From the NCBI GenBank assembly GCA_031285625.1, contig JAITVV010000092.1:124001-188000 (forward strand): DNA of 64,000 nt. The letters are read 5' to 3'. Positions 1-64,000 of this stretch are shown in pieces; positions within the stretch are counted from its first letter, which is position 1; each line of letters starts with the position of its first letter. The DNA comes from Prevotella sp. (GTDB lineage Bacteria > Bacteroidota > Bacteroidia > Bacteroidales > Dysgonomonadaceae). The notes under the pieces were generated by a model. The model was not told where the DNA came from. It saw only the letters and a program-made list of their open reading frames with translations, and did no database searches. The translations under genes and the position numbers were made by a program.

Positions 1-357
1 TAGCAGAGCTTTTATACGAACGATAAGCTCATCCATTCCAAATGGTTTTTTCAAATAGTCATTTCCTCCTATTTCGAATCCTTGTACTACATCATCGGTT
101 CTTGATTTGGCACTCAGGAACAGGATTGGTGTTTGCTTATCACTCTGGCGAATTAATTGAGCCATACTGAACCCATCCATCTTAGGCATCATAATATCTG
201 CTACCACAATATCAGGTTTTATTTTGTGGAACATTTCCAAACCGATATATCCATTTTCGGCACATTCTACCGAAAACTCTCTTTTTTCAAGTGCGTCTTT
301 AACGATCATCGATAAGGCAGGCTCATCTTCAACTAATAATACCTTTATTTTATTCAT
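1..357 (-). CDS. Response regulator, receiver domain (partial, runs off the window)
   Basis: This is the N-terminal 119 residues of a response regulator. The start ATG is at 355-357 and the gene continues past the left edge of the window. The receiver domain shows the acidic pair near residues 10-12 (VEDEP), a phospho-acceptor Asp at about residue 54 in DIVVADIMMPKMDG, and the conserved Lys in LKKPFG. The ATG overlaps the TGA of the upstream histidine kinase as ATGA, so the two are probably translationally coupled and form a cognate pair. The output domain lies outside the window. An OmpR/RprY-type DNA-binding domain would be usual for this pairing in Bacteroidota, but that is inference. Confidence 0.93.
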   Translation of the reverse strand, partial: MNKIKVLLVEDEPALSMIVKDALEKREFSVECAENGYIGLEMFHKIKPDIVVADIMMPKMDGFSMAQLIRQSDKQTPILFLSAKSRTDDVVQGFEIGGNDYLKKPFGMDELIVRIKALL

Positions 358-1748
358 TCTATAATTATTTTAAAACAAGTTCCCTTTCCTTCTGCACTTT
401 CTACTTTTATTTCCCAACCATGTTTATCTACTATTGTTTTTACATATGATAATCCCAATCCGTAGCCTTTTACATCGTGGATATTACCAGTGGATACCCT
501 GTAGAACTTATCAAAGATCTTGTCCAAAGAACTATTGGGAATTCCTATTCCATTATCAGTAATAGATATTATTGTTTTACTACCTGCCTGGTAAGCTGAT
601 AACTTGATATTTACACTCTCTTTTGAATATTTAATGGCGTTTTCGATCAAGTTGCTGATCACATTCTCAAAGTGCAATTTATCGGCTTCTACGTTTAACC
701 CCGTTGGTTCAACGTCAATTGTAAACGCAACAGGTTTGGAGGTATTTAATAAGAACTTATTTTTTTGATTCTCGAAAACTCTATCCAGCTCTATATCTTC
801 AAATACAAGTTTCAGGTTTTTTCGTTCTTCAACCGACATTGTTAAGATTTGCTCTACCAATCTGTTGAGATACATTAATTGCTCACGCGAGATAGTCAGG
901 TATTTATCGCGTTTTTCAGGATCGTCACCCATACCGAAATTTTGTAAAGCATCTACGGCAGCGTATGTTACTGATATTGGAGTCTTCAGTTCATGAGTCA
1001 TATTATTAATAAAGTCTCCCTTTATTTCATCTATGGTTTTCTGCCGTAATATTATCTTTATCAGATAAACATATGTAACGATAAGTAATATTACCATCAA
1101 TACAGATACAGTAACCAATCCCCACATATCTTTAAAAATATACCATTTAGGGTTATCCATATATAAAATATATGAGTGCATACCATCATTTATACTTTCT
1201 ATAGCATATTCTGCACTATTTTTTATATCAAAAGATATATGAGGAATTTGTGTCACCAGACTGTCTGTCTCTGTTACCCTGCATTGGATAATATGAGGCA
1301 TATTGAGTCCCTGAGCAGATAAGTCTGCAGTCAATATACTATCAAACCTTACTAAATCCAATGGTTGTATACTTTCCATAGCGGATAGAAACCCTCTTTT
1401 TAAATGAACGGTTATATATTGTAGATCTGCAAAAATGGAATCAGGATTATTTTCTCCACTCGTACTGTCTCTGGAAAAACTCATACTAAAAGATGCTTCA
1501 TCTTTATTTTTAGATGAATCTGTTTGTAATCCAGTATCTTCCTTCTCTTGGTTTTTCTTCGTTGACACCATCGCCATCCTTATAGATAGCTCTTTAAAAG
1601 TACTGCTTTCAATAGTATTGTTCACTACTGTTTCCATCTTTTGGTATTGCTGGTTGTGAAAATTTACAAGCCAGTAAGTCTGATAAGTACACACTGATAC
1701 TAATAGAATTAAGATGACAGTAGCGGTAAGTTTGAGACGAAATTTCAT
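354..1748 (-). CDS. Membrane sensor histidine kinase (RprX-like)
   Basis: A 464-residue sensor kinase that would autophosphorylate on His and pass phosphate to the adjacent response regulator. It has an N-terminal membrane segment (about residues 8-26), an extracytoplasmic domain of about 180 residues, and a second membrane segment near 207-230. The dimerisation H-box follows (NNMTHELKTP, His at about 252). The ATPase domain shows an N-box (NLIENAIKYSKE), a G1 box (DNGIGIP), an F-box (FDKFYR) and a G2 box (GYGLGLSYVK). Its stop codon overlaps the next gene's start by four bases. The sensor domain has no motif I recognise, so the stimulus is unknown. Architecture and length match RprX-like kinases of Bacteroidota. 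Confidence 0.93.
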   Translation of the reverse strand: MKFRLKLTATVILILLVSVCTYQTYWLVNFHNQQYQKMETVVNNTIESSTFKELSIRMAMVSTKKNQEKEDTGLQTDSSKNKDEASFSMSFSRDSTSGENNPDSIFADLQYITVHLKRGFLSAMESIQPLDLVRFDSILTADLSAQGLNMPHIIQCRVTETDSLVTQIPHISFDIKNSAEYAIESINDGMHSYILYMDNPKWYIFKDMWGLVTVSVLMVILLIVTYVYLIKIILRQKTIDEIKGDFINNMTHELKTPISVTYAAVDALQNFGMGDDPEKRDKYLTISREQLMYLNRLVEQILTMSVEERKNLKLVFEDIELDRVFENQKNKFLLNTSKPVAFTIDVEPTGLNVEADKLHFENVISNLIENAIKYSKESVNIKLSAYQAGSKTIISITDNGIGIPNSSLDKIFDKFYRVSTGNIHDVKGYGLGLSYVKTIVDKHGWEIKVESAEGKGTCFKIIIE

Positions 1749-1950
1749 ATTTCTTTTTTATAGTTATGACAAAAGTAAGGAATCAGTTTGTAACAAAAAA
1801 TAGCGATAACACTAAATAACAGTACTTGTTTTTATTTTGATCGATATCTTTTTCACATTATTAATAACTAACAGAATGTTGAGAGATATACCTTATAGAA
1901 TTTTTCATTATCTTTGTCCACAATTTTTTAAGCAGATTATAATACACATT

Positions 1951-4900
1951 ATGAGTAAGCAGTTTTCAGAGTATAATCGATTTAACTTATCTGATATCAA
2001 TAAAGAGATATTAGAAAAATGGGACAAAGAAGGCATATTTCAGCAGAGTCTGGATATACGTGAAGGGGCTCCATCTTTCGTTTTCTACGAAGGACCTCCG
2101 TCAGCAAATGGCATGCCGGGTATTCACCATGTAATGGCAAGATCGGTTAAGGATATTTTCTGCCGTTATAAGACCATGAAAGGTTTCCTTGTTAACCGCA
2201 AGGCCGGATGGGATACTCATGGCTTACCTGTAGAGCTTGCTGTAGAAAAGAAACTGGGAATAACCAAAGAAGATATTGGTAAAAAAATATCTGTAAAAGA
2301 ATATAACGATGCCTGCCGCAAGGAGGTAATGAAATATACTGGAGAATGGGAAAATCTGACCCGTATTATGGGATACTGGGTAGATATGAATGATCCTTAT
2401 GTTACTTATGATAACCGTTATATAGAAACACTCTGGTTCTTACTGAAAGAATTATATAAAAAAGGGTATTTGTATAAAGGTTATACAATTCAACCTTATT
2501 CTCCTGCTGCAGGAACAGGATTAAGCACACATGAATTGAATATGCCAGGTGCATATCGTGATGTAAAAGATACAACTTGTGTAGCACAGTTTAAAATAAA
2601 GGATCCTAAGCCTGAAATGTCTCAATTTGGAGAAGCTTTCTTTTTGGCATGGACAACCACCCCGTGGACATTACCTTCAAATACAGCTTTAACTGTAGGA
2701 CCTGAAATAACATATGTTGCTGTACAATCGTACAATCCATACACAGGTAATAAGATAACTGCTGTAATGGCAAAATCACTTGTCTACAGTATGTTTAATG
2801 AGAAGGCTAAAGATTTGTCTTTAGAAGACTATAAAGCCGGAGATAAGCTGATCCCATATAAGATAGTAGGAGAATGGAAAGGCAACGAGTTGGCGGGAAT
2901 GGAATATGAGCAACTTATACCTTGGATGAATCCTGGAGAGGGAGCCTTCAAAGTGTTGGTTGGAGATTTTGTTACAACAGAAGATGGTACCGGTATAGTA
3001 CACACAGCTCCAACCTTTGGAGCAGATGATGCAAAAGTAGCCAAAGCAAATAATATTCCTGCACTTTTATTGTTGGACAAAGACGAAAACCTGCGTCCGA
3101 TGGTAGACCTTACCGGTAAATTTTTCAGATTGGAAGATCTGGATCCGGAATATGTAAAAAACAACGTTAATGTTGATTTATATAAAGAATATGCAGGCCG
3201 TTATGTGAAGAATGAATATGACGATACATTGCCTGCTGATGCATCCACTCTGGATATCGATCTAAGTGTGATGTTGAAACAGCAAAACAGGGCATTCAAA
3301 ATAGAACGTCATGTCCACAATTACCCACATTGTTGGCGTACAGACAAACCTGTATTATACTATCCTTTAGATAGCTGGTTTATAAAAACGACAGCGAGCC
3401 GTGAGCGTATGATGGAACTCAATAAAACCATCAACTGGAAGCCTGAATCGACTGGTACGGGACGTTTTGGTAAATGGCTCGAAAATTTACAGGACTGGAA
3501 TCTGAGCCGTAGCCGTTACTGGGGAACTCCTCTACCTATCTGGAGAACAGAAGATGGTAAAGAAGAAAAATGTATCGGTTCTATGAAAGAGCTTTATGCC
3601 GAAATACAAAAAGCAGGAGAAGCCGGAGTAATGAAGGAAATACCTTGGAATGATTTTGAAATAGGTAATCTGGATAAGGGCAATTATGAAAAGATAGATC
3701 TTCACCGTCCATATGTCGATGAAATCGTACTTGTTTCGGATTCGGGGCAGCCGATGATGCGTGAAAAGGATCTTATCGATGTTTGGTTCGACTCTGGAGC
3801 CATGCCTTTTGCTCAGGTCTTTTATCCAAATATAAGCGAAGAGGAGTTTTCAAAAGTCTATCCGGCCGATTTTATCGCAGAAGGAGTTGATCAGACACGT
3901 GGATGGTTCTTTACATTACATGCTATATCAACAATGTTTAAGGATAGCATCTCCTTTAAGAATGTTATCTCTAATGGACTTGTCTTAGATAAGAATGGCA
4001 ATAAAATGTCAAAGAGTAAAGGAAATGTTATAAACCCATTTGAAACGATCGAAAAATATGGTTCAGACCCTTTGCGCTGGTATATGATTACAAATGCATC
4101 GCCTTGGGATAACCTGAAATTCGACTTGGAAGGAGTAGAGGAAGTACGTCGTAAATTCTTTGGAACATTATATAATACATATTCGTTCTTTGCTCTATAT
4201 GCAAATGTAGATAATTTCTCTTTCGAGGAGGACTTGATACCTGTATCAGAACGTCCTGAGATAGACCGTTGGATAATATCATTGCTCAATACTCTGATAA
4301 AAGATGTGGATGAGTATTATAATACCTATGAGCCTACAAAGGCAGGACGTGCAATATCTGATTTTGTAAACGATAATCTGAGTAACTGGTATGTTCGTCT
4401 CAACAGAAAACGTTTCTGGGGAGGTGAGATGACTAAAGATAAACTATCTGCATATCAGACTCTATACATCTGTTTAGAAACGGTGGCTAAGCTAATGGCT
4501 CCAATATCGCCGTTTTATTCGGATAAATTATTCTGTGATCTGGTTGCAGTATCGGGTAGAGAAAAGGTGGCTTCGGTTCACTTAACAAATTATCCGGCGT
4601 ATGAACCATCTGTCGTGGATAAGTGTTTAGAGGAACGTATGCAAATTGCGCAGGATATATCTTCTGCTGTCTTAGCTCTTCGTCGTAAGACTAATATAAA
4701 GGTTCGCCAGCCATTGATGCAAATCATGATACCTGTGTTGAATGAACAACAAGGCAAGGATATAGATGCAGTTTGTGAACTTATACTGAATGAGGTTAAT
4801 GTTAAGGAATTGAAGTATGTAGATAATGCAATGGGTATCTTGGTTAAGAAGGTAAAACCCGACTTCAAGAAACTTGGACCTCGGTATGGTAAGATAATGA

Positions 4901-5361
4901 AACAACTTGCAGCTGAGGTACAAGGCATGGCTCAGGAGGCTATTGCTGCACTCGAGAAAGATGGTAATTACACTTTTGATATAGATGGACAATCAGCTAC
5001 TATCGAAATGGCTGATGTAGAGATCATATCGGAAGATATACCCGGATGGCTGGTAGCTAATGCCGGAAAACTTACAGTCGCCCTTGATGTAACAATTACG
5101 GATGACTTGAGGAAAGAAGGTATAGCCCGCGAGTTAGTAAACCGCATACAAAATATACGTAAATCGAGCGGATTTGAGATAACTGATAGAATAAATATAA
5201 AAATATCTGATCAGGAGCAGATAAGAGATACTATTTCAGAATACAAGGATTATATTGCTTCTCAGGTACTTGCAGATAAAGTTGAATTATCGGATACAGT
5301 TACGGGGCAGAATGTAGACATGGATGACTATATTTTACATATATCAGTAGAAAAAGTCTGA
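1951..5361 (+). CDS. ileS: Isoleucyl-tRNA synthetase, IleRS2-type, with altered HIGH motif
   Basis: Class I synthetase charging tRNA-Ile, 1136 residues from the ATG at 1951. The frame is open upstream to 1837, but the 38 extra residues do not look like synthetase sequence, whereas MSKQFSEYNRFNL is a typical family start. The ATP-binding signature near residue 50 reads PPSANGMPGIHH, so the HIGH tetrad is GIHH at 57-60. KMSKS is intact at 685-689. Length and the long C-terminal region fit the eukaryote-like IleRS2 class rather than the roughly 940-residue IleRS1. In IleRS2, the swapped GxHH form of HIGH is known to go with extreme mupirocin tolerance. This appears to be the only IleRS in view, so it is presumably essential. 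Confidence 0.97.
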   Translation: MSKQFSEYNRFNLSDINKEILEKWDKEGIFQQSLDIREGAPSFVFYEGPPSANGMPGIHHVMARSVKDIFCRYKTMKGFLVNRKAGWDTHGLPVELAVEKKLGITKEDIGKKISVKEYNDACRKEVMKYTGEWENLTRIMGYWVDMNDPYVTYDNRYIETLWFLLKELYKKGYLYKGYTIQPYSPAAGTGLSTHELNMPGAYRDVKDTTCVAQFKIKDPKPEMSQFGEAFFLAWTTTPWTLPSNTALTVGPEITYVAVQSYNPYTGNKITAVMAKSLVYSMFNEKAKDLSLEDYKAGDKLIPYKIVGEWKGNELAGMEYEQLIPWMNPGEGAFKVLVGDFVTTEDGTGIVHTAPTFGADDAKVAKANNIPALLLLDKDENLRPMVDLTGKFFRLEDLDPEYVKNNVNVDLYKEYAGRYVKNEYDDTLPADASTLDIDLSVMLKQQNRAFKIERHVHNYPHCWRTDKPVLYYPLDSWFIKTTASRERMMELNKTINWKPESTGTGRFGKWLENLQDWNLSRSRYWGTPLPIWRTEDGKEEKCIGSMKELYAEIQKAGEAGVMKEIPWNDFEIGNLDKGNYEKIDLHRPYVDEIVLVSDSGQPMMREKDLIDVWFDSGAMPFAQVFYPNISEEEFSKVYPADFIAEGVDQTRGWFFTLHAISTMFKDSISFKNVISNGLVLDKNGNKMSKSKGNVINPFETIEKYGSDPLRWYMITNASPWDNLKFDLEGVEEVRRKFFGTLYNTYSFFALYANVDNFSFEEDLIPVSERPEIDRWIISLLNTLIKDVDEYYNTYEPTKAGRAISDFVNDNLSNWYVRLNRKRFWGGEMTKDKLSAYQTLYICLETVAKLMAPISPFYSDKLFCDLVAVSGREKVASVHLTNYPAYEPSVVDKCLEERMQIAQDISSAVLALRRKTNIKVRQPLMQIMIPVLNEQQGKDIDAVCELILNEVNVKELKYVDNAMGILVKKVKPDFKKLGPRYGKIMKQLAAEVQGMAQEAIAALEKDGNYTFDIDGQSATIEMADVEIISEDIPGWLVANAGKLTVALDVTITDDLRKEGIARELVNRIQNIRKSSGFEITDRINIKISDQEQIRDTISEYKDYIASQVLADKVELSDTVTGQNVDMDDYILHISVEKV

Positions 5362-5497
5362 CAAAAAGTATTATCTTTAAGAAAATAAGTAGCTGTAAAA
5401 TTTAATGCAACAGTATTTAATCATAACTAACATTGTTATTTTACATAAAAAATAGTAAATAGGTCTATGACCTAAAACAAGAATAAAAACTAACATT

Positions 5498-5878
5498 ATG
5501 GCAGAAAAAACAAGATATTCGGATGAGGAATTGAATGAATTCCGCGATATTATTCTAGAGAAGCTAAACAAGGCTAAAGTAGAATATGAAGAATTGAGAG
5601 CAGCTATAACAAATGCTGATGGTAATGATGTTACCGATACTTCTCCTACATTCAAAGTATTGGAAGAAGGTGCATCTACGTTATCGAAAGAGGAAGCCGG
5701 ACGTTTAGCTCAACGTCAGATGAAGTTTATTCAAAATTTACAATCGGCTCTTATTCGTATCGAGAACAAAACATATGGTATTTGCCGCGAAACAGGCAAG
5801 CTTATACCAAAAGAACGTTTACGTGCTGTACCTCATGCTACATTGAGTATAGAGGCTAAAAACAGCGGAGTAAAGTAA
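5498..5878 (+). CDS. TraR/DksA-like protein with degenerate zinc finger
   Basis: A 126-residue protein with an N-terminal helical hairpin (about 1-85) followed by the DksA-type C-terminal signature (YGICRETGKLIPKERL). DksA proteins bind in the RNA polymerase secondary channel and tune transcription with ppGpp. Here the zinc finger is reduced: only one of the four usual Cys is present (the Cys of GICRETG), and the rest are replaced by non-liganding residues. This cysteine-poor form is common in Bacteroidota homologues and need not mean loss of function. It lies between ileS and lspA, all on the plus strand, 136 bp after ileS. Confidence 0.85.
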   Translation: MAEKTRYSDEELNEFRDIILEKLNKAKVEYEELRAAITNADGNDVTDTSPTFKVLEEGASTLSKEEAGRLAQRQMKFIQNLQSALIRIENKTYGICRETGKLIPKERLRAVPHATLSIEAKNSGVK

Positions 5879-5973
5879 TGAATTAAAATATAATAAGGAA
5901 AAAGAAGAAAAAGCAATGGCATACAGCTCTGTTTTTTCTTCATTTTCTTTACGGGAATCAGTCAGGTAATTAT

Positions 5974-6612
5974 ATGAAGAAGAACAAAGGCCTAATTGCC
6001 ATATTTGTTATAATATTGATTTTAGTAATAGATCAGGTATCTAAAATCTGGGTAAAAACCAATATGTCATTATACGAAAGTATAGAAATAGTCAGTTGGT
6101 TCAAGATTTACTTTGTAGAGAACCCGGGTATGGCTTTTGGTCTTGAACTGGGAGAAGGAGGTTCTTTCGGAAAACTATTTCTATCGTTATTCCGCATAGT
6201 AGCAATAGGATTCATTGGCTATTACCTGTATTCTCTTGTTAAGAAAGGGTACAAAACCGGCTATATTGTGTGTATCGCCTTAATTCTGGCCGGTGCTTTC
6301 GGCAATATTATAGATAGTGTTTTCTATGGTGAAATATTTTCTGCCAGTTATGCAGGACATGTTGCATCTTTGGTTCCATTAGGAGAAGGATATGCCGGAT
6401 GGTTGCATGGAAAAGTTGTAGATATGCTTTATTTCCCCCTTATTGAGAGTACTTTCCCAACTTGGGTTCCTGTATGGGGTGGACAAAATTTTGTATTCTT
6501 TAGCGCCATATTCAACATTGCTGATTCGGCAATAACCGTAGGTATTTTTATTCTTCTTATTTTTTATCGTAAGACATTAGCACTATCTTTGGAGAAAAAA
6601 GATAAAGCCTGA
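5974..6612 (+). CDS. lspA: Lipoprotein signal peptidase II
   Basis: An inner-membrane aspartyl protease of 212 residues that removes signal peptides from prolipoproteins after the lipobox Cys is lipidated. Four hydrophobic segments are visible (about 8-24, 68-90, 94-112 and 172-200). The catalytic dyad is recognisable as Asp114 in GNIIDSVFYG and Asp184 in FNIADSAITVG, and the conserved ENPGMAFG motif is present near residue 49. A stretch of about 40 residues between segments three and four is longer than in the E. coli enzyme, as is usual for Bacteroidota. The next gene encodes a lipoprotein two bases downstream, so the pair is likely cotranscribed. Confidence 0.95.
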   Translation: MKKNKGLIAIFVIILILVIDQVSKIWVKTNMSLYESIEIVSWFKIYFVENPGMAFGLELGEGGSFGKLFLSLFRIVAIGFIGYYLYSLVKKGYKTGYIVCIALILAGAFGNIIDSVFYGEIFSASYAGHVASLVPLGEGYAGWLHGKVVDMLYFPLIESTFPTWVPVWGGQNFVFFSAIFNIADSAITVGIFILLIFYRKTLALSLEKKDKA

Positions 6613-6614
6613 TT

Positions 6615-7523
6615 ATGCTGCGTCCTATCATCTATATTATTATAACTACAATTGCACTGCTCAGTTCTTGTAGCAGGAGACCGGGTTATGTGATACCCGA
6701 AAAGAAGATGATGGAAGTACTTTACGATATCCGCCTGACACAATCTATTTATCTCAATGATCCTCAATTTAAGTCTGATGAGAAGAAGGATGCCTTGGTT
6801 GCAGGAGTTCTTGAGAAACACAAAATAACACAGGTGGAACTGGATTCATCACTCCTTTGGTATTCGGACAATATACAAGCTTATTCTGAGATTAATGACA
6901 GTGTAGCCGCACGCCTAAGAGCTAGAAATGAAGCACTGATGTCTTCACGTATTGTTCAGAACACAAAGGGACGGCAAAGATTTGATCTGGTAATTCCAAC
7001 CTATTATTATCTGGATAAGTATACTCCGACATTATCCTTTAATATCGATTCTTCAAAGATTAAGGGAATTAAGAATATTTCGGCATTCAACTTTAAATTT
7101 GATGTACAAGGATTGAATGATCTCCAGAAAGCTGAAGCTGCAGTTTTCTTTACCTATAAAGATACGTTGATTAGAAAAGTTATTCCAATTGATAGGAATG
7201 AACAATACTCATTATCTAAGCCACAGTTACCGGATAGTTTGCTGAATAATATTTCCGGATATGTTCATATAAGGAATAATACAGGAATTTCTTCCGGGGT
7301 TATATTGTATAACATGAGTTATATTGATTCTGTATCAGTTTCCCCAGCAACTCAAAGTAATCCAACTGAATCCCGTAGACCCGCCGATCGCAGGCCTGAA
7401 GTTGAACTAAGAGAGTCAAAAGTTGAAGAGGTGAAAACTGAACAATCTACATCAGAGCAGACTGTTAAACCTGCTGGTCAGGCTTCGAAAAGCCCTGTAT
7501 TGAGGGGTAAAAGACCCAGATAA
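6615..7523 (+). CDS. DUF4296-domain lipoprotein
   Basis: A 302-residue predicted lipoprotein. The signal peptide ends in a lipobox (ALLSSC, Cys at about 19). The region after it (VIPEKKMMEVLYDIRLTQSIY) is the start of DUF4296, which reaches to about residue 110. The middle part is of unknown fold. The C-terminal 60 residues are rich in Pro, Arg, Glu and Ser and look disordered. It starts two bases after lspA. DUF4296 proteins commonly neighbour lspA in Bacteroidales. The function is unknown, and envelope localisation is inferred from the lipobox. Confidence 0.85.
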   Translation: MLRPIIYIIITTIALLSSCSRRPGYVIPEKKMMEVLYDIRLTQSIYLNDPQFKSDEKKDALVAGVLEKHKITQVELDSSLLWYSDNIQAYSEINDSVAARLRARNEALMSSRIVQNTKGRQRFDLVIPTYYYLDKYTPTLSFNIDSSKIKGIKNISAFNFKFDVQGLNDLQKAEAAVFFTYKDTLIRKVIPIDRNEQYSLSKPQLPDSLLNNISGYVHIRNNTGISSGVILYNMSYIDSVSVSPATQSNPTESRRPADRRPEVELRESKVEEVKTEQSTSEQTVKPAGQASKSPVLRGKRPR

Positions 7524-7530
7524 CATCGAT

Positions 7531-7815
7531 ATGAAACGTTATTATTCCCACTATACATACATATATCCGGATATCTTTCTGAAAAACTGCATAATTGAAA
7601 TGGATGATAAACATAGGATCATCCATATTTTTCAATTTAAAAAAGAGGTTGAGAAAACAGAATTTTATTCTGGCCTTTTATTATTCCTTCCAGAAGGAAC
7701 CGACCTAAGTGAAGACATGTTTACTAAAATAAAAGGTGCTGATTTTAAATCGGTAGATATGAATATTTCCTCAGATAACAGCTATTATTTCATACATAGA
7801 GAAGATTTATACTAG
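7531..7815 (+). CDS. Small conserved-type hypothetical protein
   Basis: A 94-residue soluble protein starting seven bases after the DUF4296 gene, so probably the last gene of the ileS-lspA side operon. It begins MKRYYSHYTYIYPD, is rich in aromatic and acidic residues, and has no membrane segment or known motif. The phrase FYSGLLLFLPEGTDL suggests a small alpha/beta domain. I do not recognise a family. Its support is the tight spacing, protein-like composition and full open frame. Confidence 0.7.
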   Translation: MKRYYSHYTYIYPDIFLKNCIIEMDDKHRIIHIFQFKKEVEKTEFYSGLLLFLPEGTDLSEDMFTKIKGADFKSVDMNISSDNSYYFIHREDLY

Positions 7816-7872
7816 CGATTATTCATCACCAAATGAGTGATAAAAAACATTAAGGTTACTGTTGTTTCCATA

Positions 7873-8139
7873 TTATATTTTCCACCAAATATCATACATT
7901 TCATCAATAGCTTTTGAAGACGATTCTTCCTTAATTTTCATCAATTCTTCATAAACAACTTTTTTAGCATTATCTATCGTATCTCCAGTCACAATATATT
8001 CACCATGTCCCAGAATAAAGTCAGCACGATATTCACCACCGGATGAAGAGATGAAAACTTCTATTATTCCTCTCTTTTTAGGCAATTCAGGAGAATCCGG
8101 AAGATTGCCATAACCAAACAATCTAGTAAATAATCCCAT
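7873..8139 (-). CDS. Small hypothetical protein at the end of the ADP-ribose operon
   Basis: An 88-residue soluble protein, last in the minus-strand ADP-ribose run and convergent with the preceding plus-strand gene. It starts four bases after the stop of the upstream ADP-ribosylation-associated gene, which suggests cotranscription. The sequence is compact and acidic (SGGEYRADFILGHGEYIVTGDT, then a helix of alternating Lys and Glu) and ends IDEMYDIWWKI. I recognise no family. A role in ADP-ribose chemistry is implied only by position. Confidence 0.7.
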   Translation of the reverse strand: MGLFTRLFGYGNLPDSPELPKKRGIIEVFISSSGGEYRADFILGHGEYIVTGDTIDNAKKVVYEELMKIKEESSSKAIDEMYDIWWKI

Positions 8140-8143
8140 AATA

Positions 8144-8554
8144 CTAATTCATAAATTTCATAACACAAAAGCTTGCCTCATCTGTTTTACTTCTGTCAAA
8201 ACCGTCTCCGAAAAATACCTTTACAATCTCTATCCGTCCAATAATCTGATTATTAAATTCTTCCAAATCCTCAGCCGGAACCCATAATTCATTATGCATA
8301 AATCCTCCAACATTATGAACTTCATATTTTTGCAGATAATCTGCTGGCAAGTCAAATTTTGTAACTATACCACAATAGCCCGAAAACTCGTCTTTTGTAT
8401 TCCATTTTTCAGCAATCTGCTCTGCATAATCCTGATTAAGCACCGGATAGAAGATCGGCTGCCACTCTAAACGGGGAGGAAATCCTTTGAAATTCAGATC
8501 TATAATCAATTGTAGTTCTTTGAGTCCTATAGGACGATATAATGTTGTTTTCAT
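8144..8554 (-). CDS. ADP-ribosylation/crystallin J1-like small protein
   Basis: A 136-residue soluble protein. The frame is open for 12 more residues, but the ATG at 8552-8554 gives the familiar family start (MKTTLYRPIGLKEL) and begins one base after the stop of the preceding glycohydrolase gene, so it is the likelier start. Similar proteins are annotated as ADP-ribosylation/crystallin J1 because they sit beside ADP-ribosylglycohydrolases, not because they carry that enzyme's residues. Conserved-looking stretches are FPPRLEWQPIFYPVL and EKWNTKDEFSGYCGI. The family link is from memory of similar sequences. The biochemical role is unknown. Confidence 0.75.
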   Translation of the reverse strand: MKTTLYRPIGLKELQLIIDLNFKGFPPRLEWQPIFYPVLNQDYAEQIAEKWNTKDEFSGYCGIVTKFDLPADYLQKYEVHNVGGFMHNELWVPAEDLEEFNNQIIGRIEIVKVFFGDGFDRSKTDEASFCVMKFMN

Positions 8555-8555
8555 T

Positions 8556-9428
8556 TTATTCTTTCCATTTATCCACCATTTCATAAACAAGTGGTGCTAT
8601 ATCCAAATAATTAAATTTCTCTATAAATTCTACAGGAATCATATCAACCCCCTTCAAAGTCCCGGTTATCTGCCCGAACATAGAACAAACGGTATCCGTA
8701 TCACCACCTAGTTTTATCAAATCGGTAATGATGGTTTTAAAGTCGGATTCATTTATCTTTTGCGCTGCAAAAATAGCCAGGGGAACAGAATCGACTACAT
8801 AACCTGTTGATTTATAAATCTTCCCGATTTCAGAGATTGATAAGTCCTTCAATTTACCCATCTCAATCAGGCGGTCTCTAACCCGTGTATCAGGTATCTT
8901 TTCTACTACAAAATCTATCAGATTATTATCTCCAGTCCATGCTTCAATTATGGATGCTTTTATTGCGTAATAAATTGCTAATGCACCACAATAAGCTTCA
9001 TCGTTACGATGTGTGATTGTACATATATCCTTAATCTTCAGTCTAGTTGCATATTTCTTAAAAGCCAGAGGAGCAATCCGCATAGCAGCGCCATTACCTC
9101 CAGCATATTCGCCCGAACGGCCAACTATTGCCCAATGTCCTCCCACCTGTAATTCGCGCAACGCTTTTAGAGTACTGGAGCCTAATCCAATAAGCTTCCC
9201 GCTGTTATACCAATTCAGGAAACGTTCAGCTACTTTTTCAGGCCTGATTTCGATATCATCACCTATAGCCTCACAGGTTGCCAAAGTCAATTGAGTATCA
9301 TCAGAAACTGCCCAGTTGAAATCAAAACCGACATTCAGTACATAGTCGATATTCTCATACCGGAAGCCAAGTGCATCGCCTATAGCCCCGGCAATAAGGC
9401 AACCTTCGAGCCTTTGTTTTATGTTCAT
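8556..9428 (-). CDS. ADP-ribosylglycohydrolase family protein (third of three)
   Basis: A 290-residue member of the DraG/ARH family, which cleaves ADP-ribose from modified proteins or small acceptors using two Mg ions. The metal-binding signatures are present: GAIGDALGF near residue 15, SDDTQLTLA near 43, and GGDTDTVCSMFGQ near 240. GNGAAMRIAPL at about 110 is the usual substrate-loop motif. It lies four bases downstream of kptA and one base upstream of the J1-like gene. It is paralogous to the genes at 9995-10909 and 11984-12952, but the three differ clearly outside the motifs, so they are old duplicates or separately gained. The real acceptor is unknown. Confidence 0.93.
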   Translation of the reverse strand: MNIKQRLEGCLIAGAIGDALGFRYENIDYVLNVGFDFNWAVSDDTQLTLATCEAIGDDIEIRPEKVAERFLNWYNSGKLIGLGSSTLKALRELQVGGHWAIVGRSGEYAGGNGAAMRIAPLAFKKYATRLKIKDICTITHRNDEAYCGALAIYYAIKASIIEAWTGDNNLIDFVVEKIPDTRVRDRLIEMGKLKDLSISEIGKIYKSTGYVVDSVPLAIFAAQKINESDFKTIITDLIKLGGDTDTVCSMFGQITGTLKGVDMIPVEFIEKFNYLDIAPLVYEMVDKWKE

Positions 9429-9431
9429 TTT

Positions 9432-9974
9432 CTATTCTGATATATACTTTGAGTCTACAAAATCTGTCAGCCAGACACCATTATCCGATACAAAAAATTC
9501 AATACCATTACGATGCATTTGTCCCGACAAGATAGTGAGAATTACCGGACGTCCGTGACGAGAGCCAACTTTATGTGCCGTCTCTTTATCCTTACTCAGG
9601 TGTACATGCTGACGGCTGGCTTTCCTTATCCCATTCTCCATAATAGATGCGTAGAAACGGTCTGCCGTACCATGATACAGATATTCGGGTGGTTCCACAG
9701 GGCTTAAAGCTAAATCTATATCAACAGAGTGTCCCTGATTGGCTCGTATTCTTGTTTTATCTTCGTTGAAGGAATAACGCTTCTTATCGTTAGTCGCTAC
9801 TATTTCTTCCAACTCATTCATTGTGAAACTGACTCTGTGTTTACTACATTTTTCAATTAGTTCATGTACATTTACCCAACCATTTGGGTCTAGTTCAATA
9901 CCTATTTTTTGAGGTTCATGCCTTAGTATAAGGCTTAAGAATTTACCTATTCTTTTTTTATGTTGTTCTGTCAT
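9432..9974 (-). CDS. kptA: RNA 2'-phosphotransferase (Tpt1/KptA)
   Basis: A 180-residue NAD-dependent enzyme that removes an internal 2'-phosphate from RNA, passing it to ADP-ribose and yielding ADP-ribose 1'',2''-cyclic phosphate and nicotinamide. The N-terminal winged-helix lobe shows KFLSLILRHEP and LDPNGWVNVHELI. The C-terminal ADP-ribosyltransferase-like lobe has LYHGTADRFYASI, RQHVHLSKDKETA and VGSRHGRPVIL, which hold the conserved Arg-His-Arg-Arg set. It sits between two ADP-ribosylglycohydrolase genes. A 2'-phosphate arises when RNA ends are joined by the fungal/plant-type healing and ligation route, so this placement links RNA repair to ADP-ribose clearance. Confidence 0.95.
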   Translation of the reverse strand: MTEQHKKRIGKFLSLILRHEPQKIGIELDPNGWVNVHELIEKCSKHRVSFTMNELEEIVATNDKKRYSFNEDKTRIRANQGHSVDIDLALSPVEPPEYLYHGTADRFYASIMENGIRKASRQHVHLSKDKETAHKVGSRHGRPVILTILSGQMHRNGIEFFVSDNGVWLTDFVDSKYISE

Positions 9975-9994
9975 TTGTGTTTATTATTATAAAA

Positions 9995-10909
9995 TTAATC
10001 AAAGTAAAAAGTATCTGTACTTTCTACTGAATTTAGCCACTCTTGCGGTATGGTTTCATCCGGGGCATAAAGTATCACAATACTGCCTACCATCGCACAA
10101 ATAGTGTCCCTGTCTCCCAATGCCGAGACTGCACGCCAGAGAGCATCTTCAAAGTTATCGAGATGATTGGCAGCGCACCAGATGGCAATAGGCACCGTAT
10201 CCTGAGAGGTCAGCTTAATGCCATTACCAAGAATGGAAACCACTGTATCTATACGGTATGTTCCGGGAATATGCATCGCTTTTCTTATTTTAGACTTTGT
10301 GTCACTGTCTTCTAACTGGTCATATACTTCCTTAATAAAAGCCTCAGCAGAAAGTTGAGTATTTGTTAACCTGAGATTCAACGCAAGAGAAGCTGCATAA
10401 GCAATAGCCGTAGCCCCTACCCTAGCTTCAAGGTTGAAATGTGTAACTAATGCTGATTTAGCTACTTCTGATTTCAGCCACTTCAAATCATTATAGAAAT
10501 ATGCACCCAAAGGAGCAGTCCGCATAGCCGCGCCGTTACCCATAGAGCCCTGTCCATCGAATACACTGGCTGATACTTCCTGCCAGGGTTGCCCCTCGCC
10601 TATTTCTCGCAAAATCTTATGAGCCGTTCCACCATATCCACGGTTGATATCTTTTCGGTAATTACTTGCAAACTGTTTTGCCAGCATATCCTGATTGACT
10701 TCACCATTAGCAACCAGATTATTTAATACGGCTATAGCCATTACAGTATCGTCCGTATATTCCCATTTAGTATAGGGAGGTACAATGCGGTTATCTATAT
10801 AATTGTTTACAGTATCCAAATCTCCGAAAAAGCTATCCCCAAAGGCATCGCCAATAGATAATCCCAACAGAGATTTCTTTGCATATTCTATATTTAATTT
10901 CTTTGTCAT
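9995..10909 (-). CDS. ADP-ribosylglycohydrolase family protein (second of three)
   Basis: A 304-residue DraG/ARH-like hydrolase. Metal-site motifs are LSIGDAFGDSFFG near residue 17, YTDDTVMAI near 51 and LGDRDTICAMVG near 267. The last reads GDRDT where the two paralogues read GGDTDT or GSDTDT, so one metal-proximal residue differs. GNGAAMRTAPLGAYFY is conserved near 125. The start codon directly abuts the macro-domain gene (10909/10910), so translation is probably coupled. It may act on a different ADP-ribosyl linkage from its paralogues, which is inference. Confidence 0.92.
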   Translation of the reverse strand: MTKKLNIEYAKKSLLGLSIGDAFGDSFFGDLDTVNNYIDNRIVPPYTKWEYTDDTVMAIAVLNNLVANGEVNQDMLAKQFASNYRKDINRGYGGTAHKILREIGEGQPWQEVSASVFDGQGSMGNGAAMRTAPLGAYFYNDLKWLKSEVAKSALVTHFNLEARVGATAIAYAASLALNLRLTNTQLSAEAFIKEVYDQLEDSDTKSKIRKAMHIPGTYRIDTVVSILGNGIKLTSQDTVPIAIWCAANHLDNFEDALWRAVSALGDRDTICAMVGSIVILYAPDETIPQEWLNSVESTDTFYFD

Positions 10910-11389
10910 TTAATCAAAATCGTAGATATAGACATCTATATCATTTTTTACTAATGTTTTTTCAATTAGCGGCTCTACTTTTTCCCACTTGCCACCTGCC
11001 AGACCACACCCAATACGGGGCATATGTACGCTGGCGCGTAATTGTTTTGCTCCCTCAGCCAGTTTTTCGAGGCAGGACTCAATAGCTTCATATCTTATAG
11101 GTACTCCCGTACTTCTCCCTGTTTTGGTTCCACGCTGGCCAATCATATTCGCTACGTAAATATACGGTTCTACCTGCACAATCTGTATATTTCCCAATGC
11201 AAAATTGTTTTCTGCACGTTCCCTGTGCCATAAGCGGAATGCTTTTTCCGGTTCGGGCCAGCGTTTAGATATGGCTAAAACAAAGCCTTTTCCCCAACCG
11301 CCTATATCATTGCTTATATGAGCTATTATCTTTGTTCCGCTGGCTTGCGGGGAAGTAGCATCACCTTTTAGGTATGTTATCTTTTTCAT
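10910..11389 (-). CDS. Macro domain protein, TARG1-like ADP-ribose hydrolase
   Basis: A 159-residue single macro domain. It binds ADP-ribose or removes it from esters, or may act on ADP-ribose phosphates. Visible motifs are LKGDAT at 8-13, AHISNDIGGWGKGFVLAIS (the adenine and ribose loop), NMIGQRGTKTG, and MPRIGCGLAGGKWEKV near 120-135, which is the catalytic-loop signature of the TARG1/ALC1-like group. The neighbouring KptA makes ADP-ribose 1'',2''-cyclic phosphate, and macro proteins are known to process related phosphates, so clearing that by-product is a plausible role. It is separated from DUF4291 by 17 bases and abuts the next glycohydrolase. Confidence 0.92.
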   Translation of the reverse strand: MKKITYLKGDATSPQASGTKIIAHISNDIGGWGKGFVLAISKRWPEPEKAFRLWHRERAENNFALGNIQIVQVEPYIYVANMIGQRGTKTGRSTGVPIRYEAIESCLEKLAEGAKQLRASVHMPRIGCGLAGGKWEKVEPLIEKTLVKNDIDVYIYDFD

Positions 11390-11406
11390 TTTAGTATCAT
11401 TTTTCT

Positions 11407-11997
11407 TTAATCCATCCCTAGCCGCTTCATTATTTCCTCCGATATAGGATAAACCTTTTCTTTCGGTAACAACTCTTTCGCTTTATCATGTCGACCGTCT
11501 AAGCGTAATTTATATATCTTATTTGCCAAAGGGGAATAGTCCTTAATATCCACAATCCATTCTTCGTTATATTCCTGTATCAAATGACGGCTGATACCCA
11601 CTTGTATAGAGCGGTAATCCATCTTTTGTCCCCTGATAGAACGTTCAGGGTCCCATTGTACATGCACCTTTGCCTGGTCAAACATTTCGCGCCAGACATC
11701 ACCATTAGCATACACCCGATGTGAAGGATGTGTTAATACAGCCTGAGAAAGAGCATATTCCCACGCCGAACGTTTGATTCTTACTGCCAGAATATACTCC
11801 TGTCCTGACTTTTGTCCGTAACCGCTGCGTTCCATCATCCACAAGAACGAAGGTTTTATCCATGTCATGCGGGTGTATGAAAATGGCGGTACAAACCGTT
11901 TATTTTCTATTGCGGGTTTTCCTATTGCTTCTCTGTAAGCCTGATAGACAATAATTGTATCCCTGTCGTAATCGGCTCTTATTTCATATTGTTTCAT
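11407..11997 (-). CDS. DUF4291 protein
   Basis: A 196-residue soluble protein with the strong DUF4291 start (MKQYEIRADYDRDTIIVYQA) followed by RFVPPFSYTRMTWIKPSFLWMMERSGYG. The rest includes VHVQWDPERSIRG and RSIQVGISRHLI, also family-typical. Its start overlaps the 3' end of the upstream ADP-ribosylglycohydrolase gene by 14 bases. The family has no established reaction that I can cite. Its His/Arg/Trp-rich conserved core and repeated placement next to ADP-ribose enzymes suggest a nucleotide- or ADP-ribose-related activity, as inference. Confidence 0.88.
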   Translation of the reverse strand: MKQYEIRADYDRDTIIVYQAYREAIGKPAIENKRFVPPFSYTRMTWIKPSFLWMMERSGYGQKSGQEYILAVRIKRSAWEYALSQAVLTHPSHRVYANGDVWREMFDQAKVHVQWDPERSIRGQKMDYRSIQVGISRHLIQEYNEEWIVDIKDYSPLANKIYKLRLDGRHDKAKELLPKEKVYPISEEIMKRLGMD

Positions 11998-12952
11998 TGT
12001 ATTTCTTTTCTAATCTGTCACATAAATCCATTATGTCATCTTTGCGGGCTAACTGGTCTATCCATTTTTGAGGAATGGCATCGAAACCATATAACAGACC
12101 GGCAAGCCCTCCGGCAATAGCGGCTGTAGTATCCGTGTCGCTACCCAGATTAACTGCTCTGAGCACTGTCCCCTCATATGTATCTTCTTTAAAGAGGCAC
12201 CACAAAGCTGCTTCGAGACTGTGAACCACATAGCCCGACGATGCTATTTCCGATTCAGGATATTCATATATTGGCTTTATCTCATATCCTCCAACAGGAT
12301 TTAGTAAAATCCGGTGGAATTTATTTATCTCATTATCGGAACAAATAGGGTTATTATGTAAAAAGTTATTTACTATTTCCTTTGTATTTTCAAAGGCTTT
12401 GAACTTATCATGCATCTTAATCAGTCGCAGCCCAAACTCTATATAGATAAAGCAGGCCAGCACAGACCTGATATGTCCATGGGTAAGGGAGGATACATCC
12501 TGTATATGCCTGAAACGTTCTGCGATATCCATATGCTGCACATAAAACAGTAAAGGCATAATGCGCATTAGTGAACCGTTTCCATTATCGGCTTCCTCGC
12601 GGCCACCTGCCATAACAGGATTTATATCTTTCATCAACTGATATATAGCCCTCGATGTAGCAACCCCAACATCAAAAACCTCTCCATGAGGTGTCCAGTA
12701 ATTATCTTCGTACCATGATACAAAGCGCATCCCCATATCTTTCAGGTTATAACCTCTGGTCAGACTTTCAGCCAGGCAAAAAGTCAAAGAGCTATCGTCC
12801 GACCATGTGCCTGCAGGCTGGTTATGCGTTCCATAGGCAAGCATATCTGTAACGGGATTTTCTTTCAGATAATCCCTATTTCTGAATTCGACAGGTACAC
12901 CTAAAGCATCGCCAACGGCTACGCCGAATAAAGCGCTATATATTAGTTTCAT
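11984..12952 (-). CDS. ADP-ribosylglycohydrolase family protein (first of three)
   Basis: A 322-residue DraG/ARH-like enzyme from the ATG at 12950-12952. An upstream ATG (13012) would overlap the preceding gene by 77 bases and add non-family sequence, so it is rejected. Motifs are ALFGVAVGDALGVPVEF at the N terminus, WSDDSSLTFCLAESL near 55, NGNGSLMRIMPLLFYV near 125, and NLGSDTDTTAAIAGGLAGLLYG near 285. The AGLLYGFDAIPQKW end is typical of the family. It overlaps the gene before it by 17 bases and the gene after it by 14, a strong sign of an operon. The substrate is unknown. Confidence 0.92.
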   Translation of the reverse strand: MKLIYSALFGVAVGDALGVPVEFRNRDYLKENPVTDMLAYGTHNQPAGTWSDDSSLTFCLAESLTRGYNLKDMGMRFVSWYEDNYWTPHGEVFDVGVATSRAIYQLMKDINPVMAGGREEADNGNGSLMRIMPLLFYVQHMDIAERFRHIQDVSSLTHGHIRSVLACFIYIEFGLRLIKMHDKFKAFENTKEIVNNFLHNNPICSDNEINKFHRILLNPVGGYEIKPIYEYPESEIASSGYVVHSLEAALWCLFKEDTYEGTVLRAVNLGSDTDTTAAIAGGLAGLLYGFDAIPQKWIDQLARKDDIMDLCDRLEKKYNETI

Positions 12953-13712
12953 AATCAGATAATTTAATTGTATGGTATACCCATTCTTTAGAAGAATCCA
13001 AAAGTGATACAAGCAACAACTTCTTATTCTTAATCAGAGATATTGAACTTCTCTGAGATAATAGTTGTTTGTCGGATTCAAGTTCTAATACAAGTTCAGG
13101 TTCTCTTTTCTGCATATTAAAATTATAAATCGCATTTGAAGAGAATATGAATAAACAATTTTCCAAAGGAGATTCTGCAACCCCAGCAATCTGAAAGCTG
13201 CAAAAATCATTCAGCAGGATTAATTCATCAGTTTTTTTCAGATAACAATAATATTCGTATTCGTTTATATTATCACTCTTGTAAAGGCAAGAATAAAAAA
13301 TGATTCCAAGAAAACTCTCAGGGATAAAAGAAATCCAATTTAATCTTCTTTCTGTATAATTCCCCGAATATATCATTTCCATTTTTCCTGAATCCATATC
13401 AACAAAAACAATCTGGTTACCTTTTTCCACTAGAGAGAAATAACATGTTTTTGAATCTATTGACCATGGATAGTTTGAAATTGCTCTTATATAGTCTCCC
13501 TTATTATGTTCCCAAACAGTTTCATTTGATTCTGTATTTATTATTTTGCCATAATAAAAAGCATCTCCAAATCTGTATTCTCCCATATAAGTTAAGCCTA
13601 ACCGATATTTTTTATCAAGAGACACATAGTTATCTTTTCCATAATATTTAGGTATGCATCCATTAAGTACCTGATAATCGGCTTCTGTTATAGCATCTAT
13701 TTTAAGCTTCAT
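12936..13712 (-). CDS. Hypothetical protein, possibly a beta-rich sensor or toxin-like partner
   Basis: A 258-residue soluble protein with no family I recognise. The sequence is rich in aromatic residues and alternating hydrophobic strands, with phrases such as WEHNKGDYIRAISNYPWSID and IVFVDMDSGKMEMIYSG. These look like short repeated beta-blades, as in propeller-like proteins that report on a substrate. It starts 15 bases after the NADAR gene at 13728 ends and overlaps the following glycohydrolase by 17 bases. It is lower in GC than its neighbours. Its place within the ADP-ribose operon suggests association with that pathway but does not prove it. Confidence 0.7.
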   Translation of the reverse strand: MKLKIDAITEADYQVLNGCIPKYYGKDNYVSLDKKYRLGLTYMGEYRFGDAFYYGKIINTESNETVWEHNKGDYIRAISNYPWSIDSKTCYFSLVEKGNQIVFVDMDSGKMEMIYSGNYTERRLNWISFIPESFLGIIFYSCLYKSDNINEYEYYCYLKKTDELILLNDFCSFQIAGVAESPLENCLFIFSSNAIYNFNMQKREPELVLELESDKQLLSQRSSISLIKNKKLLLVSLLDSSKEWVYHTIKLSDYETNI

Positions 13713-13727
13713 GATTTTTTGGAAAAA

Positions 13728-14279
13728 TTATCCACAATTCTTTTTTAATTTGTCTCGTACCTCCATTAAGGCAAAGCCTAACAGATTTGTCCCTTTCCAC
13801 AAATATGGATTATTTACATTTTCGTTTTCTTCACTTAACCCTATGCCCCATATCCGGTCGAGAGGGCTGGCTTCAACAAGAACTTTATTTCCTGTATCCA
13901 ACAAAAAAGACTTCATCTCTTCATTCTGAGAGAATTTATAGAAGTTACCTTCCTCAACAATACCGGATTGGTATTTTTTCCATTCAGTCAGGTCAAAGTT
14001 TCTGACTTTCTTTCCTAAAATCTGGACTTCGGCAGGAGATTCAGTAGAAAGTATCTCCCGGCAAATATCCTTGTCTCCGAATAATTCTGCTTTTTTAGCC
14101 ATCATCCAGTGCTCAGTTGTCAGATAACACACATTATCTACAGCAAAAGGTGAATATGTCCATTGGCTAAGACATGCTCCGGTTACAGTAGTACCTTTCT
14201 CCGGCTTCCAGAAGAAAAGGTACTCTATTACCTCTGTATTTAGTTTATCGTAAAGCCAATTGATGTTATATGTTTTCAT
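13728..14279 (-). CDS. NADAR family protein (downstream copy)
   Basis: A 183-residue NADAR-superfamily protein (related to the YbiA/RibX fold). These enzymes act on N-glycosidic bonds of ADP-ribose-linked or riboflavin-pathway compounds, and some have been shown to reverse guanine ADP-ribosylation of DNA. Family motifs are LFFWKPEKG, SPFAVDNVCYLTTEHWMMAKKAELFGD, KKVRNFDLTEWKK, KFSQNEEMKSFLLDTG and EASPLDRIWGIGLSE. It overlaps its paralogue at 14266-14832 by 14 bases and shares the same layout over its full length, so the two arose by tandem duplication. Confidence 0.92.
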   Translation of the reverse strand: MKTYNINWLYDKLNTEVIEYLFFWKPEKGTTVTGACLSQWTYSPFAVDNVCYLTTEHWMMAKKAELFGDKDICREILSTESPAEVQILGKKVRNFDLTEWKKYQSGIVEEGNFYKFSQNEEMKSFLLDTGNKVLVEASPLDRIWGIGLSEENENVNNPYLWKGTNLLGFALMEVRDKLKKNCG

Positions 14280-14832
14280 TATTCAGTTTATCCCTTATCT
14301 CCATTAATGCAAAGCCTAATAGATTCGAACCTTTCCATAGACGGGGATTCTCGGCATGTTCATCATCCTGCGCCATTCCTATTCCCCATATTTTATCTAC
14401 GGGACTGGCTTCAACCAATACCCTGTCTTTTGTATTCAGCAAAAATTCTTTCAGACCGGCATGTTGCGAGAACTTATGATAATTCCCTTCACAAACGATA
14501 TCAAAACAGTTTTCACCCCATACTTTCGGGTCAAAATTCTTGACTTTCCTTCCCAGTTTTTTAGCTTCGGCTGGAGATTTTGCTTGTAAGATTTGTTCTA
14601 TCATTTCTTTATCAAATAATTCTGCTTTCTTAGCCATCATCCAATGTTCGGCAGTGGCATATGTCACGCCATCTACCGTGAAAGCACTCTGCCACCACTG
14701 GCTAAAGCATGATTTTGTTACTGAGCCGTCTTTTGACACGGCATGTCCCCAGAATAGAAGATATTTAGCACTTTCTTTTTTCTCAACTTTATTTAGTAGC
14801 CAGTTTATGTTGTAGGTTGTATATTTTTCCAT
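14266..14832 (-). CDS. NADAR family protein (upstream copy)
   Basis: A 188-residue NADAR protein, full length and close in sequence to the gene immediately downstream. Shared motifs are YNINWLLNKV at the N terminus, ATAEHWMMAKKAELFDKE, AEAKKLGRKVKNFDPKVW, HKFSQHAGLKEFLLNT, EASPVDKIWGIGMAQD and LWKGSNLLGFALMEIRD. It carries the putative catalytic Glu of the EHW motif and the conserved WGIG. The 14-base overlap with the second copy suggests coupled translation. Two copies side by side may give two specificities. Upstream lies a 280-bp noncoding, GC-richer element. Confidence 0.92.
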   Translation of the reverse strand: MEKYTTYNINWLLNKVEKKESAKYLLFWGHAVSKDGSVTKSCFSQWWQSAFTVDGVTYATAEHWMMAKKAELFDKEMIEQILQAKSPAEAKKLGRKVKNFDPKVWGENCFDIVCEGNYHKFSQHAGLKEFLLNTKDRVLVEASPVDKIWGIGMAQDDEHAENPRLWKGSNLLGFALMEIRDKLNNENI

Positions 14833-15114
14833 TGTTTTTTTATTTTATATAATTATTTTCTTTTTACTGTGCGCAATCAAAGATTGCTTACCTTCCTTTT
14901 GCCCAAAGCCGCAAAAGGAAGCAAAAACGCTTTGGTGGCACACCCTCTCAGACGACCCCTTACAGGCTCACGGACTAAATCGAAAGAACTTGCCTTTCAG
15001 GCTTCGGACAACTTTCAATTTTACGTCCGTTTTACCTGAGGGGTACCCCGTCTGTCGGGTTAACGCCACTGAGAGCAAAGCCGCGACAAGAAAGGGTATT
15101 AATTTCAAATTTCT
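14833..15114. other. Noncoding GC-richer element with hairpin, between NADAR and J-domain genes
   Basis: No gene is visible here. From about 14876 to 15095 the base composition rises well above the surroundings and the sequence looks conserved rather than random. It contains a perfect 11-bp inverted repeat, CTTCCTTTTGC at 14892-14902 with GCAAAAGGAAG at 14911-14921, and runs such as GGGGTACCCC-like blocks near 15040-15050. It resembles dispersed noncoding repeats seen in Bacteroidota genomes or a structured RNA. No coding frame longer than about 65 codons crosses it. Confidence 0.5.
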
Positions 15115-16005
15115 TTATATACTTAGTTGCACAAATTCTTTTATAAAGTTTTTATCCAGTGTCTCGCGCCAGGTTCGCATAGAGTGAAAAGCATCCGTTT
15201 CGGAAAGCATCAGATAATTCAATACATTCTGATTTACGTTAGCATCACTCCGAAGCCTGACTCCCGAACCGCTGACATCACCCAAAGCACAGATTGCCGT
15301 TTTCTTGGCCAGACTGATGTCTATATACGAACCAGCCTGCTTGGTATCGAACATATAAGGTGGATAGTAATTCTTATATTTCCCATTTATAGTCTTTACT
15401 TTATCGGTACATATATGATAAAAACTTGTCACCTTAATACCATGTATCTCAGGGATAATAAATACTGAATCGGGATTTATGCCTGCATGAGTAACCTCCA
15501 GTGATTCCAGCATAGATACAAATTCTATTAGCCGGGAGAATATCCAGTTCACGTGTTTATTTTTTTCATTTTCAGGGAGTAAACCGATTGCCTTGTTTAA
15601 CGGAATACACTTATATCCGGATTTATAAACCAGTTGATTCCCTTCAAAATCAAGATTAGATGGTATATACTGCATAAAGTGGCTGAAAGACTGCGCATTA
15701 AAATTACTCTTAGCCAAAAATATGATTTTATCATAGTTCACCTTGGACTTCTTAAGCAAATCAACATCACCTTCCCACCTATGGACCAGATAATTGGAAC
15801 GGAATATTCCCGATTCATCCCGAAACTCGTAACCTCTCTCAAAATCCGTTTTCAGATTATTAAGATGGGTAAAAGCCAAGACAGCATCTTTATCTTTATT
15901 TACATCCGGGTGAAGATTTTTTGCTAAAATCTTATAATCCGCGTGGTCTTTACAAATGTCAGGATACCAGTTTGTAGATAATATTCTATTGATGTAGTTG
16001 TTCAT
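15115..16005 (-). CDS. J-domain protein fused to a protein-kinase-like domain
   Basis: A 296-residue protein. Residues 10-60 form a J domain: the HPD tripeptide is at 32-34 within YKILAKNLHPDVNKDKD, followed by the helix AVLAFTHLNNLKTDFERG, which fits DnaJ helix III. After it comes a region of about 200 residues resembling a degenerate eukaryotic-type kinase. It has an N-lobe lysine region (YDKIIFLAKS), a hinge-like PLNKAIGLL and a catalytic-loop-like HAGINPDSVFI where active kinases read HxDLKPxN. The catalytic Asp is absent, so it is probably a pseudokinase or a nucleotide-binding module. Such a protein could recruit Hsp70. It lies in the ADP-ribose run between the Nudix and NADAR genes. 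Confidence 0.72.
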   Translation of the reverse strand: MNNYINRILSTNWYPDICKDHADYKILAKNLHPDVNKDKDAVLAFTHLNNLKTDFERGYEFRDESGIFRSNYLVHRWEGDVDLLKKSKVNYDKIIFLAKSNFNAQSFSHFMQYIPSNLDFEGNQLVYKSGYKCIPLNKAIGLLPENEKNKHVNWIFSRLIEFVSMLESLEVTHAGINPDSVFIIPEIHGIKVTSFYHICTDKVKTINGKYKNYYPPYMFDTKQAGSYIDISLAKKTAICALGDVSGSGVRLRSDANVNQNVLNYLMLSETDAFHSMRTWRETLDKNFIKEFVQLSI

Positions 16006-16048
16006 AAGTTTGGTTGTTAATGATTAAAATAATATATCTATGAGGGAT

Positions 16049-16077
16049 GAGATTCTTCACTTCGTTCAGAATGACAA
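16049..16077. repeat. Dispersed short repeat (GATTCTTCACTTCGTTCAGA type)
   Basis: The sequence GAGATTCTTCACTTCGTTCAG is repeated, with changes, at 16871-16940 and 47188-47270 in this window. It lies in the 94-bp gap between the J-domain and Nudix genes. It is of the intergenic palindromic-repeat type common in Bacteroidota. The function is unknown. Confidence 0.6.
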
Positions 16078-16099
16078 AACAATAGATACATATTCTCCA

Positions 16100-16801
16100 T
16101 TACAATTCAAAGTAAAATCCATCTTTCGACAATTTCTCATATTTCTCTTTGTCGAAACTATACAGTTTTGGTGCCCTGTTTGGCGCTCCGCTTAGAAACT
16201 CATTTTTATCAATCAGAAGACCGAAGCTCAGCATTTTCTTTCTGAAATTGCGTCTGTCCATCTTTGTTTGTAGAACGGTTTCGTAGAGTTGATGCAGCTC
16301 AGGCAAAGTAAATTCCTCCGGTAACAGTTCAAAACCAATAGGCTGATATTTTATTTTCCCTTTTAGTCTTTCAATTGCCATTTTCAGAATTTCCTGATGG
16401 TCAAAAGCCAAGTCAGGAACTTCTGAAAGAGGAAACCATTTTATATTAGCCGTATCCGTTCCTGCCTGCGCATCATAATCGGATAGTTTAACTAATGCAT
16501 AATAGGCAATACTCACCACCCGGTAACGGGGGTCACGCTCTACTGCCGAAAAAGTGTAAAGCTGCTCCATAAATAAATCAGACAGACAAGTCTCTTCCAA
16601 TAATTTACGTCGAGCACAGGTTTCTGCATCTTCATTCATATCAAGGAATCCACCAGGCAGTGCCCATCTGCCTTTATAGGGCTCAATACCCCTCTCAATC
16701 AACAGTATTTTCAATTCTCCTTCATCGAATCCGAATATAACACAGTCAGTCGTCACTGCCGGTCTCGGATATTCATAAATGTAACTTCCCGGTTGTTCCA
16801 T
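16100..16801 (-). CDS. Nudix hydrolase with C-terminal winged helix (NrtR-like)
   Basis: A 233-residue protein with an N-terminal Nudix domain and a C-terminal winged-helix region (about 150-225, LPEEFTLPELHQLYETVL then RRNFRKKMLSFGLL). This is the NrtR-type layout, in which ADP-ribose or related nucleotides control DNA binding. The Nudix box at residues 51-73 is nearly complete (GFLDMNE, then RKLLEETCL). The usual REuxEExGu has Lys for the first Glu and Cys for Gly, so hydrolysis may be weak or lost. It could be either an ADP-ribose hydrolase or a regulator of the ADP-ribose operon. Two palindromes of a possible operator type lie upstream at 16982 and 17035. Confidence 0.88.
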   Translation of the reverse strand: MEQPGSYIYEYPRPAVTTDCVIFGFDEGELKILLIERGIEPYKGRWALPGGFLDMNEDAETCARRKLLEETCLSDLFMEQLYTFSAVERDPRYRVVSIAYYALVKLSDYDAQAGTDTANIKWFPLSEVPDLAFDHQEILKMAIERLKGKIKYQPIGFELLPEEFTLPELHQLYETVLQTKMDRRNFRKKMLSFGLLIDKNEFLSGAPNRAPKLYSFDKEKYEKLSKDGFYFEL

Positions 16802-16870
16802 ATTTTTTATTTCAAAATTCTAAGTTGTAAAAAGAGGTTTAATTAAAAATATCAGAGTATTATCTTCTTT

Positions 16871-16940
16871 GTCATTCTGAATGTAATGAAGAATCTCGAC
16901 CCTCCGGACATGAGATGTTTCACTACGTTCAACATGACAA
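16871..16940. repeat. Imperfect inverted repeat built from two copies of the dispersed repeat
   Basis: The left arm (GTCATTCTGAATGTAATGAAG and the following AATCTC) and the right arm (GAGATGTTTCACTACGTTC and the following AACATGAC) are imperfect reverse complements around a central CGACCCTCCGGACAT. The unit could form a long hairpin 70-130 bases upstream of the Nudix start. The same repeat family occurs at 16049 and 47188. Confidence 0.6.
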
Positions 16941-16981
16941 AGAGAAAAAATTACTTTTGAGGCTCTTACCATCCTATAGTT

Positions 16982-17051
16982 AGCGTAATTTTTACGCAAA
17001 TATATATGGTTATTTTTTATCTGCAAAATATTTGGCGTAATTTTTACGCAA
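16982..17051. promoter_or_regulatory. Two perfect GCGTAA-TTT-TTACGC palindromes
   Basis: Identical 15-bp perfect palindromes occupy about 16983-16997 and 17036-17050 (centre spacing 53 bp, close to five helical turns), each followed by CAAA. They lie between the WYL gene's stop and the Nudix gene and resemble a double operator. The half-site contains TGCGTA, the same core as the RNA-repair inverted repeats, but in the opposite arrangement and with a 3-bp spacer. The binding protein is unknown. The NrtR-like product downstream or the WYL protein upstream are the natural candidates. Confidence 0.6.
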
Positions 17052-17060
17052 ACTACAAAA

Positions 17061-18083
17061 TTATTCTTGATTATTATATAGTTCTTTAGCCAAACGAAAT
17101 TTCCAACCAAAAAAATCGACCAAAGACTGAGGAGATAATACCTTTATGCTATTAGCAAAGCCGAAAATCTCCCGTTGTAATTCCTGATTAATCACAACCT
17201 CTATTTCAAATACAATGGAACCATCTTCGTTTTCTTTGACAACCTTCTGGCTTTTGTGGAAAGGCTTTGTCCTTATATAGGGAGCGTTTTGCTTATCTGC
17301 CCAGAAACGTACGACTTCCGCCTCCTGATTCAATGTTTTTGTAACACCTATAACATTATCGAAGAAAGTGGTTGTGTCGAATATTGTATTTTCATGGTAT
17401 GGTTCGTTTTCGGCAATATCCAGGCTATGAATCCTATCCAAAGCCAGATTCATAAGCATAGGTGTTCCTTTTTTTACTCCGAATACAAACCAGCGGTTAC
17501 GATACTCTTTCAGCAGGTAAGGATAAAAAATAAATGTAGAGGCCGAACGTGCTTTAAACGAACGGTATTTCATTTCCAGCGATTGCTTATTGGCAATAGC
17601 ATGATAGATTGCATCGAGGTAATCCAGTCCCTTCAGGCTTTCATTCTTCTCAAAATCGATAACAGGTACGGTTTTCTGTTTAGCAGAAGTTACATGGTCT
17701 TCGAGACGGCTAACAATATCGTCCATCCCCGTGAAATAAGAAAAACTTTTGAATTGCCTAAGTACCTCAACAGCTTCTGACATTACTTTGAGGTCTTGCT
17801 CCGACAAAGGTGTATTTGTTATACTATAGTCCTCATCTTCATAGGTGTAATACTTATTATCGTAGACAATAATAGGTGCGTTATACCCTAGTTTTTCACT
17901 GCGCATCATCTGTATATCCATTTGCACGGTGCGCTTGCTGATTCCTTTATCAATACCTTCGTATTCATACAAGGCATCCGAACAGGCATCAATCAGGTCT
18001 TCGAGTGTCCATCTACGGTACTTGTTTCGCAGGCAGGTGTCTATTGTTTTATAGCGTATCAGTGCGTTTCTGTTTGCTGGCAT
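17061..18083 (-). CDS. WYL-domain transcriptional regulator
   Basis: A 340-residue regulator with an N-terminal winged helix (about 1-75; RYKTIDTCLRN, ISKRTVQMDIQMMRSE is the recognition-helix region) and a WYL domain at about 150-240 (SLEMKYRSFKARSASTFIFYPYLLKEYRNRWFVFG). A C-terminal WCX-like extension ends IKVLSPQSLVDFFGWKF. WYL domains bind nucleic acid or nucleotide ligands and often control defence or damage responses. It follows an unknown gene by two bases and is downstream of a CbrC-like gene whose promoter carries the TGCGCA-N7-TGCGTT inverted repeat shared with rsr, Y RNA and hen1 promoters. It is therefore the best local candidate to bind that site. Confidence 0.9.
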   Translation of the reverse strand: MPANRNALIRYKTIDTCLRNKYRRWTLEDLIDACSDALYEYEGIDKGISKRTVQMDIQMMRSEKLGYNAPIIVYDNKYYTYEDEDYSITNTPLSEQDLKVMSEAVEVLRQFKSFSYFTGMDDIVSRLEDHVTSAKQKTVPVIDFEKNESLKGLDYLDAIYHAIANKQSLEMKYRSFKARSASTFIFYPYLLKEYRNRWFVFGVKKGTPMLMNLALDRIHSLDIAENEPYHENTIFDTTTFFDNVIGVTKTLNQEAEVVRFWADKQNAPYIRTKPFHKSQKVVKENEDGSIVFEIEVVINQELQREIFGFANSIKVLSPQSLVDFFGWKFRLAKELYNNQE

Positions 18084-18085
18084 AG

Positions 18086-18451
18086 TTATTCATATTTACT
18101 ATATTTCTTAATCCATCCGTCATCACCAAGCAGTTCACCTGCAAGCCCGTCACTTTCATCAACCAGATTATGAAAGACTTCTTTTTCACCGAGATAACCG
18201 ACTAAATACTCTTCATTTTGCTCAAATAACGTTAATGTATTAAATAGCTGATTATCTATAGTATCCATAATAACACGATGTAAAATTGATTTTGCATTCT
18301 CGTCCAATTGAGAAATAAAAGTATGCAGTTTAAGGCTATTGGCATCCTTCATCTTTCCCTCTATAATCCTATTATATTTGTCAATTGTCCTATCTCTTAC
18401 ATTTTCAATAAGCAGCTCTCCAAAAGTATTTAGTTTATCATTTGCTTTCAT
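18086..18451 (-). CDS. Hypothetical helical protein in the WYL operon
   Basis: A 121-residue soluble, largely helical and charged protein, starting MKANDKLNTFGELLIENVRD and ending DDGWIKKYSKYE. Its stop is two bases before the WYL regulator's start, so the two are surely cotranscribed. The stretch LDENAKSILHRVIMDTIDNQLFNTLTLFEQNEEYLVGYLG resembles small conserved proteins of unknown function. I cannot assign a family. It may be a partner or sensor for the regulator, judged only by position. Confidence 0.75.
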   Translation of the reverse strand: MKANDKLNTFGELLIENVRDRTIDKYNRIIEGKMKDANSLKLHTFISQLDENAKSILHRVIMDTIDNQLFNTLTLFEQNEEYLVGYLGEKEVFHNLVDESDGLAGELLGDDGWIKKYSKYE

Positions 18452-18502
18452 AATCTTATTTCTTTTTCTCCCAAATCTTTTTTATTATACTATTCATAGT
18501 TT

Positions 18503-19105
<603 letters not shown>

Positions 19106-19131
19106 TCAAAAATAGAGAAAAATATTCAGGT

Positions 19132-19150
19132 TGCGCAAATGAATTGCGTT
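19132..19150 (-). promoter_or_regulatory. Inverted-repeat operator upstream of the CbrC/WYL operon
   Basis: Read on the minus strand the site is AACGCA-N7-TGCGCA (19150 to 19132), matching the TACGCA-N7-TGCGTA element found before rsr, the Y RNA array, the 62-kb Y RNA and hen1. Unlike those, no clear TAnnTTTG box follows at 9-10 bp (TATTTTTC is the closest), so this copy is weaker. If real, it suggests that the WYL operon is controlled by the same factor and may be autoregulated. Confidence 0.5.
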
Positions 19151-19186
19151 ATATTTTAATATTCTGTAATAGGCTTGCAAAAAAAT

Positions 19187-19216
19187 AAAAAGGGTATCCA
19201 GTCGGATACCCTTTTT
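19187..19216 (-). terminator. Intrinsic terminator of the spondin-lipoprotein gene
   Basis: A perfect 13-bp stem (AAAAAGGGTATCC at 19187-19199 with its complement at 19204-19216) with a 4-base loop lies 20 bp downstream of the lipoprotein stop. It ends in a T-run on either strand. Confidence 0.8.
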
Positions 19217-19236
19217 GAACAACTTATTAAATAACC

Positions 19237-20490
19237 TTATTTAATAGTAACTTTAATCGTGTTAGCTACAGTCGGTATAGGGAAAGTATTATCGACTTTC
19301 TTTATCACAGCATCTTCAACTTGTGATGTACCCCCAAATAAAGACTGACCATTACCGGCACCCGGATACTGGCTAACAGCTGTACCATCATCGAACAGTA
19401 CTGTCTTACTGGTTAAGTCTCCTTTATAGCTAGCCAAAATCGATTCCTCATTAGCATAGAACCAGTCGTTACCATATCCAAACATCGTAACATATGCAAT
19501 CTTATCTCCATCCCATGCCTTGAATTTAACTTCAGCACTTTTTCCCGGGTTAATCGGTTCTGAATTAGCTACGAATAAATATCTTACATTAGACATTCCC
19601 GAAAGAGCGGATTTCAGTTTAGATTCGTCTCCATTTTGAGCAAGTTCTTTAAGACCAATATTAGCATCTTTCTTATCAAGTTGATAAATTGGATTAACAT
19701 CACCTGTATAAACAACTACCAAAACAGGAGAAAGAGTGGTAATAATACCAGTCATCTCACTAACCATATCTCCTAATGGTTGATTATTTCCATTTTCAGC
19801 AAGTGCTGTAAGTTGGGCAGATGATTTTTCGTCTCCTTTGAAGAATGGCTCTCTTTTGACATATTCACCTCCCAACATATTAGACACAACCCATACTCCA
19901 GAAGATAGTGGAGTTTCATTAATTGTACCATTACTGTTATTTTTGATAGTAAGCGTAAATTCTGAAGTAACAGCATCGTAAGTTAAGTTTAGCTTTACAA
20001 GATCTGATGCCGGACGATATAAATTGCCTTGAGCATCCTGCGTCTCTACTTTCTTTATCGTACCATCTTCAGGATCGCCAGGATGAGCGATACCAGATCC
20101 CGGTTGTTTATTTATTCTGGTACCATTGTCCCATAAATGAATTTGTGATGACACATCTCCAGTACGGGCTTTTCCGTCTCCATCAAATAATTCTACTCCC
20201 GGATTTTCAGGTGCAAAAAATAAATCATTGGAGTAACCATACATTGTAGCAAACATCAGACGTTGCCCTTTTCCAGCATGAAATTTGATATCTACCGAGT
20301 TACCCGGAAGTATACCGTCAAATTTACCACTTTGGACAAACTCTTTAAGAACCACTTTATTCTCAAATGTAATAGTGGATTCCAAATCATAATAATCATC
20401 AGCATCGTCATCATCGCTACAAGAGCTGAACGACAAACCAGTAATTAATAGCACTGTTAAAAATGCAATTGATAAAAATTTCTTTTTCAT
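19237..20490 (-). CDS. Lipoprotein with two spondin_N-like domains
   Basis: A 417-residue predicted surface lipoprotein. The signal peptide ends at LSFSSC (Cys at about 24), followed by an Asp-rich stretch (SDDDDADD) typical of surface-exported Bacteroidota lipoproteins. Two related modules follow. The first (about 40-225) has FHAGKGQRLMFATMYGYSNDLFFAPE and SSQIHLWDNGTRINKQPGSG. The second (about 290-417) repeats AWDGDKIAYVTMFGYGNDWFYA and TVLFDDGTAVSQYPGAGNG. These match the spondin_N pattern of a Gly/Asn/Asp-rich, calcium-type adhesion domain. The ligand is unknown. It has its own terminator and a GTCACTTTT motif about 100 bp upstream of the start. Confidence 0.8.
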   Translation of the reverse strand: MKKKFLSIAFLTVLLITGLSFSSCSDDDDADDYYDLESTITFENKVVLKEFVQSGKFDGILPGNSVDIKFHAGKGQRLMFATMYGYSNDLFFAPENPGVELFDGDGKARTGDVSSQIHLWDNGTRINKQPGSGIAHPGDPEDGTIKKVETQDAQGNLYRPASDLVKLNLTYDAVTSEFTLTIKNNSNGTINETPLSSGVWVVSNMLGGEYVKREPFFKGDEKSSAQLTALAENGNNQPLGDMVSEMTGIITTLSPVLVVVYTGDVNPIYQLDKKDANIGLKELAQNGDESKLKSALSGMSNVRYLFVANSEPINPGKSAEVKFKAWDGDKIAYVTMFGYGNDWFYANEESILASYKGDLTSKTVLFDDGTAVSQYPGAGNGQSLFGGTSQVEDAVIKKVDNTFPIPTVANTIKVTIK

Positions 20491-20871
20491 AAGATCTTAA
20501 TTTTTTTTGTGAAATGTATTAAATGGACATTTATTCATACCCTATATAACAAGTGCTATTTTTCAAAAGTTGAGTGATTTTATAGCAAAAAGTGACAAAT
20601 TAACGTTCAATAAGTAATTTTAGAATTAAAACTCGATTTTTTCTTAAAAAACTCATCATTCATAACATATTTTTAAATCAATTTAACACCAATAGAAATT
20701 TACATTAAAGGCTTTTCGAATGATAGATTTGATTTGGCTAAAAAATCTTTATATCTTTGTTCATATTATTTATAACTGTTTATAATTGATGTCATGTAAT
20801 TGTTTAGGATACATACCGGGAGCCTTCCCGGAGATTGGAGACCGCAAGCTGTAACTTGTAGGTCTTAGCTA
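20491..20871. other. Intergenic region between the divergent lipoprotein and RNA ligase genes
   Basis: About 400 bp with no gene. The left half is AT-rich and holds the lipoprotein promoter and a GTCACTTTT motif at 20588-20604. The right half holds a TATCTTTG box at 20752-20759 facing right and a structured leader from 20795 to the ligase start, described separately. Confidence 0.7.
20752..20759 (+). promoter_or_regulatory. TAnnTTTG promoter box of the RNA ligase gene
   Basis: TATCTTTG matches the Bacteroidota -7 consensus. A TTTG lies about 20 bp upstream as a possible -33 element. Transcription would begin near 20766, giving a leader of about 140 nt before the ATG at 20905. Confidence 0.6.
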
Positions 20872-20903
20872 TTGTATTCTATATTCATTAAAAACAATTA
20901 CAT
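20795..20903 (+). promoter_or_regulatory. Structured 5' leader of the RNA ligase mRNA
   Basis: A perfect 12-bp closing stem, ATGTAATTGTTT at 20795-20806 with AAACAATTACAT at 20892-20903, ends one base before the start codon. It encloses a 6-bp hairpin (CCGGGA-GCCT-TCCCGG, 20817-20832) and a second hairpin, GACC...GGTC with inner CAAG/CTTG (20841-20865). This is a three-way-junction layout that would hide the start region. It could be a regulatory leader or an embedded small RNA. I recognise no riboswitch class. Confidence 0.6.
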
Positions 20904-20904
20904 A

Positions 20905-21603
20905 ATGTTATCACAAAAATATGGTCGCACATACCATTTTCCGTTTTCGCCCGGAACTACAAGCGACGACCGAATCAATCATACATACTGGGATGATATC
21001 CAACAGATAAAAACCCTTATTCATACAGAGAAACTGGATGGCGAAAATAACTGTCTTAATCAGTTCGGGGTATTTGCACGTTCGCATGCAGCACCTACAA
21101 CCTCAGCCTGGACAACCCAGCTGCGTGAACGGTGGGAGCTGATAAAACGCGACTTAGGAGAAATCGAACTTTTTGGAGAAAATCTGTATGCAGTGCATTC
21201 TATTGAATATAAACAGATAGAATCCTACTATTACATATTTGCAGTCCGTTGTCTCGATAAATGGTTATCATGGGAAGAGGTAAAATTCTATGCTGCAATG
21301 TTTGATCTTCCTACTGTACCCGAAATTGCAGCTCATTCAGTAAACAATCTCACAAAAGATAGTCTGGAGAAGCAGATTATAGCATTGGCTAATGAACCCA
21401 GCATATTTGGCTCTATTGACACTCAGACTGAAGAAGATTGTACACGGGAAGGCATTGTTACACGAAACGCAGAGGAATATGCAGCAAAAGATTTTGCCCA
21501 CAATGTATTCAAATATGTAAGAAAAGGACATGTAAAAACAGGAGAGCATTGGACCCGTAACTGGAAACGGGCTCAGCTTATTTGGGAAAGGGGAAAAATA
21601 TGA
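20905..21603 (+). CDS. RNA ligase (Rnl-type nucleotidyltransferase)
   Basis: A 232-residue ATP-dependent RNA ligase from the ATG at 20905. The frame opens 11 codons earlier, but the later start sits directly after the leader stem. Ligase motif I is KLDGEN at 43-48, with Lys43 as the adenylated nucleophile. Motif III-like sequence is YYYIFAVR, motif IV is EGIVTRN near 182, and motif V is FKYVRKGHVK near 203. There is no obvious added domain, and its size is close to the core ligase fold. It joins 3'-OH and 5'-phosphate RNA ends in known relatives. The next gene encodes end-healing domains (HD and kinase), so the two genes likely make a heal-and-seal pair. Confidence 0.88.
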   Translation: MLSQKYGRTYHFPFSPGTTSDDRINHTYWDDIQQIKTLIHTEKLDGENNCLNQFGVFARSHAAPTTSAWTTQLRERWELIKRDLGEIELFGENLYAVHSIEYKQIESYYYIFAVRCLDKWLSWEEVKFYAAMFDLPTVPEIAAHSVNNLTKDSLEKQIIALANEPSIFGSIDTQTEEDCTREGIVTRNAEEYAAKDFAHNVFKYVRKGHVKTGEHWTRNWKRAQLIWERGKI

Positions 21604-21714
21604 AGAATGATACACGAATAAACGGAATTATATCCCCCCAAAATTATCTAATATAAAGATCGTAAACTATAAGTCATAAAAGAAAAAGTAACAATAAAAA
21701 ACAAGTAAAATAGT

Positions 21715-21732
21715 GTCACCTTTGTCACTTTT
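21715..21732 (+). promoter_or_regulatory. Tandem GTCACCTTT-GTCACTTTT direct repeat
   Basis: Two 9-bp direct repeats lie about 82 bp before the start of the HD-kinase gene. The same tandem pattern (GTTACTTTT-GTCACTTTT) occurs on the minus strand at 37744-37761, 42408-42425 and 62165-62182. It may be a binding site for a regulator that recognises direct repeats. Confidence 0.4.
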
Positions 21733-21813
21733 TAACATAAATCACATTGATTACTATATGTTTAAATATTTTAAGAAAGGTGTCACTTTTTTATATATGA
21801 TAAAATATAAATT

Positions 21814-22932
21814 ATGGAAAAGATTTGGAAACTGACACAAGATAAAAATTGGGATGCATTGGAAAAGCAATTCCAATGGGTAAATGATATGAGTAATGTA
21901 CCACAACATAAAATACATCACGGAGAAGGTAATGTTGCCAAACATACACAAATGGTATTGGACGAGCTCATCAAACTTCCCCAATACAATACATTATCAG
22001 AGCAAGATAAAGAAATATTATGGGTTAGTGCTTTGTTGCATGATGTGGAAAAACGATCTACATCACAGGACGATGGATTTGGTAAGGTTTCGGCAAACGG
22101 ACATGCGCGCAGAGGAGAATATACAACACGTACTATTCTTTTCAGGGATATCCCTACCCCATTTCATATCCGTGAAAAAATAGCTTCATTGGTACGCTTT
22201 CATGGATTACCATTATGGTTATTAGAAAAAGTAGAGCCGGCAAAAAAAATACATGAAGTATCGTTAAGGCTTGACACCTCACAATTAAAAACGCTTGCAG
22301 AAGCAGATGCAAAAGGAAGAATATGTGAAGATCTGCCTCAATTGATGGAATCATTGGAATTATTTGAATTGTTCTGTAAAGAGCAAGGTTGTTGGGGTAA
22401 AGCTTTAGAATTTGAGACACCCAATGCAAGGTTTCAGTATTTTAACTCGATAGACGGATATATAGGATATGTTCCTTTCGACGATTTTAAGAGTGAAGTC
22501 ACAATACTTTCCGGATTACCGGGCATGGGAAAAGATCATTACATTCAATCCTTAAAAACTGATATTCCGGTAATAAGCCTTGATGCTATCCGCCGCAAAC
22601 ATAAACTAAGCCCGACAGACAGGTCTGCCACAGGGTGGGTAGTACAAACGGCCAAAGAGCAAGCTCGCGAATACCTTCGCAAAGGACAAAATTTTATATG
22701 GAATGCAACTAATATTACACGACTTATGCGGCAGCAACTAGTCGATTTGTTTACATTATACGACGCAAAAGTAAATATCGTTTATCTGGAAAAGCCATAT
22801 GATAAATGGCGTACTCAAAATCGTAATCGTGAGTACCCATTACCTGAAAACGTATTGAATAAGATGCTATATAAATTGGAAATACCTCAACTCGTAGAAG
22901 CACACGACGTGAAATATATTATAGAAGAGTAG
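21814..22932 (+). CDS. HD-domain phosphohydrolase fused to a polynucleotide-kinase-like P-loop domain
   Basis: A 372-residue two-domain protein. The N-terminal HD domain shows metal ligands at His36 (KIHHGEGN), His44 and His76-Asp77 (ALLHDVEKR). The C-terminal half is a P-loop kinase with GLPGMGKDHY near 234-243, VISLDAIRRKHKL as the acceptor-side motif, and an Arg-containing lid (NRNREYPLPENV). In RNA repair such fusions heal ends: the HD domain would remove 2',3'-cyclic or 3'-phosphate and the kinase would add 5'-phosphate. This is inference from family context. It follows the RNA ligase by 210 bp and ends in its own terminator. Confidence 0.88.
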   Translation: MEKIWKLTQDKNWDALEKQFQWVNDMSNVPQHKIHHGEGNVAKHTQMVLDELIKLPQYNTLSEQDKEILWVSALLHDVEKRSTSQDDGFGKVSANGHARRGEYTTRTILFRDIPTPFHIREKIASLVRFHGLPLWLLEKVEPAKKIHEVSLRLDTSQLKTLAEADAKGRICEDLPQLMESLELFELFCKEQGCWGKALEFETPNARFQYFNSIDGYIGYVPFDDFKSEVTILSGLPGMGKDHYIQSLKTDIPVISLDAIRRKHKLSPTDRSATGWVVQTAKEQAREYLRKGQNFIWNATNITRLMRQQLVDLFTLYDAKVNIVYLEKPYDKWRTQNRNREYPLPENVLNKMLYKLEIPQLVEAHDVKYIIEE

Positions 22933-22944
22933 TCAAGAATTACT

Positions 22945-22988
22945 AATATAATTTAAGGTGTTGCTTATGTTTCGCCTTAAATTATATT
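22945..22988 (+). terminator. Terminator after the HD-kinase gene
   Basis: A perfect 14-bp stem (AATATAATTTAAGG at 22945-22958 with its complement at 22975-22988) and a 16-base loop start 12 bp after the stop codon. It is AT-rich but long, and is followed by a short T-rich stretch. Confidence 0.6.
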
Positions 22989-23068
22989 CAATATCCATCT
23001 ATTTTTCGTACGTTTGCTAATATAAGAAATGAACAGGTCTACTTCCTTAACTTTTTATCTAAGCAATA

Positions 23069-24025
23069 ATGTCAATCTTTACTATACTCGTTATAATATT
23101 CATTATAGTACCTATTATTAAAAGCATATTTAAGCATTATAATGAACAAAAGCCGCATTCTACCGGCTATAATTGGGGGAAATTATATTCAGCAAGACTT
23201 CGTTCGATATTAAGTTCCTATAATAATTTACGAGATGAGGAGATTATTGACAGTGCCATCGGATTTTATCTTTTTAGTTATAATGACGACACGAATGAAT
23301 TCATCTTCATACAAGAAGAAGATATCGCTATTATAAATCATTTTACTTATATGCAACTTATAAGCTATAATATCAGGAACACACGGGATTACAATATCAT
23401 TATAGATCTAAAAACGACTGTACCTAATAAGACACATATTTCCATCGAATGCTTTAATAGAGAAATTGCTCTGAAAAAGATACCATACTTAACATCAAGC
23501 CCTTCTGAATTTGATAATTTATATCAAATTGAAAAAGAGAAAGTAGAAGAAGTAGAATACATACTTCAGGAAATTCTTGAAAAACGTGGTAATACTGAAC
23601 AACCTCCAGTATATAAGGAAGAGGCTATAACTAATGAGGTTCCTATATATACTATCCCTATACCCGTAGAAGATGAAGTTCAGGTAATTGATGTCAAAGA
23701 AGAAATCATTCCGACAGAAATAGAGGAGGATGTTCCAGTATTGGGCGAACTAGTAACGGAAGAGGAAGAGCTTTTATACGAAACTCCATATTATGAAACT
23801 TCTCAACTTGAAGAATTAGTTACCAAGCAATCTGATAAAGAGGATAAGATACCAGTAACAGAAGAAAGCAGTGGTGAGATTGAAGTATCTTTATCTGATA
23901 TCGATGACTATTCCCGGGGGAAATTTCTGGATTGGGAAATACAGTCGGCAGTAGGTGACGCAAAAATAAAAGGACAGAAATCGATCTATCTCAGTGCCGA
24001 ACAATTAGAGAAACTAAAATCGTAA
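23069..24025 (+). CDS. Hypothetical membrane-anchored acidic protein
   Basis: A 318-residue protein with one N-terminal membrane segment (about 3-20, FTILVIIFIIVPIIKSIF). A folded-looking cytoplasmic region (about 30-175) follows, with ARLRSILSSYNNLRDEEIIDSA and DYNIIIDLKTTV. Residues 180-280 are strongly acidic and repetitive in Glu, Pro and Val and are probably disordered. The C terminus ends in a short helix (SAEQLEKLKS). No family is recognised. It stands alone between two terminators or long gaps, so context gives no role. Confidence 0.65.
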   Translation: MSIFTILVIIFIIVPIIKSIFKHYNEQKPHSTGYNWGKLYSARLRSILSSYNNLRDEEIIDSAIGFYLFSYNDDTNEFIFIQEEDIAIINHFTYMQLISYNIRNTRDYNIIIDLKTTVPNKTHISIECFNREIALKKIPYLTSSPSEFDNLYQIEKEKVEEVEYILQEILEKRGNTEQPPVYKEEAITNEVPIYTIPIPVEDEVQVIDVKEEIIPTEIEEDVPVLGELVTEEEELLYETPYYETSQLEELVTKQSDKEDKIPVTEESSGEIEVSLSDIDDYSRGKFLDWEIQSAVGDAKIKGQKSIYLSAEQLEKLKS

Positions 24026-24113
24026 ATAATAAACATTTTAAAGAGAAAACCGTTTATAAATAAGTTCTGTAATACAATATAACAGAAATTATTACTTTAT
24101 AAACAATTTAATT

Positions 24114-24473
24114 ATGTACAAATTAATTCTAAGCTTGCTAACAATGACCTTATTTTTAGGTGCATGCAGCAGCTCACAAAAAAACACCGATTCAGAAAAT
24201 GTAGAAACCCTGGTAATAGCATCACAGCAAGGTGATTGTGTAGGTGTAGCGCCTATGGAATGTTTTCTTGTAAAAAAAGATGGGCAAACCGAATGGGAGT
24301 TCTTTTATAACAATATAGAGGGTTTTAATTACGAACCTGGAAACGAATATGTAATAGAGGTAAAAACCGAAAAGATAGAAACTCCTGCTGCTGATCAATC
24401 ATCTTTAAAATATACTTTAGTGAAAGAAGTATCGAAGACACAAAAGACATCAGAAAATTTGCCTGTCAAATAA
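24114..24473 (+). CDS. DUF4377 lipoprotein
   Basis: A 119-residue small lipoprotein. The signal peptide ends in a lipobox (LFLGAC, Cys at about 18). The remainder matches DUF4377: ETLVIASQQGDCVGVAPMECFLVKK, then WEFFYNNIEGFNYEPGNEYVIEVKTEKI. The pair of Cys in DCVGVAPMEC is conserved in this domain. Related domains are found in HslJ/META-like heat-inducible lipoproteins. It is expected at the inner face of the outer membrane. The function is unknown. Confidence 0.85.
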   Translation: MYKLILSLLTMTLFLGACSSSQKNTDSENVETLVIASQQGDCVGVAPMECFLVKKDGQTEWEFFYNNIEGFNYEPGNEYVIEVKTEKIETPAADQSSLKYTLVKEVSKTQKTSENLPVK

Positions 24474-24501
24474 ATACTTTCAATGAGATAAATAGAATAA
24501 A

Positions 24502-24523
24502 GCTTACATGAATTTATGTAAGC
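24502..24523. terminator. Bidirectional terminator between convergent genes
   Basis: An 8-bp stem (GCTTACAT at 24502-24509 with ATGTAAGC at 24516-24523) is followed by CTTATCTTTT on the plus strand. It lies between the DUF4377 gene and the convergent radical SAM gene. Confidence 0.65.
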
Positions 24524-24544
24524 CTTATCTTTTAAATTAGTAAG

Positions 24545-25870
24545 TTATTCAAATAAAAATGGTTTGACTAACTCCAGTTTTGCTCTTTGCTCTTCAAAAA
24601 AGAATTTGTCATCACCAAAGGCTGGTTTCAACTGATTAAACCACGTTGCCTTCGAATCATATTGAGCAAAGAAAGGAATATCCACCCATTTAGGATTTCT
24701 TCCCTGTATAAAGCGTAGAACGAATATCTTCTCCCCTCTTACTTCTTGTACACCCAAGACTTGTATTTTCCCCGCATGGTCACTCATACTTGGACCTCTA
24801 ACTGTCCGGCAAAGACCGCTAACCTTACGGTATGCACGGCGGAAAATCTGCCAACACCTGTCTAAAGGTAATTCAAAATAATGTTTGGCACCCGTATCCC
24901 GAGCTATAAACATATAATAAGGTATGCATCCCAAATCAACCTGCTTTCGCCACATTTCAGCCCAAAGTTCAGGCTTGTCATTTATATTTCTCAGCAATGG
25001 CGATTGGGTACGTATCTGTGCACCTGTATTACGAATACGCATAATAGCCTGCTTCACCGCATCAGTAGATAGTTCCCTTGGATGATTAAAATGTGCCTGC
25101 ACCGACAGATTCTTACCAGCTTTGGTTATATCTTCAAACAGACGGATTACATCATCACTGTCTTTATCGGTCAAATACCTGTATGGCCAGTATGCCAAAG
25201 ATTTTGTACCGATACGGATAGAACGGATATGGCTGAATTCAGGTCCGAGCAAAGGCTTTATATATGCCTCAAGTGTAGCTGCATTCATTACCATCGGGTC
25301 GCCTCCGGTAAATAGTATATCTGTCACCTCTTTGTGCAATCGCAGGTATTTGAGCAATAGATCCGCCTCTTTCATGGCAAACTTAAGTTCACTCATACCC
25401 GAAAATTGTGGCCAACGGAAACAAAATGTACAAAACGCATGGCAGGTCTGTCCCTGGCTGGGAAAAAATAATACTGTTTCAGGATACTTGTGCTGTATCC
25501 CCTTCAACTTGATCTCACCTAAATAAGGTACATTATGTTCCTGTCCTGCAGGATTGGGATTCAGAGCCATACGTATCTGTTGTACTTTCTTGGCTATAGT
25601 TTCCTTATCCGCATTCTCATCTAACAACTTTTCAATAGCCGTATAATGCCTCTTTTCCAACATCCCTTGTCGTGGAAAATTCAACGTAAAGATAGGATCA
25701 GACTCTACATTTGTCCAATCAATCAGTTCATCTACCACATAGCTGTTTGTTTTAAATGGAAGAACTCTTCCTACAACATCTATGTCTTTTATCATCTCTT
25801 CTGTAAGAGATAAAATCTGTGGAATTGTACGGTAGTTATGTAACGCGTACGATATAATTTGCTTACTCAT
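24545..25870 (-). CDS. KamA-family radical SAM protein (lysine-2,3-aminomutase-like)
   Basis: A 441-residue radical SAM enzyme from the ATG at 25868-25870. An ORF extension of 14 residues upstream is not family-like. The cluster motif is CHAFCTFCFRW near residue 142, in the CxxxCxxC spacing. Nearby GGDPMVMNAATLEAYI binds SAM, and RTQSPLLRNINDKPELWAEMWRKQVDLGCIPYYMF is typical of the KamA family. It lacks much of the C-terminal region and some residues of true lysine 2,3-aminomutases, so the substrate is uncertain. It stands alone on the minus strand and is not clearly linked to its RNA-repair neighbours. Confidence 0.85.
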   Translation of the reverse strand: MSKQIISYALHNYRTIPQILSLTEEMIKDIDVVGRVLPFKTNSYVVDELIDWTNVESDPIFTLNFPRQGMLEKRHYTAIEKLLDENADKETIAKKVQQIRMALNPNPAGQEHNVPYLGEIKLKGIQHKYPETVLFFPSQGQTCHAFCTFCFRWPQFSGMSELKFAMKEADLLLKYLRLHKEVTDILFTGGDPMVMNAATLEAYIKPLLGPEFSHIRSIRIGTKSLAYWPYRYLTDKDSDDVIRLFEDITKAGKNLSVQAHFNHPRELSTDAVKQAIMRIRNTGAQIRTQSPLLRNINDKPELWAEMWRKQVDLGCIPYYMFIARDTGAKHYFELPLDRCWQIFRRAYRKVSGLCRTVRGPSMSDHAGKIQVLGVQEVRGEKIFVLRFIQGRNPKWVDIPFFAQYDSKATWFNQLKPAFGDDKFFFEEQRAKLELVKPFLFE

Positions 25871-26036
25871 AGTTATAAAATTTCGAAGGGCATTTGATCT
25901 CCATCCATACAATATACTAAAAATGTGTCACATATACAAAATACGTACCTTAGCGCACACATTTTTTTAAAGTATTATAACATTTACCCCCCTCTATCGG
26001 GCATTTTTTTTCTTTTTATGCCAAAATAGTTATAGG

Positions 26037-26073
26037 TACGCAAAAAAACTGCGCAATCACTATATTATATTTG
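26037..26073 (+). promoter_or_regulatory. RNA-repair inverted repeat and -7 box of the hen1 operon
   Basis: TACGCA (26037-26042), a 7-bp spacer and TGCGCA (26050-26055) are followed after 10 bp by TATATTTG (26066-26073), an exact TAnnTTTG box. The ATG of hen1 is 28 bp further on. The repeat occupies the -33 zone, so an activator that takes the place of -33 contacts is likely. The same arrangement precedes rsr and two Y RNA loci. Confidence 0.75.
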
Positions 26074-26101
26074 TACCAATATTAGAAATAAGATAGAAAT
26101 T

Positions 26102-27412
26102 ATGATCTTAAAAATTAGAAGCAAAAACGATTATTTGCTTGATATTCTTTTCAAGAACCCGAACACAGACTATGGATTGTATTTCAAGACTTTAAAGAAT
26201 GGTCAGATAGTAGGAAATGCGGTTAACAAACATTACTATGAGGTAGTTTTTCAGGATACTAAATACAGTTATCTGCCTGAAGAAAGCAACCAGATAGACT
26301 ATCAAAGCTATTGCACACCATTATCTGTATTGCACATATGCAATGAGCTTTTTACACATATACTAAAAAGTAAAGACGAGTTTTCTCAAAAACCAATTAC
26401 GTGGCTTGACATTACACAAGGTAAAGCCGATACAGAAAATTGTATAATTGAAATACCTTCTTTTTATATTGACTCCAACTGGTTTCGAAACGAACGTTTT
26501 CTACCTTCAAAGTATTTTGATGGGGTAAAGGTCGAACAACAAACAAACCGCATCTTTAAGTTGACAATTACTGCAAAATCTGTTTTTGAAGCATTCAATT
26601 TACTGGCTTTGGTCGCATTGTTTACTCATGTTACAAATGAATATAGAATACATACTTATATAGATGATCAATTGGCCCAGAAATATGGACGAATATTGAC
26701 CAATATTGAAAATGTTCCATATTTTGTTTTCTACCTGTTCATTATGAAGGCTGTGAAATCCGAAAGTCAGTTTAAGGAACTGAAACCTTTATTCGAGAAA
26801 TATCTTGAAGGAAACGGATTGATAGCTAATCTGGTATTAAAAGGTACATACCTGCAGCGTATTCATTATATAGTTAATCAGCTAGAACTGGATATACCAA
26901 TTCTGGATATTGGATGTGGAGAATTCACCTACTATAAAAAGATGATGGCTAAGGAATTTAAAGCACCATATTATGCTGTAGATCAAGATAGCCAATTTGA
27001 ACGATTGAGTGAGAATATTGCACGAAGGTATGAGGAAGACAATCTGATATTCTACAATTCATTAGAACAGTTTACATCTGACGAACAGGTAAATATTCTT
27101 TTGACCGAAGTTATTGAGCATAATCCAAGGGAAGAAGCCGATATATTGATAAAGAAGGCTTTATCATTTAATTTCAACAAATTATTAATTACCACCCCAA
27201 ATGTGGAGTTCAATCAATTTTACAATATGGAGAGTGAGTTTCGCCACGACGATCATCAGTTTGAACTTACCCAAAAAGAATTTGAAGAACTAATAGAGAG
27301 TTGTATCTGGAACATGGAAAATCCGGAACAATATAAAGTAGCGTTTTTTCAATTAGGTGATAGTCTAAATGACATTCAGCCAACACAAGGATGTGTAATC
27401 AGAAAACAATAA
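26102..27412 (+). CDS. hen1: Hen1-type 3'-terminal RNA ribose 2'-O-methyltransferase
   Basis: A 436-residue enzyme that methylates the 2'-OH at the repaired junction or 3' end, guarding it against repeated cleavage. The N-terminal 240 residues form the bacterial Hen1 accessory domain. The SAM-dependent domain follows: LDIGCGEFTY near 268, then YAVDQDS, and the metal-binding set unique to Hen1, LLTEVIEHN (Glu336, Glu339, His340) and FRHDDHQFE (His382/His385). It is the first gene of an operon with a Pnkp-type ligase (29 bp downstream) and a kinase-phosphatase. In most bacteria Hen1 partners a single fused Pnkp protein, but here the partners are split. Confidence 0.92.
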   Translation: MILKIRSKNDYLLDILFKNPNTDYGLYFKTLKNGQIVGNAVNKHYYEVVFQDTKYSYLPEESNQIDYQSYCTPLSVLHICNELFTHILKSKDEFSQKPITWLDITQGKADTENCIIEIPSFYIDSNWFRNERFLPSKYFDGVKVEQQTNRIFKLTITAKSVFEAFNLLALVALFTHVTNEYRIHTYIDDQLAQKYGRILTNIENVPYFVFYLFIMKAVKSESQFKELKPLFEKYLEGNGLIANLVLKGTYLQRIHYIVNQLELDIPILDIGCGEFTYYKKMMAKEFKAPYYAVDQDSQFERLSENIARRYEEDNLIFYNSLEQFTSDEQVNILLTEVIEHNPREEADILIKKALSFNFNKLLITTPNVEFNQFYNMESEFRHDDHQFELTQKEFEELIESCIWNMENPEQYKVAFFQLGDSLNDIQPTQGCVIRKQ

Positions 27413-27441
27413 TCAGTTAATAGTTATCAAACGATATAATT

Positions 27442-28626
27442 ATGGAAGATTTAAAACGATTAAAAAATAGAATTGACTGGTTTTGTGAAAACAAAGTGAA
27501 TGCTTTTTCACCTACCATATCACCGGCTCCAAAATCGATTGAACGAAACGAGATAGAGAGTATATATGAAGGTATCCGTTACTTCTTTGAAAATGGAGTA
27601 CAGGAGATAGTGATACAAAAGAAATATATGGGCTCTTACTGTGATATATATTTAAATAAGAATCTGGAAGATACCTATTTCGTTAGCCGAAACGGGCATA
27701 AAATAGATCATATTGACTTGATTGCAGCAGTAGAAGCCTGTAGAGAATTGCACAGCCGTATCGACTGGACTGATACTGACATGCTCATTATCCAATCGGA
27801 ACTTATGCCTTGGAGTGCTTTAGGTAAAGGACTGATTGAAAATGAATTTGAAGGCTATCTGAATGTACACCAAAACCACTGCAACCATCTGACTCAATCG
27901 GATATATATGAGAAAATCTCAAAAGTAAAGGCTTCTCAACCTTACATAGACTTTATTGAGGATAAGAACAAACTTTCTCTCAAGGAATTGAGAGAAAGGT
28001 ATCCTCATCATATTATCCGCCAGTATGAATCTGTAGCCGATTTTAATATACTGGATATGGAAGTGTATAAAACAAGTATCGATATATACGAAAAACAGAT
28101 CAATCATTTTGGCAAAAAAGATTCTATACACTTCAAGCCGTTCAATATTCTGAAAAAAGTATTTAAAGACGGCTCTGAACTGATAGTGAACGACAACCTA
28201 AGTTATAGAGAAGTAAATAATGATGAATGTCTGAACTTGTACATACGCAACGAAGAGGAATTTAACCAGTCAGTAGAAGAGATATACAAGTGGTTTGTAA
28301 CCCTGGAGCAAAATATGGAAGAAGGTATTGTAATCAAACCCCGTCAGGCGTTTATCAGAAATATGCCTCCTGCATTCAAAGTAAGAAACAATAAGTATCT
28401 TACAATGATATACGGAGTAAATTTTCATGAACAATATGATTACTATCTTTATAAACGTAAGATCGACCGTAAACTGGAATGCTCCATTAATGACTGGATG
28501 ATCAATTGGGAGTTGCTGAAAGTGAAATACAAAGATATCAGCAAAGAAAACTACCTGTTGAAGAACCTTGTTTTCGACCGCATTATGGGAGAGAGGGTTG
28601 AAGCTGGATTGGATATGAGATTATAA
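27442..28626 (+). CDS. Pnkp-type RNA ligase (stand-alone)
   Basis: A 394-residue nucleotidyltransferase resembling the ligase domain of bacterial Pnkp. Motif I is KYMGSY at 61-66 (compare KHMGSR in the fused proteins), making Lys61 the adenylated residue. Motif III-like LIIQSELMPW is near 113. Motif IV is EEGIVIKPRQ near 293, and motif V is FKVRNNKYLTMIYG near 313, the last matching the fused-Pnkp pattern closely. The C-terminal helical module (320-394) is also Pnkp-like. It follows hen1 by 29 bp. It would seal RNA ends after the next gene's product heals them. Confidence 0.85.
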   Translation: MEDLKRLKNRIDWFCENKVNAFSPTISPAPKSIERNEIESIYEGIRYFFENGVQEIVIQKKYMGSYCDIYLNKNLEDTYFVSRNGHKIDHIDLIAAVEACRELHSRIDWTDTDMLIIQSELMPWSALGKGLIENEFEGYLNVHQNHCNHLTQSDIYEKISKVKASQPYIDFIEDKNKLSLKELRERYPHHIIRQYESVADFNILDMEVYKTSIDIYEKQINHFGKKDSIHFKPFNILKKVFKDGSELIVNDNLSYREVNNDECLNLYIRNEEEFNQSVEEIYKWFVTLEQNMEEGIVIKPRQAFIRNMPPAFKVRNNKYLTMIYGVNFHEQYDYYLYKRKIDRKLECSINDWMINWELLKVKYKDISKENYLLKNLVFDRIMGERVEAGLDMRL

Positions 28627-28628
28627 GA

Positions 28629-28733
28629 ATGAACTTGTACAAATTGCTGGGTATGTCTGAATATTTTTATGGAGATTCTATTGAAATAGATATTATAAAA
28701 ACAGACAAAACGAAAACAAGATTTTTGAATTAA
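28629..28733 (+). CDS. Possible 34-residue small ORF between ligase and kinase genes
   Basis: An ATG two bases after the ligase stop opens a 34-codon frame (MNLYKLLGMSEYFYGDSIEI and 14 more residues, Lys/Thr-rich). It may be a small protein, the remnant of a longer one, or chance. Tight spacing is the only support. Confidence 0.3.
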   Translation: MNLYKLLGMSEYFYGDSIEIDIIKTDKTKTRFLN

Positions 28734-28783
28734 TCTTTACATACTTTATAAGCAAAAATTAAGTAAGACATAAGTATATAACA

Positions 28784-29698
28784 ATGAAAAAAAACTCCAA
28801 AATATTAATATTAATCGGTGCTCCCGGATCGGGTAAATCCACTTTCGCAAAGTATTTTATCCGCACCGAAGAAAATTGGATGCGTCTTTGCCGTGATGAT
28901 TTTCGCATGATGCATTTTACATATGCTAATTTATCTCCACGCGATGAAGGTTTGATTACCGACATGCTGGATGTATCTATAGAAGCATTACTAAAGAAAA
29001 GATGTAATGTGCTGATAGATGCTACTCACTGCAGAGCAGAATATCTGAACCACTATATAGAAAAATTTAACCATCTGGCAGATATATCTTTCAAAGTATT
29101 TGAAGCCGATGCCGAAGAAATAGCCGAACGCTGTGATAAACGTAATAAGGAAACGGGCAAATATATTCCGGCGAATGTGCAAAAACGCTATATAAAAGAA
29201 CTGGAAGAGTTGAAAAAGACATTTGATCTCTCAACCCGTCCTAAGATTGATAAAAGAGTAAAAATAGCAGAGCAGAATACAACCCTACCTAAAGCTGTTA
29301 TTTGTGACCTTGACGGAACGCTTGCCCTTATGGATGATCGTAATCCATTTGATGCATCCCATAGTGATAAAGATGAATTAAATAAACCGGTAGCAAATAC
29401 ATTAAAAGCTTTAGCGAAAGATGGTTACCAGATACTTTTGGTTTCAGGTAGGGAAGATAAGTTCAGAGAACCGACTAAGCGTTTTCTTGAAATCCATAAC
29501 ATTCCTTATCATCAACTTTGGATGCGCCAAAGCAAGGATTATAGAAAAGATTCGATAATAAAAAAAGAAATATTCGACGCTGAAATAAAGGATAAATATT
29601 ATATCGATTTAGTACTTGACGACAGAGACCAGGTGGTAGAAATGTGGCGTAAAGAGTTAAAGTTAAATTGCTTTCAGGTGAATTATGGGAATTTTTAA
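28784..29698 (+). CDS. Polynucleotide 5'-kinase / 3'-phosphatase (T4 Pnkp-like)
   Basis: A 304-residue end-healing enzyme, almost the same length as T4 Pnkp (301). The N-terminal kinase has P-loop GAPGSGKST at 12-20, RLCRDDFRMM near 36 (the acceptor-phosphate Asp-Arg pair) and a lid with CDKRNKETGKYIP. The C-terminal HAD phosphatase has CDLDGTLALMDDRNPFD near 174 (nucleophile Asp175, acid Asp177), LLVSGRED near 227 and LVLDDRDQVVEMWR near 281. It adds 5'-phosphate and removes 3'-phosphate or 2',3'-cyclic phosphate so that the upstream ligase can seal. It is the third gene of the hen1 operon, 157 bp after the ligase. Confidence 0.93.
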   Translation: MKKNSKILILIGAPGSGKSTFAKYFIRTEENWMRLCRDDFRMMHFTYANLSPRDEGLITDMLDVSIEALLKKRCNVLIDATHCRAEYLNHYIEKFNHLADISFKVFEADAEEIAERCDKRNKETGKYIPANVQKRYIKELEELKKTFDLSTRPKIDKRVKIAEQNTTLPKAVICDLDGTLALMDDRNPFDASHSDKDELNKPVANTLKALAKDGYQILLVSGREDKFREPTKRFLEIHNIPYHQLWMRQSKDYRKDSIIKKEIFDAEIKDKYYIDLVLDDRDQVVEMWRKELKLNCFQVNYGNF

Positions 29699-29714
29699 AG
29701 CATACCATGTATGC

Positions 29715-29909
29715 TTACATAATATCCAGTTTGCTTTTGTCTTTTTCGAAGAGAAAAGTATAGCCATATTCACCAAGCCTTTTCTGTGCATCAATCATAT
29801 CTTCTGATGATTTTGTGAGAATCAAAGTAGAAATGATTACAGGATGATCTACATCTTGTAGGTAAGGTTGAAAATAACCGATAGGTACATCAAATCCCAG
29901 ATACTCGGA
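29715..29909 (-). pseudogene. 3' remnant of an unidentified gene
   Basis: A 64-codon open stretch (EYLGFDVPIGYFQPYL onward, ending KLDIM and a TAA) lies on the minus strand. There is no start, and an in-frame TAG lies directly upstream. Composition is protein-like. It looks like the end of a gene broken by rearrangement. Confidence 0.4.
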
Positions 29910-30043
29910 CTAAAACTGATTGCTCATTCCAAGGCTCTATATTTTCAGGTCTTTCCTTTATTACTCTGTTATGATATATATCTAATTGATCCAATAATGA
30001 AGAAAGAATGTATTAAGAAAACAATGTTCGGATTCTGTTCCAA

Positions 30044-30352
30044 TGAAAGTATTATTATCATCAAACGATCGAATTTAATCATTATCCCCAACATGAACCC
30101 GTACAAGATATACTTGTTATGATAGGCCGTCACTTCAATATAGATCCCTTGTTGAAACAATGGACAAAAAGTAAGTCAACAGCTTCTGTTTTACATTTTG
30201 TTGATTTAATGATTAATAAAGATTATAAACAGATTAGCTCATACCCCAATGTTCAAATGGAAAGTAGGATTGATATATGGCTTAAAAAGGCTGATACTAA
30301 AATACATTTTATGGCTGAAAGTCGATATAGAGATAGCATATGCTACATATAA
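30044..30352 (+). pseudogene. Fragment of an unidentified gene
   Basis: An open stretch of 102 codons reads HQTIEFNHYPQHEPVQDI and then MIGRHFNIDPLLKQWTKSK. An in-frame TGA lies just upstream, and there is no start except the internal ATG at 30119. It lies on the strand opposite to the 29715-29909 remnant. Either a 77-residue protein from 30119 or a decayed gene is possible. Confidence 0.35.
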
Positions 30353-30455
30353 GAATATAGATACAGGCTTTCATACATAGATATTAACAATCCAAATTGT
30401 TATACAAGTAATACTGAATATCCTACCTTTGTTATATTAACTAAATAGTAGAATT

Positions 30456-30755
30456 ATGGTCTTAATACAAATAAATTTTGACTTTCCGGTAGAAATGATG
30501 GGTGACGCTCTCACTATAGGAGCTAAAGAATTGGCAGAAAGTATTAATAATGAGCCTGGTTTTGTTTCCAAAATATGGATAGAAAATGTTAAAACTGAAG
30601 AGAGTGGTGGAATCTATATTTTTAAAGATATGGAGTCTGCTGAAAAATATGCAGCGATGCACTCTAAACGAGTTGAGGCTATGGGTGCAAAAAATATTGT
30701 ATGCAAATTCTTTAATGTGAACGAGCCTTTATCTCGAATTAATCACGGAATATAA
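30456..30755 (+). CDS. YdhR-family putative monooxygenase
   Basis: A 99-residue alpha-beta protein of the YdhR type (dimeric ferredoxin-like barrel). The signature is NEPGFVSKIWIENVKTEESGGIYIFKDMESAEKYAAMHSKRV, with LIQINFDFP as the first strand. These small proteins are called monooxygenases by structure, but their substrates are largely unknown. It stands alone, ending just before a Y RNA read from the opposite strand. Confidence 0.85.
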   Translation: MVLIQINFDFPVEMMGDALTIGAKELAESINNEPGFVSKIWIENVKTEESGGIYIFKDMESAEKYAAMHSKRVEAMGAKNIVCKFFNVNEPLSRINHGI

Positions 30756-30756
30756 T

Positions 30757-30975
30757 ATACAAGTAAGGTAACAGGCGAGAAGAGACTTGCCTTGCGGCTA
30801 TCGGACGTTCTTACCCCCAGGAGGCAGTGAACCGGCATTCGACATCTCAGGGAGACTTGCGCATTGTGCTTTGCCCTGTCGGTTTTCAACCCGACTTCGC
30901 GGAATCGGTTGCCCGAATCTAAGCTACCTTAGGCCCATTATCGAAGTAACCCTTCTCTACGACACTTACTTGTTA
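30757..30975 (-). ncRNA. Y RNA (long form, about 219 nt)
   Basis: Read on the minus strand, ACAAGTAAG near the 5' end pairs perfectly with CTTACTTGT near the 3' end (30759-30767 and 30965-30973). The 5' strand carries GTGTCGTAG-AGA-AGGGTTACTTCG and the 3' strand CTCTTCTCGCCTGTTACC, both shared with seven other RNAs here and like the Ro-binding stem of Y RNAs. The interior is about 150 nt, longer than in the others, with a GTCGG...CCGAC hairpin whose loop resembles a T-loop. A TATCTTTG box lies 6 bp upstream. Confidence 0.82.
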
Positions 30976-30980
30976 TTGTG

Positions 30981-30988
30981 CAAAGATA
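30981..30988 (-). promoter_or_regulatory. -7 box of the 30.9-kb Y RNA
   Basis: TATCTTTG on the minus strand matches the Bacteroidota -7 consensus and sits 6-7 bp before the RNA's terminal stem. No TACGCA-N7-TGCGTA repeat is seen upstream, so this copy may be under different control, or it may also be read from the small membrane-protein gene. Confidence 0.6.
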
Positions 30989-31000
30989 GTAAAAAAGAAC

Positions 31001-31189
31001 TTATCGGAAAGACTTCCTCTTCTGAATGGCTCCGGCAACAAGCATCACTAGCCCAAGGCCTGTAGTAAATCCCTGAAAGAAAGCAATTGCTGATATCGTA
31101 TGGTCCGGCGATAAATATTTTAAGATGAAAGACACAGATATTAGAAATAATCCCAAGCTTATTTTCTTATTCAAATTTATGTTTTTCAT
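31001..31189 (-). CDS. Small two-segment membrane protein
   Basis: A 62-residue protein with two predicted membrane segments (ISLGLFLISVSFILKYL and AIAFFQGFTTGLGLVMLVAGAI) joined by a short polar turn (SPDHTIS), and a basic C terminus (QKRKSFR). It starts 35 bp after the helicase gene's stop on the same strand and is followed by a Y RNA. The frame, hydrophobic pattern and operon position make it believable, but there is no family match. Confidence 0.6.
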   Translation of the reverse strand: MKNINLNKKISLGLFLISVSFILKYLSPDHTISAIAFFQGFTTGLGLVMLVAGAIQKRKSFR

Positions 31190-31223
31190 GATATGTCATT
31201 TTTATTATATACAAATATAATAA

Positions 31224-33980
31224 CTATCTCCATTTGTTCACTTGTTCCGATGTATTATCATCCGTAAAATTTGCCGAAAGGGCTTTCATTCTGGCCTCTA
31301 ACAGTTGTTTTCTACCTTCAATTGTACGTGTATAAATAAGGTCGCATGGACCAACAAGTTCGAGCCATTGCTGAGAGAAATATTGAGCAAGTTTTTTATT
31401 CCTACCCAAGATCTCAGGTACTGCATGGTAGTCGCGCCGGATTTGTTCTGCAAAGAATTTACTTTTACGTACGATTATATAACGTGGATTTTCAATGACA
31501 TTAACAATTTCTTGCAATGTATCGATAAATACAGCTTGCTCAAAAGTACTTCCTCCATCGAGATAACAATAAATGGCTCCAGCTTCATCAGAATATGCAA
31601 TAACCTTTAGGTTTGCAGGATTAGTAATTATTGTGCCTTGCTTGATTAATGACTTGAGCAACACATTTCCTATTTGTTGAATATCTTTAGAAATATCCCT
31701 GAATTTTATATATAGTTTTAGTGTCTTATAAGTTTGCCTGCCACACATAAATAATCCTGTAAGGGCAGTAAGAAGAATAAAGAAATAGAAATCTTTTGGG
31801 GTTCGCAATGCCTTTATATTGTGTATCAATGATTCAAGAGTCTGAGAAGCAAAAGCTGTAAGTAACAATAGAAGATCGGCTCCAAGATACTTTATCGTCC
31901 GCATCATGTATAGTTGTTTTAGCTTTGGGTATTCGCCCCCTTTTTCGCTATAGAACGGGATCTTTATCTCCTCTACAATTTGTACCCCTCCGGCAATAGC
32001 TTTTGCCCATCTTTCATTTAGGGTGCATCGGTCTCCGGCATTCGTTAATGTAACAAGATTAATTCCTCTGATTGTTTCCTCATTGTATGAATCCCTATGT
32101 ATATTAAGGCGTTGCAATCCATTTTCAATTGTCGGTTCCTCATAGTTTGATAATCCGACAAAGCTTCGAAAACGTCTTCTCATTACTTCCAGGTCGCTAC
32201 CTCCATCTTCCATTGTAGGATCGAGGCAGACAAGATGCCATATATTACTTGTTTTGGATGGATTATCTTTTTGTGTTCTTATTGCACGTCCCCGCATTTG
32301 ATTGGAAAGTACAAAAGATCCTACAAAACTAGCTAAAATCAGACTATTGATTGCCGGAGCATCCCATCCTTCTCCCAACAGGGATTTAGTACCGATAAGA
32401 ATCTCGATCTCCCCTTCCTGAAATAGTTGTGTTATGATTTGTACCAGTTTATTTTTAAGAGTTGCATTTGATTTGATAATCCTGTATCCATCTATATACT
32501 CATATGTGAGCGGATCCAGTTCTGTCATGCCGTGTATGATGCATAATTCATGGAAACGACTAATTGCATCAATAGGTATGATTGTTATTGAACCTGTGAG
32601 TACTCCGAGTTTTTTATTATCATTGTTATATTTACGTAGATGTTCGAATATGGGAATCACCCCAATCTTGCTTAACTCAATGTCTACATTGTCTTTATTG
32701 AGGCATTCACTTCGTATATAATCTGACAAAATAACCATGCGCAAATCAGATTGTAAATGGCTATGTTCAAAATCAACAATCTCTTTTATGCTATTCATCT
32801 TTCCATTACTGGAAATAAGAAGCTTATTGATGCGCTGATTATAAAGCATGTTCACTCTGTTGCGTTCGAGTACTCCATATCGTCTTAATTGATTCATCAA
32901 GGCTTCCTTTTCTTCTTCAAACTCTTCAAAGAGTTCTTTCTCCTGAAAAAGAAAGAAGTTAAGTAATATTTCAATACGTTCATAGAGCAATTCTGGAATA
33001 TCTACTTTGGGTATATCATTTCCCTCATATCCACTTACTATTCTTAAGTGGATAACGGGAATCTCGATATTATTTGCATGCAGGAATATAATACATGATG
33101 TGTATATAGGTAAATTATCATAAATCCAGTCCAGATACTTTTCCGGCTCATTCCATGCAGGGATACTTGCCATTGCATTAATCAAAGTCTCCGAATGGGA
33201 TAGCTTCTGATAAAGATCATTCATGTCTTTTCGAAACTTATTTATCTTTCGGTATTCTTCTTCAGTAGGCATTGAAAAGTAAATATGATCCTGATGAGGG
33301 CACAGATCGCCTTCGATAATTAGTTCCGGAATGGAAATTTCTGTGTCGATACTACCATTCAGGTCGAGGTAGCGTCTCCATTCAGTATAGCTGACATCAT
33401 AGGGTGGAGTGGCCGTAAGACCAACGACAAAGGGATCTAATTGTTCTTTAACCTTTATGAGAGTATGCCACCATTCATTCATCAGATGATGTGCTTCATC
33501 AACAACAATTGTCCCTATTCCTACACTTTTTAGTCCTTTAACGATAGATACCAGAGTGGATTTATTATGAGCTTTGGCTTTGATCGGTTTAGGTTCAGAA
33601 TTTTCATCTTCCGGTTCTTCATCTTCTGCTTGTATTTGTCCGCTACATGATGAGTGTAAGCCTTGATACGTCACTACAGTTATGAATGCAGGCTTGCGGA
33701 TATCGGTTGATATCCATTCGGGAGTGATATGTGTATCTAAGAATAGTTCACAAAAACGTTGTATCCATTGGTTCCGGATGGTTAAAGACGGGGCTAGTAT
33801 TAAAGTCGCTTTATTGATGCGTATTGCTACTTCTAGTCCTAATACTGTTTTACCTGATCCTGGAGGTGCGATAACATGCAAATGCCTGTCTTCCATATGG
33901 AAGTCTAATTCATCCAATACTTTTTGTTGGTATTTTCTCCAGGGATATTTAAATTTTGTATTGGATGGAAAGGTTTTCAT
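31224..33980 (-). CDS. SF2 helicase with C-terminal membrane segments
   Basis: A 918-residue superfamily 2 helicase. Walker A is APPGSGKT at 38-45, motif Ia LAPSLTIRNQW, motif II VVDEAHHLM near 161, motif III LTATPPYDV near 190, motif V GTKSLLGEGWDAP near 528 and motif VI QMRGRAIRTQ near 560. The C-terminal third adds two probable membrane segments (about 695-712 and 731-747). A domain ending FSQQWLELVGPCDLIYTR then follows that I cannot name. A membrane-tethered helicase is unusual. Neighbours suggest RNA work or defence. It is followed by a small membrane protein and a Y RNA on the same strand. Confidence 0.85.
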   Translation of the reverse strand: MKTFPSNTKFKYPWRKYQQKVLDELDFHMEDRHLHVIAPPGSGKTVLGLEVAIRINKATLILAPSLTIRNQWIQRFCELFLDTHITPEWISTDIRKPAFITVVTYQGLHSSCSGQIQAEDEEPEDENSEPKPIKAKAHNKSTLVSIVKGLKSVGIGTIVVDEAHHLMNEWWHTLIKVKEQLDPFVVGLTATPPYDVSYTEWRRYLDLNGSIDTEISIPELIIEGDLCPHQDHIYFSMPTEEEYRKINKFRKDMNDLYQKLSHSETLINAMASIPAWNEPEKYLDWIYDNLPIYTSCIIFLHANNIEIPVIHLRIVSGYEGNDIPKVDIPELLYERIEILLNFFLFQEKELFEEFEEEKEALMNQLRRYGVLERNRVNMLYNQRINKLLISSNGKMNSIKEIVDFEHSHLQSDLRMVILSDYIRSECLNKDNVDIELSKIGVIPIFEHLRKYNNDNKKLGVLTGSITIIPIDAISRFHELCIIHGMTELDPLTYEYIDGYRIIKSNATLKNKLVQIITQLFQEGEIEILIGTKSLLGEGWDAPAINSLILASFVGSFVLSNQMRGRAIRTQKDNPSKTSNIWHLVCLDPTMEDGGSDLEVMRRRFRSFVGLSNYEEPTIENGLQRLNIHRDSYNEETIRGINLVTLTNAGDRCTLNERWAKAIAGGVQIVEEIKIPFYSEKGGEYPKLKQLYMMRTIKYLGADLLLLLTAFASQTLESLIHNIKALRTPKDFYFFILLTALTGLFMCGRQTYKTLKLYIKFRDISKDIQQIGNVLLKSLIKQGTIITNPANLKVIAYSDEAGAIYCYLDGGSTFEQAVFIDTLQEIVNVIENPRYIIVRKSKFFAEQIRRDYHAVPEILGRNKKLAQYFSQQWLELVGPCDLIYTRTIEGRKQLLEARMKALSANFTDDNTSEQVNKWR

Positions 33981-34398
33981 TTGTATTGTTTGAGTAATAA
34001 ATCACAAAGATAATTGAAAAAAGGAATAACTCCTTGTTATCCCTTTAGTCTCTATCTTTTAAAATTCTCCATCCTGGTTGGGAATACATTACTTCCATTA
34101 TGAAAAGCAAAGGGGATTCTATACTCAGCAACTGGGTTATCAACGTAAAGGGATGAATAAACGTTTCCGGGAACGTTTTAATCATGAAGAAACCTTTATA
34201 TTTACCAGGAAGGATAATTTTGATTATGCCTATAAGTGTGTCAATTATTATTGGCATGATGACACAAAAGAAGATGTTGATTTACGTAAAAATTCAAACA
34301 TGATTTTATAGATAAATATATTGAAGGTGCAAGTTTTATGATGCCGGACTATTAAGTGTCTGATAAATTATTGTACTTTTAAAAGAAATTATAATCAT
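33981..34398. other. Intergenic region with a decayed reading frame
   Basis: About 420 bp. A TTATCTTTG box for the helicase gene lies near 34003-34011 on the minus strand. From 34058 to 34311 the plus strand has an open frame (SWLGIHYFHYEKQ, then FNHEETFIFTRKDNFDYAYKC), which looks like a gene fragment because another frame over its first 90 bp is also protein-like. Nothing else is evident. Confidence 0.45.
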
Positions 34399-35151
34399 AT
34401 GAGAGAAAAGAGGGATTTAAATCTGGCAGTACTGATTGATGCAGATAATGTACCGTATTCTAATATAAAAGGTATGCTGGATGAAATAGCCAAAATAGGT
34501 GTACCAACAATAAAACGTATTTATGGAGATTGGACAAAGCCAACAGTTTCGGGATGGAAGCAGCCGTTACTGGAGCATGCAATCACTCCGATACAACAAT
34601 ATAGCTACACTACGGGAAAAAATGCGACCGATTCTGCAATGATTATTGATGCCATGGATATTCTGCATAGTGACAAAGTAGATGGATTCTGTCTGGTTTC
34701 CAGTGATAGTGACTTTACCCGACTGGCAGTAAGACTCAGGGAATCTGGTATGCAGGTGATCGGTATAGGAGAGAAAAAGACGCCGAATCCATTCATTGTA
34801 GCCTGTGATAAGTTCATCTATATTGAAATTATCGGTGATTCTGAGGATCAGCAGGATACAACAACTTCTGCAACAAAGAAAGATAAAGAAAAGAATATAG
34901 AGCCTGTAAATAAAAAACTTATCAATCTGTTAAAGAGCACAGTGCGTGATCTTGCCGACGATGACGGCTGGGCCTATCTGGGAGATATAGGTAATCTCAT
35001 TATTAAAAAGCGCCCCGATTTTGATTCCCGTAACTATGGTTTCTCCAAGCTTGCAGCTTTAGTAAAGGCGCAAAAGAAGGTATTTGAGATAGATGAACGA
35101 AAGACTGAAAAAGGACACTCGCAATTGGTATATGTGAAAATTAAGGAGTAG
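34399..35151 (+). CDS. NYN-domain nuclease with C-terminal LOTUS (OST-HTH) domain
   Basis: A 250-residue protein. The N-terminal NYN (PIN-like) domain (about 8-150) has acidic metal-site residues in LIDADNVPYS (14-16), ATDSAMIIDAMDIL near 75 and SSDSDFTRLAVRLRESG near 102. After a charged linker (150-175) a LOTUS/OST-HTH domain follows (LLKSTVRDLADDDGWAYLGDIGNLIIKKRPDFDSRNYGFSKL), a module that binds RNA. Proteins of this layout (LabA/MARF1-like) process or cleave RNA. It lies near rsr and the Y RNAs, so a role in RNA turnover is likely, as inference. Confidence 0.9.
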   Translation: MREKRDLNLAVLIDADNVPYSNIKGMLDEIAKIGVPTIKRIYGDWTKPTVSGWKQPLLEHAITPIQQYSYTTGKNATDSAMIIDAMDILHSDKVDGFCLVSSDSDFTRLAVRLRESGMQVIGIGEKKTPNPFIVACDKFIYIEIIGDSEDQQDTTTSATKKDKEKNIEPVNKKLINLLKSTVRDLADDDGWAYLGDIGNLIIKKRPDFDSRNYGFSKLAALVKAQKKVFEIDERKTEKGHSQLVYVKIKE

Positions 35152-35152
35152 C

Positions 35153-35848
35153 TCAACCTGCTCCATTTATACAATAAAGCAGGATTTTTCCCTCTTTATT
35201 CTTTCGTATATAATATATTTCAGAAAATTCGGTGATACTTTCTTTTGGGTCTCCACTGTTATAGCTCAAATGATAATTTGAAATATACTCTCCTTGGTAT
35301 TCCTCTCCGGTAAAGAGATGGATAGAGTGTATATAGCCATCGGATGTTTTTAGGGTCGGATTATATGCCTTGTCTTTTATTGCTTTATCAAAATCATATT
35401 TAACTAATAATTGTATAAACTCCTTATCAAAGATTTTACTTGCATTCTCAATAAAGTCCTCTCTATAGAATTTACCATCTTTGCTATTAGCTAGTGCCAC
35501 CTGTTCATCAGTATAATCCGGCGCATAAACTTTAAATCGAAAAACATCCCCAAATAAGGGATATTGTACCATGTCGGCCAGTTTATGATAATCTTTTTTT
35601 AAGAGGTTCTTTTTGAACTCTTTCCAAAAACTGATTTGTTCTTCAGCACTCATTATTTCTGTGGAAGTCATCTCCTTATAAGGATCGTCCTGAATATCTT
35701 TCCGTATAGTAGTTTCGGATATTATAGAATCAGTCAATGATACCACTGAGTCAATTTTTTCAACGGGAGCTGCTTTACTTGTATTGCTCGTACATGAAAA
35801 ACAAATCGCTGAAAATAGTATGAAAGAGAAATAAATCAGTTTGTTCAT
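35153..35848 (-). CDS. Hypothetical lipoprotein
   Basis: A 231-residue predicted lipoprotein with a lipobox (SAICFSC, Cys at about 19) followed by a Ser/Thr/Lys linker. The mature part is mixed alpha/beta (EQISFWKEFKKNLLKKDYHKLADMVQYPLFG, then a C-terminal strand SEIYYIRKNKEGKILLYCI). It resembles small extracytoplasmic proteins of the NTF2-like kind, but I cannot confirm this. It ends one base after the NYN-LOTUS gene, facing it. Confidence 0.7.
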   Translation of the reverse strand: MNKLIYFSFILFSAICFSCTSNTSKAAPVEKIDSVVSLTDSIISETTIRKDIQDDPYKEMTSTEIMSAEEQISFWKEFKKNLLKKDYHKLADMVQYPLFGDVFRFKVYAPDYTDEQVALANSKDGKFYREDFIENASKIFDKEFIQLLVKYDFDKAIKDKAYNPTLKTSDGYIHSIHLFTGEEYQGEYISNYHLSYNSGDPKESITEFSEIYYIRKNKEGKILLYCINGAG

Positions 35849-35883
35849 ATGTTTGTAAAGTATGTCTGTATAAAGATAGATAA

Positions 35884-35918
35884 AATCAGAGCTGAAATAT
35901 TACATTTCAACTCTGATT
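35884..35918 (-). terminator. Terminator after rsr and its Y RNA
   Basis: A 15-bp stem with one G-T-type mismatch (AATCAGAGCTGAAAT at 35884-35898 with ATTTCAACTCTGATT at 35904-35918) lies just beyond the 3' end of the Y RNA on the minus strand and is followed by a T-rich tract. Confidence 0.6.
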
Positions 35919-35925
35919 ATTAAAA

Positions 35926-36007
35926 AAATCTTGTGAAGTAACTATCACAAAGAGGCTAGCAAATTTTAAGTCCGAAGGAACTCTATGCTACGACACTCAC
36001 AAGATTT
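35926..36007 (-). ncRNA. Y RNA, short canonical form, directly after rsr
   Basis: An 82-nt RNA read on the minus strand, beginning 6 nt after the rsr stop codon. The ends AAATCTTGTGA and TCACAAGATTT form a perfect 11-bp stem. Inside are GTGTCGTAG-CAT-AGAGTTCCTTCG on the 5' side and CTCTTTGTGATAGTTACT on the 3' side, with a small loop between. It has no tRNA-like module, so it resembles the simple Y RNAs of animals. It probably comes from the rsr transcript itself. Confidence 0.85.
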
Positions 36008-36012
36008 CTCAT

Positions 36013-37527
36013 TTATAGTTCTATTTTTCTTACTTCGTCCAAAGCGTTCCCACCATTATCTATAGCCGATATGATGTCAAATATTTTATCGGACCAACCA
36101 GCTATCAAATACACATCGTTCTGAGTGATATCCAATGGAGTGTTTCCATAACCGGACAAGTCGAACAGATATAGCTTACTGCTTGGTGATATCTTTTTAT
36201 ATTCATTCCATAGATCAGCTATTTTCTTGTCATTTTTGTTGTTCCACAATTGCAAATCAGTAAACATCATGACTTTATCCATCTGTTGTTTTCTCTTTAT
36301 CAGGTCTTCTATTACCAGATAACCGTTGGTTGCATAGCCTACTTCTCCTTCGCGGCGATAGAAAGCATCCACATTAGACAATATACCTTGTGTAGGTACA
36401 TTTATCACCTTCCACTTATCACCGAACATCCCGGTTATGGCATTTTCGCAGCGTGACTTCAATAGCATAGCCAGCATCAAACCTATATCATAACACAGTA
36501 TTTTACTTTTAGCAGATACCGGACGTTGCATAGAGCCTGATACGTCACATGCTATCAGTACACTGGTGTCAGCATCAAAACCTTTTATATTTTCAGCAGA
36601 TACAGCTACGGCTTTTTCCAATGCATCCAGTACACGGCTTGCATATGCAGACTTCACTTTAGATATTTCACGATACGCAGCCAGAAAACGGAATGGCAAT
36701 TGTTTTGAACGACGTACAGCTTCCGGTGAAGCCAACGCACTGCATACTTTTATGATATGCTCTTTCGAAACATTCGATTCCAGTATATTACGCAAGTTAC
36801 GCATCAATGCCATATAGCCTATTTTACCACTATCTATCAGTTCTTCCCATTTGATGCGGAATGCAGTTCCCTTTTCAGCTTCGGAATCAAATTTTATTTG
36901 ACCCAATGCAGAAAGTTCTGTTTCCCAAGTATATGGTGTTTCCAATGTATCATTTACTATCTTGTTGAACAAAGCCTGTTGGTCTTCATCCTTTGCCTTA
37001 GGGTGTACAAGAAATAGTGCATCACGAAGTTTTATTTCCGCATCACGATTATATTTTGCAAACTGATATTCATCAAACCGGTTGAATGCATTCTGCAATC
37101 CGGCTTGTAGCTGTTTCGACAGACGATTTAGTTTCTTTGTGTCTTGTCTTTCATTAGCAAGCTGGTAGTAGGCCAACAGTTCTGTTATCTCATCTGCACG
37201 CTGCACCACTTGCAATACCATTTTGCTTACAGTAGAGTCTCCTCTGTGTATTTTAGCCAACTCTACAGCCAATACCAATGGAATTGAACGCAGATTCATC
37301 TTCTGGCGTGTATATACAGCCAGCTGTGCTACAAATATCGGGTCACATCGTTTTATCAAACCACGCATTGTTTCAACTCGGGCTTGCGCGCTTTCGTAAA
37401 ACTTGTCACTCAATGCAGAGGTAACGGCAGCAGTATACAATTGCCACTCTGGTGATAGACGGTATGCTTGTGCTCCTTCATAATTTACCACCTTGTTTTT
37501 TCCTTTGTTTCTGAAATTGAATTTCAT
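36013..37527 (-). CDS. rsr: Ro60 orthologue Rsr, TROVE-domain protein
   Basis: A 504-residue ring-shaped RNA-binding protein that holds Y RNAs on its outer face and misfolded RNA ends in its central hole. It aids rRNA and RNA decay with exonucleases in other bacteria. The N-terminal HEAT-like TROVE region (about 15-310) shows RGLIKRCDPIFVAQLAVYTRQKMNLRSIPLVLAVELA and YMALMRNLRNIL. The C-terminal VWA domain has a MIDAS motif DVSGSMQ with Asp328. Its length is close to human Ro60 (538). A Y RNA lies in its 3' region, seven more are in the window, and its promoter has the inverted repeat shared with other RNA-repair genes. Confidence 0.96.
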   Translation of the reverse strand: MKFNFRNKGKNKVVNYEGAQAYRLSPEWQLYTAAVTSALSDKFYESAQARVETMRGLIKRCDPIFVAQLAVYTRQKMNLRSIPLVLAVELAKIHRGDSTVSKMVLQVVQRADEITELLAYYQLANERQDTKKLNRLSKQLQAGLQNAFNRFDEYQFAKYNRDAEIKLRDALFLVHPKAKDEDQQALFNKIVNDTLETPYTWETELSALGQIKFDSEAEKGTAFRIKWEELIDSGKIGYMALMRNLRNILESNVSKEHIIKVCSALASPEAVRRSKQLPFRFLAAYREISKVKSAYASRVLDALEKAVAVSAENIKGFDADTSVLIACDVSGSMQRPVSAKSKILCYDIGLMLAMLLKSRCENAITGMFGDKWKVINVPTQGILSNVDAFYRREGEVGYATNGYLVIEDLIKRKQQMDKVMMFTDLQLWNNKNDKKIADLWNEYKKISPSSKLYLFDLSGYGNTPLDITQNDVYLIAGWSDKIFDIISAIDNGGNALDEVRKIEL

Positions 37528-37581
37528 CTCTTTTAATTTTTAATGTTAAGGTCTTAACGACACTCTAATTGTTTGACATTA

Positions 37582-37618
37582 CAAAGATTCAAAAACAAGT
37601 ACGCAGCTTTTTTGCGTA
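37582..37618 (-). promoter_or_regulatory. RNA-repair inverted repeat and -7 box of rsr
   Basis: On the minus strand: TACGCA (37618-37613), a 7-bp spacer, TGCGTA (37605-37600), then after 10 bp AATCTTTG (37589-37582), one base off the TAnnTTTG consensus. The spacing equals that at the hen1 promoter. It is the most symmetrical copy of the element. The rsr start lies 55 bp downstream. Confidence 0.78.
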
Positions 37619-37743
37619 ACAAAAACTTTCTTTTAAAACTTCTCATTTTTAACAATTATCATAAAAAAGTAACAAGTTACATCGATCTCCAATATTCAAT
37701 TAATTATTTGATTATTAAATATATGATTCTAACATCAAGCATA

Positions 37744-37761
37744 AAAAGTGACAAAAGTAAC
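37744..37761 (-). promoter_or_regulatory. Tandem GTTACTTTT-GTCACTTTT repeat
   Basis: A 9-bp-period direct repeat on the minus strand, about 220 bp upstream of the rsr start and 145 bp upstream of the divergent FkbM gene. It is the same motif as at 21715, 42408 and 62165. Confidence 0.4.
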
Positions 37762-37904
37762 AGGTTTTGCCCATTTTTTATTGTAACCTTATTCTTTTAT
37801 CGATATGCTGACCTAATAAGATAAAGTTTTTAAACAATCTCAAATCTGGTAATTTCATACTGATTATAAAAATAATAAGTGTATTTTTGGCTAAAATTTA
37901 ACAA

Positions 37905-38816
37905 ATGTTTGAAAAGAAAATCAGTACGGCAATAGGCCGGTATTTCCCATTATTTATAGGATGGAGCCGATATATATTATATAAACATCCCGACTGGCTG
38001 CTTCGAAAGGATATTCTTAAATATTATGATTCCGTATCTCCATCAGAAATAAATGAAGAACAAGCGGAAGCAGTTTCTTACATTCGTAAAAAAGGGGCGC
38101 ATTATTTTCCCTATTCGTTTATTGAAAAGTATAATCCGGAAAAAATAAAAGTATATACAAATGAAAAATGTGGATTAAAGTATGTATTACATAATGAGAA
38201 ACGGCTCTATTTTGCAAGAGAAACATCAGCTTTTAATATTCAGAGGATATATACCAACCTTTTGTACGAGCAGGATCGTAAATCTGCACATTGCTACCAG
38301 ACTGAGACTTTTAGGATAGAAGAAGGAGACATCCTGTTTGATGTAGGTGCTGCAGAAGGTATATTTTCGTTAACAGTGATTGAGAAGGTAAAGAAAGTCT
38401 ATCTCTTCGAAGTAGAGGAGCGCTGGCTGGAAGCATTACGCGAAACTTTCAAGCCATGGCAGGATAAAGTGGAGATTATCTGCAAATATGTATCTGATAC
38501 GGATAGTGAGCAAACTGCCAAACTGGATACTGTTATAAAAAAGCTTAGTAATGAATCTTTATTTCTTAAACTGGATGTGGAAGGAGCCGAAAAATTAGTT
38601 ATCAAAGGAGCAAACGAGATATTAACTTCAGGAAATAATAAAATTAAAGCTGCCGTATGTACCTACCACAATCAAGATGATCATGAAGAACTATCGGCTA
38701 TCATGAAGGATTTAGGATATAGGGTAAGTACATCTCCCGGCTACATGCTTTTTAAGCAACAAAATCTGGCTCCGCCTTATCTGAGAAGGGGTTTAATTTA
38801 TTGTAGTAAAGAATAA
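37905..38816 (+). CDS. FkbM-family methyltransferase
   Basis: A 303-residue SAM-dependent methyltransferase. Motif I is FDVGAAEGIFSL near 145, then VYLFEVEERWLEALRETF and FLKLDVEGAEKLVIKGANEIL near 223-243, which is the FkbM fingerprint. The N-terminal 100 residues are helical and may fold against the catalytic domain. FkbM enzymes methylate sugar or lipid hydroxyls, and the acceptor cannot be told here. It is followed at 29 bp by the RlaP-like gene, which suggests cotranscription, yet a link to RNA repair is unproven. Confidence 0.85.
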   Translation: MFEKKISTAIGRYFPLFIGWSRYILYKHPDWLLRKDILKYYDSVSPSEINEEQAEAVSYIRKKGAHYFPYSFIEKYNPEKIKVYTNEKCGLKYVLHNEKRLYFARETSAFNIQRIYTNLLYEQDRKSAHCYQTETFRIEEGDILFDVGAAEGIFSLTVIEKVKKVYLFEVEERWLEALRETFKPWQDKVEIICKYVSDTDSEQTAKLDTVIKKLSNESLFLKLDVEGAEKLVIKGANEILTSGNNKIKAAVCTYHNQDDHEELSAIMKDLGYRVSTSPGYMLFKQQNLAPPYLRRGLIYCSKE

Positions 38817-38845
38817 TCTTTACATTATCAGAGAAATAATAGAAG

Positions 38846-39904
38846 ATGACAATACAAGAAATAAAGGACAAAGGGCTATTACTATTTGAATGCATAAGTG
38901 GCAGTAAGGCATATGGTCTGGATACACCAACTTCTGATACAGACCTGAAAGGAGTATTTTATCTACCGAAAGACCAATTCTTCGGACTGGACTATATTAC
39001 TCAGATAAATAATGAGACCAACGATGAAGTATATTATGAGTTGGGGCGGTTTGTAGAATTGCTTTGTAAAAACAATCCTAACATACTCGAAATACTAGCT
39101 TCCCCTGAAGACCGTATATTATACAAGCATCCTATTATGGATAGCTTAAATATCGAACTGTTCTTATCCAAACTCTGTAAGGAAACTTTTGCGGGTTATG
39201 CTCATTCACAAATCAAAAAGGCCAGAGGCTACAAAAAGAAGATCGTAAACCCGATGGAAAAAGAGCGGAAGGATGTGCCCGACTTCTGTTATATTCTCGA
39301 AGGATATTCTTCTGTTCCGGTAAAAGAGTGGCTACAGGCGAAAGATTACCTTCAGGAAAGATGCGGACTGAGTTCTATACCTCATACTAAAGGAATGTAC
39401 GCCTTGTTTTATGACGAAGATGATAAATTCAGATATAAAGGAATAGTACATAATCCCGACGCCAATGAAGTTGCTTTATCTTCTATACAAAAAGGAGAGA
39501 AAGAAGTCGCCTATCTGTATTTTAATGTTGAAGCTTATTCTTTGTATTGTAAAGAGTACAAAGAATACTGGGATTGGGTTGCCAATCGCAATGAAATACG
39601 CTATCAGGGTAATCAGCAACATGGAAAAAATTATGATGCAAAGAACATCATGCACACTATCCGGCTGTTGCAGGTTGCCGAAGAAATATTGCGTGATGGG
39701 AAGCTAAATGTAAAGAGGCCTAATCGAGAACAATTGCTGAATATAAAAGCTGGAATGATGGAATATGATGAACTCTTGGTAATGGCGGACGACCTGATGC
39801 ACAGGATAGAGCAATATGTCGGTAAAAGCCACCTGCAAGATATTCCTGATAAGAATAAAATAGAGGAAATATTGATCGGGATGAGAGTGAAATTATATAA
39901 ATAG
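38846..39904 (+). CDS. DNA polymerase beta-like nucleotidyltransferase (RlaP-like, RNA-repair associated)
   Basis: A 352-residue nucleotidyltransferase. The catalytic signature is at the N terminus: GSKAYGLDTPTSDTDLKG, with G19-S20 and the metal-binding Asp31 and Asp33. A later Asp/Glu site is probable in the YYELGRFVELL region. Residues 100-345 are helical and include AGYAHSQIKKARGYKKK and KNIMHTIRLLQVAEEIL, typical of the RNA-repair-associated group often named RlaP. Such enzymes may add nucleotides to damaged RNA ends. It is upstream of the Y RNA array (opposite strand) and near rsr, which supports an RNA role. The substrate is unproven. Confidence 0.82.
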   Translation: MTIQEIKDKGLLLFECISGSKAYGLDTPTSDTDLKGVFYLPKDQFFGLDYITQINNETNDEVYYELGRFVELLCKNNPNILEILASPEDRILYKHPIMDSLNIELFLSKLCKETFAGYAHSQIKKARGYKKKIVNPMEKERKDVPDFCYILEGYSSVPVKEWLQAKDYLQERCGLSSIPHTKGMYALFYDEDDKFRYKGIVHNPDANEVALSSIQKGEKEVAYLYFNVEAYSLYCKEYKEYWDWVANRNEIRYQGNQQHGKNYDAKNIMHTIRLLQVAEEILRDGKLNVKRPNREQLLNIKAGMMEYDELLVMADDLMHRIEQYVGKSHLQDIPDKNKIEEILIGMRVKLYK

Positions 39905-40335
39905 CTATAGATCAGAATAATATATCAGAATTCCTATCTAAAGTTGAAAATATTATTAAGTCTCTTGATGAACTTTCAGGTTTATCAGACAATTGCATTA
40001 AAGAATTCGACGGTACTGAATTTGATGGACAAAGCCAGTTAGCTGGTAAGTTGGATGACCTGTTCCTTATAGCTAGCCACGAAATGGCAACACAACTTGC
40101 TTTCGTAAAAGAAGATATTCTTATCCTTATAAAGTTCATAAAATTCAGAAAAGGATATCCCCAACTATCGGAAACAGAGCTCGAACAAATATTAGACACT
40201 GAGAATCTGGAACTTAAATTTAAAATGGAGATAAAACCTAAATTGAGAGACCATAGTATTCTTGAAATAAAGGAATTATGGAACAATACATTCAACAATA
40301 AATCATTCAAGAAGATAATAAACCGGTTCAAATAA
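39901..40335 (+). CDS. Helical protein gene without an ATG start
   Basis: From 39901 a frame stays open for 144 codons and reads like real protein (NNISEFLSKVENIIKSLDEL, then LDDLFLIASHEMATQLAFVKEDILILIKFIKF). No ATG, GTG or TTG occurs before the TTG at 40051. The first codon, ATA, overlaps the stop of the preceding gene as ATAG, just where an ATGA-type overlap would be expected. Either the gene starts with a non-standard codon, or it begins at the TTG (94 residues), or a start mutation has silenced it. It ends two bases before the last Y RNA of the array, facing it. Confidence 0.5.
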   Translation: MAIDQNNISEFLSKVENIIKSLDELSGLSDNCIKEFDGTEFDGQSQLAGKLDDLFLIASHEMATQLAFVKEDILILIKFIKFRKGYPQLSETELEQILDTENLELKFKMEIKPKLRDHSILEIKELWNNTFNNKSFKKIINRFK

Positions 40336-40336
40336 A

Positions 40337-40466
40337 AAATCAGGGTAATAAGGCGAAAAGGCTGATATAAACCGGCGCTTTACTTTAAGCTACGAAATCG
40401 ATAGGTCTTGCACCTATATAATCCGGATCCCAAATCGAAGAAATCCTCTTCTACGACACCTGAAAT
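40337..40466 (-). ncRNA. Y RNA array unit E (last transcribed)
   Basis: About 130 nt on the minus strand. The 5' motif is GTGTCGTAG-AAG-AGGATTTCTTCG and the 3' motif CCTTTTCGCCTTATTACC, with TCAGG/CCTGA ends paired (40340-40344 and 40459-40463). The interior has a hairpin ATAGGTGCAAGACCTAT. The T-run just beyond its 3' end (CCTGATTTTTTATTTG) could end the array's transcript. It diverges most from the consensus. Confidence 0.75.
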
Positions 40467-40472
40467 TATAAA

Positions 40473-40612
40473 AAACAGAAGTAACAAGCGAAAAGAGCGA
40501 GCGGGGCATGGCTTGCCGGAGTCGAACCGGATAGTCTCGCCGGATTTACGACCTCACTATTCCTCCCCTAAAATTGGTAGCCGAAGTATCTCTCTTCTAC
40601 GACATTCTGTTA
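40473..40612 (-). ncRNA. Y RNA array unit D, with T-arm mimic
   Basis: About 140 nt on the minus strand. The ends AACAGAA and TTCTGTT pair (40605-40611 with 40474-40480). The 5' motif is ATGTCGTAG-AAG-AGAGATACTTCG and the 3' motif CTCTTTTCGCTTGTTACTT. The interior has a T-arm, CCGG-TTCGACT-CCGG (40530-40516), a hallmark of tRNA. The paired ends differ in sequence from the other units but keep pairing, a sign of selection for structure. Confidence 0.85.
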
Positions 40613-40620
40613 TATTTAAT

Positions 40621-40747
40621 CAACAAGGCAACAAACGAACAGAGACTATAATAGCTTGCTCTACCCACTGAGCTACACCCGAAGATGACAGGAATCGAAC
40701 CCGTGACCCAGTTAACCGAAGTAACTCTATTCTACGGCACTTGTTTG
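40621..40747 (-). ncRNA. Y RNA array unit C, permuted tRNA mimic closed by a UUCG loop
   Basis: About 127 nt on the minus strand. The 5' motif is GTGCCGTAG-AAT-AGAGTTACTTCG, and AACAAG/CTTGTT pair at the ends. The interior carries a T-arm (ACGGG-TTCGATT-CCTGT, 40704-40688) followed by CATC-TTCG-GGTG (40687-40676) and then a D-arm (GTAGCTCAGTGGGTAGAGC, 40675-40658). A short acceptor-like stem closed by a UUCG tetraloop thus joins T-arm to D-arm, that is, 3' half before 5' half. Confidence 0.88.
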
Positions 40748-40762
40748 TACTAATTCACAAAT

Positions 40763-40881
40763 AAACAAGGTAACAAGCATAAAGAGCAAACTTTGTCCAA
40801 CCTCGGACGTTGCGGGAGTCGAACCCTTTTCATTAATTGGCGTTTAGCAAACGAAGTAACTCTTTACTACGACACTTGTTA
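40763..40881 (-). ncRNA. Y RNA array unit B, with T-arm mimic
   Basis: About 119 nt on the minus strand. The 5' motif is GTGTCGTAG-TAA-AGAGTTACTTCG and the 3' motif CTCTTTATGCTTGTTACC, with AACAAG/CTTGTT ends. The interior has a T-arm, GGG-TTCGACT-CCC (near 40812-40827), followed by a CAAC-GTCCGAG-GTTG hairpin that takes the place of the acceptor stem. Confidence 0.87.
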
Positions 40882-40889
40882 TATTATTT

Positions 40890-41029
40890 AAACAAGGCAA
40901 CAAACGAGAAAAGCCTTTTTGATCTGGTGTCCTATTTTACTAGACGACTACAACTTACATTGCTGGCTGTTTTTTCAACAGCGTTTCCAGAGTGGATTAC
41001 GAAGTATCTCTTCCCTACGGCACTTGTTT
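40890..41029 (-). ncRNA. Y RNA array unit A (first transcribed)
   Basis: About 140 nt on the minus strand. The 5' motif is GTGCCGTAG-GGA-AGAGATACTTCG and the 3' motif CTTTTCTCGTTTGTTGCC, with AACAAG/CTTGTT ends (41023-41028 and 40891-40896). The interior differs from B-D: it has a GCTGTT-GAAAA-AACAGC hairpin and no TTCGANNCC T-arm, so the tRNA likeness is weak. It lies about 33 bp downstream of the shared promoter. Confidence 0.82.
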
Positions 41030-41062
41030 ATTTATTTCAATGATCTTTTCTTATTTATACTG

Positions 41063-41098
41063 CAAAGTAATAACCTTGATGTGCAATCTTTTTGCGCA
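41063..41098 (-). promoter_or_regulatory. RNA-repair inverted repeat and -7 box of the Y RNA array
   Basis: On the minus strand: TGCGCA (41098-41093), a 7-bp spacer, TGCACA (41085-41080), then after 9 bp TTACTTTG (41070-41063), which fits TAnnTTTG but for its first bases. The layout matches the rsr and hen1 promoters. Its position implies that units A to E are transcribed together. Confidence 0.75.
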
Positions 41099-41160
41099 AT
41101 GAAATATTTCTTGAAAAAAAGCTATTCTAACATATTGAAGATACTTACATCAAAACATTA

Positions 41161-42303
41161 TTATTTCCTATTGGGGTCATATACAGCAACAGCCACACGT
41201 GAATCAGCACAGCCATAATACAGATACCATTTTTCATTATGTAATACCAGACCTTCAATGAACACTGTTCCTGCAGGATATTGTCCACTCTTCTCAAAAT
41301 CAGCTTCCGGAATATAGAAAGGCTTATCAAGCTGCCCGATCACTTTTGTCGGATCTTGCAGGTCGAACAATACCTGTCCTGCACAATAGGAGTTCGCAGT
41401 ATATGCAGTATCACCTTCTGCTCCATCTGCATTTTTGCCATTATAAAGCAAAAGGATACCCTTGTCTGTCATTACAGCAGGTGGGCCACACTCTGTAAGA
41501 GAGCTATCAAACTTGCCCGGACGAGGCACTATCACTTTAAGGAAATCTCCGCTTTCTGTCAGTATTGGAGTCCAGTTGATCAAATCATCGGAAGTTGCAA
41601 CATTCACGAATTTTTCACCCCAATACATCCAGTATTTTCCATCAATTTTAGCAATTACCTGTTTTCCATCTACAATTTTAGTTATAATCGATGCCGACTT
41701 CGAAAAATCATCTTTAAAACGTCCGTCATAAGCTTTTGCAAATGCAGGCCCATGTTTTTCCCACTTTTGCAAGTCACGGGTAGTTGCTACAGCCAGGCGT
41801 GCCTGCTTTCTGTTCCATTGTGTATACAGCATCACATACATACCATCTTCAGTCATTGTAAGACGGGGATCTTCACAACCTCCCGGCCATTCCAGCTCTT
41901 TCTGACTATCATTGTCAGGATAAAATGCCGGAGTAGATTTTCGTTGAAAATGCAACCCATCTTCCGACCATGCATATCCAAGGCGGGAAGTACGGCCACC
42001 TATACCCTCTCCCGATTTATCCTCTGCACGATAAAGAACTACTACCTTTCCATCATAAATAGTTGCTGCAGGATTGAAGGTATCATTCGATTCCCAGTCG
42101 ACAGAATCTTTTCTCAACGGACAATAGAAACGGGTGGTAGCATCCGGTGAAATAATTGGATTTATCCCTTCCGGACGTTGAAAATCAGCCCATGCCCAAT
42201 CCGGAAATTCCGAACCTTTTTCAGTTGGTTTCTTTTCATTACAAGAAACGAGCATAGCAGCTGTTGCTAAAAACAAGCTTACTTTAAAAATACTTTTTTT
42301 CAT
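41161..42303 (-). CDS. GH130 lipoprotein, probable beta-1,2-mannosidase
   Basis: A 380-residue predicted lipoprotein (lipobox AAMLVSC, Cys at about 21) with a five-bladed propeller typical of GH130. Visible features are FNPAATIYDGKVVVLYRAED, RLGYAWSEDGLHFQR, WPGGCEDPRLT near 126 and ECGPPAVMTDKGILLLYNG near 268. GH130 contains phosphorylases and, in subfamilies seen in Bacteroides, hydrolases that remove beta-1,2-mannose caps from Candida-type mannan. The neighbouring GH92 and GH38 genes favour the latter. It is the last gene of the mannan locus on the minus strand. Confidence 0.88.
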   Translation of the reverse strand: MKKSIFKVSLFLATAAMLVSCNEKKPTEKGSEFPDWAWADFQRPEGINPIISPDATTRFYCPLRKDSVDWESNDTFNPAATIYDGKVVVLYRAEDKSGEGIGGRTSRLGYAWSEDGLHFQRKSTPAFYPDNDSQKELEWPGGCEDPRLTMTEDGMYVMLYTQWNRKQARLAVATTRDLQKWEKHGPAFAKAYDGRFKDDFSKSASIITKIVDGKQVIAKIDGKYWMYWGEKFVNVATSDDLINWTPILTESGDFLKVIVPRPGKFDSSLTECGPPAVMTDKGILLLYNGKNADGAEGDTAYTANSYCAGQVLFDLQDPTKVIGQLDKPFYIPEADFEKSGQYPAGTVFIEGLVLHNEKWYLYYGCADSRVAVAVYDPNRK

Positions 42304-42571
42304 TGGTTATATATTAATTATTTATTTGCAATGTATTTTACTTGTCTATCAAAAAGTAACATTAACACAAAACATCTACTCATCTAATAATCAGGCAATA
42401 TACTATTAAAAGTGACAAAAGTAACACTTTTTTGTATGTTTTTATATTGTTACTTTATTGCTAGATAACACGCTTGTTATCTGTATTATATAGACAATAT
42501 TGAAAATATAAAGTAACAGCTTTATTGGTAAAGAGATCCTTCGTTCCTCTGGATGACAAAATCTTCATTAC
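42304..42571. other. Intergenic region between GH130 and the third GH92 gene
   Basis: No gene is seen. It contains a tandem GTTACTTTT-GTCACTTTT motif at 42408-42425 on the minus strand, about 105 bp before the GH130 start, with a complementary TGTTACTTT block about 30 bp away (near 42453-42461) that would allow a hairpin. A degenerate copy of the dispersed repeat may lie near 42535-42570. Confidence 0.5.
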
Positions 42572-44722
42572 TTATGGAAATGAAGGCGGATCTACCTTAG
42601 TGCCCCATTGTAAATCAGGCTTGGAGGAAGTATTATATTCCAGTGTTGCTCCATTTGAGATATCCTTCCAGTCTATCCATGTACTATCATATGGTTTGCC
42701 ATCTATCTTTAAAGACCGTATATAAATATCTTTTTCCGACCCCCCTTTTATTACCAGGTCGCCATTCTTAAGCCGCATCTTTATAGAAGGGAAGATGGGA
42801 GTGTTTATTGAGAAGCCTCCAACACCCGGAATCTCCGGATATAGACCCACACATGCAAAAACATACCATGCACCCATTGTTCCCAGGTCATCATTTCCAG
42901 GAAGCCCATCAATCTTATTAAAGTACTGCTCATTCAGCACACGATTTATTATTTTCTGTGTTTTATCCGGACGTCCTACCCAGTTATATATCCATGGAAT
43001 ATGAAAACTAGGCTCATTTCCCGAAGCATACCAATCATCGTTATAACTTGCATCTAACCGTCTGAACAGATCATCAAGCCGCGCTTCCGCCTTGGCTTTA
43101 CCACCTACGATATCTATCAGTCCGCCTATATCATAAGGAACCATCCAGAAATAATTTTTGTATGTGGATTCACGGAAATCATCGCTTAATGGCTTCCATG
43201 AGCCATCCGCATTCCGGGATTGTAACCATCCTGTTTCAGGATTATACAGATTTTTCCACGATCGTGCAAAGTGAGTGTAGCGCCAGGTTGTAAATTCGTC
43301 ACCACAGGCATATAATGAAAATCTGGCAATAGCAAAATCGGCAGAGGTATATTCCAGTTGTTCAGATGCATTGTAATAGCCTTTTTCCAGATATTGTTTC
43401 AATCCCGGACGCACTTCTATTTTTTGTGACATTGAACCGGGAATTTCGGCTCCATGTTGCATTATCTTGAGGATAGGCTTAGGATTATAATTTCTGGCAC
43501 CAAATGCCCATGCATTTGAAATAAGTATCGGAGTAGGATCTCCCTGCATAATTCCGGTCTCTATATTTGCCATCGCCCAACGTGGAAATCCCTGTCCACC
43601 CGTTTCCTCTGCAAACAACTGATGAGAAATCACTATATCGGAAGCAATATCAGGATCGAGCATAGAAAGAAGCTGTATCTGTGTGTGATAGGTATCCCAG
43701 TTACTGAAAGAAGTATAATGTTTAGATTTAGTTTTATGGATCTTAAAATCCGCGCCCATATATTCCCCATTCACATCACTACAAACATTCGGATGAATAA
43801 GTACTCGATAAAGATGTGTATAAAACTGGATAGTGCGGTCAGGATTGGTTCCTTCCACTTCTATTCTGCCTAAATATTCATTCCATTTAGCTTCAGCCTG
43901 ACTTTTCGTAATATTAAAATTCCATCCTGTATTCTCAGCTCTCAGATTTTCTCTGGCATTTTCAATAGATACATACGAAACCCCTACTTTATATTGTACT
44001 ACTTTATTACTACTAACATCGAAAGTAAAATATACACCGGAGTTACTCCCTTCGGCAAAGGTTGATTTTTCTCTTATCTTATCGTCTTTCCATGTTCCTG
44101 TATCAACAGCTTTAGTATCAAATTCGGCAACAAAATATACCTTATACGGTGTAGGAGTTCCACAAAAATTACCTCCTTCGGCATACCCCTCACAAGTATT
44201 TGGACTTGTAATAATTACCGTGGCATTTTCTGTATGCGTTGCAGCTACACCTGCCCCGATTATAACAGTGCCTAAATTCTCACCCTGAGGATATTCATAG
44301 CGGGCCATACCTGTTCTTTCCGTAACAGTAAGTTCAGCTTTGATATCTTCCTGCACCATCGTTTCATAATAGCCGGCATGTCCTTTTTCTTCAGATAAAT
44401 TTATGCGATAGCTGATAATATCATCAGGGGACATTTGCAACCTTCCCTTTACCGGAAAAGTAGGAAAATTCCCCATATGCTCGCAGCCTCCACCGCTTAA
44501 CTGATTGATAACAAAACCCGACTGTTTGGAAAAATAAGACGGTGTAAACTGCACCATCCCGAAAGGATAAGTAGCTCCGGGATATACATATCCGGATGCC
44601 CAGCCTACCCCTTTATTACCGATGAGCGTATTTACCTTACTTGCATAGTCTGATAGTGCCGTTTGCGCATTCATTACTAAAAAAGGAATGATAAAAAGTA
44701 GACATATCAATCTGATTTTCAT
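42572..44722 (-). CDS. GH92 alpha-mannosidase
   Basis: A 716-residue exo-acting, calcium-dependent alpha-mannosidase with a signal peptide (about 1-19). The N-terminal beta-sandwich begins LIGNKGVGWASGYVYPGATYPFGMVQFTP. In the catalytic barrel, GNEPSFHIPWIYNWVG near 600 carries the general-acid Glu, and GNDDLGTMGAWYVFACVGLYPEIPG near 640 carries the general-base Asp. GH92 enzymes release mannose from alpha-1,2/1,3/1,4/1,6 links of mannan or N-glycans. It is the third of three GH92 genes on this strand. Confidence 0.93.
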   Translation of the reverse strand: MKIRLICLLFIIPFLVMNAQTALSDYASKVNTLIGNKGVGWASGYVYPGATYPFGMVQFTPSYFSKQSGFVINQLSGGGCEHMGNFPTFPVKGRLQMSPDDIISYRINLSEEKGHAGYYETMVQEDIKAELTVTERTGMARYEYPQGENLGTVIIGAGVAATHTENATVIITSPNTCEGYAEGGNFCGTPTPYKVYFVAEFDTKAVDTGTWKDDKIREKSTFAEGSNSGVYFTFDVSSNKVVQYKVGVSYVSIENARENLRAENTGWNFNITKSQAEAKWNEYLGRIEVEGTNPDRTIQFYTHLYRVLIHPNVCSDVNGEYMGADFKIHKTKSKHYTSFSNWDTYHTQIQLLSMLDPDIASDIVISHQLFAEETGGQGFPRWAMANIETGIMQGDPTPILISNAWAFGARNYNPKPILKIMQHGAEIPGSMSQKIEVRPGLKQYLEKGYYNASEQLEYTSADFAIARFSLYACGDEFTTWRYTHFARSWKNLYNPETGWLQSRNADGSWKPLSDDFRESTYKNYFWMVPYDIGGLIDIVGGKAKAEARLDDLFRRLDASYNDDWYASGNEPSFHIPWIYNWVGRPDKTQKIINRVLNEQYFNKIDGLPGNDDLGTMGAWYVFACVGLYPEIPGVGGFSINTPIFPSIKMRLKNGDLVIKGGSEKDIYIRSLKIDGKPYDSTWIDWKDISNGATLEYNTSSKPDLQWGTKVDPPSFP

Positions 44723-44874
44723 ATTGTTTTCTTATTATTATAGGAAACTATTCCTGTTCATACCTAACATTGTCGCTGTTCCGAAAAATTCAGGTATTCC
44801 GTGCGTTTACTGCATAAACCGCCAGAACAGCAAGCAGATGTTACTATTCATTTATTTAATTAACTTTATTCGCC

Positions 44875-47151
44875 TTATTTCTTCGAAAGAGAGAATGGAG
44901 CAGCGTCTTTAGTTACACCTCTACTCCTATTTGGCTGCCCGCTCATTTCATATTTTATAGTTCCGCCGTTTACTATGTCTTTGTATGTGATATAATTTTT
45001 ATTCAATGCATTACCATTCAGTGTAACCGATTGTACATACACATTGTCCTTGCTATTATTATTTGCTTCCACAACAAATTTCTTTCCGTCTTCCATTGTA
45101 ATGGTTGCTTTCTTAAATAATGGGCTACCCAATACATATTGGTCAGTACCCGGACAAACAGCATAAATGCCCAATGCACTCAGAATATACCAGGATGACA
45201 TACCTCCCTGATCTTCATCTCCCGGATAACCTTTTTCTGAGGAATTGTACAACCTGTCCATAATCTGGCGTGCCCAATATTGAGTCTTCCATGGTTGCCC
45301 TGCATATGAATACATATATATCATATGCTGAATAGGTTGATTACCTTGTGCATACTGTCCCATACCGGAAAGTTCCATTTCTTTCATTTCATGGATTACA
45401 CTTCCGTATGTACCCGGTTTGATAACATTAGGAACAGTAAATACCGAATCCATTTTTGTTGTCATCTTATCAGGTCCGCCAAACAGGTCGATCAAGCCCT
45501 GTACGTCATGAAATACAGACCATGTATAATGCCACGCGTTACCTTCACAATACGGTCCACCCCATACGAATGGGTCGAAAGGCTCCTGCCATTTACCATC
45601 ATTGCCCCTACCCCTCATAAATCCTGTAGAAGCATCGAATACATTCCGGTAGTTATACATCTGTCTTTCAAAAACATCCATATAAAACTGATTTCCAGTC
45701 ATTCTGGCCAGCTCATAACCACACCAGTCATCATAGGCATATTCCAGTGTCTGAGCACTAGATCCCGACGACTCAGGATATGGTACATAGCCTAACTGGA
45801 AATATTCTTTCCAGAAGATGCGACCATTAGCCCCACCCCACGGGCCTTTATTCATAGCTTCATGTGCATAAGCTTTGAGAGCGCGTTGCGGATCGAATGT
45901 ACGGATACCCTTTGCCCATGCATCGGCAAGAAGTGAGATTGCATGGTTTCCGATCATACCACCCGTTTCTCCGGGTTGCGACCATGAAGGCAACCAGCCG
46001 CACTGATCATGAGCATCAAGCAAAGCATTCATATATTGTCCCTGCATAGTAGGATGAAGAATATTTGTCAACGGAAACTGTGTGCGGAATGTATCCCAGA
46101 ATCCATTATCGGTGTACATATAGCCATTATAGATTTTACCATCATAAGGGCTGTAGTAATATGGTTCATTATTCGCATTACGCTCGTAGAATTTGCGTGA
46201 AAAAAGATTGGCACGGAAAAGGCATGAATAAAATGTCCTCATCTGTTCATCTGTTCCACCTTCAACGACTACCCTGTTCAGCAATTTATTCCATGTCTCT
46301 GCACCACGGGCTTTTGTTTGTTCCAGATTCTTATCACTACCCAATTCCCTGTTTAACGTTAATAAAGCCTGTTCAGGACTTATATAAGACGAGGCTGCTT
46401 TTGCCTGCACCTTTGTCCCTTTTTTGAACTTGATATATGCTCCAGCTCCCTTTCCTTTACGGTGGGCTTCACCAGAGAATATCTCATCTTTCTGATTCTC
46501 CCATGTACCATAAGCTTCAAACGGTTTATCGAACTGAACAACAAAGTAGTTGCGAAAATTTTCCGCATGATTTACGAAGCGTTGATTGTTTACCCAACCT
46601 GTAATTTGTCTTTTCTGTGGGTCTATCGTAACCTCACTCATATCAGTATAGCCATCTAGTACCAGATAGGCATCGCCTTTAGGGGGAAATGAAAAACGAA
46701 GATGTGCTCCACGTGTAGTGGGAGCCATTTCGGTAGTAATTCCATTGTCAAGAGTAACCTTGTAGTAATTTGGTTTAGCTATTTCATTATTGTGGCTGAA
46801 TTTAGAAGCTCGCTTTTCCTGATTTACAACTAATTCTCCCACCATCGGCATAAAAGAATATACAGCATAGTCGCTCACCCACGGACTGCACTGATGTGCC
46901 TGCTGGAATCCGCGTATTTTGTCTTCAGCATATTGATATTTCCATCCTTCACCATTAGGCCCGGTCTGTGCCGACCATGTATGCATAGCATAAGGCATAG
47001 CCGTAGTGGCATATGTATTCCCATAACTTAATCCGAAATTAGAATCTGTTCCCTGTAAGGTATTTACATATTGCACCAGGTCTTTTTGCTGTGAATGCAC
47101 AGCAATAACTGATAATAAATAAATGAAAACGAATATTGCGATTTTTTTCAT
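44875..47151 (-). CDS. GH92 family protein with Glu to Gln in the acid motif
   Basis: A 758-residue secreted GH92 member (signal peptide about 1-20). Family motifs are LQGTDSNFGLSYGNTYATTAMPYAMHTW at the N terminus, DTFRTQFPLTNILHPTMQGQYMNAL, and GDEDQGGMSSWYILSALGIYAVCPG near 670. The usual GNEP motif, which supplies the general acid, reads GNQPIQHMIYMYSYAG here, so the acidic residue is Gln. In a known GH92 with this change the enzyme cleaves mannose-1-phosphate diesters, which need no acid. It may therefore uncap mannosyl-phosphate on yeast mannan. It is 150 bp upstream of the next GH92. Confidence 0.9.
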   Translation of the reverse strand: MKKIAIFVFIYLLSVIAVHSQQKDLVQYVNTLQGTDSNFGLSYGNTYATTAMPYAMHTWSAQTGPNGEGWKYQYAEDKIRGFQQAHQCSPWVSDYAVYSFMPMVGELVVNQEKRASKFSHNNEIAKPNYYKVTLDNGITTEMAPTTRGAHLRFSFPPKGDAYLVLDGYTDMSEVTIDPQKRQITGWVNNQRFVNHAENFRNYFVVQFDKPFEAYGTWENQKDEIFSGEAHRKGKGAGAYIKFKKGTKVQAKAASSYISPEQALLTLNRELGSDKNLEQTKARGAETWNKLLNRVVVEGGTDEQMRTFYSCLFRANLFSRKFYERNANNEPYYYSPYDGKIYNGYMYTDNGFWDTFRTQFPLTNILHPTMQGQYMNALLDAHDQCGWLPSWSQPGETGGMIGNHAISLLADAWAKGIRTFDPQRALKAYAHEAMNKGPWGGANGRIFWKEYFQLGYVPYPESSGSSAQTLEYAYDDWCGYELARMTGNQFYMDVFERQMYNYRNVFDASTGFMRGRGNDGKWQEPFDPFVWGGPYCEGNAWHYTWSVFHDVQGLIDLFGGPDKMTTKMDSVFTVPNVIKPGTYGSVIHEMKEMELSGMGQYAQGNQPIQHMIYMYSYAGQPWKTQYWARQIMDRLYNSSEKGYPGDEDQGGMSSWYILSALGIYAVCPGTDQYVLGSPLFKKATITMEDGKKFVVEANNNSKDNVYVQSVTLNGNALNKNYITYKDIVNGGTIKYEMSGQPNRSRGVTKDAAPFSLSKK

Positions 47152-47187
47152 TTGAATTTAATGTTATGTTTTTATGTTATCGTAATT

Positions 47188-47270
47188 TTGTCATCCTGAC
47201 CATCAGAAAGGGTCTCGACCTTATAAGTAAGAACCAGAGAGAAAAGAGATTCTTCACTTCGTTCAGAAAC
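47188..47270. repeat. Dispersed repeat copy between GH92 genes
   Basis: The stretch contains TTGTCATCCTGACCATCAG and, in the right half, GAGATTCTTCACTTCGTTCAG, matching the copies at 16049 and 16871. The halves are imperfectly complementary, giving a hairpin between two same-strand glycosidase genes. Confidence 0.55.
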
Positions 47271-47357
47271 AACTGTTAGCTCTGCTGATTCTTCGAATTC
47301 GGCAGAGCGAAGCATAGCCAATGACAAAGAGAAATAACTCTTATTAAAAATACCTTA

Positions 47358-49688
47358 TTATATTCCCCACTCTTTATTCGGTTGGTCTCCCATATACAAC
47401 TCAAGTACCCCGCCTTTAGAAATCTCTGAAAAATCGATAAAACAATCTTTATATTCCTTACCATTTAGCAAAGCTTTCTGGATATAGATATTCTTAGAAG
47501 AGTTATTATGAGCTTTTATTGTAAATGTATCTCCTGTATAATATTTAGGATCAAGCTTAAATTCCACTTTATTAAAAACAGGGCTGGTAATTTCTAAACG
47601 TGTATCTCCCGGGCATACAGGATGTAATCCTGATGCTGCTAATACATACCAAGCGGACATCTGCCCCACATCTTCATTTCCTACAAGTCCTTCCACCTTA
47701 TTGGTATAAGCTTTGTCGCAAATATGTCGTGTCCATTTTTGTGTAAGCCATGGTGTACCCAAACGGTTGAAAAGGAAAGGAACATGATGGACCGGCTCAT
47801 TGGCATGATTGTAATAATCATTCCATAAAAGGCTTTCAGGTGTTTTCTCAAACATATTTGTAAGGTCGGCAACAGTTTTCTCCTGTCCTCCCATCAGTTC
47901 GACCATACCCGGAATATCATGCGGAACAAACCAGCCTTGCTGATATGCATTGGATTCTATACATCCGTACCATTCTTTGATACGTGCATTTTCAGGCCAT
48001 TCTTCCCAAGTACCATCTTCTTTTTTAGGGCGGAACCAGCCTTTTTCTTTGTCGAAAATATTCTTATATGCCTGCCCTTTCTCTGCGAATAATTTCTCAT
48101 CATCTGATTTTCCTAATTCTTTAGCCAGGCGTGAAATACACCAATCGGTATAGGCATATTCCAAAGTATGGGAAATACTCAAAGAACCTGCCGTATAACC
48201 AAGTTTATCATTACCAAATATCTTTGAAGTGTTTAAGGCATATTTATAAGCTTTCTCAACATCATAATTGCGAATACCTTTGGTATATGCATCAGCTAAA
48301 ACAGATAACGCCGGATTACCGATCATGCAACCGGAATATGCGTTTACTATTTCCCAACGCTCATAATATTCGCGACTACTTTCGTCAGCCAAAGTTATCA
48401 AAGAGTTTAACTGATCATTTACCAATTCAGGATTGATAATTGTCTGAAGTGGAAACTGACTGCGGAATACATCCCAGCCACTGAAAATAGTTCGTTTTGT
48501 AAAATCTGTTGTACCATGAACCTTTTGATCTCCCCCTATATATCGTCCGTCTACATCAGCATAGGCACGCGGGTCTATCATTGTATGGTAAAGGGATGTG
48601 TAAAAAATCGTTTTCTCATCTTTTGTACCGCCTTCTATCTTAATACGTCCGAGTTCTTTATCCCAGAGGCTTTTTGCTTCTTTTTGAATCTGGTCGAAAT
48701 CCTTATTCACCATTTCCGCTTTGAAATTTTTCTCTGCACCATCCATATCTACAAAAGATATTCCTACTCTCAGTATAACTTCTTCGTCTTTCTGAGTTTC
48801 AAATTCAGTGAAGAAACCAAGATGTTTTCCTTCAAGTTCTTCTTTCCCTTTAATTACAGGTGCTTCGGAAACTCTTTGCAGATAAGGGATACCTGTTGCT
48901 TCATCTATTTTACGTTTCCAGTCGTCAGGTATATTAGCACTCCAAAATCCATAATTATTAAGCGGCTTACTAAACTGTGCATAAAAATGAACGGTGTAAT
49001 CGGTCTTACCTTCGCCATTTCCCCAGCCTCCGCCATCAGGAGTACATTTCATCCATCCTTGGATAGTACTATCGTTCACTACCTTAATATATTGGTAAAC
49101 AGAAGTCCCACCTACCCTACGGGCCAAATCTATTTGAATGCGCGACTGTTTGTTTTCGGGGAATGTAAACTTTAATATCCCACTATGTGGTGCTGCAGTA
49201 GCCTCTACTTTGATATTATAATCGGTAAGTTCAGCCGAATAATAGCCGGCTTTGGCAATTTCTGTATTCTTATTGTATGATGAACGATAACCTTTTATGC
49301 TTCCATCCTCTTTACCTGCAATTGTTTTCAGAGATCCGGTGGTAGGCATTACAAGGAAATTACCTAAATCGCCATACCATCCCACTCCACTCATTTGAGT
49401 AAATGCAAAGCCCTCAATAGTCTGATGCTCATAGCTATAACCGGGACTATTGTCTCCCCCAGTGATAGTATTAGGACTTACCTGAACCATACCATAGGGA
49501 GTAGTTACACCGGGGAAAGTTTTCCCCAAGCCATGATAAGTTCCGGCAGCACCAACACTGGTACTGGCTCCAATAAAAGGATTAACATAATCAGAAGGGC
49601 TAAAATCTTCTACAGGCTTCGTAGCTGGAGTGCAGCTTGCTGCTATCAGACATAATCCTACTATAGAAGTTATTATCGCTTTATACAT
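47358..49688 (-). CDS. GH92 alpha-mannosidase, lipoprotein
   Basis: A 776-residue GH92 enzyme with a lipobox (GLCLIAASC, Cys at about 19), so tethered to a membrane. Family motifs are FIGASTSVGAAGTYHGLGKTFPGVTTPYGMVQVSP at the N terminus, SGWDVFRSQFPLQTIINPELV near 395, HANEPVHHVPFLFNRLG near 640 with the general-acid Glu, and GNEDVGQMSAWYVLAASGLHPVCPG near 690 with the base Asp. Loop differences from its paralogues suggest another linkage specificity. It follows the GH38 gene by 27 bp. Confidence 0.93.
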   Translation of the reverse strand: MYKAIITSIVGLCLIAASCTPATKPVEDFSPSDYVNPFIGASTSVGAAGTYHGLGKTFPGVTTPYGMVQVSPNTITGGDNSPGYSYEHQTIEGFAFTQMSGVGWYGDLGNFLVMPTTGSLKTIAGKEDGSIKGYRSSYNKNTEIAKAGYYSAELTDYNIKVEATAAPHSGILKFTFPENKQSRIQIDLARRVGGTSVYQYIKVVNDSTIQGWMKCTPDGGGWGNGEGKTDYTVHFYAQFSKPLNNYGFWSANIPDDWKRKIDEATGIPYLQRVSEAPVIKGKEELEGKHLGFFTEFETQKDEEVILRVGISFVDMDGAEKNFKAEMVNKDFDQIQKEAKSLWDKELGRIKIEGGTKDEKTIFYTSLYHTMIDPRAYADVDGRYIGGDQKVHGTTDFTKRTIFSGWDVFRSQFPLQTIINPELVNDQLNSLITLADESSREYYERWEIVNAYSGCMIGNPALSVLADAYTKGIRNYDVEKAYKYALNTSKIFGNDKLGYTAGSLSISHTLEYAYTDWCISRLAKELGKSDDEKLFAEKGQAYKNIFDKEKGWFRPKKEDGTWEEWPENARIKEWYGCIESNAYQQGWFVPHDIPGMVELMGGQEKTVADLTNMFEKTPESLLWNDYYNHANEPVHHVPFLFNRLGTPWLTQKWTRHICDKAYTNKVEGLVGNEDVGQMSAWYVLAASGLHPVCPGDTRLEITSPVFNKVEFKLDPKYYTGDTFTIKAHNNSSKNIYIQKALLNGKEYKDCFIDFSEISKGGVLELYMGDQPNKEWGI

Positions 49689-49715
49689 AATAATTTGGCT
49701 AGGTTAATATATTAG

Positions 49716-52244
49716 TCAATTAGTTTTTAATAATAGTGTTTTTATCCCGAAACGAGGCATAGACATTGAAATATTTCTCTGATCTTCAACTTTTTTTGTA
49801 ATGATATTTCCATTCAGATCAACTTCTTCTATACTGGAAACAGGGAATTCAAATTTAATTTTTTTTATTGAATCATCACTCTCTGCATTAAAAAACCTGA
49901 TGAGAATATTATTACCCTCAATTTTGAATGCAGTGACTTCATACCCCGGTTTATCTATACTCAGAAAAGATTTATCTGTCAGAGATATTTCTTTATGGAA
50001 AGAAGCTACTAATGGTTCATTCCATTTATTACTTTCTGTAGATATTGCAGCCTTATCCCACTTCCCACTATGAGTAATAATAGCATATTTCATTTTTAGG
50101 GGACGTGTAATCTTATAATCCGGCCCCCATAGGCCAACACCTGAATACTGAACGGTGAGGCCAAGAGGGGAATCCTCTGCATAAGAGTAAGAAGTTGTGT
50201 GGTCGGAAAGTACTGCTAGTCCATGTTTCTGATCTTTCTGTACTAGATCTACCCAATTCAGGATAATATTGTGCTTTATGCTATCCCATGTTCCGAAAAA
50301 AGTATTATCCAACTTACTTTCGCATACATCAAACGGGGCATTCTTATATAAAGTAGAAGATGATAAAGCTACAGGAAACAATACGTTTAATTTAAACTCA
50401 TCATTCGTATATGCTCTCCTGTTGTCGCGCCAGTTATCACCCTGTTTGTATTCGCCTATACCTACATTATTTTTCCAATTTACAGTCAGGTCAAAATCAA
50501 TACGCTTCTGGCCTTTGGTCAAAGTTATCATCTGACTGAAAGGATGTGAAGCAATTTCTCCTTCCACTTTTACTTTTGTACTGAAAGAATTATTTTCCAG
50601 TATAGTTATTTTAGCAGGGGAATCTGTTGTGGAATAGAATTTACCTTCATCATAGAAGTGTCCTCTGAGTTCTCCCATACTATATTTATTAGTTTTATCT
50701 ACGTATTCCTTATTTCCTTCCGCCTTTGCAATGAGGCTTTTGATTATACCACCTTTTGCAGGATCGAGTACGATCCTGTACATATCATTCTCAAGGATAT
50801 AATCCCCATTGGTACTGGTATGTACAGGAATACTCTTATTTACCGTAGCCTCTTTTCCTAAAACCTTAAATGTTGCATACCCTAAAGCAGGAACTTCTGC
50901 CTGAAAGGATACACAAATAGAATCTCCAACCTGCTCTGAATGAGAAGGTAGCAATTTATTACTTGAATTATATATAGCTACATCCCGCTGAACACCAGAT
51001 ATTGGTAAAACAAAATGAACCGGTTCGGTACGTTTTATGCCCAAAGTATTATATACCCTGATATAACCGTAACTATCTACGCCTGAGAGATTATAAGAAC
51101 CAACTGCTGCCTCAACCACATTATCAGCTATTTCATTTGTATTATTAGTCCATAATGTAATTTCCTGAGCCCATGTGCGACCCTTATATAAGCCGTTGTA
51201 AGGTACTATCCATGAGTCGTGATGCTGGGCCATCAATAAAGTACGCCACGCATCGTCAATTTTCTCCTGAGACGGATAATATTTATTATCGATATTTGCC
51301 ATAGCAGCTATCTTTTCAGCCATAACTATTTTATTCTCAGATACCCGAACTTCCTGTGCTATCTTTTGCAGTACCTGACTTCCCCACATTAAATTTACCC
51401 GGACATCTTCCTGCGAAAAATGATAATTATCATCTGTTCTGCCATCAGAAATATTTTCGATATAATTCTTCCATGTAGTGTATATGGATTTATTTTTTAT
51501 ACTGTCACCAAAGCCTATCCACGGCCCATTATTCCATCCGGCATCCTGATAACACATCCCCACAGGGTTCTTTATTCCATAGTCAAAGCTTGCCTTAAGA
51601 TATAAATCTGAATTACCCCATGCCTCTGTCTGCCATGTAGAATTATCTTCCAGTCTTTCGCTGGCGTACCGCGGAACTGTAAGTATAGATGTACCATCAG
51701 GTCCTATCCAGTTAACCAACTGTCTGCCATACGGCGCAGTATAGCCACCCCAACATGTATTGGGGCACTTTAATACTGCATATTTGAAACCAAACAATCT
51801 CAATATTTGAGGTAGACTACTTGTAAAACAAGGTTCCTCTACCGAATAAGTTATAAAATTGACATCAGGGAAATGTTGATGTATTTTCTTTATACCATAT
51901 TCAAATTGACGTATAATACTTTCACCTGAAATATTGTAGCAATAAGGCTGTGCATAAGTAGGATTTGTAAATTCTATCCTTTTGTCCGCCGCCATTTTTT
52001 TGAAATTATTATAGGCAACCCATTCCTTTACTTTTACAGTATCCCACGTTTCAGGTTCTATCTCCAATCCTATCTGCCATTCAGGATGCTTAGTAAGCCC
52101 ATCTACCATAAATTGTGTGACCCACATGGGATAATGTCCATAAATACCTCCATGATAACCATCAACAAAATAAGCCTGCTTCTGGGAGAAAATATTACCG
52201 CAAAAAGAAAGAAAAAGTATCGCAATAGCAGCTGTTTTTCCCAT
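49716..52244 (-). CDS. GH38 alpha-mannosidase
   Basis: An 842-residue secreted enzyme (signal peptide about 1-20, NIFSQ end). The GH38 N-terminal metal-site region reads FVDGYHGGIYGHYP, in place of the usual HxDxGW, giving a His/Asp set at about residues 28-31. The middle has PFRQ-like and CWGGYTAPYGRQLVNWIGPDGTSIL features. Long beta-rich C-terminal domains complete it (YSMGELRGHFYDEGKFYSTTDSP). GH38 enzymes cleave alpha-mannosides by a retaining, zinc-dependent route. The altered N-terminal metal motif may alter specificity. It lies 13 bp downstream of the SGNH gene. Confidence 0.85.
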   Translation of the reverse strand: MGKTAAIAILFLSFCGNIFSQKQAYFVDGYHGGIYGHYPMWVTQFMVDGLTKHPEWQIGLEIEPETWDTVKVKEWVAYNNFKKMAADKRIEFTNPTYAQPYCYNISGESIIRQFEYGIKKIHQHFPDVNFITYSVEEPCFTSSLPQILRLFGFKYAVLKCPNTCWGGYTAPYGRQLVNWIGPDGTSILTVPRYASERLEDNSTWQTEAWGNSDLYLKASFDYGIKNPVGMCYQDAGWNNGPWIGFGDSIKNKSIYTTWKNYIENISDGRTDDNYHFSQEDVRVNLMWGSQVLQKIAQEVRVSENKIVMAEKIAAMANIDNKYYPSQEKIDDAWRTLLMAQHHDSWIVPYNGLYKGRTWAQEITLWTNNTNEIADNVVEAAVGSYNLSGVDSYGYIRVYNTLGIKRTEPVHFVLPISGVQRDVAIYNSSNKLLPSHSEQVGDSICVSFQAEVPALGYATFKVLGKEATVNKSIPVHTSTNGDYILENDMYRIVLDPAKGGIIKSLIAKAEGNKEYVDKTNKYSMGELRGHFYDEGKFYSTTDSPAKITILENNSFSTKVKVEGEIASHPFSQMITLTKGQKRIDFDLTVNWKNNVGIGEYKQGDNWRDNRRAYTNDEFKLNVLFPVALSSSTLYKNAPFDVCESKLDNTFFGTWDSIKHNIILNWVDLVQKDQKHGLAVLSDHTTSYSYAEDSPLGLTVQYSGVGLWGPDYKITRPLKMKYAIITHSGKWDKAAISTESNKWNEPLVASFHKEISLTDKSFLSIDKPGYEVTAFKIEGNNILIRFFNAESDDSIKKIKFEFPVSSIEEVDLNGNIITKKVEDQRNISMSMPRFGIKTLLLKTN

Positions 52245-52257
52245 AATTATTAATCCT

Positions 52258-53646
52258 TTATTTAGCTTTTACCAAAGTTATTTTTCTCTTAACAGGAGAA
52301 TTAATATCATAAATAGCCGAAAGGAGCATGTCCATTTCATCCTGCCATGCTTTTCTAATCTCAGGATACATTACTTTACTATAATGATCACGCTTAGAAT
52401 TCAACCAGAAGTTTTTTTCCTTATTTTCATCCACTACTTTAATAGCGTCTCTTGTACTAATATCGCCTGTTATACCTTTCGATAAAAAGAAATTAAACTT
52501 TATCCATGCATACTCCCTGAAACGACGCTCTATTTCCCAACGCTCTTCATTCAGAAACATTATTTTCAGTGCCTGCTGATATTGTGGTGTATTTGTAAGG
52601 GTTGCCAGGTTGATTCCTTTAGCAAAATCACTGGCAGACCATGTACCGATTTCTTCTTCATCTATCAAAAGTCTGTAATTCCCTTTAAGACCTTTTACTG
52701 TCAGCATTTCCTTATTCATTTCATCAATGAAAGGTACAATTTTTACAGCTTCTGCCTGGCTTTTCTTTTGCTCCCATCCACGGGCAATAGTATCCATCGG
52801 ATATGGTAATGCATTTGCCAGATAATCGAATTCTATTCCTCTGGCTGTCTTTCTGATATCTGTTATTTTACAATTTGATGATGAAGTTACAGAAGCCTTG
52901 GAAGCATCTATATTTATATCTGCCACTTCTTTTCCTGCAAGGCCCTGTGCTTTAAGTATTAGGTAAGCCATAACCATATGTCCGTCATTATCAGGATGAA
53001 TCCGATCTCTACCACAAAGAGTAAATGTAGGATCCTTCTGTTGGAATTGTTGGTTAAGGGCTGTCATTGGTTGATTAAGATCGAAAAACTGCCACCCATT
53101 TGCCTTTGCCGATTCCCTCTGAAAATCAACAATACGAAGCATTGCTTTATTCTTATTCCTCAAAGGTGTATTCCCTTCTATAACTGCAGTTTCGTCGAAA
53201 GGCGAGCTGCCCATTAGTACTATATTGGTATTTACCAGACTTTTAAACCGAGCTTCCATCTGCTTATAAGCATCATAGGATGCTTTCACTTTCTCATCCG
53301 CGAATTTCTCAGGTTGGTCACCATTATATTCCAGATAACCGGAGTCGTTCATTCCGAAGGTTGTGATCAGAACAGTAGGTCTTTTGCTGAAAACATCCCC
53401 ATCGAGCCGTTTTACCATATCACTGGCCTGATCACCTCCAATTCCAGCGTTGAGAACAGTCAATCTCATATCAGGAAAACGAGTCATATAATAGAGCCAT
53501 ATGTATGAATGGTAATGACCGCCGTCAGTTATACTATTACCAAGAAATACAACCCTGTCACCATCTTTAAACGGTGGTATTTGTTGAGCCTTAACAAGTG
53601 AATTTAAGGAGAATAGAAGAACAATGGTTAAAAGTATATTTTTCAT
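52258..53646 (-). CDS. SGNH/GDSL-type hydrolase, secreted
   Basis: A 462-residue secreted protein (signal peptide ending LVKAQQ at about 21). SGNH blocks are FLGNSITDGGHYHS near 35 (Ser nucleophile), GIGGDQASDMVKRL near 70, FGMNDSGYLEYN near 97 and DRIHPDNDGHMVMAYLILK near 218 (Asp-His dyad). A C-terminal helical domain of about 200 residues is extra. Enzymes of this type remove acetyl or other esters from sugars. In this locus it would trim decorated mannan. It opens the glycosidase block just after the small anti-sigma-like gene. Confidence 0.85.
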   Translation of the reverse strand: MKNILLTIVLLFSLNSLVKAQQIPPFKDGDRVVFLGNSITDGGHYHSYIWLYYMTRFPDMRLTVLNAGIGGDQASDMVKRLDGDVFSKRPTVLITTFGMNDSGYLEYNGDQPEKFADEKVKASYDAYKQMEARFKSLVNTNIVLMGSSPFDETAVIEGNTPLRNKNKAMLRIVDFQRESAKANGWQFFDLNQPMTALNQQFQQKDPTFTLCGRDRIHPDNDGHMVMAYLILKAQGLAGKEVADINIDASKASVTSSSNCKITDIRKTARGIEFDYLANALPYPMDTIARGWEQKKSQAEAVKIVPFIDEMNKEMLTVKGLKGNYRLLIDEEEIGTWSASDFAKGINLATLTNTPQYQQALKIMFLNEERWEIERRFREYAWIKFNFFLSKGITGDISTRDAIKVVDENKEKNFWLNSKRDHYSKVMYPEIRKAWQDEMDMLLSAIYDINSPVKRKITLVKAK

Positions 53647-53652
53647 TTCTTA

Positions 53653-53880
53653 TTATTTTGATTTCTTTCCTTTCTGAGCATATTCTACAAATTTAGAAAG
53701 TTTTATTTTAGCTATTGGCATATCTTTTTTGCGAAGAAGTAATTCTGTTAATCCTATTAAGTTTTGAGTTTCAATAAACTCCTCTGTCAAATCAGTATCT
53801 TGGCTGATATGAATAAGAATGTCCTGCTTTTCTTTTTCAGTAAGTTCCCCGCTAAAGTATTTACAAATAAGATCGTCCAT
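53653..53880 (-). CDS. Truncated anti-sigma factor-like protein
   Basis: A 75-residue protein matching the N-terminal cytoplasmic part of FecR-type anti-sigma factors (LICKYFSGELTEKEKQDILIHI, then LTEEFIETQNLIGL). A normal anti-sigma of this family has about 320 residues with a membrane segment and periplasmic FecR domain. None of that is present, and there is no frameshifted remainder before the SGNH gene six bases on. It follows the ECF sigma gene by 62 bp. It could be a soluble remnant that still binds the sigma factor, or a decaying gene. Confidence 0.72.
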   Translation of the reverse strand: MDDLICKYFSGELTEKEKQDILIHISQDTDLTEEFIETQNLIGLTELLLRKKDMPIAKIKLSKFVEYAQKGKKSK

Positions 53881-53942
53881 TCAACTTCTTTTTTTATTAT
53901 GAACGATTCTCTAGTAAGATACCCCCAAAAAAGATTCAATAT

Positions 53943-54560
53943 TTACAAAGATAAATGCCCTTTTAGCTTTATCCTCAATTTCTTTAAAGCTATACTCATT
54001 TGATTTTCAACAGTATTGACGGAGATACCAAAGCGTTCGGAAATCTCTCGGTATTTTAATCCTTCAATCCGGCTTAAAAGGAATATTTCACGACATTTGG
54101 GCGGTAAATTGTTTATTGCTTCGTTAACTATGTCTTCCATGCTTTTTTCGGACACGAACGAATCGTCAAATCTATCTAACGATTGTATTTTAAGATTCAT
54201 TTCTGCTTCGAATGAATTCTGAACAGTCTTGTTATATTTTTCAGTAGACAATCTGTATCTCAAATAGTCTACACATTTATTCTTCACCAACCGGAAAAGA
54301 TATGCATTAATATTCTCAATCAAACATATTGTATCTTGTCGCTCCCACACCCTTAGAAAAATATCCTGAACTATATTTTCAGCGTCTTCATTTATTCCTA
54401 CATACTCTTTAGCAAACCTAATAAGCTTAGGGTAATAATTGATATAAATATTTGAGAATTGGAGACTGACAGTATCAGGGATAATTTCTTCTTTTGTTCC
54501 TTCGTTTTGATTACAGGCACATAAAGATATATTTTTATAAAGAGGTTTATTATATAACAT
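53943..54560 (-). CDS. ECF RNA polymerase sigma factor
   Basis: A 205-residue extracytoplasmic-function sigma factor. Region 2 has FSNIYINYYPKLIRFAKEYVG and AENIVQDIFLRVWERQ. Region 4 has INNLPPKCREIFLLSRIEGLKYREISERFGISVNTVENQM. The N-terminal 30 residues are Cys-containing and not family-typical. In Bacteroidota such sigma factors are paired with a FecR anti-sigma and a SusC with an N-terminal STN domain. Here the anti-sigma is truncated and the SusC lacks STN, so trans-envelope control is doubtful. It probably drives the downstream glycosidase operon. Confidence 0.92.
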   Translation of the reverse strand: MLYNKPLYKNISLCACNQNEGTKEEIIPDTVSLQFSNIYINYYPKLIRFAKEYVGINEDAENIVQDIFLRVWERQDTICLIENINAYLFRLVKNKCVDYLRYRLSTEKYNKTVQNSFEAEMNLKIQSLDRFDDSFVSEKSMEDIVNEAINNLPPKCREIFLLSRIEGLKYREISERFGISVNTVENQMSIALKKLRIKLKGHLSL

Positions 54561-54618
54561 GGTATAGTAGATTAGATGTGGTTACTCCTCAAAAATGTAT
54601 GGACAAAGATATATACAC

Positions 54619-54652
54619 AAAATGCCTACTTCTTTTTCGAAGTAGGCATTTT
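54619..54652. terminator. Strong terminator between the DUF6377 regulator and the sigma gene
   Basis: A perfect 14-bp stem (AAAATGCCTACTTC at 54619-54632 with GAAGTAGGCATTTT at 54639-54652) with a 6-base loop. It separates the transcription of the DUF6377 gene from the sigma-glycosidase operon. Confidence 0.8.
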
Positions 54653-54753
54653 GGTAAACGTTTTTCAAAACACAACCTACATAACACAATGATTACAAAT
54701 AAATTACCAAAAACACATAATTAGATTTTGGTAAATGATATTGAATCATTTTT

Positions 54754-56358
54754 TCAAGAAAAAGTACCTATTTTTCTTACTTCTTCTTCAAAATTTTCAC
54801 TTTCAATAGCCTTCCCTTTTACCTTACTTTTATAATTGTAGATAGTCTGCATAGAGTACCGGAGAAATACTGCTATCTGGTTCACATCGGTAATACCTAA
54901 ACGTATAAGGGCAAATATGCGAAGTTCTGTATTCAACTGCCCTTTTTCCAATTTATAACGTTCATCTTCTTTCAATAAAGCATTAAACTTTTCTACGAAA
55001 TCGGGATAAATCTTAAAAAATGCCTTATCAAATGTTTCATATAGTTCCTCTACATTCTTTTCCAGTCCGCGTGTAGATGATGTAAGTTTATACAGGTCAT
55101 CAATCTGGCCTGCTTTTATTTTTCTGTTTACATTTTTTCTATAATCATCCAGCTGATCGATATAGACAGCACACTGATTCATAAAGTATCCGATGTACTT
55201 CTCTTTTATAAGATTTGCTTCATCCAGACTTTTATTTACATCCGATAGCTGTTGATTCATAGTTTTCAGGCTCTTCCTTGCTCTGGATACAATCTTTATT
55301 TGCCTATAGATAAAATATAAGGCAATGATAAGGATAACAACAAACAAACTTGTAAGTACAGCATAAGTACGAAGGTTTTGTTTCTGTTGCTCTATTTTCT
55401 GAAGATATGTGTCTTCTATAATGGGCTGTACCCTGGCAATAATTGTATTACGAAACCTGGAATTATAAAAATTTGCATCATCCAAAGCAGCTTTGATATA
55501 TGTATATGCCCTGTCAACATCCCCTTTTTCATACAAATTGATAGCCAAAGCCAGTAATGCTTCATTTTCCTTAACGGCTAGCCTCGTATCTGTTATCGAG
55601 GCCAGAATAAGATATTTTTCTTCCTGTTCTGTATTTTTCAGATTTCCGTGAACTATAGCAAGACTCATGGCAGCCATGGCATAGCTATGCGTATAAGGCT
55701 CTTGTTGTGAAAATATATCTGCCAAAATCTTATAAGCTTCCTGATACCTTCGCTCATCCTGCAGTTTAAATGCTTCTTCTTTCAGATACATTTCAGAGCT
55801 CTTATCAAGGAAAGACATGATAGTATCCCTATAATGCCTCTCTTCTTCCAGATATTTAATTCTATATTTGGAATCGTCTGTATATTTTATAAGATTGCCA
55901 TAATATCTGATATAAGTCCAACAGTACATAAACTTCATATCCAGAGATAATCCTTCAAGCTTTATTGTATTCAATACTTCCAATGCTTCAGTAAATAGTC
56001 CGGAAAGAGATAATACAAATGAATACCTCAGACGGCTCTGACTGATAAGTTCCGGATTGCTCAATTTTTCTGAAATGATTATATTCTTGTTTATATATGT
56101 TATAGCCGAATCACATATAAACGATTCATATTCGGCAATAATACCTTCATTTATATGGTACTCTTCTTCCAGAGGAAGATTGTCTATCAGTTTGGATTTT
56201 AGTGTATTTATTTTTGAAATTTTTTCGGAAGCATATTGCGGGCGGTTGGATATAGTCTTATCCAATACTTTCAATAATGAATCTATTTCATTTCCAAAAC
56301 ATGTATTTATTGGGATGTATGTAAAACAAAATATAAGGAGTAGAACCTTTTTCATCAT
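54754..56358 (-). CDS. DUF6377 membrane regulator with TPR-like repeats
   Basis: A 534-residue protein with a signal peptide (about 1-22), an extracytoplasmic helical repeat region (about 25-330; SLAIVHGNLKNTEQEEKYLILASI and ALLALAINLYEKGDVDRAYTYIKAAL are TPR-like), one membrane segment (about 345-365, YAVLTSLFVVILIIALYFIY) and a cytoplasmic coiled coil. It ends in a helix-turn-helix-like region (LRIFALIRLGITDVNQIAVFLRYSMQTIYNYKSKVKGKA). This is the DUF6377 layout, thought to be a one-component membrane regulator of neighbouring carbohydrate loci. Its place between SusCD and the sigma gene fits. Confidence 0.85.
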   Translation of the reverse strand: MMKKVLLLIFCFTYIPINTCFGNEIDSLLKVLDKTISNRPQYASEKISKINTLKSKLIDNLPLEEEYHINEGIIAEYESFICDSAITYINKNIIISEKLSNPELISQSRLRYSFVLSLSGLFTEALEVLNTIKLEGLSLDMKFMYCWTYIRYYGNLIKYTDDSKYRIKYLEEERHYRDTIMSFLDKSSEMYLKEEAFKLQDERRYQEAYKILADIFSQQEPYTHSYAMAAMSLAIVHGNLKNTEQEEKYLILASITDTRLAVKENEALLALAINLYEKGDVDRAYTYIKAALDDANFYNSRFRNTIIARVQPIIEDTYLQKIEQQKQNLRTYAVLTSLFVVILIIALYFIYRQIKIVSRARKSLKTMNQQLSDVNKSLDEANLIKEKYIGYFMNQCAVYIDQLDDYRKNVNRKIKAGQIDDLYKLTSSTRGLEKNVEELYETFDKAFFKIYPDFVEKFNALLKEDERYKLEKGQLNTELRIFALIRLGITDVNQIAVFLRYSMQTIYNYKSKVKGKAIESENFEEEVRKIGTFS

Positions 56359-56680
56359 GCAAGTTTAGGATATTGTAAAAGATTTAGGTCTCAGACCTAT
56401 TTATTACTTTAATAGGTAAGCAACTATCAATCGTTATGATTTGAAAATGTATCATTAAATACTTATTACTAACATAAGCTTCGTACAAACTTACATAATT
56501 AATAGGAGAAATAATATCTTATTATAAAAAAATGCACCACGCTTATCAGCATAAGTGAAGGTAAAAAATAGTAAATCCGGCAAAGAGATTAATGTCTTCT
56601 TTGCCGGATTAAGGTCACAGACCTATTTCATTACTTTAGTTAGTAGAACAATTATCAGTTATGATTCGTATATACCAGTA
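56359..56680. other. Intergenic region after susD
   Basis: It holds the susD terminator at 56574-56610 and AT-rich sequence upstream of the DUF6377 gene, including the repeated phrase GGTCTCAGACCTATTTATTACTTT (first 13 bases shared with the region near 56610). No gene is seen. Confidence 0.6.
56574..56610 (-). terminator. Terminator of the susCD operon
   Basis: A perfect 13-bp stem (AATCCGGCAAAGA at 56574-56586 with its complement at 56598-56610), followed on the minus strand by TTACTATTTTTTACC. It lies 70 bp beyond the susD stop. Confidence 0.8.
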
Positions 56681-58495
56681 TTACCAACCCGGATTCTGTG
56701 TAAGATTCGGATTTGACATCATTTCGATATAAGGGAATGGCCATAACAATAGTTTGTCATTCCAAGAGCCCTTATCTGCTACGTCATCATACATTACATC
56801 ATAATTACTCAAATCCCATGGATCAGCAGGACGTGGAGCATTCGGATTTTTAAATCCTGCAAGCCATGCAAAAGCTGTTCCCCAATAATCTCCAACTCCA
56901 TTGTCTGTGGTATCAAGAATAAAATTCTTATAGTCTCCCCAACGGATTAAATCTACATAACGGTCACAATCTTCCATACACAGTTCGAAACGACGTTCCG
57001 CCTTAATCCCGTAGGTAGCATTATTCATATCCAGAGAAGGAGCATTTGTAAGACCGGCACGATTACGTACTTTATTTAAAGCCTGTAGGCCCGTAATATT
57101 AGCAGTTCCTTCAGAACCTGATGAACATACTGCTTCTGCATATAAAAGTAATACATTGGCATAACGCATAAGAGGGAAATTGGTACGGTTACCACTTGCC
57201 TGACCCGAAGCATAGCGGCCTTCGTCAAGATCGTCAAGATGGTTATAATATTTCATCCGGAAATATCCCTGATTACTAAATAACCTGCCACTTGTCATAA
57301 CACCACGGGCAGCACTGTTTGCATAAGAAAAATCATTATATACTTCATAGTAGGTAGCCAAAGACATGCGACGGCGTACACTATTTCCATCATGCTTGCA
57401 AAAAGCAGTACCAAAGGCACGGGTAGGATTAATGAATCCCCAACCATCAGCTTGAGAGTTAGTACAATCACCCGGAGTAAATAGCTGGTCGTTACGCCAG
57501 CCTGTATATGCCCAAAACCAGTAAGGTTCGGTATTGGTAATAGTATTGTTATCACCATCAGTGTCTATCTCCAGTAGATATTCGTCGCAAAAGTCAGCCT
57601 CTGTACGGAAAAGTGTCAGATACTCATAACTTTCACTTCCATCAACCCATGTAGCAGACTTACTTTCTTTATACAGTGTAGTATTTGCTCCATAAGAGCT
57701 TGGGCCCATTGTTTTGGTTTTTGTCCAAAGGTCATATTTATTCGAATTAATAACTTTTGCCAGCCATACTTTAGCATTCTCATAATCATTCTGCCACATA
57801 TAGCCTTGCCCCTTAAAGGCATAACAAGCCTCAGCTGTCCAACGTCCACCGATTTGCCTTTGTCCGCCTAATCCGCTTTTGGATGGAAGATCAGCAGCAG
57901 CTTCATCAAATTGTTGCATTATCCATATCCAACTTTCTGCCGGAGTAGAGTTTCCTGGTGTAAACGAATGGTTAATTCCATCCAGAACATGATCAACTAA
58001 AGGCGCTGATCCCCATAGCTGAGTAAGACGCATCATAGCCCATGCCCGCCATGCTTTAGCCTCAGCAATCACTCGTTTTCTTTCCGGTGAGCCATCATTC
58101 AACTTATCTACGATCATATTACTTTTGTAAATGATATTATAAAAACGTTGATACATATCCTTATATGCATTGTTCTCCGAATCATCTACCATCTTCGCCA
58201 TCTTCTGATAGTCGCCACCATCACCCGAGCTAGAACCTCCAGGCCAGAAGTCTGCTGTTTTTACAGTAGTAGAAGCGATATAGTGAATCCCCCAATCTCC
58301 GGTAACAAGATTCTTAGCAGTAGCATATATTTCACCTACCAATTGAGTAGCAGTTGCATCATCAGCATTTGCATATGTTTCATCTACCGGAATCACCCCC
58401 AATTGTGGAATGTCAAGTTCATTATCATTACAGGAAACCAACATGATACCTGTAAACAAGCTGATTATGACTAGTGTTATAATATATTTTCTCAT
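56681..58495 (-). CDS. SusD/RagB-family outer-membrane glycan-binding lipoprotein
   Basis: A 604-residue lipoprotein (lipobox GIMLVSC, Cys at about 22). The N-terminal helical region has YKDMYQRFYNIIYKSNMIVDKL and ERKRVIAEAKAWRAWAMMRLTQLWGSAPLVDH, typical of SusD. The C-terminal part has FPLMRYANVLLLYAEAVCSSG and the closing block ERRFELCMEDCDRYVDLIRWGDY. It caps the SusC barrel and binds glycan at the cell surface. It is 17 bp downstream of susC. Ligand specificity is inferred as mannan from the glycosidases. Confidence 0.95.
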   Translation of the reverse strand: MRKYIITLVIISLFTGIMLVSCNDNELDIPQLGVIPVDETYANADDATATQLVGEIYATAKNLVTGDWGIHYIASTTVKTADFWPGGSSSGDGGDYQKMAKMVDDSENNAYKDMYQRFYNIIYKSNMIVDKLNDGSPERKRVIAEAKAWRAWAMMRLTQLWGSAPLVDHVLDGINHSFTPGNSTPAESWIWIMQQFDEAAADLPSKSGLGGQRQIGGRWTAEACYAFKGQGYMWQNDYENAKVWLAKVINSNKYDLWTKTKTMGPSSYGANTTLYKESKSATWVDGSESYEYLTLFRTEADFCDEYLLEIDTDGDNNTITNTEPYWFWAYTGWRNDQLFTPGDCTNSQADGWGFINPTRAFGTAFCKHDGNSVRRRMSLATYYEVYNDFSYANSAARGVMTSGRLFSNQGYFRMKYYNHLDDLDEGRYASGQASGNRTNFPLMRYANVLLLYAEAVCSSGSEGTANITGLQALNKVRNRAGLTNAPSLDMNNATYGIKAERRFELCMEDCDRYVDLIRWGDYKNFILDTTDNGVGDYWGTAFAWLAGFKNPNAPRPADPWDLSNYDVMYDDVADKGSWNDKLLLWPFPYIEMMSNPNLTQNPGW

Positions 58496-58512
58496 AATGT
58501 TATTGTTTTAGA

Positions 58513-61500
58513 TTAGAATGAAAGATTGAGCCCAAATGTTACAGTTTTCGGACTTGGATAATCTCCGTAATCCATACCCATTGCTCCGGTTTCACTTAGA
58601 GTGCCTTTCGTATTCGGAGGAGTCACACTTACAGACTCAGGATCCATACCCGGATATTTTGTAAAAGTGAAGAAGTTATCCAAAGAAGCAAAAACACGCA
58701 GTCTGGATATTTCAATCTTCCTTGTAAGTGAAGCCGGTATAGTATAGCCAAGTTGTAATTGTTTGATCTTGAAATATGAACCGCTCATAAGCTGTGCCGA
58801 TGATTTGGCAAACTTATCGTCAGTTGGATTCGGATGCGGATATTTTGCTCCCGGACCTTTCACATCCCACGAATCTGTCCAGAATTCTGCCAATTGATTA
58901 GCAGTTGCCGATCCACGCATACTAACCACCATTTTTCCACCTGAGCTACCGCTACCAAAAGCTGTAAAGTCAAATCCTTTGTAAGCTGCGGATATTGTTA
59001 GCCCATAATAAAACTTAGGTATAGCAGAACCTAAGAATACTTTATCAGATTCATTTATTTCACCTTCTCCTGTTTGATCTTTATATAGAGCTTTGCCAGT
59101 ATCAGGATCCGGACCCAGATATTCATAGCCATAATAGCTCCACACCGGTTGTCCTTTGTAGAAATAAACGAATCCATTAGAATATCCATCCTCAATAGGT
59201 TTCTGAACTTCATCCAGTTTTGTAACCTTATTATGCAAAGTTGCCAGATTAGCACTCACACTGTAAGAAAAATCATCTATTTTATCTTGCCAGCCCAGAT
59301 CAAATTCAAATCCTGCGTTATTTACTTTACCCACATTCTTCCACATCTCTGTAGTTCCTGTAGAAAGAGGAGGTGTTATTTTTACTAGCTGCCCAGTTGT
59401 ATTCTTATTATAATAATCGACAGTAAGAGTAAGACGATCATTCAGGAATCTGGCATCAATACCCGCATCTATTTGTTTAGATTCTTCCCAGTTCAACATA
59501 GGGTTTGTCAATGTATTAGACGGAGAGATTGTGTTTACAAGGCTTCCTCCGATAGGATAATAACCCGGAAGGTTCAAAGATGAACTCCACCGATACCCGC
59601 TAAGAACATTTACGTTACCATTTACCCCATATGAAGCACGTACTTTCAGGAAAGATAAAGTTTTAGGACTTATATTCTCCATAAATTTTTCATTACTAAC
59701 AGTCCATCCGGCAGATACAGAAGGGAAATATCCCCAGCGATTATCTTTTGATAGTTTAGAATTGTCAAAAGCATCTGCACGGAAATTAGCTTGTATCATA
59801 TAACGATTATCATATGCATAGCCTATACGTCCGAAGTAACTCATTTTCTTACTTTTACCTACTGATCCGCCTACACCATCATTAGCGCCGCTTGAAGAAT
59901 AGTCCAAATAATGGAAGTTTGGTGCACCATTTATAAATTCGTCTGTGGTACCTCTGGTATAGTTTCTCCAATTAGATGAATATGACATCCCAGCCATCGC
60001 ATATACATTATGCTTGTTGAAAGTCTTATTATAGTTTGCAAAGTTTTCCCATTCATAAAATCTTTCAGTAGCTGTTTCTGCTTCGTAGCTTAGCTTCGAG
60101 CGTGGAGAAATAGAGAAATACACAGGAACTCCATAATATTTATAATCTTCGGATCCTAAACGGTAGCCCAAACGGGTAGTAAATACAAAACCTTTGATCG
60201 GTTTGAAATTCAATGATGTTACCCCTCTGATATTAAAATCCTTATGTTTACTGTTCTGACTATAATACCATGTCATAGGATTTGTATTATCAGCATTGTA
60301 TTTAGGAACAGCAGCATAATCTCCGTTCTCATTTTTCATAAGCATATCATCACCTTTAGACGTAATCAGGTCTTTCATATATTGTGGCAAATTATCCTTA
60401 TCATAGAAAAGAGGAGTCAACGGATCATAGTAATAAGCAGAGTTAAATCCTTGTTTATTAATTCCATCCCCTACTCTTGAGTATTCTGAGTTTTCGATTG
60501 AATTATTCGAAGAGAATTCGAGCCACGGCTTAATATTATAAGTAGCGTTCAGTTGGAAAGAAAGACGATTTATATAATCTTTATCTCCATAGTACATACC
60601 ATCATTTTTCATATAAGATACTGATGAGTATAGAGTACCATTATCATTTCCTCCTTCAAAACCTACTGTATGACGCTGGAAAGAGCCATTATCTCCATAG
60701 AGAGCTTCGCTCCAATCTGTATCTGTAACGCCATCCCAGTCATTCACCAAAGAGTTACCGGCTGCCTTGTTATAGTCAACATATTGTTGAGCATTCATCA
60801 TTTTGGGCTTGCGGGCCAATGAAGTAATCCCGTAGTTAAAATCATAGAAGATTTTGCTTTCCCCTTTTGTTCCGCTTTTGGTTGTGATAAGTACCACTCC
60901 ATTACCGGCTTCTACTCCATAGATAGCTGCAGATGCACCATCTTTAAGTATCTCCATCGATTTTATGTTATTTGGATCCAGATAGGCAATATCTTTTACT
61001 TTAAGACCATCGACCACATAAAGAGGTTCTGAATTTCCTGAAGAGTTGGAGCTTATACCGCGTATACGAACAGCAGGACTGGTTCCCGGTGCGGATGAAC
61101 CACCCATGACTTGTACACCGGCTGCTTTTCCCTGAAGGGCTTGTTGTACGTTTTCAACAGAACGTGATCCAAGAGCATCTCCCTTTACCGAAGTTATGGC
61201 TCCTGTTACATCGCTTTTCTTTTGTACACCGTAACCAATCACGACTACATCATCTAGCATTTTTGTATCTTCTTCAAGAATAATGTGAAGAGATGTTTGA
61301 TTCCCTACAGATATAAGTTGAGGGCTAAATCCCAAAAGCGAGACTTTAATTTTTTGACTAGACGATACATTTTCCAATGTAAATGTACCATCATCTAAGG
61401 TTAGAGTTCCCTGGGTAGTTCCCTCGATCACCACAGTTGCTCCAATAATAGGTTCTCCCGTATTATCGACAACTGTTCCTGTCAGATTCCTCGTTTGCGC

Positions 61501-61581
61501 AACAGTCTGGCTGCCTGCAAACGGAATTGCAAGAATCATAATCAGTGTTATTAAAGTCAATTTCAATAAGCTTTGTTTCAT
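58513..61581 (-). CDS. SusC/RagA-family TonB-dependent glycan transporter
   Basis: A 1022-residue outer-membrane transporter. After the signal peptide (about 1-29) there is a carboxypeptidase-like domain (about 33-112, NLTGTVVDNTGEPIIGATVVIEGTTQG), a TonB-box/plug (DDVVVIGYGVQKKSDVTGAIT near 113, then GKAAGVQVMGGSSAPGTSPAVRIRGISS) and a beta barrel ending in VTFGLNLSF. No STN domain is present, so it does not look like a signalling transporter for an ECF/FecR pair. It imports oligosaccharides presented by SusD. Confidence 0.95.
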   Translation of the reverse strand: MKQSLLKLTLITLIMILAIPFAGSQTVAQTRNLTGTVVDNTGEPIIGATVVIEGTTQGTLTLDDGTFTLENVSSSQKIKVSLLGFSPQLISVGNQTSLHIILEEDTKMLDDVVVIGYGVQKKSDVTGAITSVKGDALGSRSVENVQQALQGKAAGVQVMGGSSAPGTSPAVRIRGISSNSSGNSEPLYVVDGLKVKDIAYLDPNNIKSMEILKDGASAAIYGVEAGNGVVLITTKSGTKGESKIFYDFNYGITSLARKPKMMNAQQYVDYNKAAGNSLVNDWDGVTDTDWSEALYGDNGSFQRHTVGFEGGNDNGTLYSSVSYMKNDGMYYGDKDYINRLSFQLNATYNIKPWLEFSSNNSIENSEYSRVGDGINKQGFNSAYYYDPLTPLFYDKDNLPQYMKDLITSKGDDMLMKNENGDYAAVPKYNADNTNPMTWYYSQNSKHKDFNIRGVTSLNFKPIKGFVFTTRLGYRLGSEDYKYYGVPVYFSISPRSKLSYEAETATERFYEWENFANYNKTFNKHNVYAMAGMSYSSNWRNYTRGTTDEFINGAPNFHYLDYSSSGANDGVGGSVGKSKKMSYFGRIGYAYDNRYMIQANFRADAFDNSKLSKDNRWGYFPSVSAGWTVSNEKFMENISPKTLSFLKVRASYGVNGNVNVLSGYRWSSSLNLPGYYPIGGSLVNTISPSNTLTNPMLNWEESKQIDAGIDARFLNDRLTLTVDYYNKNTTGQLVKITPPLSTGTTEMWKNVGKVNNAGFEFDLGWQDKIDDFSYSVSANLATLHNKVTKLDEVQKPIEDGYSNGFVYFYKGQPVWSYYGYEYLGPDPDTGKALYKDQTGEGEINESDKVFLGSAIPKFYYGLTISAAYKGFDFTAFGSGSSGGKMVVSMRGSATANQLAEFWTDSWDVKGPGAKYPHPNPTDDKFAKSSAQLMSGSYFKIKQLQLGYTIPASLTRKIEISRLRVFASLDNFFTFTKYPGMDPESVSVTPPNTKGTLSETGAMGMDYGDYPSPKTVTFGLNLSF

Positions 61582-61931
61582 AATCTTAAAAAAATTAATA
61601 ATTTATTGTTTAGTAGTTCATTGTATCCGGCGTCTATCACTCTCTCGTCAACCGGATGAGGTCGTAGTATGGATTTCTTAGTTACATTCATAAAGATTTA
61701 TTGGTTAGTATTAGGTGAATTATTTCATAGCATAAGATATTTTAGTGTTATCATCTTATGAACGACTTAGGATTAAAATACCACTAAAACATTTTTCAAT
61801 TTCGTGAAAATAAGGGCTTAAAGAATTAAAAGGCCGGCTGATTAAATAAATAATCAATCGACCTGTATTTTAGAAGTTAATCTTACAATAACTTATTCTA
61901 TTTTAGCTTTTTGTAAAACTCTGTAAGTTTA
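61582..61931. other. susC upstream region
   Basis: About 350 bp with no gene. It has an AT-rich leader with a possible hairpin near 61835-61870 (AGGCCGGCTGATTA with TAATCAATCGACCT, imperfect). The susC promoter must lie here, but I cannot place a confident TAnnTTTG box. Confidence 0.5.
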
Positions 61932-62144
61932 TCAACTGAATGATGCATCTTTGGATATAAAAGAGATCAGCTTAACAGTAAGACCCTCAAGAGCAGCAGC
62001 CTCTATTTTATGATGACCATCCAACAAACAGTTGGCAAATCCCCAATGTGATACAATTCCATCTTTAGGAGTTGTAAAACTTAGTCTCGATTGTGATTTT
62101 CTGACTTCGAGATGTTTGTGATCTATATTACTTTCCATATTCAA
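61932..62144 (-). pseudogene. Small ORF, remnant with ParB-like DGHHK motif
   Basis: A 70-residue frame. The part VSHWGFANCLLDGHHKIEAAALEGLTVKLISFI resembles the strand-helix around the DGHHR motif of ParB/sulfiredoxin-like nuclease folds, but the rest of any such domain is absent. It may be a fragment left by rearrangement. A small functional protein cannot be excluded. Confidence 0.4.
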
Positions 62145-62164
62145 TCTTATTTACCATACATTAA

Positions 62165-62182
62165 AAAAGTGACAAAAGTAAC
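62165..62182 (-). promoter_or_regulatory. Tandem GTTACTTTT-GTCACTTTT repeat beyond the tRNA-like RNA
   Basis: The same 9-bp direct repeat as at 37744 and 42408. A TGTTACTTTT block near 62203-62212 is complementary to AAAAGTAACA, so on the minus strand it could form a hairpin followed by a T-run. It could thus serve as a terminator of the ncRNA transcript or as a regulator site. Confidence 0.4.
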
Positions 62183-62259
62183 AACTTATACATATATTTT
62201 ATCTGTTACTTTTTCTTTCTGTCCCATTTATATTAGACAATCTTAATTATATATTCTTG

Positions 62260-62456
62260 TACTCCTAATGAGATTCGAACTCATATTCCCTTTCGGGCAG
62301 TACGGCTCTAAATACGCTTCCCTACTTTTCAGTTAAGAATTTCGGTGCATCTGTAAAATCTACCCATAACAACGCGCAGCTATTACGGGGCTATCCATAC
62401 ACTCTATGGTAAGTCTAAATTTTGCCACAGGCTTTTCCTTTTAAGCTATAGGAGCA
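62260..62456 (-). ncRNA. tRNA-like RNA with a large insertion in the anticodon loop
   Basis: About 197 nt on the minus strand. The 7-bp acceptor pairs GCTCCTA (62455-62449) with TAGGAGT (62267-62261). TA follows as positions 8-9, then a D-arm GCTT-AAAAGGAA-AAGC. A T-arm ATGAG-TTCGAAT-CTCAT lies at 62284-62268 and a variable-arm-like CCC-GAAA-GGG precedes it. TGTGG...CCGTA can form the anticodon stem, but about 115 nt replace the anticodon loop, with internal hairpins (CCATA...TATGG; CCCGTAA...TTATGGG). No CCA is encoded. It is not a standard tRNA or tmRNA. It starts 6 nt after the 62-kb Y RNA. Confidence 0.7.
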
Positions 62457-62461
62457 AATTA

Positions 62462-62614
62462 TAAACGAGGTAACAGGCGAAAAGAGACTGTTTATCCTGC
62501 TCTACCACTGAGCTACACTCCCGTTAATTTGTATTACTGAGAGAGTGAGGGGACTCGAACCCCCGACCCGGGCATTAAAAGTGCGAAGTAACTCTAATCT
62601 ACGACACTCGTTTT
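62462..62614 (-). ncRNA. Y RNA with a complete, circularly permuted tRNA mimic
   Basis: About 153 nt on the minus strand. The ends AAACGAG/CTCGTTT pair (62607-62613 with 62463-62469). The 5' motif is GTGTCGTAG-ATT-AGAGTTACTTCG and the 3' motif CTCTTTTCGCCTGTTACC. Between them, in order, are a T-arm (GGGGG-TTCGAGT-CCCCT), CACTCTC (62547-62541), an 18-nt linker, GGGAGTG (62522-62516) and a D-arm (TAGCTCAGTGGTAGAGCA). CACTCTC and GGGAGTG pair over all seven positions with one G-U, so the tRNA 3' half precedes its 5' half. Confidence 0.88.
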
Positions 62615-62650
62615 ATGCTTTGTATATGAATGATCGCTTGTTTGATGATA

Positions 62651-62686
62651 CAAAGTAAAAGCACCGGAGCGCAGTGTTTTTGCGTA
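62651..62686 (-). promoter_or_regulatory. RNA-repair inverted repeat and -7 box of the 62-kb Y RNA
   Basis: On the minus strand: TACGCA (62686-62681), a 7-bp spacer, TGCGCT (62673-62668), then after 9 bp TTACTTTG (62658-62651). The -7 box is the same as in the Y RNA array promoter and the spacing is equal. The RNA's terminal stem starts about 37 bp downstream. Confidence 0.75.
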
Positions 62687-62877
62687 CAGATATTTATTTG
62701 ATAAATAATTTTAGAAATAGTTATGATAAGACTAATAATCAACATTTTGTACAAAACATTATATAAATAGTGAGACAACTACAATTATCATATTTATAAA
62801 TTTCATATGAGTTGTTAATTAAAAATACAAAGATAATGTCTTACTTTGTGCCACATTAATAACACAACTAACTACAC

Positions 62878-63564
62878 ATGATAAGAATAACCATTTTATC
62901 GATCCTTCTCCTTGTAATATCCCAAAATATACAGGCACAATCTGAAACAATCACAGACAGTATCTACATAAAAGCAGATGAAATGCCTCAGTTTCCCGGT
63001 GGTGAAGAGGCTTTAGTCAGACATATATCATCCAATTTAAGCTATCCTCGAATAGCGATCGAGGCAGGCGTACAAGGCCGTGTGGTTGCACGCTTTGTTG
63101 TCGGGGCAACAGGTCTGGTCAGAGATATAGAAATTATGAGAAGTCTACACCCTGAATGCGACAAAGAAGTAATAAGGGTAATAAACCTGATACCACAATG
63201 GATACCTGGGAAAATGGATGACGAAAATGTCTCAGTCTACTTTACCTTACCTGTAATCTTCCGGCTACCGCATGATTATATAACAGATGATGAAAATGAT
63301 TCAACAGAGGAGTATGATTCAACTGAGGATATTATTTTGACCGAAAGTGAGTATGGACCAGCTGACTCAGCGGAAGAATTCATTTCGAATTTCGAGCGCT
63401 TTATGAATGAGATTTATTTATTACCCGATCCCGATAATTATGTAAATGACTTTAATACAATAAGTAAAGACTATATAAAATTTCAGGATCAACTCAACGA
63501 AGAGCAGGTTATGCAATTAGTAAAAATACTGGAAGATGCACAGAAACAGGAAAAAGAAAAGTAA
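62878..63564 (+). CDS. TonB C-terminal-domain protein
   Basis: A 228-residue secreted protein (signal peptide ending NIQAQ at about 21). Residues 30-128 form a TonB C-terminal domain: MPQFPGGEEALVRHISSNLSYPRIAIEAGVQGRVVARFVV, then DKEVIRVINLIPQWIPGKMDDENVSVYFTLPVIFRL. The usual N-terminal membrane anchor and Pro-rich spacer of energising TonB proteins are missing, so it may be a periplasmic partner rather than an energy transducer. The last 90 residues are acidic and of unknown fold. It stands alone between the ncRNAs and the convergent dipeptidase gene. Confidence 0.82.
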   Translation: MIRITILSILLLVISQNIQAQSETITDSIYIKADEMPQFPGGEEALVRHISSNLSYPRIAIEAGVQGRVVARFVVGATGLVRDIEIMRSLHPECDKEVIRVINLIPQWIPGKMDDENVSVYFTLPVIFRLPHDYITDDENDSTEEYDSTEDIILTESEYGPADSAEEFISNFERFMNEIYLLPDPDNYVNDFNTISKDYIKFQDQLNEEQVMQLVKILEDAQKQEKEK

Positions 63565-63572
63565 ATAGTTAT

Positions 63573-64000
63573 CTATTGTTTTTCTGTGGCTGCCTGAACA
63601 GCAGACATTACTCTTAAGAAATTGCCACCCCATATTTTTGCGATATCTTCATCCGAGTATCCTCTTTCCAGAAGCTTTACTGTTATATTAATCATATCAT
63701 TACTCCCATTGCAGCCAATGAGTCCGCCGCCGCCATCAAAATCGGAAGCGATACCTACATGGTCTATTCCTGCCACTCTGACTGCATAATCTATATGGTC
63801 GACAGCATCCTCTAATGAGGCTTTCTTCCTGTCCTTATTGATGAATAAGTCTACCAGACAAATCTGTACTACTCCACCATTCTTGGCTATCGCCTGCATC
63901 TGCTTATCAGTCAGGTTACGGTCATTAAAACACAACGCTTTTACGGATGAATGAGAAGCAATAATAGGTTGGGTAGACAGATTGATGACATCCCAGAAAG
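63573..64000 (-). CDS. Membrane dipeptidase family M19 (partial, runs off the window)
   Basis: The C-terminal 142 residues of a renal-dipeptidase-like metalloenzyme that hydrolyses dipeptides. Its start lies beyond the right edge. Family signs are PIIASHSSVKAL (a metal-site His), NDRNLTDKQMQAIAKNGGVVQI, HIDYAVRVAGIDHVGIASDFDGGGG (substrate-site Asp) and DEDIAKIWGGNFLRVM at the C terminus. It is convergent with the TonB-domain gene, with stops 8 bp apart. Confidence 0.9.
   Translation of the reverse strand, partial: FWDVINLSTQPIIASHSSVKALCFNDRNLTDKQMQAIAKNGGVVQICLVDLFINKDRKKASLEDAVDHIDYAVRVAGIDHVGIASDFDGGGGLIGCNGSNDMINITVKLLERGYSDEDIAKIWGGNFLRVMSAVQAATEKQ

Follow-up and report, generated by a model that had tools for sequence, protein, structure and literature searches.

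RNA-repair genes, the gene for the Ro protein Rsr and genes for Y-like RNAs share a palindromic promoter element in the window, by which we mean the whole 64,000-nucleotide stretch of Prevotella sp. DNA analysed here. We put at about 0.74 the probability that a WYL-WCX protein encoded in the same stretch (17061-18083) binds this element as a dimer and, standing in for a missing -33 contact, turns on a regulon for RNA damage. The same element recurs before RNA-repair genes of relatives, in loci chosen for the WYL gene alone.

A palindromic element precedes RNA-repair and Ro/Y genes

Four target-side promoters of the window carry the element. They and the genes behind them are:

26037..26055, plus strand: element TACGCA-AAAAAAC-TGCGCA, upstream of hen1 (pattern scan; same element before Hen1 in G005, G011 and G090)
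26066..26073, plus strand: -7 box TATATTTG of the 26037 element, gap 10
26102..27412, plus strand: Hen1 (Hen1_N), RNA 3'-end methyltransferase (Pfam)
27442-28626: Pnkp ligase part, next after Hen1 (Pfam)
28784-29698: Pnkp kinase-phosphatase, after the Pnkp ligase part (Pfam)
36013..37527, minus strand: Rsr, TROVE / Ro60 homolog (Pfam TROVE)
37582..37589, minus strand: -7 box AATCTTTG of the 37600 element, gap 10
37600..37618, minus strand: element TACGCA-AAAAAGC-TGCGTA, upstream of rsr (pattern scan)
40340..41031, minus strand: array of five Y-like RNA units, several with tRNA-like T-arm sequences
40618-40748, minus strand: array unit with the full permuted module
41063..41070, minus strand: -7 box TTACTTTG of the 41080 element, gap 9
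41080..41098, minus strand: element TGCGCA-AAAAGAT-TGCACA, one half-site degenerate, upstream of the Y-like RNA array
62467..62615, minus strand: Y-like RNA unit with closing stem, T-arm, acceptor-like stem and D-arm in permuted order
62651..62658, minus strand: -7 box TTACTTTG of the 62668 element, gap 9
62668..62686, minus strand: element TACGCA-AAAACAC-TGCGCT, upstream of the Y-like RNA (pattern scan)

The sequence-only reading had described this element as having a 7-bp spacer throughout and a TAnnTTTG-type -7 box 9-10 bp downstream. The copies at 26037, 37600 and 62668, and a further one at 19132, fit the consensus TRCGCA-N7-TGCGYW; the 41080 copy departs from it on one side and is caught by the looser TRYGCA-N7-TGCRYA. 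A TTTG stands at the claimed distance at all four target promoters, but the exact TAnnTTTG is found at 26037 only. We take these -7 boxes to be of the housekeeping TAnnTTTG kind.

The element is confirmed as real and not a chance match. TRCGCA-N7-TGCGYW occurs at four places in the window (19132, 26037, 37600, 62668) versus 0.01 expected from dinucleotide shuffles, and among spacer lengths of 0-15 only 7 gives matches there. A scan of the whole assembly (96 contigs, 4.84 Mb, 94% complete), the check proposed at the outset, returned the same four places only and none for the reversed pattern: all four exact sites lie inside the RNA-repair island, with no crowd of unrelated matches. The looser pattern without mismatch also matches at three places elsewhere (C14, C52, C85), all lacking the promoter pattern; with one mismatch it gives 104 places in the genome versus 47 in the control, so that further weak sites elsewhere are possible. 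A sixth copy, of promoter type and with one half-site degenerate, lies outside the window (contig C91:50603), ahead of a gene for a 443-aa protein of unknown family.

The genome thus holds five promoter-type copies, four of them inside about 37 kb. Such clustering might reflect one promoter copied within the island by recombination, with no common control, an explanation that we find barely credible: one copy is on another contig, and across many lineages of the phylum the element, with the same geometry, stands before genes that are unrelated.

At the score used, the window's RlaP gene (38846) lacks a site. The genome's own RtcB was rejected as a regulon member, since about 1.2 kb of DNA upstream of it holds no element. 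Hen1, Pnkp and Rsr match NCBIfam models below the cut-offs, and PADLOC matched only WYL, Cas3c and PbeA in the window.

The Y-like RNAs carry a tRNA-like module

Like bacterial Y RNAs, which bind Rsr, the Y-like units combine a long closing stem with a tRNA-like module and are linked to rsr, which here stands under the same promoter element. In an alignment of 14 units of the first type, 30 pairs are formed with 96.2% of 419 cells paired. Both sides change in 15 of these pairs (48 cells), values that 0 of 500 shuffles reached for either measure, and slid versions of the alignment give at most 4 pairs and 9 cells. The half with the T-arm stands before the half with the D-arm. A search of the whole window against Rfam at gathering thresholds matched nothing.

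The WYL protein and its own promoter

The proposed regulator is encoded in an operon with a copy of the element in front of it:

16100-16801: NUDIX-NrtR protein, same operon as WYL
17061..18083, minus strand: WYL-WCX regulator with N-terminal winged helix-turn-helix, proposed regulator of the element (Pfam, predicted structure, linkage)
18503..19096, minus strand: UPF0167 (CbrC-like) protein, first gene of the WYL operon (Pfam)
19132..19150, minus strand: element lying across the -33 box that serves the CbrC-WYL operon, whose TTTG (19136-19139) falls within it; TATTTTTG (19107-19114) follows, with 21 bp between the two

The WYL protein is a single chain of 340 aa with Pfam WYL and WCX domains and with wHTH-like helices and strands in its predicted structure, the order (wHTH, then WYL and WCX) of WYL-domain transcription factors; the wHTH is its best-conserved part. 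Its nearest folds are DriD, PafBC, BrxR and CapW, and among solved structures the activator DriD ranks first and the activator PafBC second. Being single, it is neither a PafB-PafC heterodimer nor a fused pair. Two other WYL proteins of the genome are encoded at separate places.

A fifth copy of the element had been placed before the operon of the WYL regulator. It does stand there, but with a geometry unlike that of the other four: facing the operon, the TTTG lies within the element and TATTTTTG follows 17 bp past it. Bacteroidota promoters consist of TTTG, 19-21 bp and TAnnTTTG, and the 19132 promoter has this pattern. We rejected 19132 as one more activated promoter because its geometry is that of an operator overlapping the -33 box, as in relatives. 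Judged by this layout, the copy is probably an autoregulatory, and probably autorepressing, operator. Two other Dysgonomonas genomes have a similar design, as does the WYL-facing side of many relatives, where the TTTG lies in the element in 41 of 48 cases, in 27 of the 48 with a TAnnTTT at 13-18 bp in addition.

Geometry of the element in loci chosen for WYL

Is the design of the window's promoters conserved? We took the best 80 of at least 573 confirmed relatives of the WYL protein in species genomes, fetching the loci for the WYL protein alone; the names of these 80 are all Bacteroidota except for two records titled only 'bacterium'. The sequence-only reading had proposed that such control would be a Bacteroidota-specific solution. 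Five loci (L179, L180, L181, L182, L193) repeat genomes already used and were dropped, leaving 75. The search patterns were defined once sites of the window, and of some of these genomes, had been viewed; the WYL gene played no part in them. Flavobacterium johnsoniae, which is open to bench tests, is among the species of the set.

Strict palindromes number 96, in 60 of the 75 loci, versus 0 in the reversed-sequence control; across all 80 loci, sites with a -7 box number 99 in 61 loci versus 1 in 1 locus for reversed sequence. A spacer of 7 accounts for the 96 matches, versus 5 for every other spacer from 0 to 15 together. In 87 of the 96 palindromes of the 75 loci the 19-bp dyad ends 9-10 bp ahead of the -7 box, whose TTTG lies 13-14 bp downstream and never on both sides, and in 86 of these 87 the A-tract is on the promoter-distal side. 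A palindromic site of about 20 bp over the -35/-33 region, as known for DriD, is present as sequence and would be bound likewise. The Bacteroidota -33/-7 pattern is absent on the target side: a -33 TTTG, looked for 17-23 bp before the -7 box, was found in 0 of 95 target promoters of the 75 loci.

Fifteen of the 75 loci have no strict palindrome. Among them are those of Bacteroides xylanisolvens, congonensis and acidifaciens, whose WYL proteins are 70% identical and in which no candidate with a -7 box appeared even at three mismatches. A separate group of 38 loci had been fetched for pattern matches (L077-L115 minus L079, which repeats the window), a few of them neighbouring stretches; at the score used, a site is present in 27 and missing from 11 (L078, L084, L095, L096, L101, L105, L106, L111, L112, L113, L115).

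Could the WYL protein act as a repressor, its dimer on the element blocking RNA polymerase at RNA-repair promoters until a ligand frees it? BrxR and CapW, which are WYL repressors, are also structural neighbours, and palindromic operators close to promoters are typical of repression; yet a steric block needs neither the exact distance to the TTTG nor the one-sided A-tract seen here, promoters without a -33 TTTG would be weak unaided, and the top structural ranks belong to two activators. Section 31 of PMC9503650 predicts negative regulation for the WYL factors of ADP-ribose systems, which have gene types in common with the window's WYL operon; this prediction counts against activation. Weighing these points, we regard repression at the target promoters as unlikely. 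The one-sided fixed spacing and the missing -33 TTTG (95 of 95) argue for an activator in place of -33 contacts, as the sequence-only reading had it.

Targets of the element

The 95 target sites of the 75 WYL loci precede RtcB in 24 cases, Rsr in 14, WYL in 6, RlaP in 5 and a T4-type RNA ligase in 2; all 28 proteins of the RtcB cluster match PF01139. Of the 30 sites without an ORF, 19 have a T-loop motif within 500 nt, versus 12% of random windows, and one site in relatives has nine tRNAs behind it. Other sites stand before single ORFs of other kinds (7), before genes of unknown family (3) or before neither ORF nor T-loop motif (11). Counting the window's 37600, the element lies ahead of Rsr at 22 sites (L181 duplicates L086), and it precedes Hen1 in four genomes of the family, the window's included. 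The proposed RNA-repair and Ro/Y regulon is supported in loci picked by WYL, where the element stands before RtcB, Rsr, RlaP, RNA ligase, Y-like or tRNA genes.

The element and the WYL gene occur together

Among 395 genomes of the phylum, the promoter pattern is present in 36 of 44 with a WYL ortholog versus 13 of 351 without; among 101 genomes of the family the figures are 11 of 14 versus 11 of 87, and two or more matches per genome occur in 9 of 14 versus 0 of 87. In the WYL-containing phylum genomes, 74 of 88 matches are no more than 50 kb away from the WYL gene. The thresholds for counting WYL as present (E below 1e-100 for the family, 1.2e-79 and below for the phylum) were fixed after the lists were seen, with weaker matches counted as lacking WYL (4 family and 11 phylum genomes); none of these 11 has the phylum pattern.

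The pattern is absent from 8 of the 44 WYL-containing phylum genomes and 3 of the 14 family genomes. In two of these three a variant site adjoins the WYL gene; in G014 there is none at that place. Conversely, the 351 phylum genomes without WYL hold 15 matches in 13 genomes, 11 of which have a single match. Five of them, all of one genus (G616, G636, G652, G780, G845), have near-identical sequence at the match, which suggests that the shared match is putative coding sequence.

Presence and absence across genomes fit the proposal that WYL regulates the element, as does gene adjacency: 49 of the 80 loci have a site at most 400 bp ahead of the WYL start. Both bear on the idea that another regulator, for example the NUDIX-NrtR protein, binds the element and that the WYL gene is merely a member of the regulon. 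NrtR-like genes do occur near some sites (L086, L107, L171), but NrtR is found in few of the mapped loci; the parts of PMC9503650 concerned treat NUDIX and WYL factors as alternative sensors. We consider this idea improbable. Still less probable is that the element forms part of an alternative sigma factor promoter. The fixed spacing to a -7-like box would suit such a promoter, but sigma -35 elements are not dyads, as the upstream part is, the -7 box is presumably of the housekeeping kind, and the element is tracked by the WYL gene.

Comparison with known systems and a proposed mechanism

Control by WYL would resemble that by DriD of Caulobacter (8tp8, 9pfv), a WYL activator with the same wHTH-WYL-WCX architecture and 16-17% identity to the window's WYL protein in full-length alignments. 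As described in sections of the preprint PMC12340889, DriD is a homodimer, as proposed here, on a pseudo-palindromic site of about 20 bp over the -35 element, with a bidirectional promoter beside its own gene; it differs in running DNA-damage genes and leaving its own gene unregulated. The genes behind the element here belong to RNA repair and Ro/Y, under a Bacteroidota-type promoter. DriD-like activators work with the primary sigma factor once a nucleic-acid ligand occupies the WYL domain, as the window's protein may do. PafBC of mycobacteria (sigma adaptation) is likewise a WYL activator that replaces -35 contacts and has a nucleic-acid ligand, both proposed here too (PMC11804915, in part). 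Unlike the protein proposed here, passages of PMC11804915 and PMC12340889 describe PafBC as a heterodimer with a single HTH on a -26 motif, binding no DNA without RNA polymerase and serving a DNA-damage regulon.

RtcR also controls rsr, Y RNAs and rtcBA together (rsr-yrlBA-rtcBA) and responds to damaged tRNA, according to portions of PMC7790460. It differs as an enhancer-binding protein with a CARF sensor acting with sigma54, whereas we assume housekeeping -7 boxes here. A search for RtcR (PF06956) found none in the genome (94% complete) and found it in the E. coli control, in keeping with the contrast to sigma54/RtcR control drawn from the sequence. TrcR of Anabaena is, in the part of PMC10272220 concerned, one regulator for rtcB and a tRNA operon, but a ribbon-helix-helix repressor of cyanobacteria. 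Bacterial Y RNAs (YrlA) also have a tRNA-like module, in an RNA that is linked to Ro and encoded alongside rsr (PMC7790460, in part); the window's RNAs differ in having no Rfam match and in forming multi-unit arrays. In the limited literature searched, we found no earlier description of a WYL-linked RNA-repair element.

In the mechanism that we favour, the relevant promoters have no -33 TTTG. A WYL-WCX dimer would sit on the 19-bp palindrome that ends 9-10 bp before their -7 box and would recruit RNA polymerase instead of the missing -33 contact. Its targets here would be Hen1-Pnkp, Rsr, the Y-like RNAs and the 443-aa protein; in relatives they would be RtcB, RlaP, RNA ligase or spare tRNAs. 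The probable ligand of the WYL domain is a nucleic-acid product of damage. Read in the opposite direction, the A-tract often provides the -33 TTTG for transcription of the regulator's gene, and the same binding event should therefore also limit WYL synthesis.

Implications

The best-known control of RNA repair in bacteria is that by RtcR with sigma54; a second, unrelated control would recur across a large phylum. One DNA switch common to RNA-repair genes and tRNA-mimicking RNAs, beside one WYL family across Bacteroidota, suggests a common emergency response to RNA damage. We judge the odds to be somewhat better than even that a response devoted to RNA damage, the equivalent of SOS for RNA, exists in much of Bacteroidota. 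In it, a single WYL family would sense a ligand derived from RNA or tRNA. By means of a promoter design that hardly varies, it would turn on the end-repair and ligation enzymes RtcB, Hen1-Pnkp, RlaP and T4-type ligase, the Ro protein, tRNA-mimicking Y RNA arrays and, in some genomes, spare tRNAs; via the same site it would keep its own gene down. If so, ligases, Ro/Y particles and tRNA supply would form one regulon, scattered genes would become a testable stress response, and WYL activators would extend from DNA damage to RNA damage. The promoter sequence would serve as a search key for further members, the 443-aa protein and the ORF-less RNAs among them.

The element in the window and its genome

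Five copies of a 19-bp palindrome were claimed for the window by the sequence-only reading. Those at 19132, 26037, 37600 and 62668 fit the exact pattern TRCGCA-N7-TGCGYW (four places found, 0.01 expected), whereas the copy at 41080 deviates in one half-site (TGCACA) and was found with the looser pattern TRYGCA-N7-TGCRYA. A genome-wide scan did not turn up the many unrelated matches that would have spoken against the reading: throughout the 4.84-Mb genome the exact pattern occurs at those four places only, and the reversed pattern nowhere. With one mismatch allowed, the loose pattern has 104 matches in the genome, compared with 47 in the control, which counts against the reading. Together with a TAnnTTTG-type -7 box, the element forms five promoters in the genome.

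Promoter-type copies (element plus -7 box) in the window's genome
26037, before hen1
37600, before rsr
41080, before the Y-like RNA array
62668, before the 62-kb Y-like RNA
C91:50603, on another contig (= L077:8604), directly before the gene of a 443-aa protein

At the thresholds used, the 443-aa protein matched nothing in Pfam, NCBIfam or PADLOC; its counterpart in a second genome (G011) is 94% identical and also has the element upstream. With no element in the roughly 1.2 kb upstream of it, the genome's own RtcB apparently does not belong to the regulon, a result against the reading. Pfam domains in the window comprise Hen1_N, PNKP ligase, PNKP kinase-phosphatase, TROVE (Rsr), RlaP and RNA ligase, as well as a kinase whose HD match is weak. 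The WYL region (8556-18083, minus strand), made up of the WYL gene and the genes that follow it, also encodes a NUDIX-NrtR regulator, two NADAR proteins, a Macro and a KptA protein, and further ORFs there presumably resemble ADP-ribosylglycohydrolases. Together these genes make up an RNA-repair and ADP-ribose island.

Linkage of the element to the WYL gene

Is the element tied to the WYL-WCX regulator proposed to bind it? Loci chosen for holding the element place it before Rsr, Hen1, RlaP, RtcB, a WYL gene and ORF-less RNA arrays, but are biased by that choice, and the main counts were therefore drawn from loci picked by the WYL protein alone. From a WYL profile scan of species genomes, the best 80 of 573 confirmed relatives were taken, each with flanks of up to 10 kb. 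Element and -7 box occur in 61 of these 80 loci (99 sites), and in the reversed sequence at one site in one locus. In 49 of the best 80, the WYL start has a site no more than 400 bp upstream; among the 56 WYL-upstream entries listed, 30 are at 36–51 bp and 48 point away from WYL.

Among 395 genomes of the phylum, the promoter pattern was present in 36/44 with a WYL ortholog versus 13/351 without (Fisher 2e-32, kinship ignored), and 74 of the 88 matches in WYL-positive genomes fall less than 50 kb from the WYL gene. The 101 family genomes gave 11/14 versus 11/87, and 9/14 versus 0/87 for two or more matches (kinship ignored in both). Five of the 101, all of them from the 14 with WYL, encode a close Rsr, in each case with the element upstream.

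Geometry of the promoter

Five of the 80 loci repeat genomes already used and were dropped, leaving 75. The strict palindrome, taken without the -7 box condition, occurs 96 times in 60 of them and never in the control. When spacers of 0–15 were compared in the WYL-picked loci, N7 gave 96 matches and all others together five. TTTG follows the palindrome at 13 bp in 68 and at 14 bp in 19 sites (87/96), in no case on both sides, and in 86 of these 87 the A-tract is promoter-distal, with a tie in the remaining one. The consensus in these loci reads TRCGCA-AAAA-G-A-Y-TGCGYA, 9–10 bp, then a TAnCTTTG-like box. At the position of a -33 element, 17–23 bp before the -7 box, TTTG was found in 0/95 target promoters.

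Against the reading stands that the strict palindrome is absent from 15 of the 75 WYL loci, three Bacteroides species included. In B. congonensis, B. xylanisolvens and B. acidifaciens (L188, L189, L191) the WYL protein is 70% identical, with no element in the fetched DNA (up to 10 kb each side). In such loci the targets may be further off, or the site may differ.

Three loci (L175, L176, L177) hold more distant WYL paralogs, of 34–38% identity, and close to these stands a similar but different dyad, TGTGCA or TRTGCA with N7, followed by a -7 box whose gap is unchanged. WYL subfamilies may thus differ in their operator code, and the motif class is wider than the RNA-repair regulon.

Targets behind the element

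Targets of 95 sites in the 75 WYL-picked loci
RtcB, 24
Rsr, 14
WYL, 6
RlaP, 5
T4-type RNA ligase, 2
One unassigned family, 3
Single other ORFs, 7 (including one poly(A)/CCA polymerase type and one vWA protein)
Contig ends, 4
No nearby ORF, 30

All 28 RtcB-cluster proteins, from all loci, match PF01139. A tRNA T-loop motif lies within 500 nt of 19 of the 30 ORF-less sites, as compared with 12% of 3000 random windows. ARAGORN, run on 13 ORF-less sites, called one or two tRNA genes after three and nine after one. The nine (Ser, Arg, Ser, Gln, Phe, Tyr, Gln, His, Glu) stand behind an element with one mismatch at L226:3024-3823, in a Bacteroidaceae MAG (Horse_feces36), as if the response included spare tRNAs.

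Y-like and tRNA-like RNAs

The array units and the 62-kb RNA have similar starts and ends, and from their sequence are candidate Y-like RNAs, putative partners of Rsr. In first-type units the tRNA T-arm half precedes the D-arm half. Fourteen such units, two from the window, share 30 consensus pairs (closing stem, inner stem, T-arm, acceptor-like stem and D-arm), with 96.2% of 419 cells paired. Changes on both sides affect 15 pairs and 48 cells, versus 8.9 and 14.3 in shuffled alignments; none of 500 shuffles, which ignore relatedness, scored as high, and slid versions of the alignment reached at most 4 pairs and 9 cells. The closing stem is absent from the minimum-energy fold of the window's own 62-kb unit, with its 3' end cut short. 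In one Dysgonomonas genome (L098:7784), the element and its Y-like RNA are parted by an apparent inverted-repeat insertion.

At about 62280-62470 (minus strand) lies a tRNA-like RNA whose ends resemble those of a tRNA and whose D-arm and T-arm sequences are set apart by a long insert; ARAGORN called no tRNA in the window. Such RNAs come after the element or a Y-like unit in several genomes (L083, L093, L098, L108), and L198:8592 holds a distant version.

The WYL protein and its own promoter

The predicted structure of the window's WYL protein (pLDDT 81, pTM 0.52) consists of a wHTH, a helical region, WYL and WCX. The fold closest to it is that of DriD (E about 1e-15; full-length TM-scores below 0.5), followed by PafBC and then by BrxR and CapW. 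The wHTH is the most conserved part, with 28 of 85 residues invariant among 32 orthologs. Published accounts describe DriD as a homodimer that responds to single-stranded DNA, binds sites overlapping the -35 element and occupies a bidirectional promoter adjoining its own gene (PMC12340889), and PafBC as substituting for -35 contacts (PMC11804915). Judged by site, geometry and fold, the window system would work like DriD, with the WYL protein acting as a ligand-responsive dimeric activator. One survey predicts that WYL factors of ADP-ribose systems are negative regulators (PMC9503650), which counts against an activator. For the activator reading, our guess at the ligand is something RNA-derived, drawn from the targets and the parallel with RtcR, which responds to damaged tRNA (PMC7790460).

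Could one site serve two promoters? On the strand of the WYL operon, TTTG stands inside the 19132 element and TATTTTTG 21 bp further on; the predicted operon promoter is of the ordinary -33/-7 type, its -33 within the putative operator. This arrangement is closely kept in a second genome of the genus and looser in a third. Among 48 outward-facing sites within 300 bp of WYL in the WYL-picked loci, 41 carry TTTG at the corresponding position of the element on the side facing WYL, followed in 27 by TAnnTTT 13–18 bp after it; a single site can thus serve two promoters. The element would then combine outward activation with inward occlusion, the latter by inference. Six loci have a site directed at WYL with the 8–9 bp spacing of activation; that of L207 is its outward palindrome seen from the opposite strand, and L216, L226, L248 and L253 have an outward site as well.

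In the literature searched we saw no account of the element or of a WYL-controlled RNA-repair regulon; already described are WYL activators that serve the DNA-damage response, RtcR as a regulator of RNA repair, and WYL factors encoded close to ADP-ribose systems.
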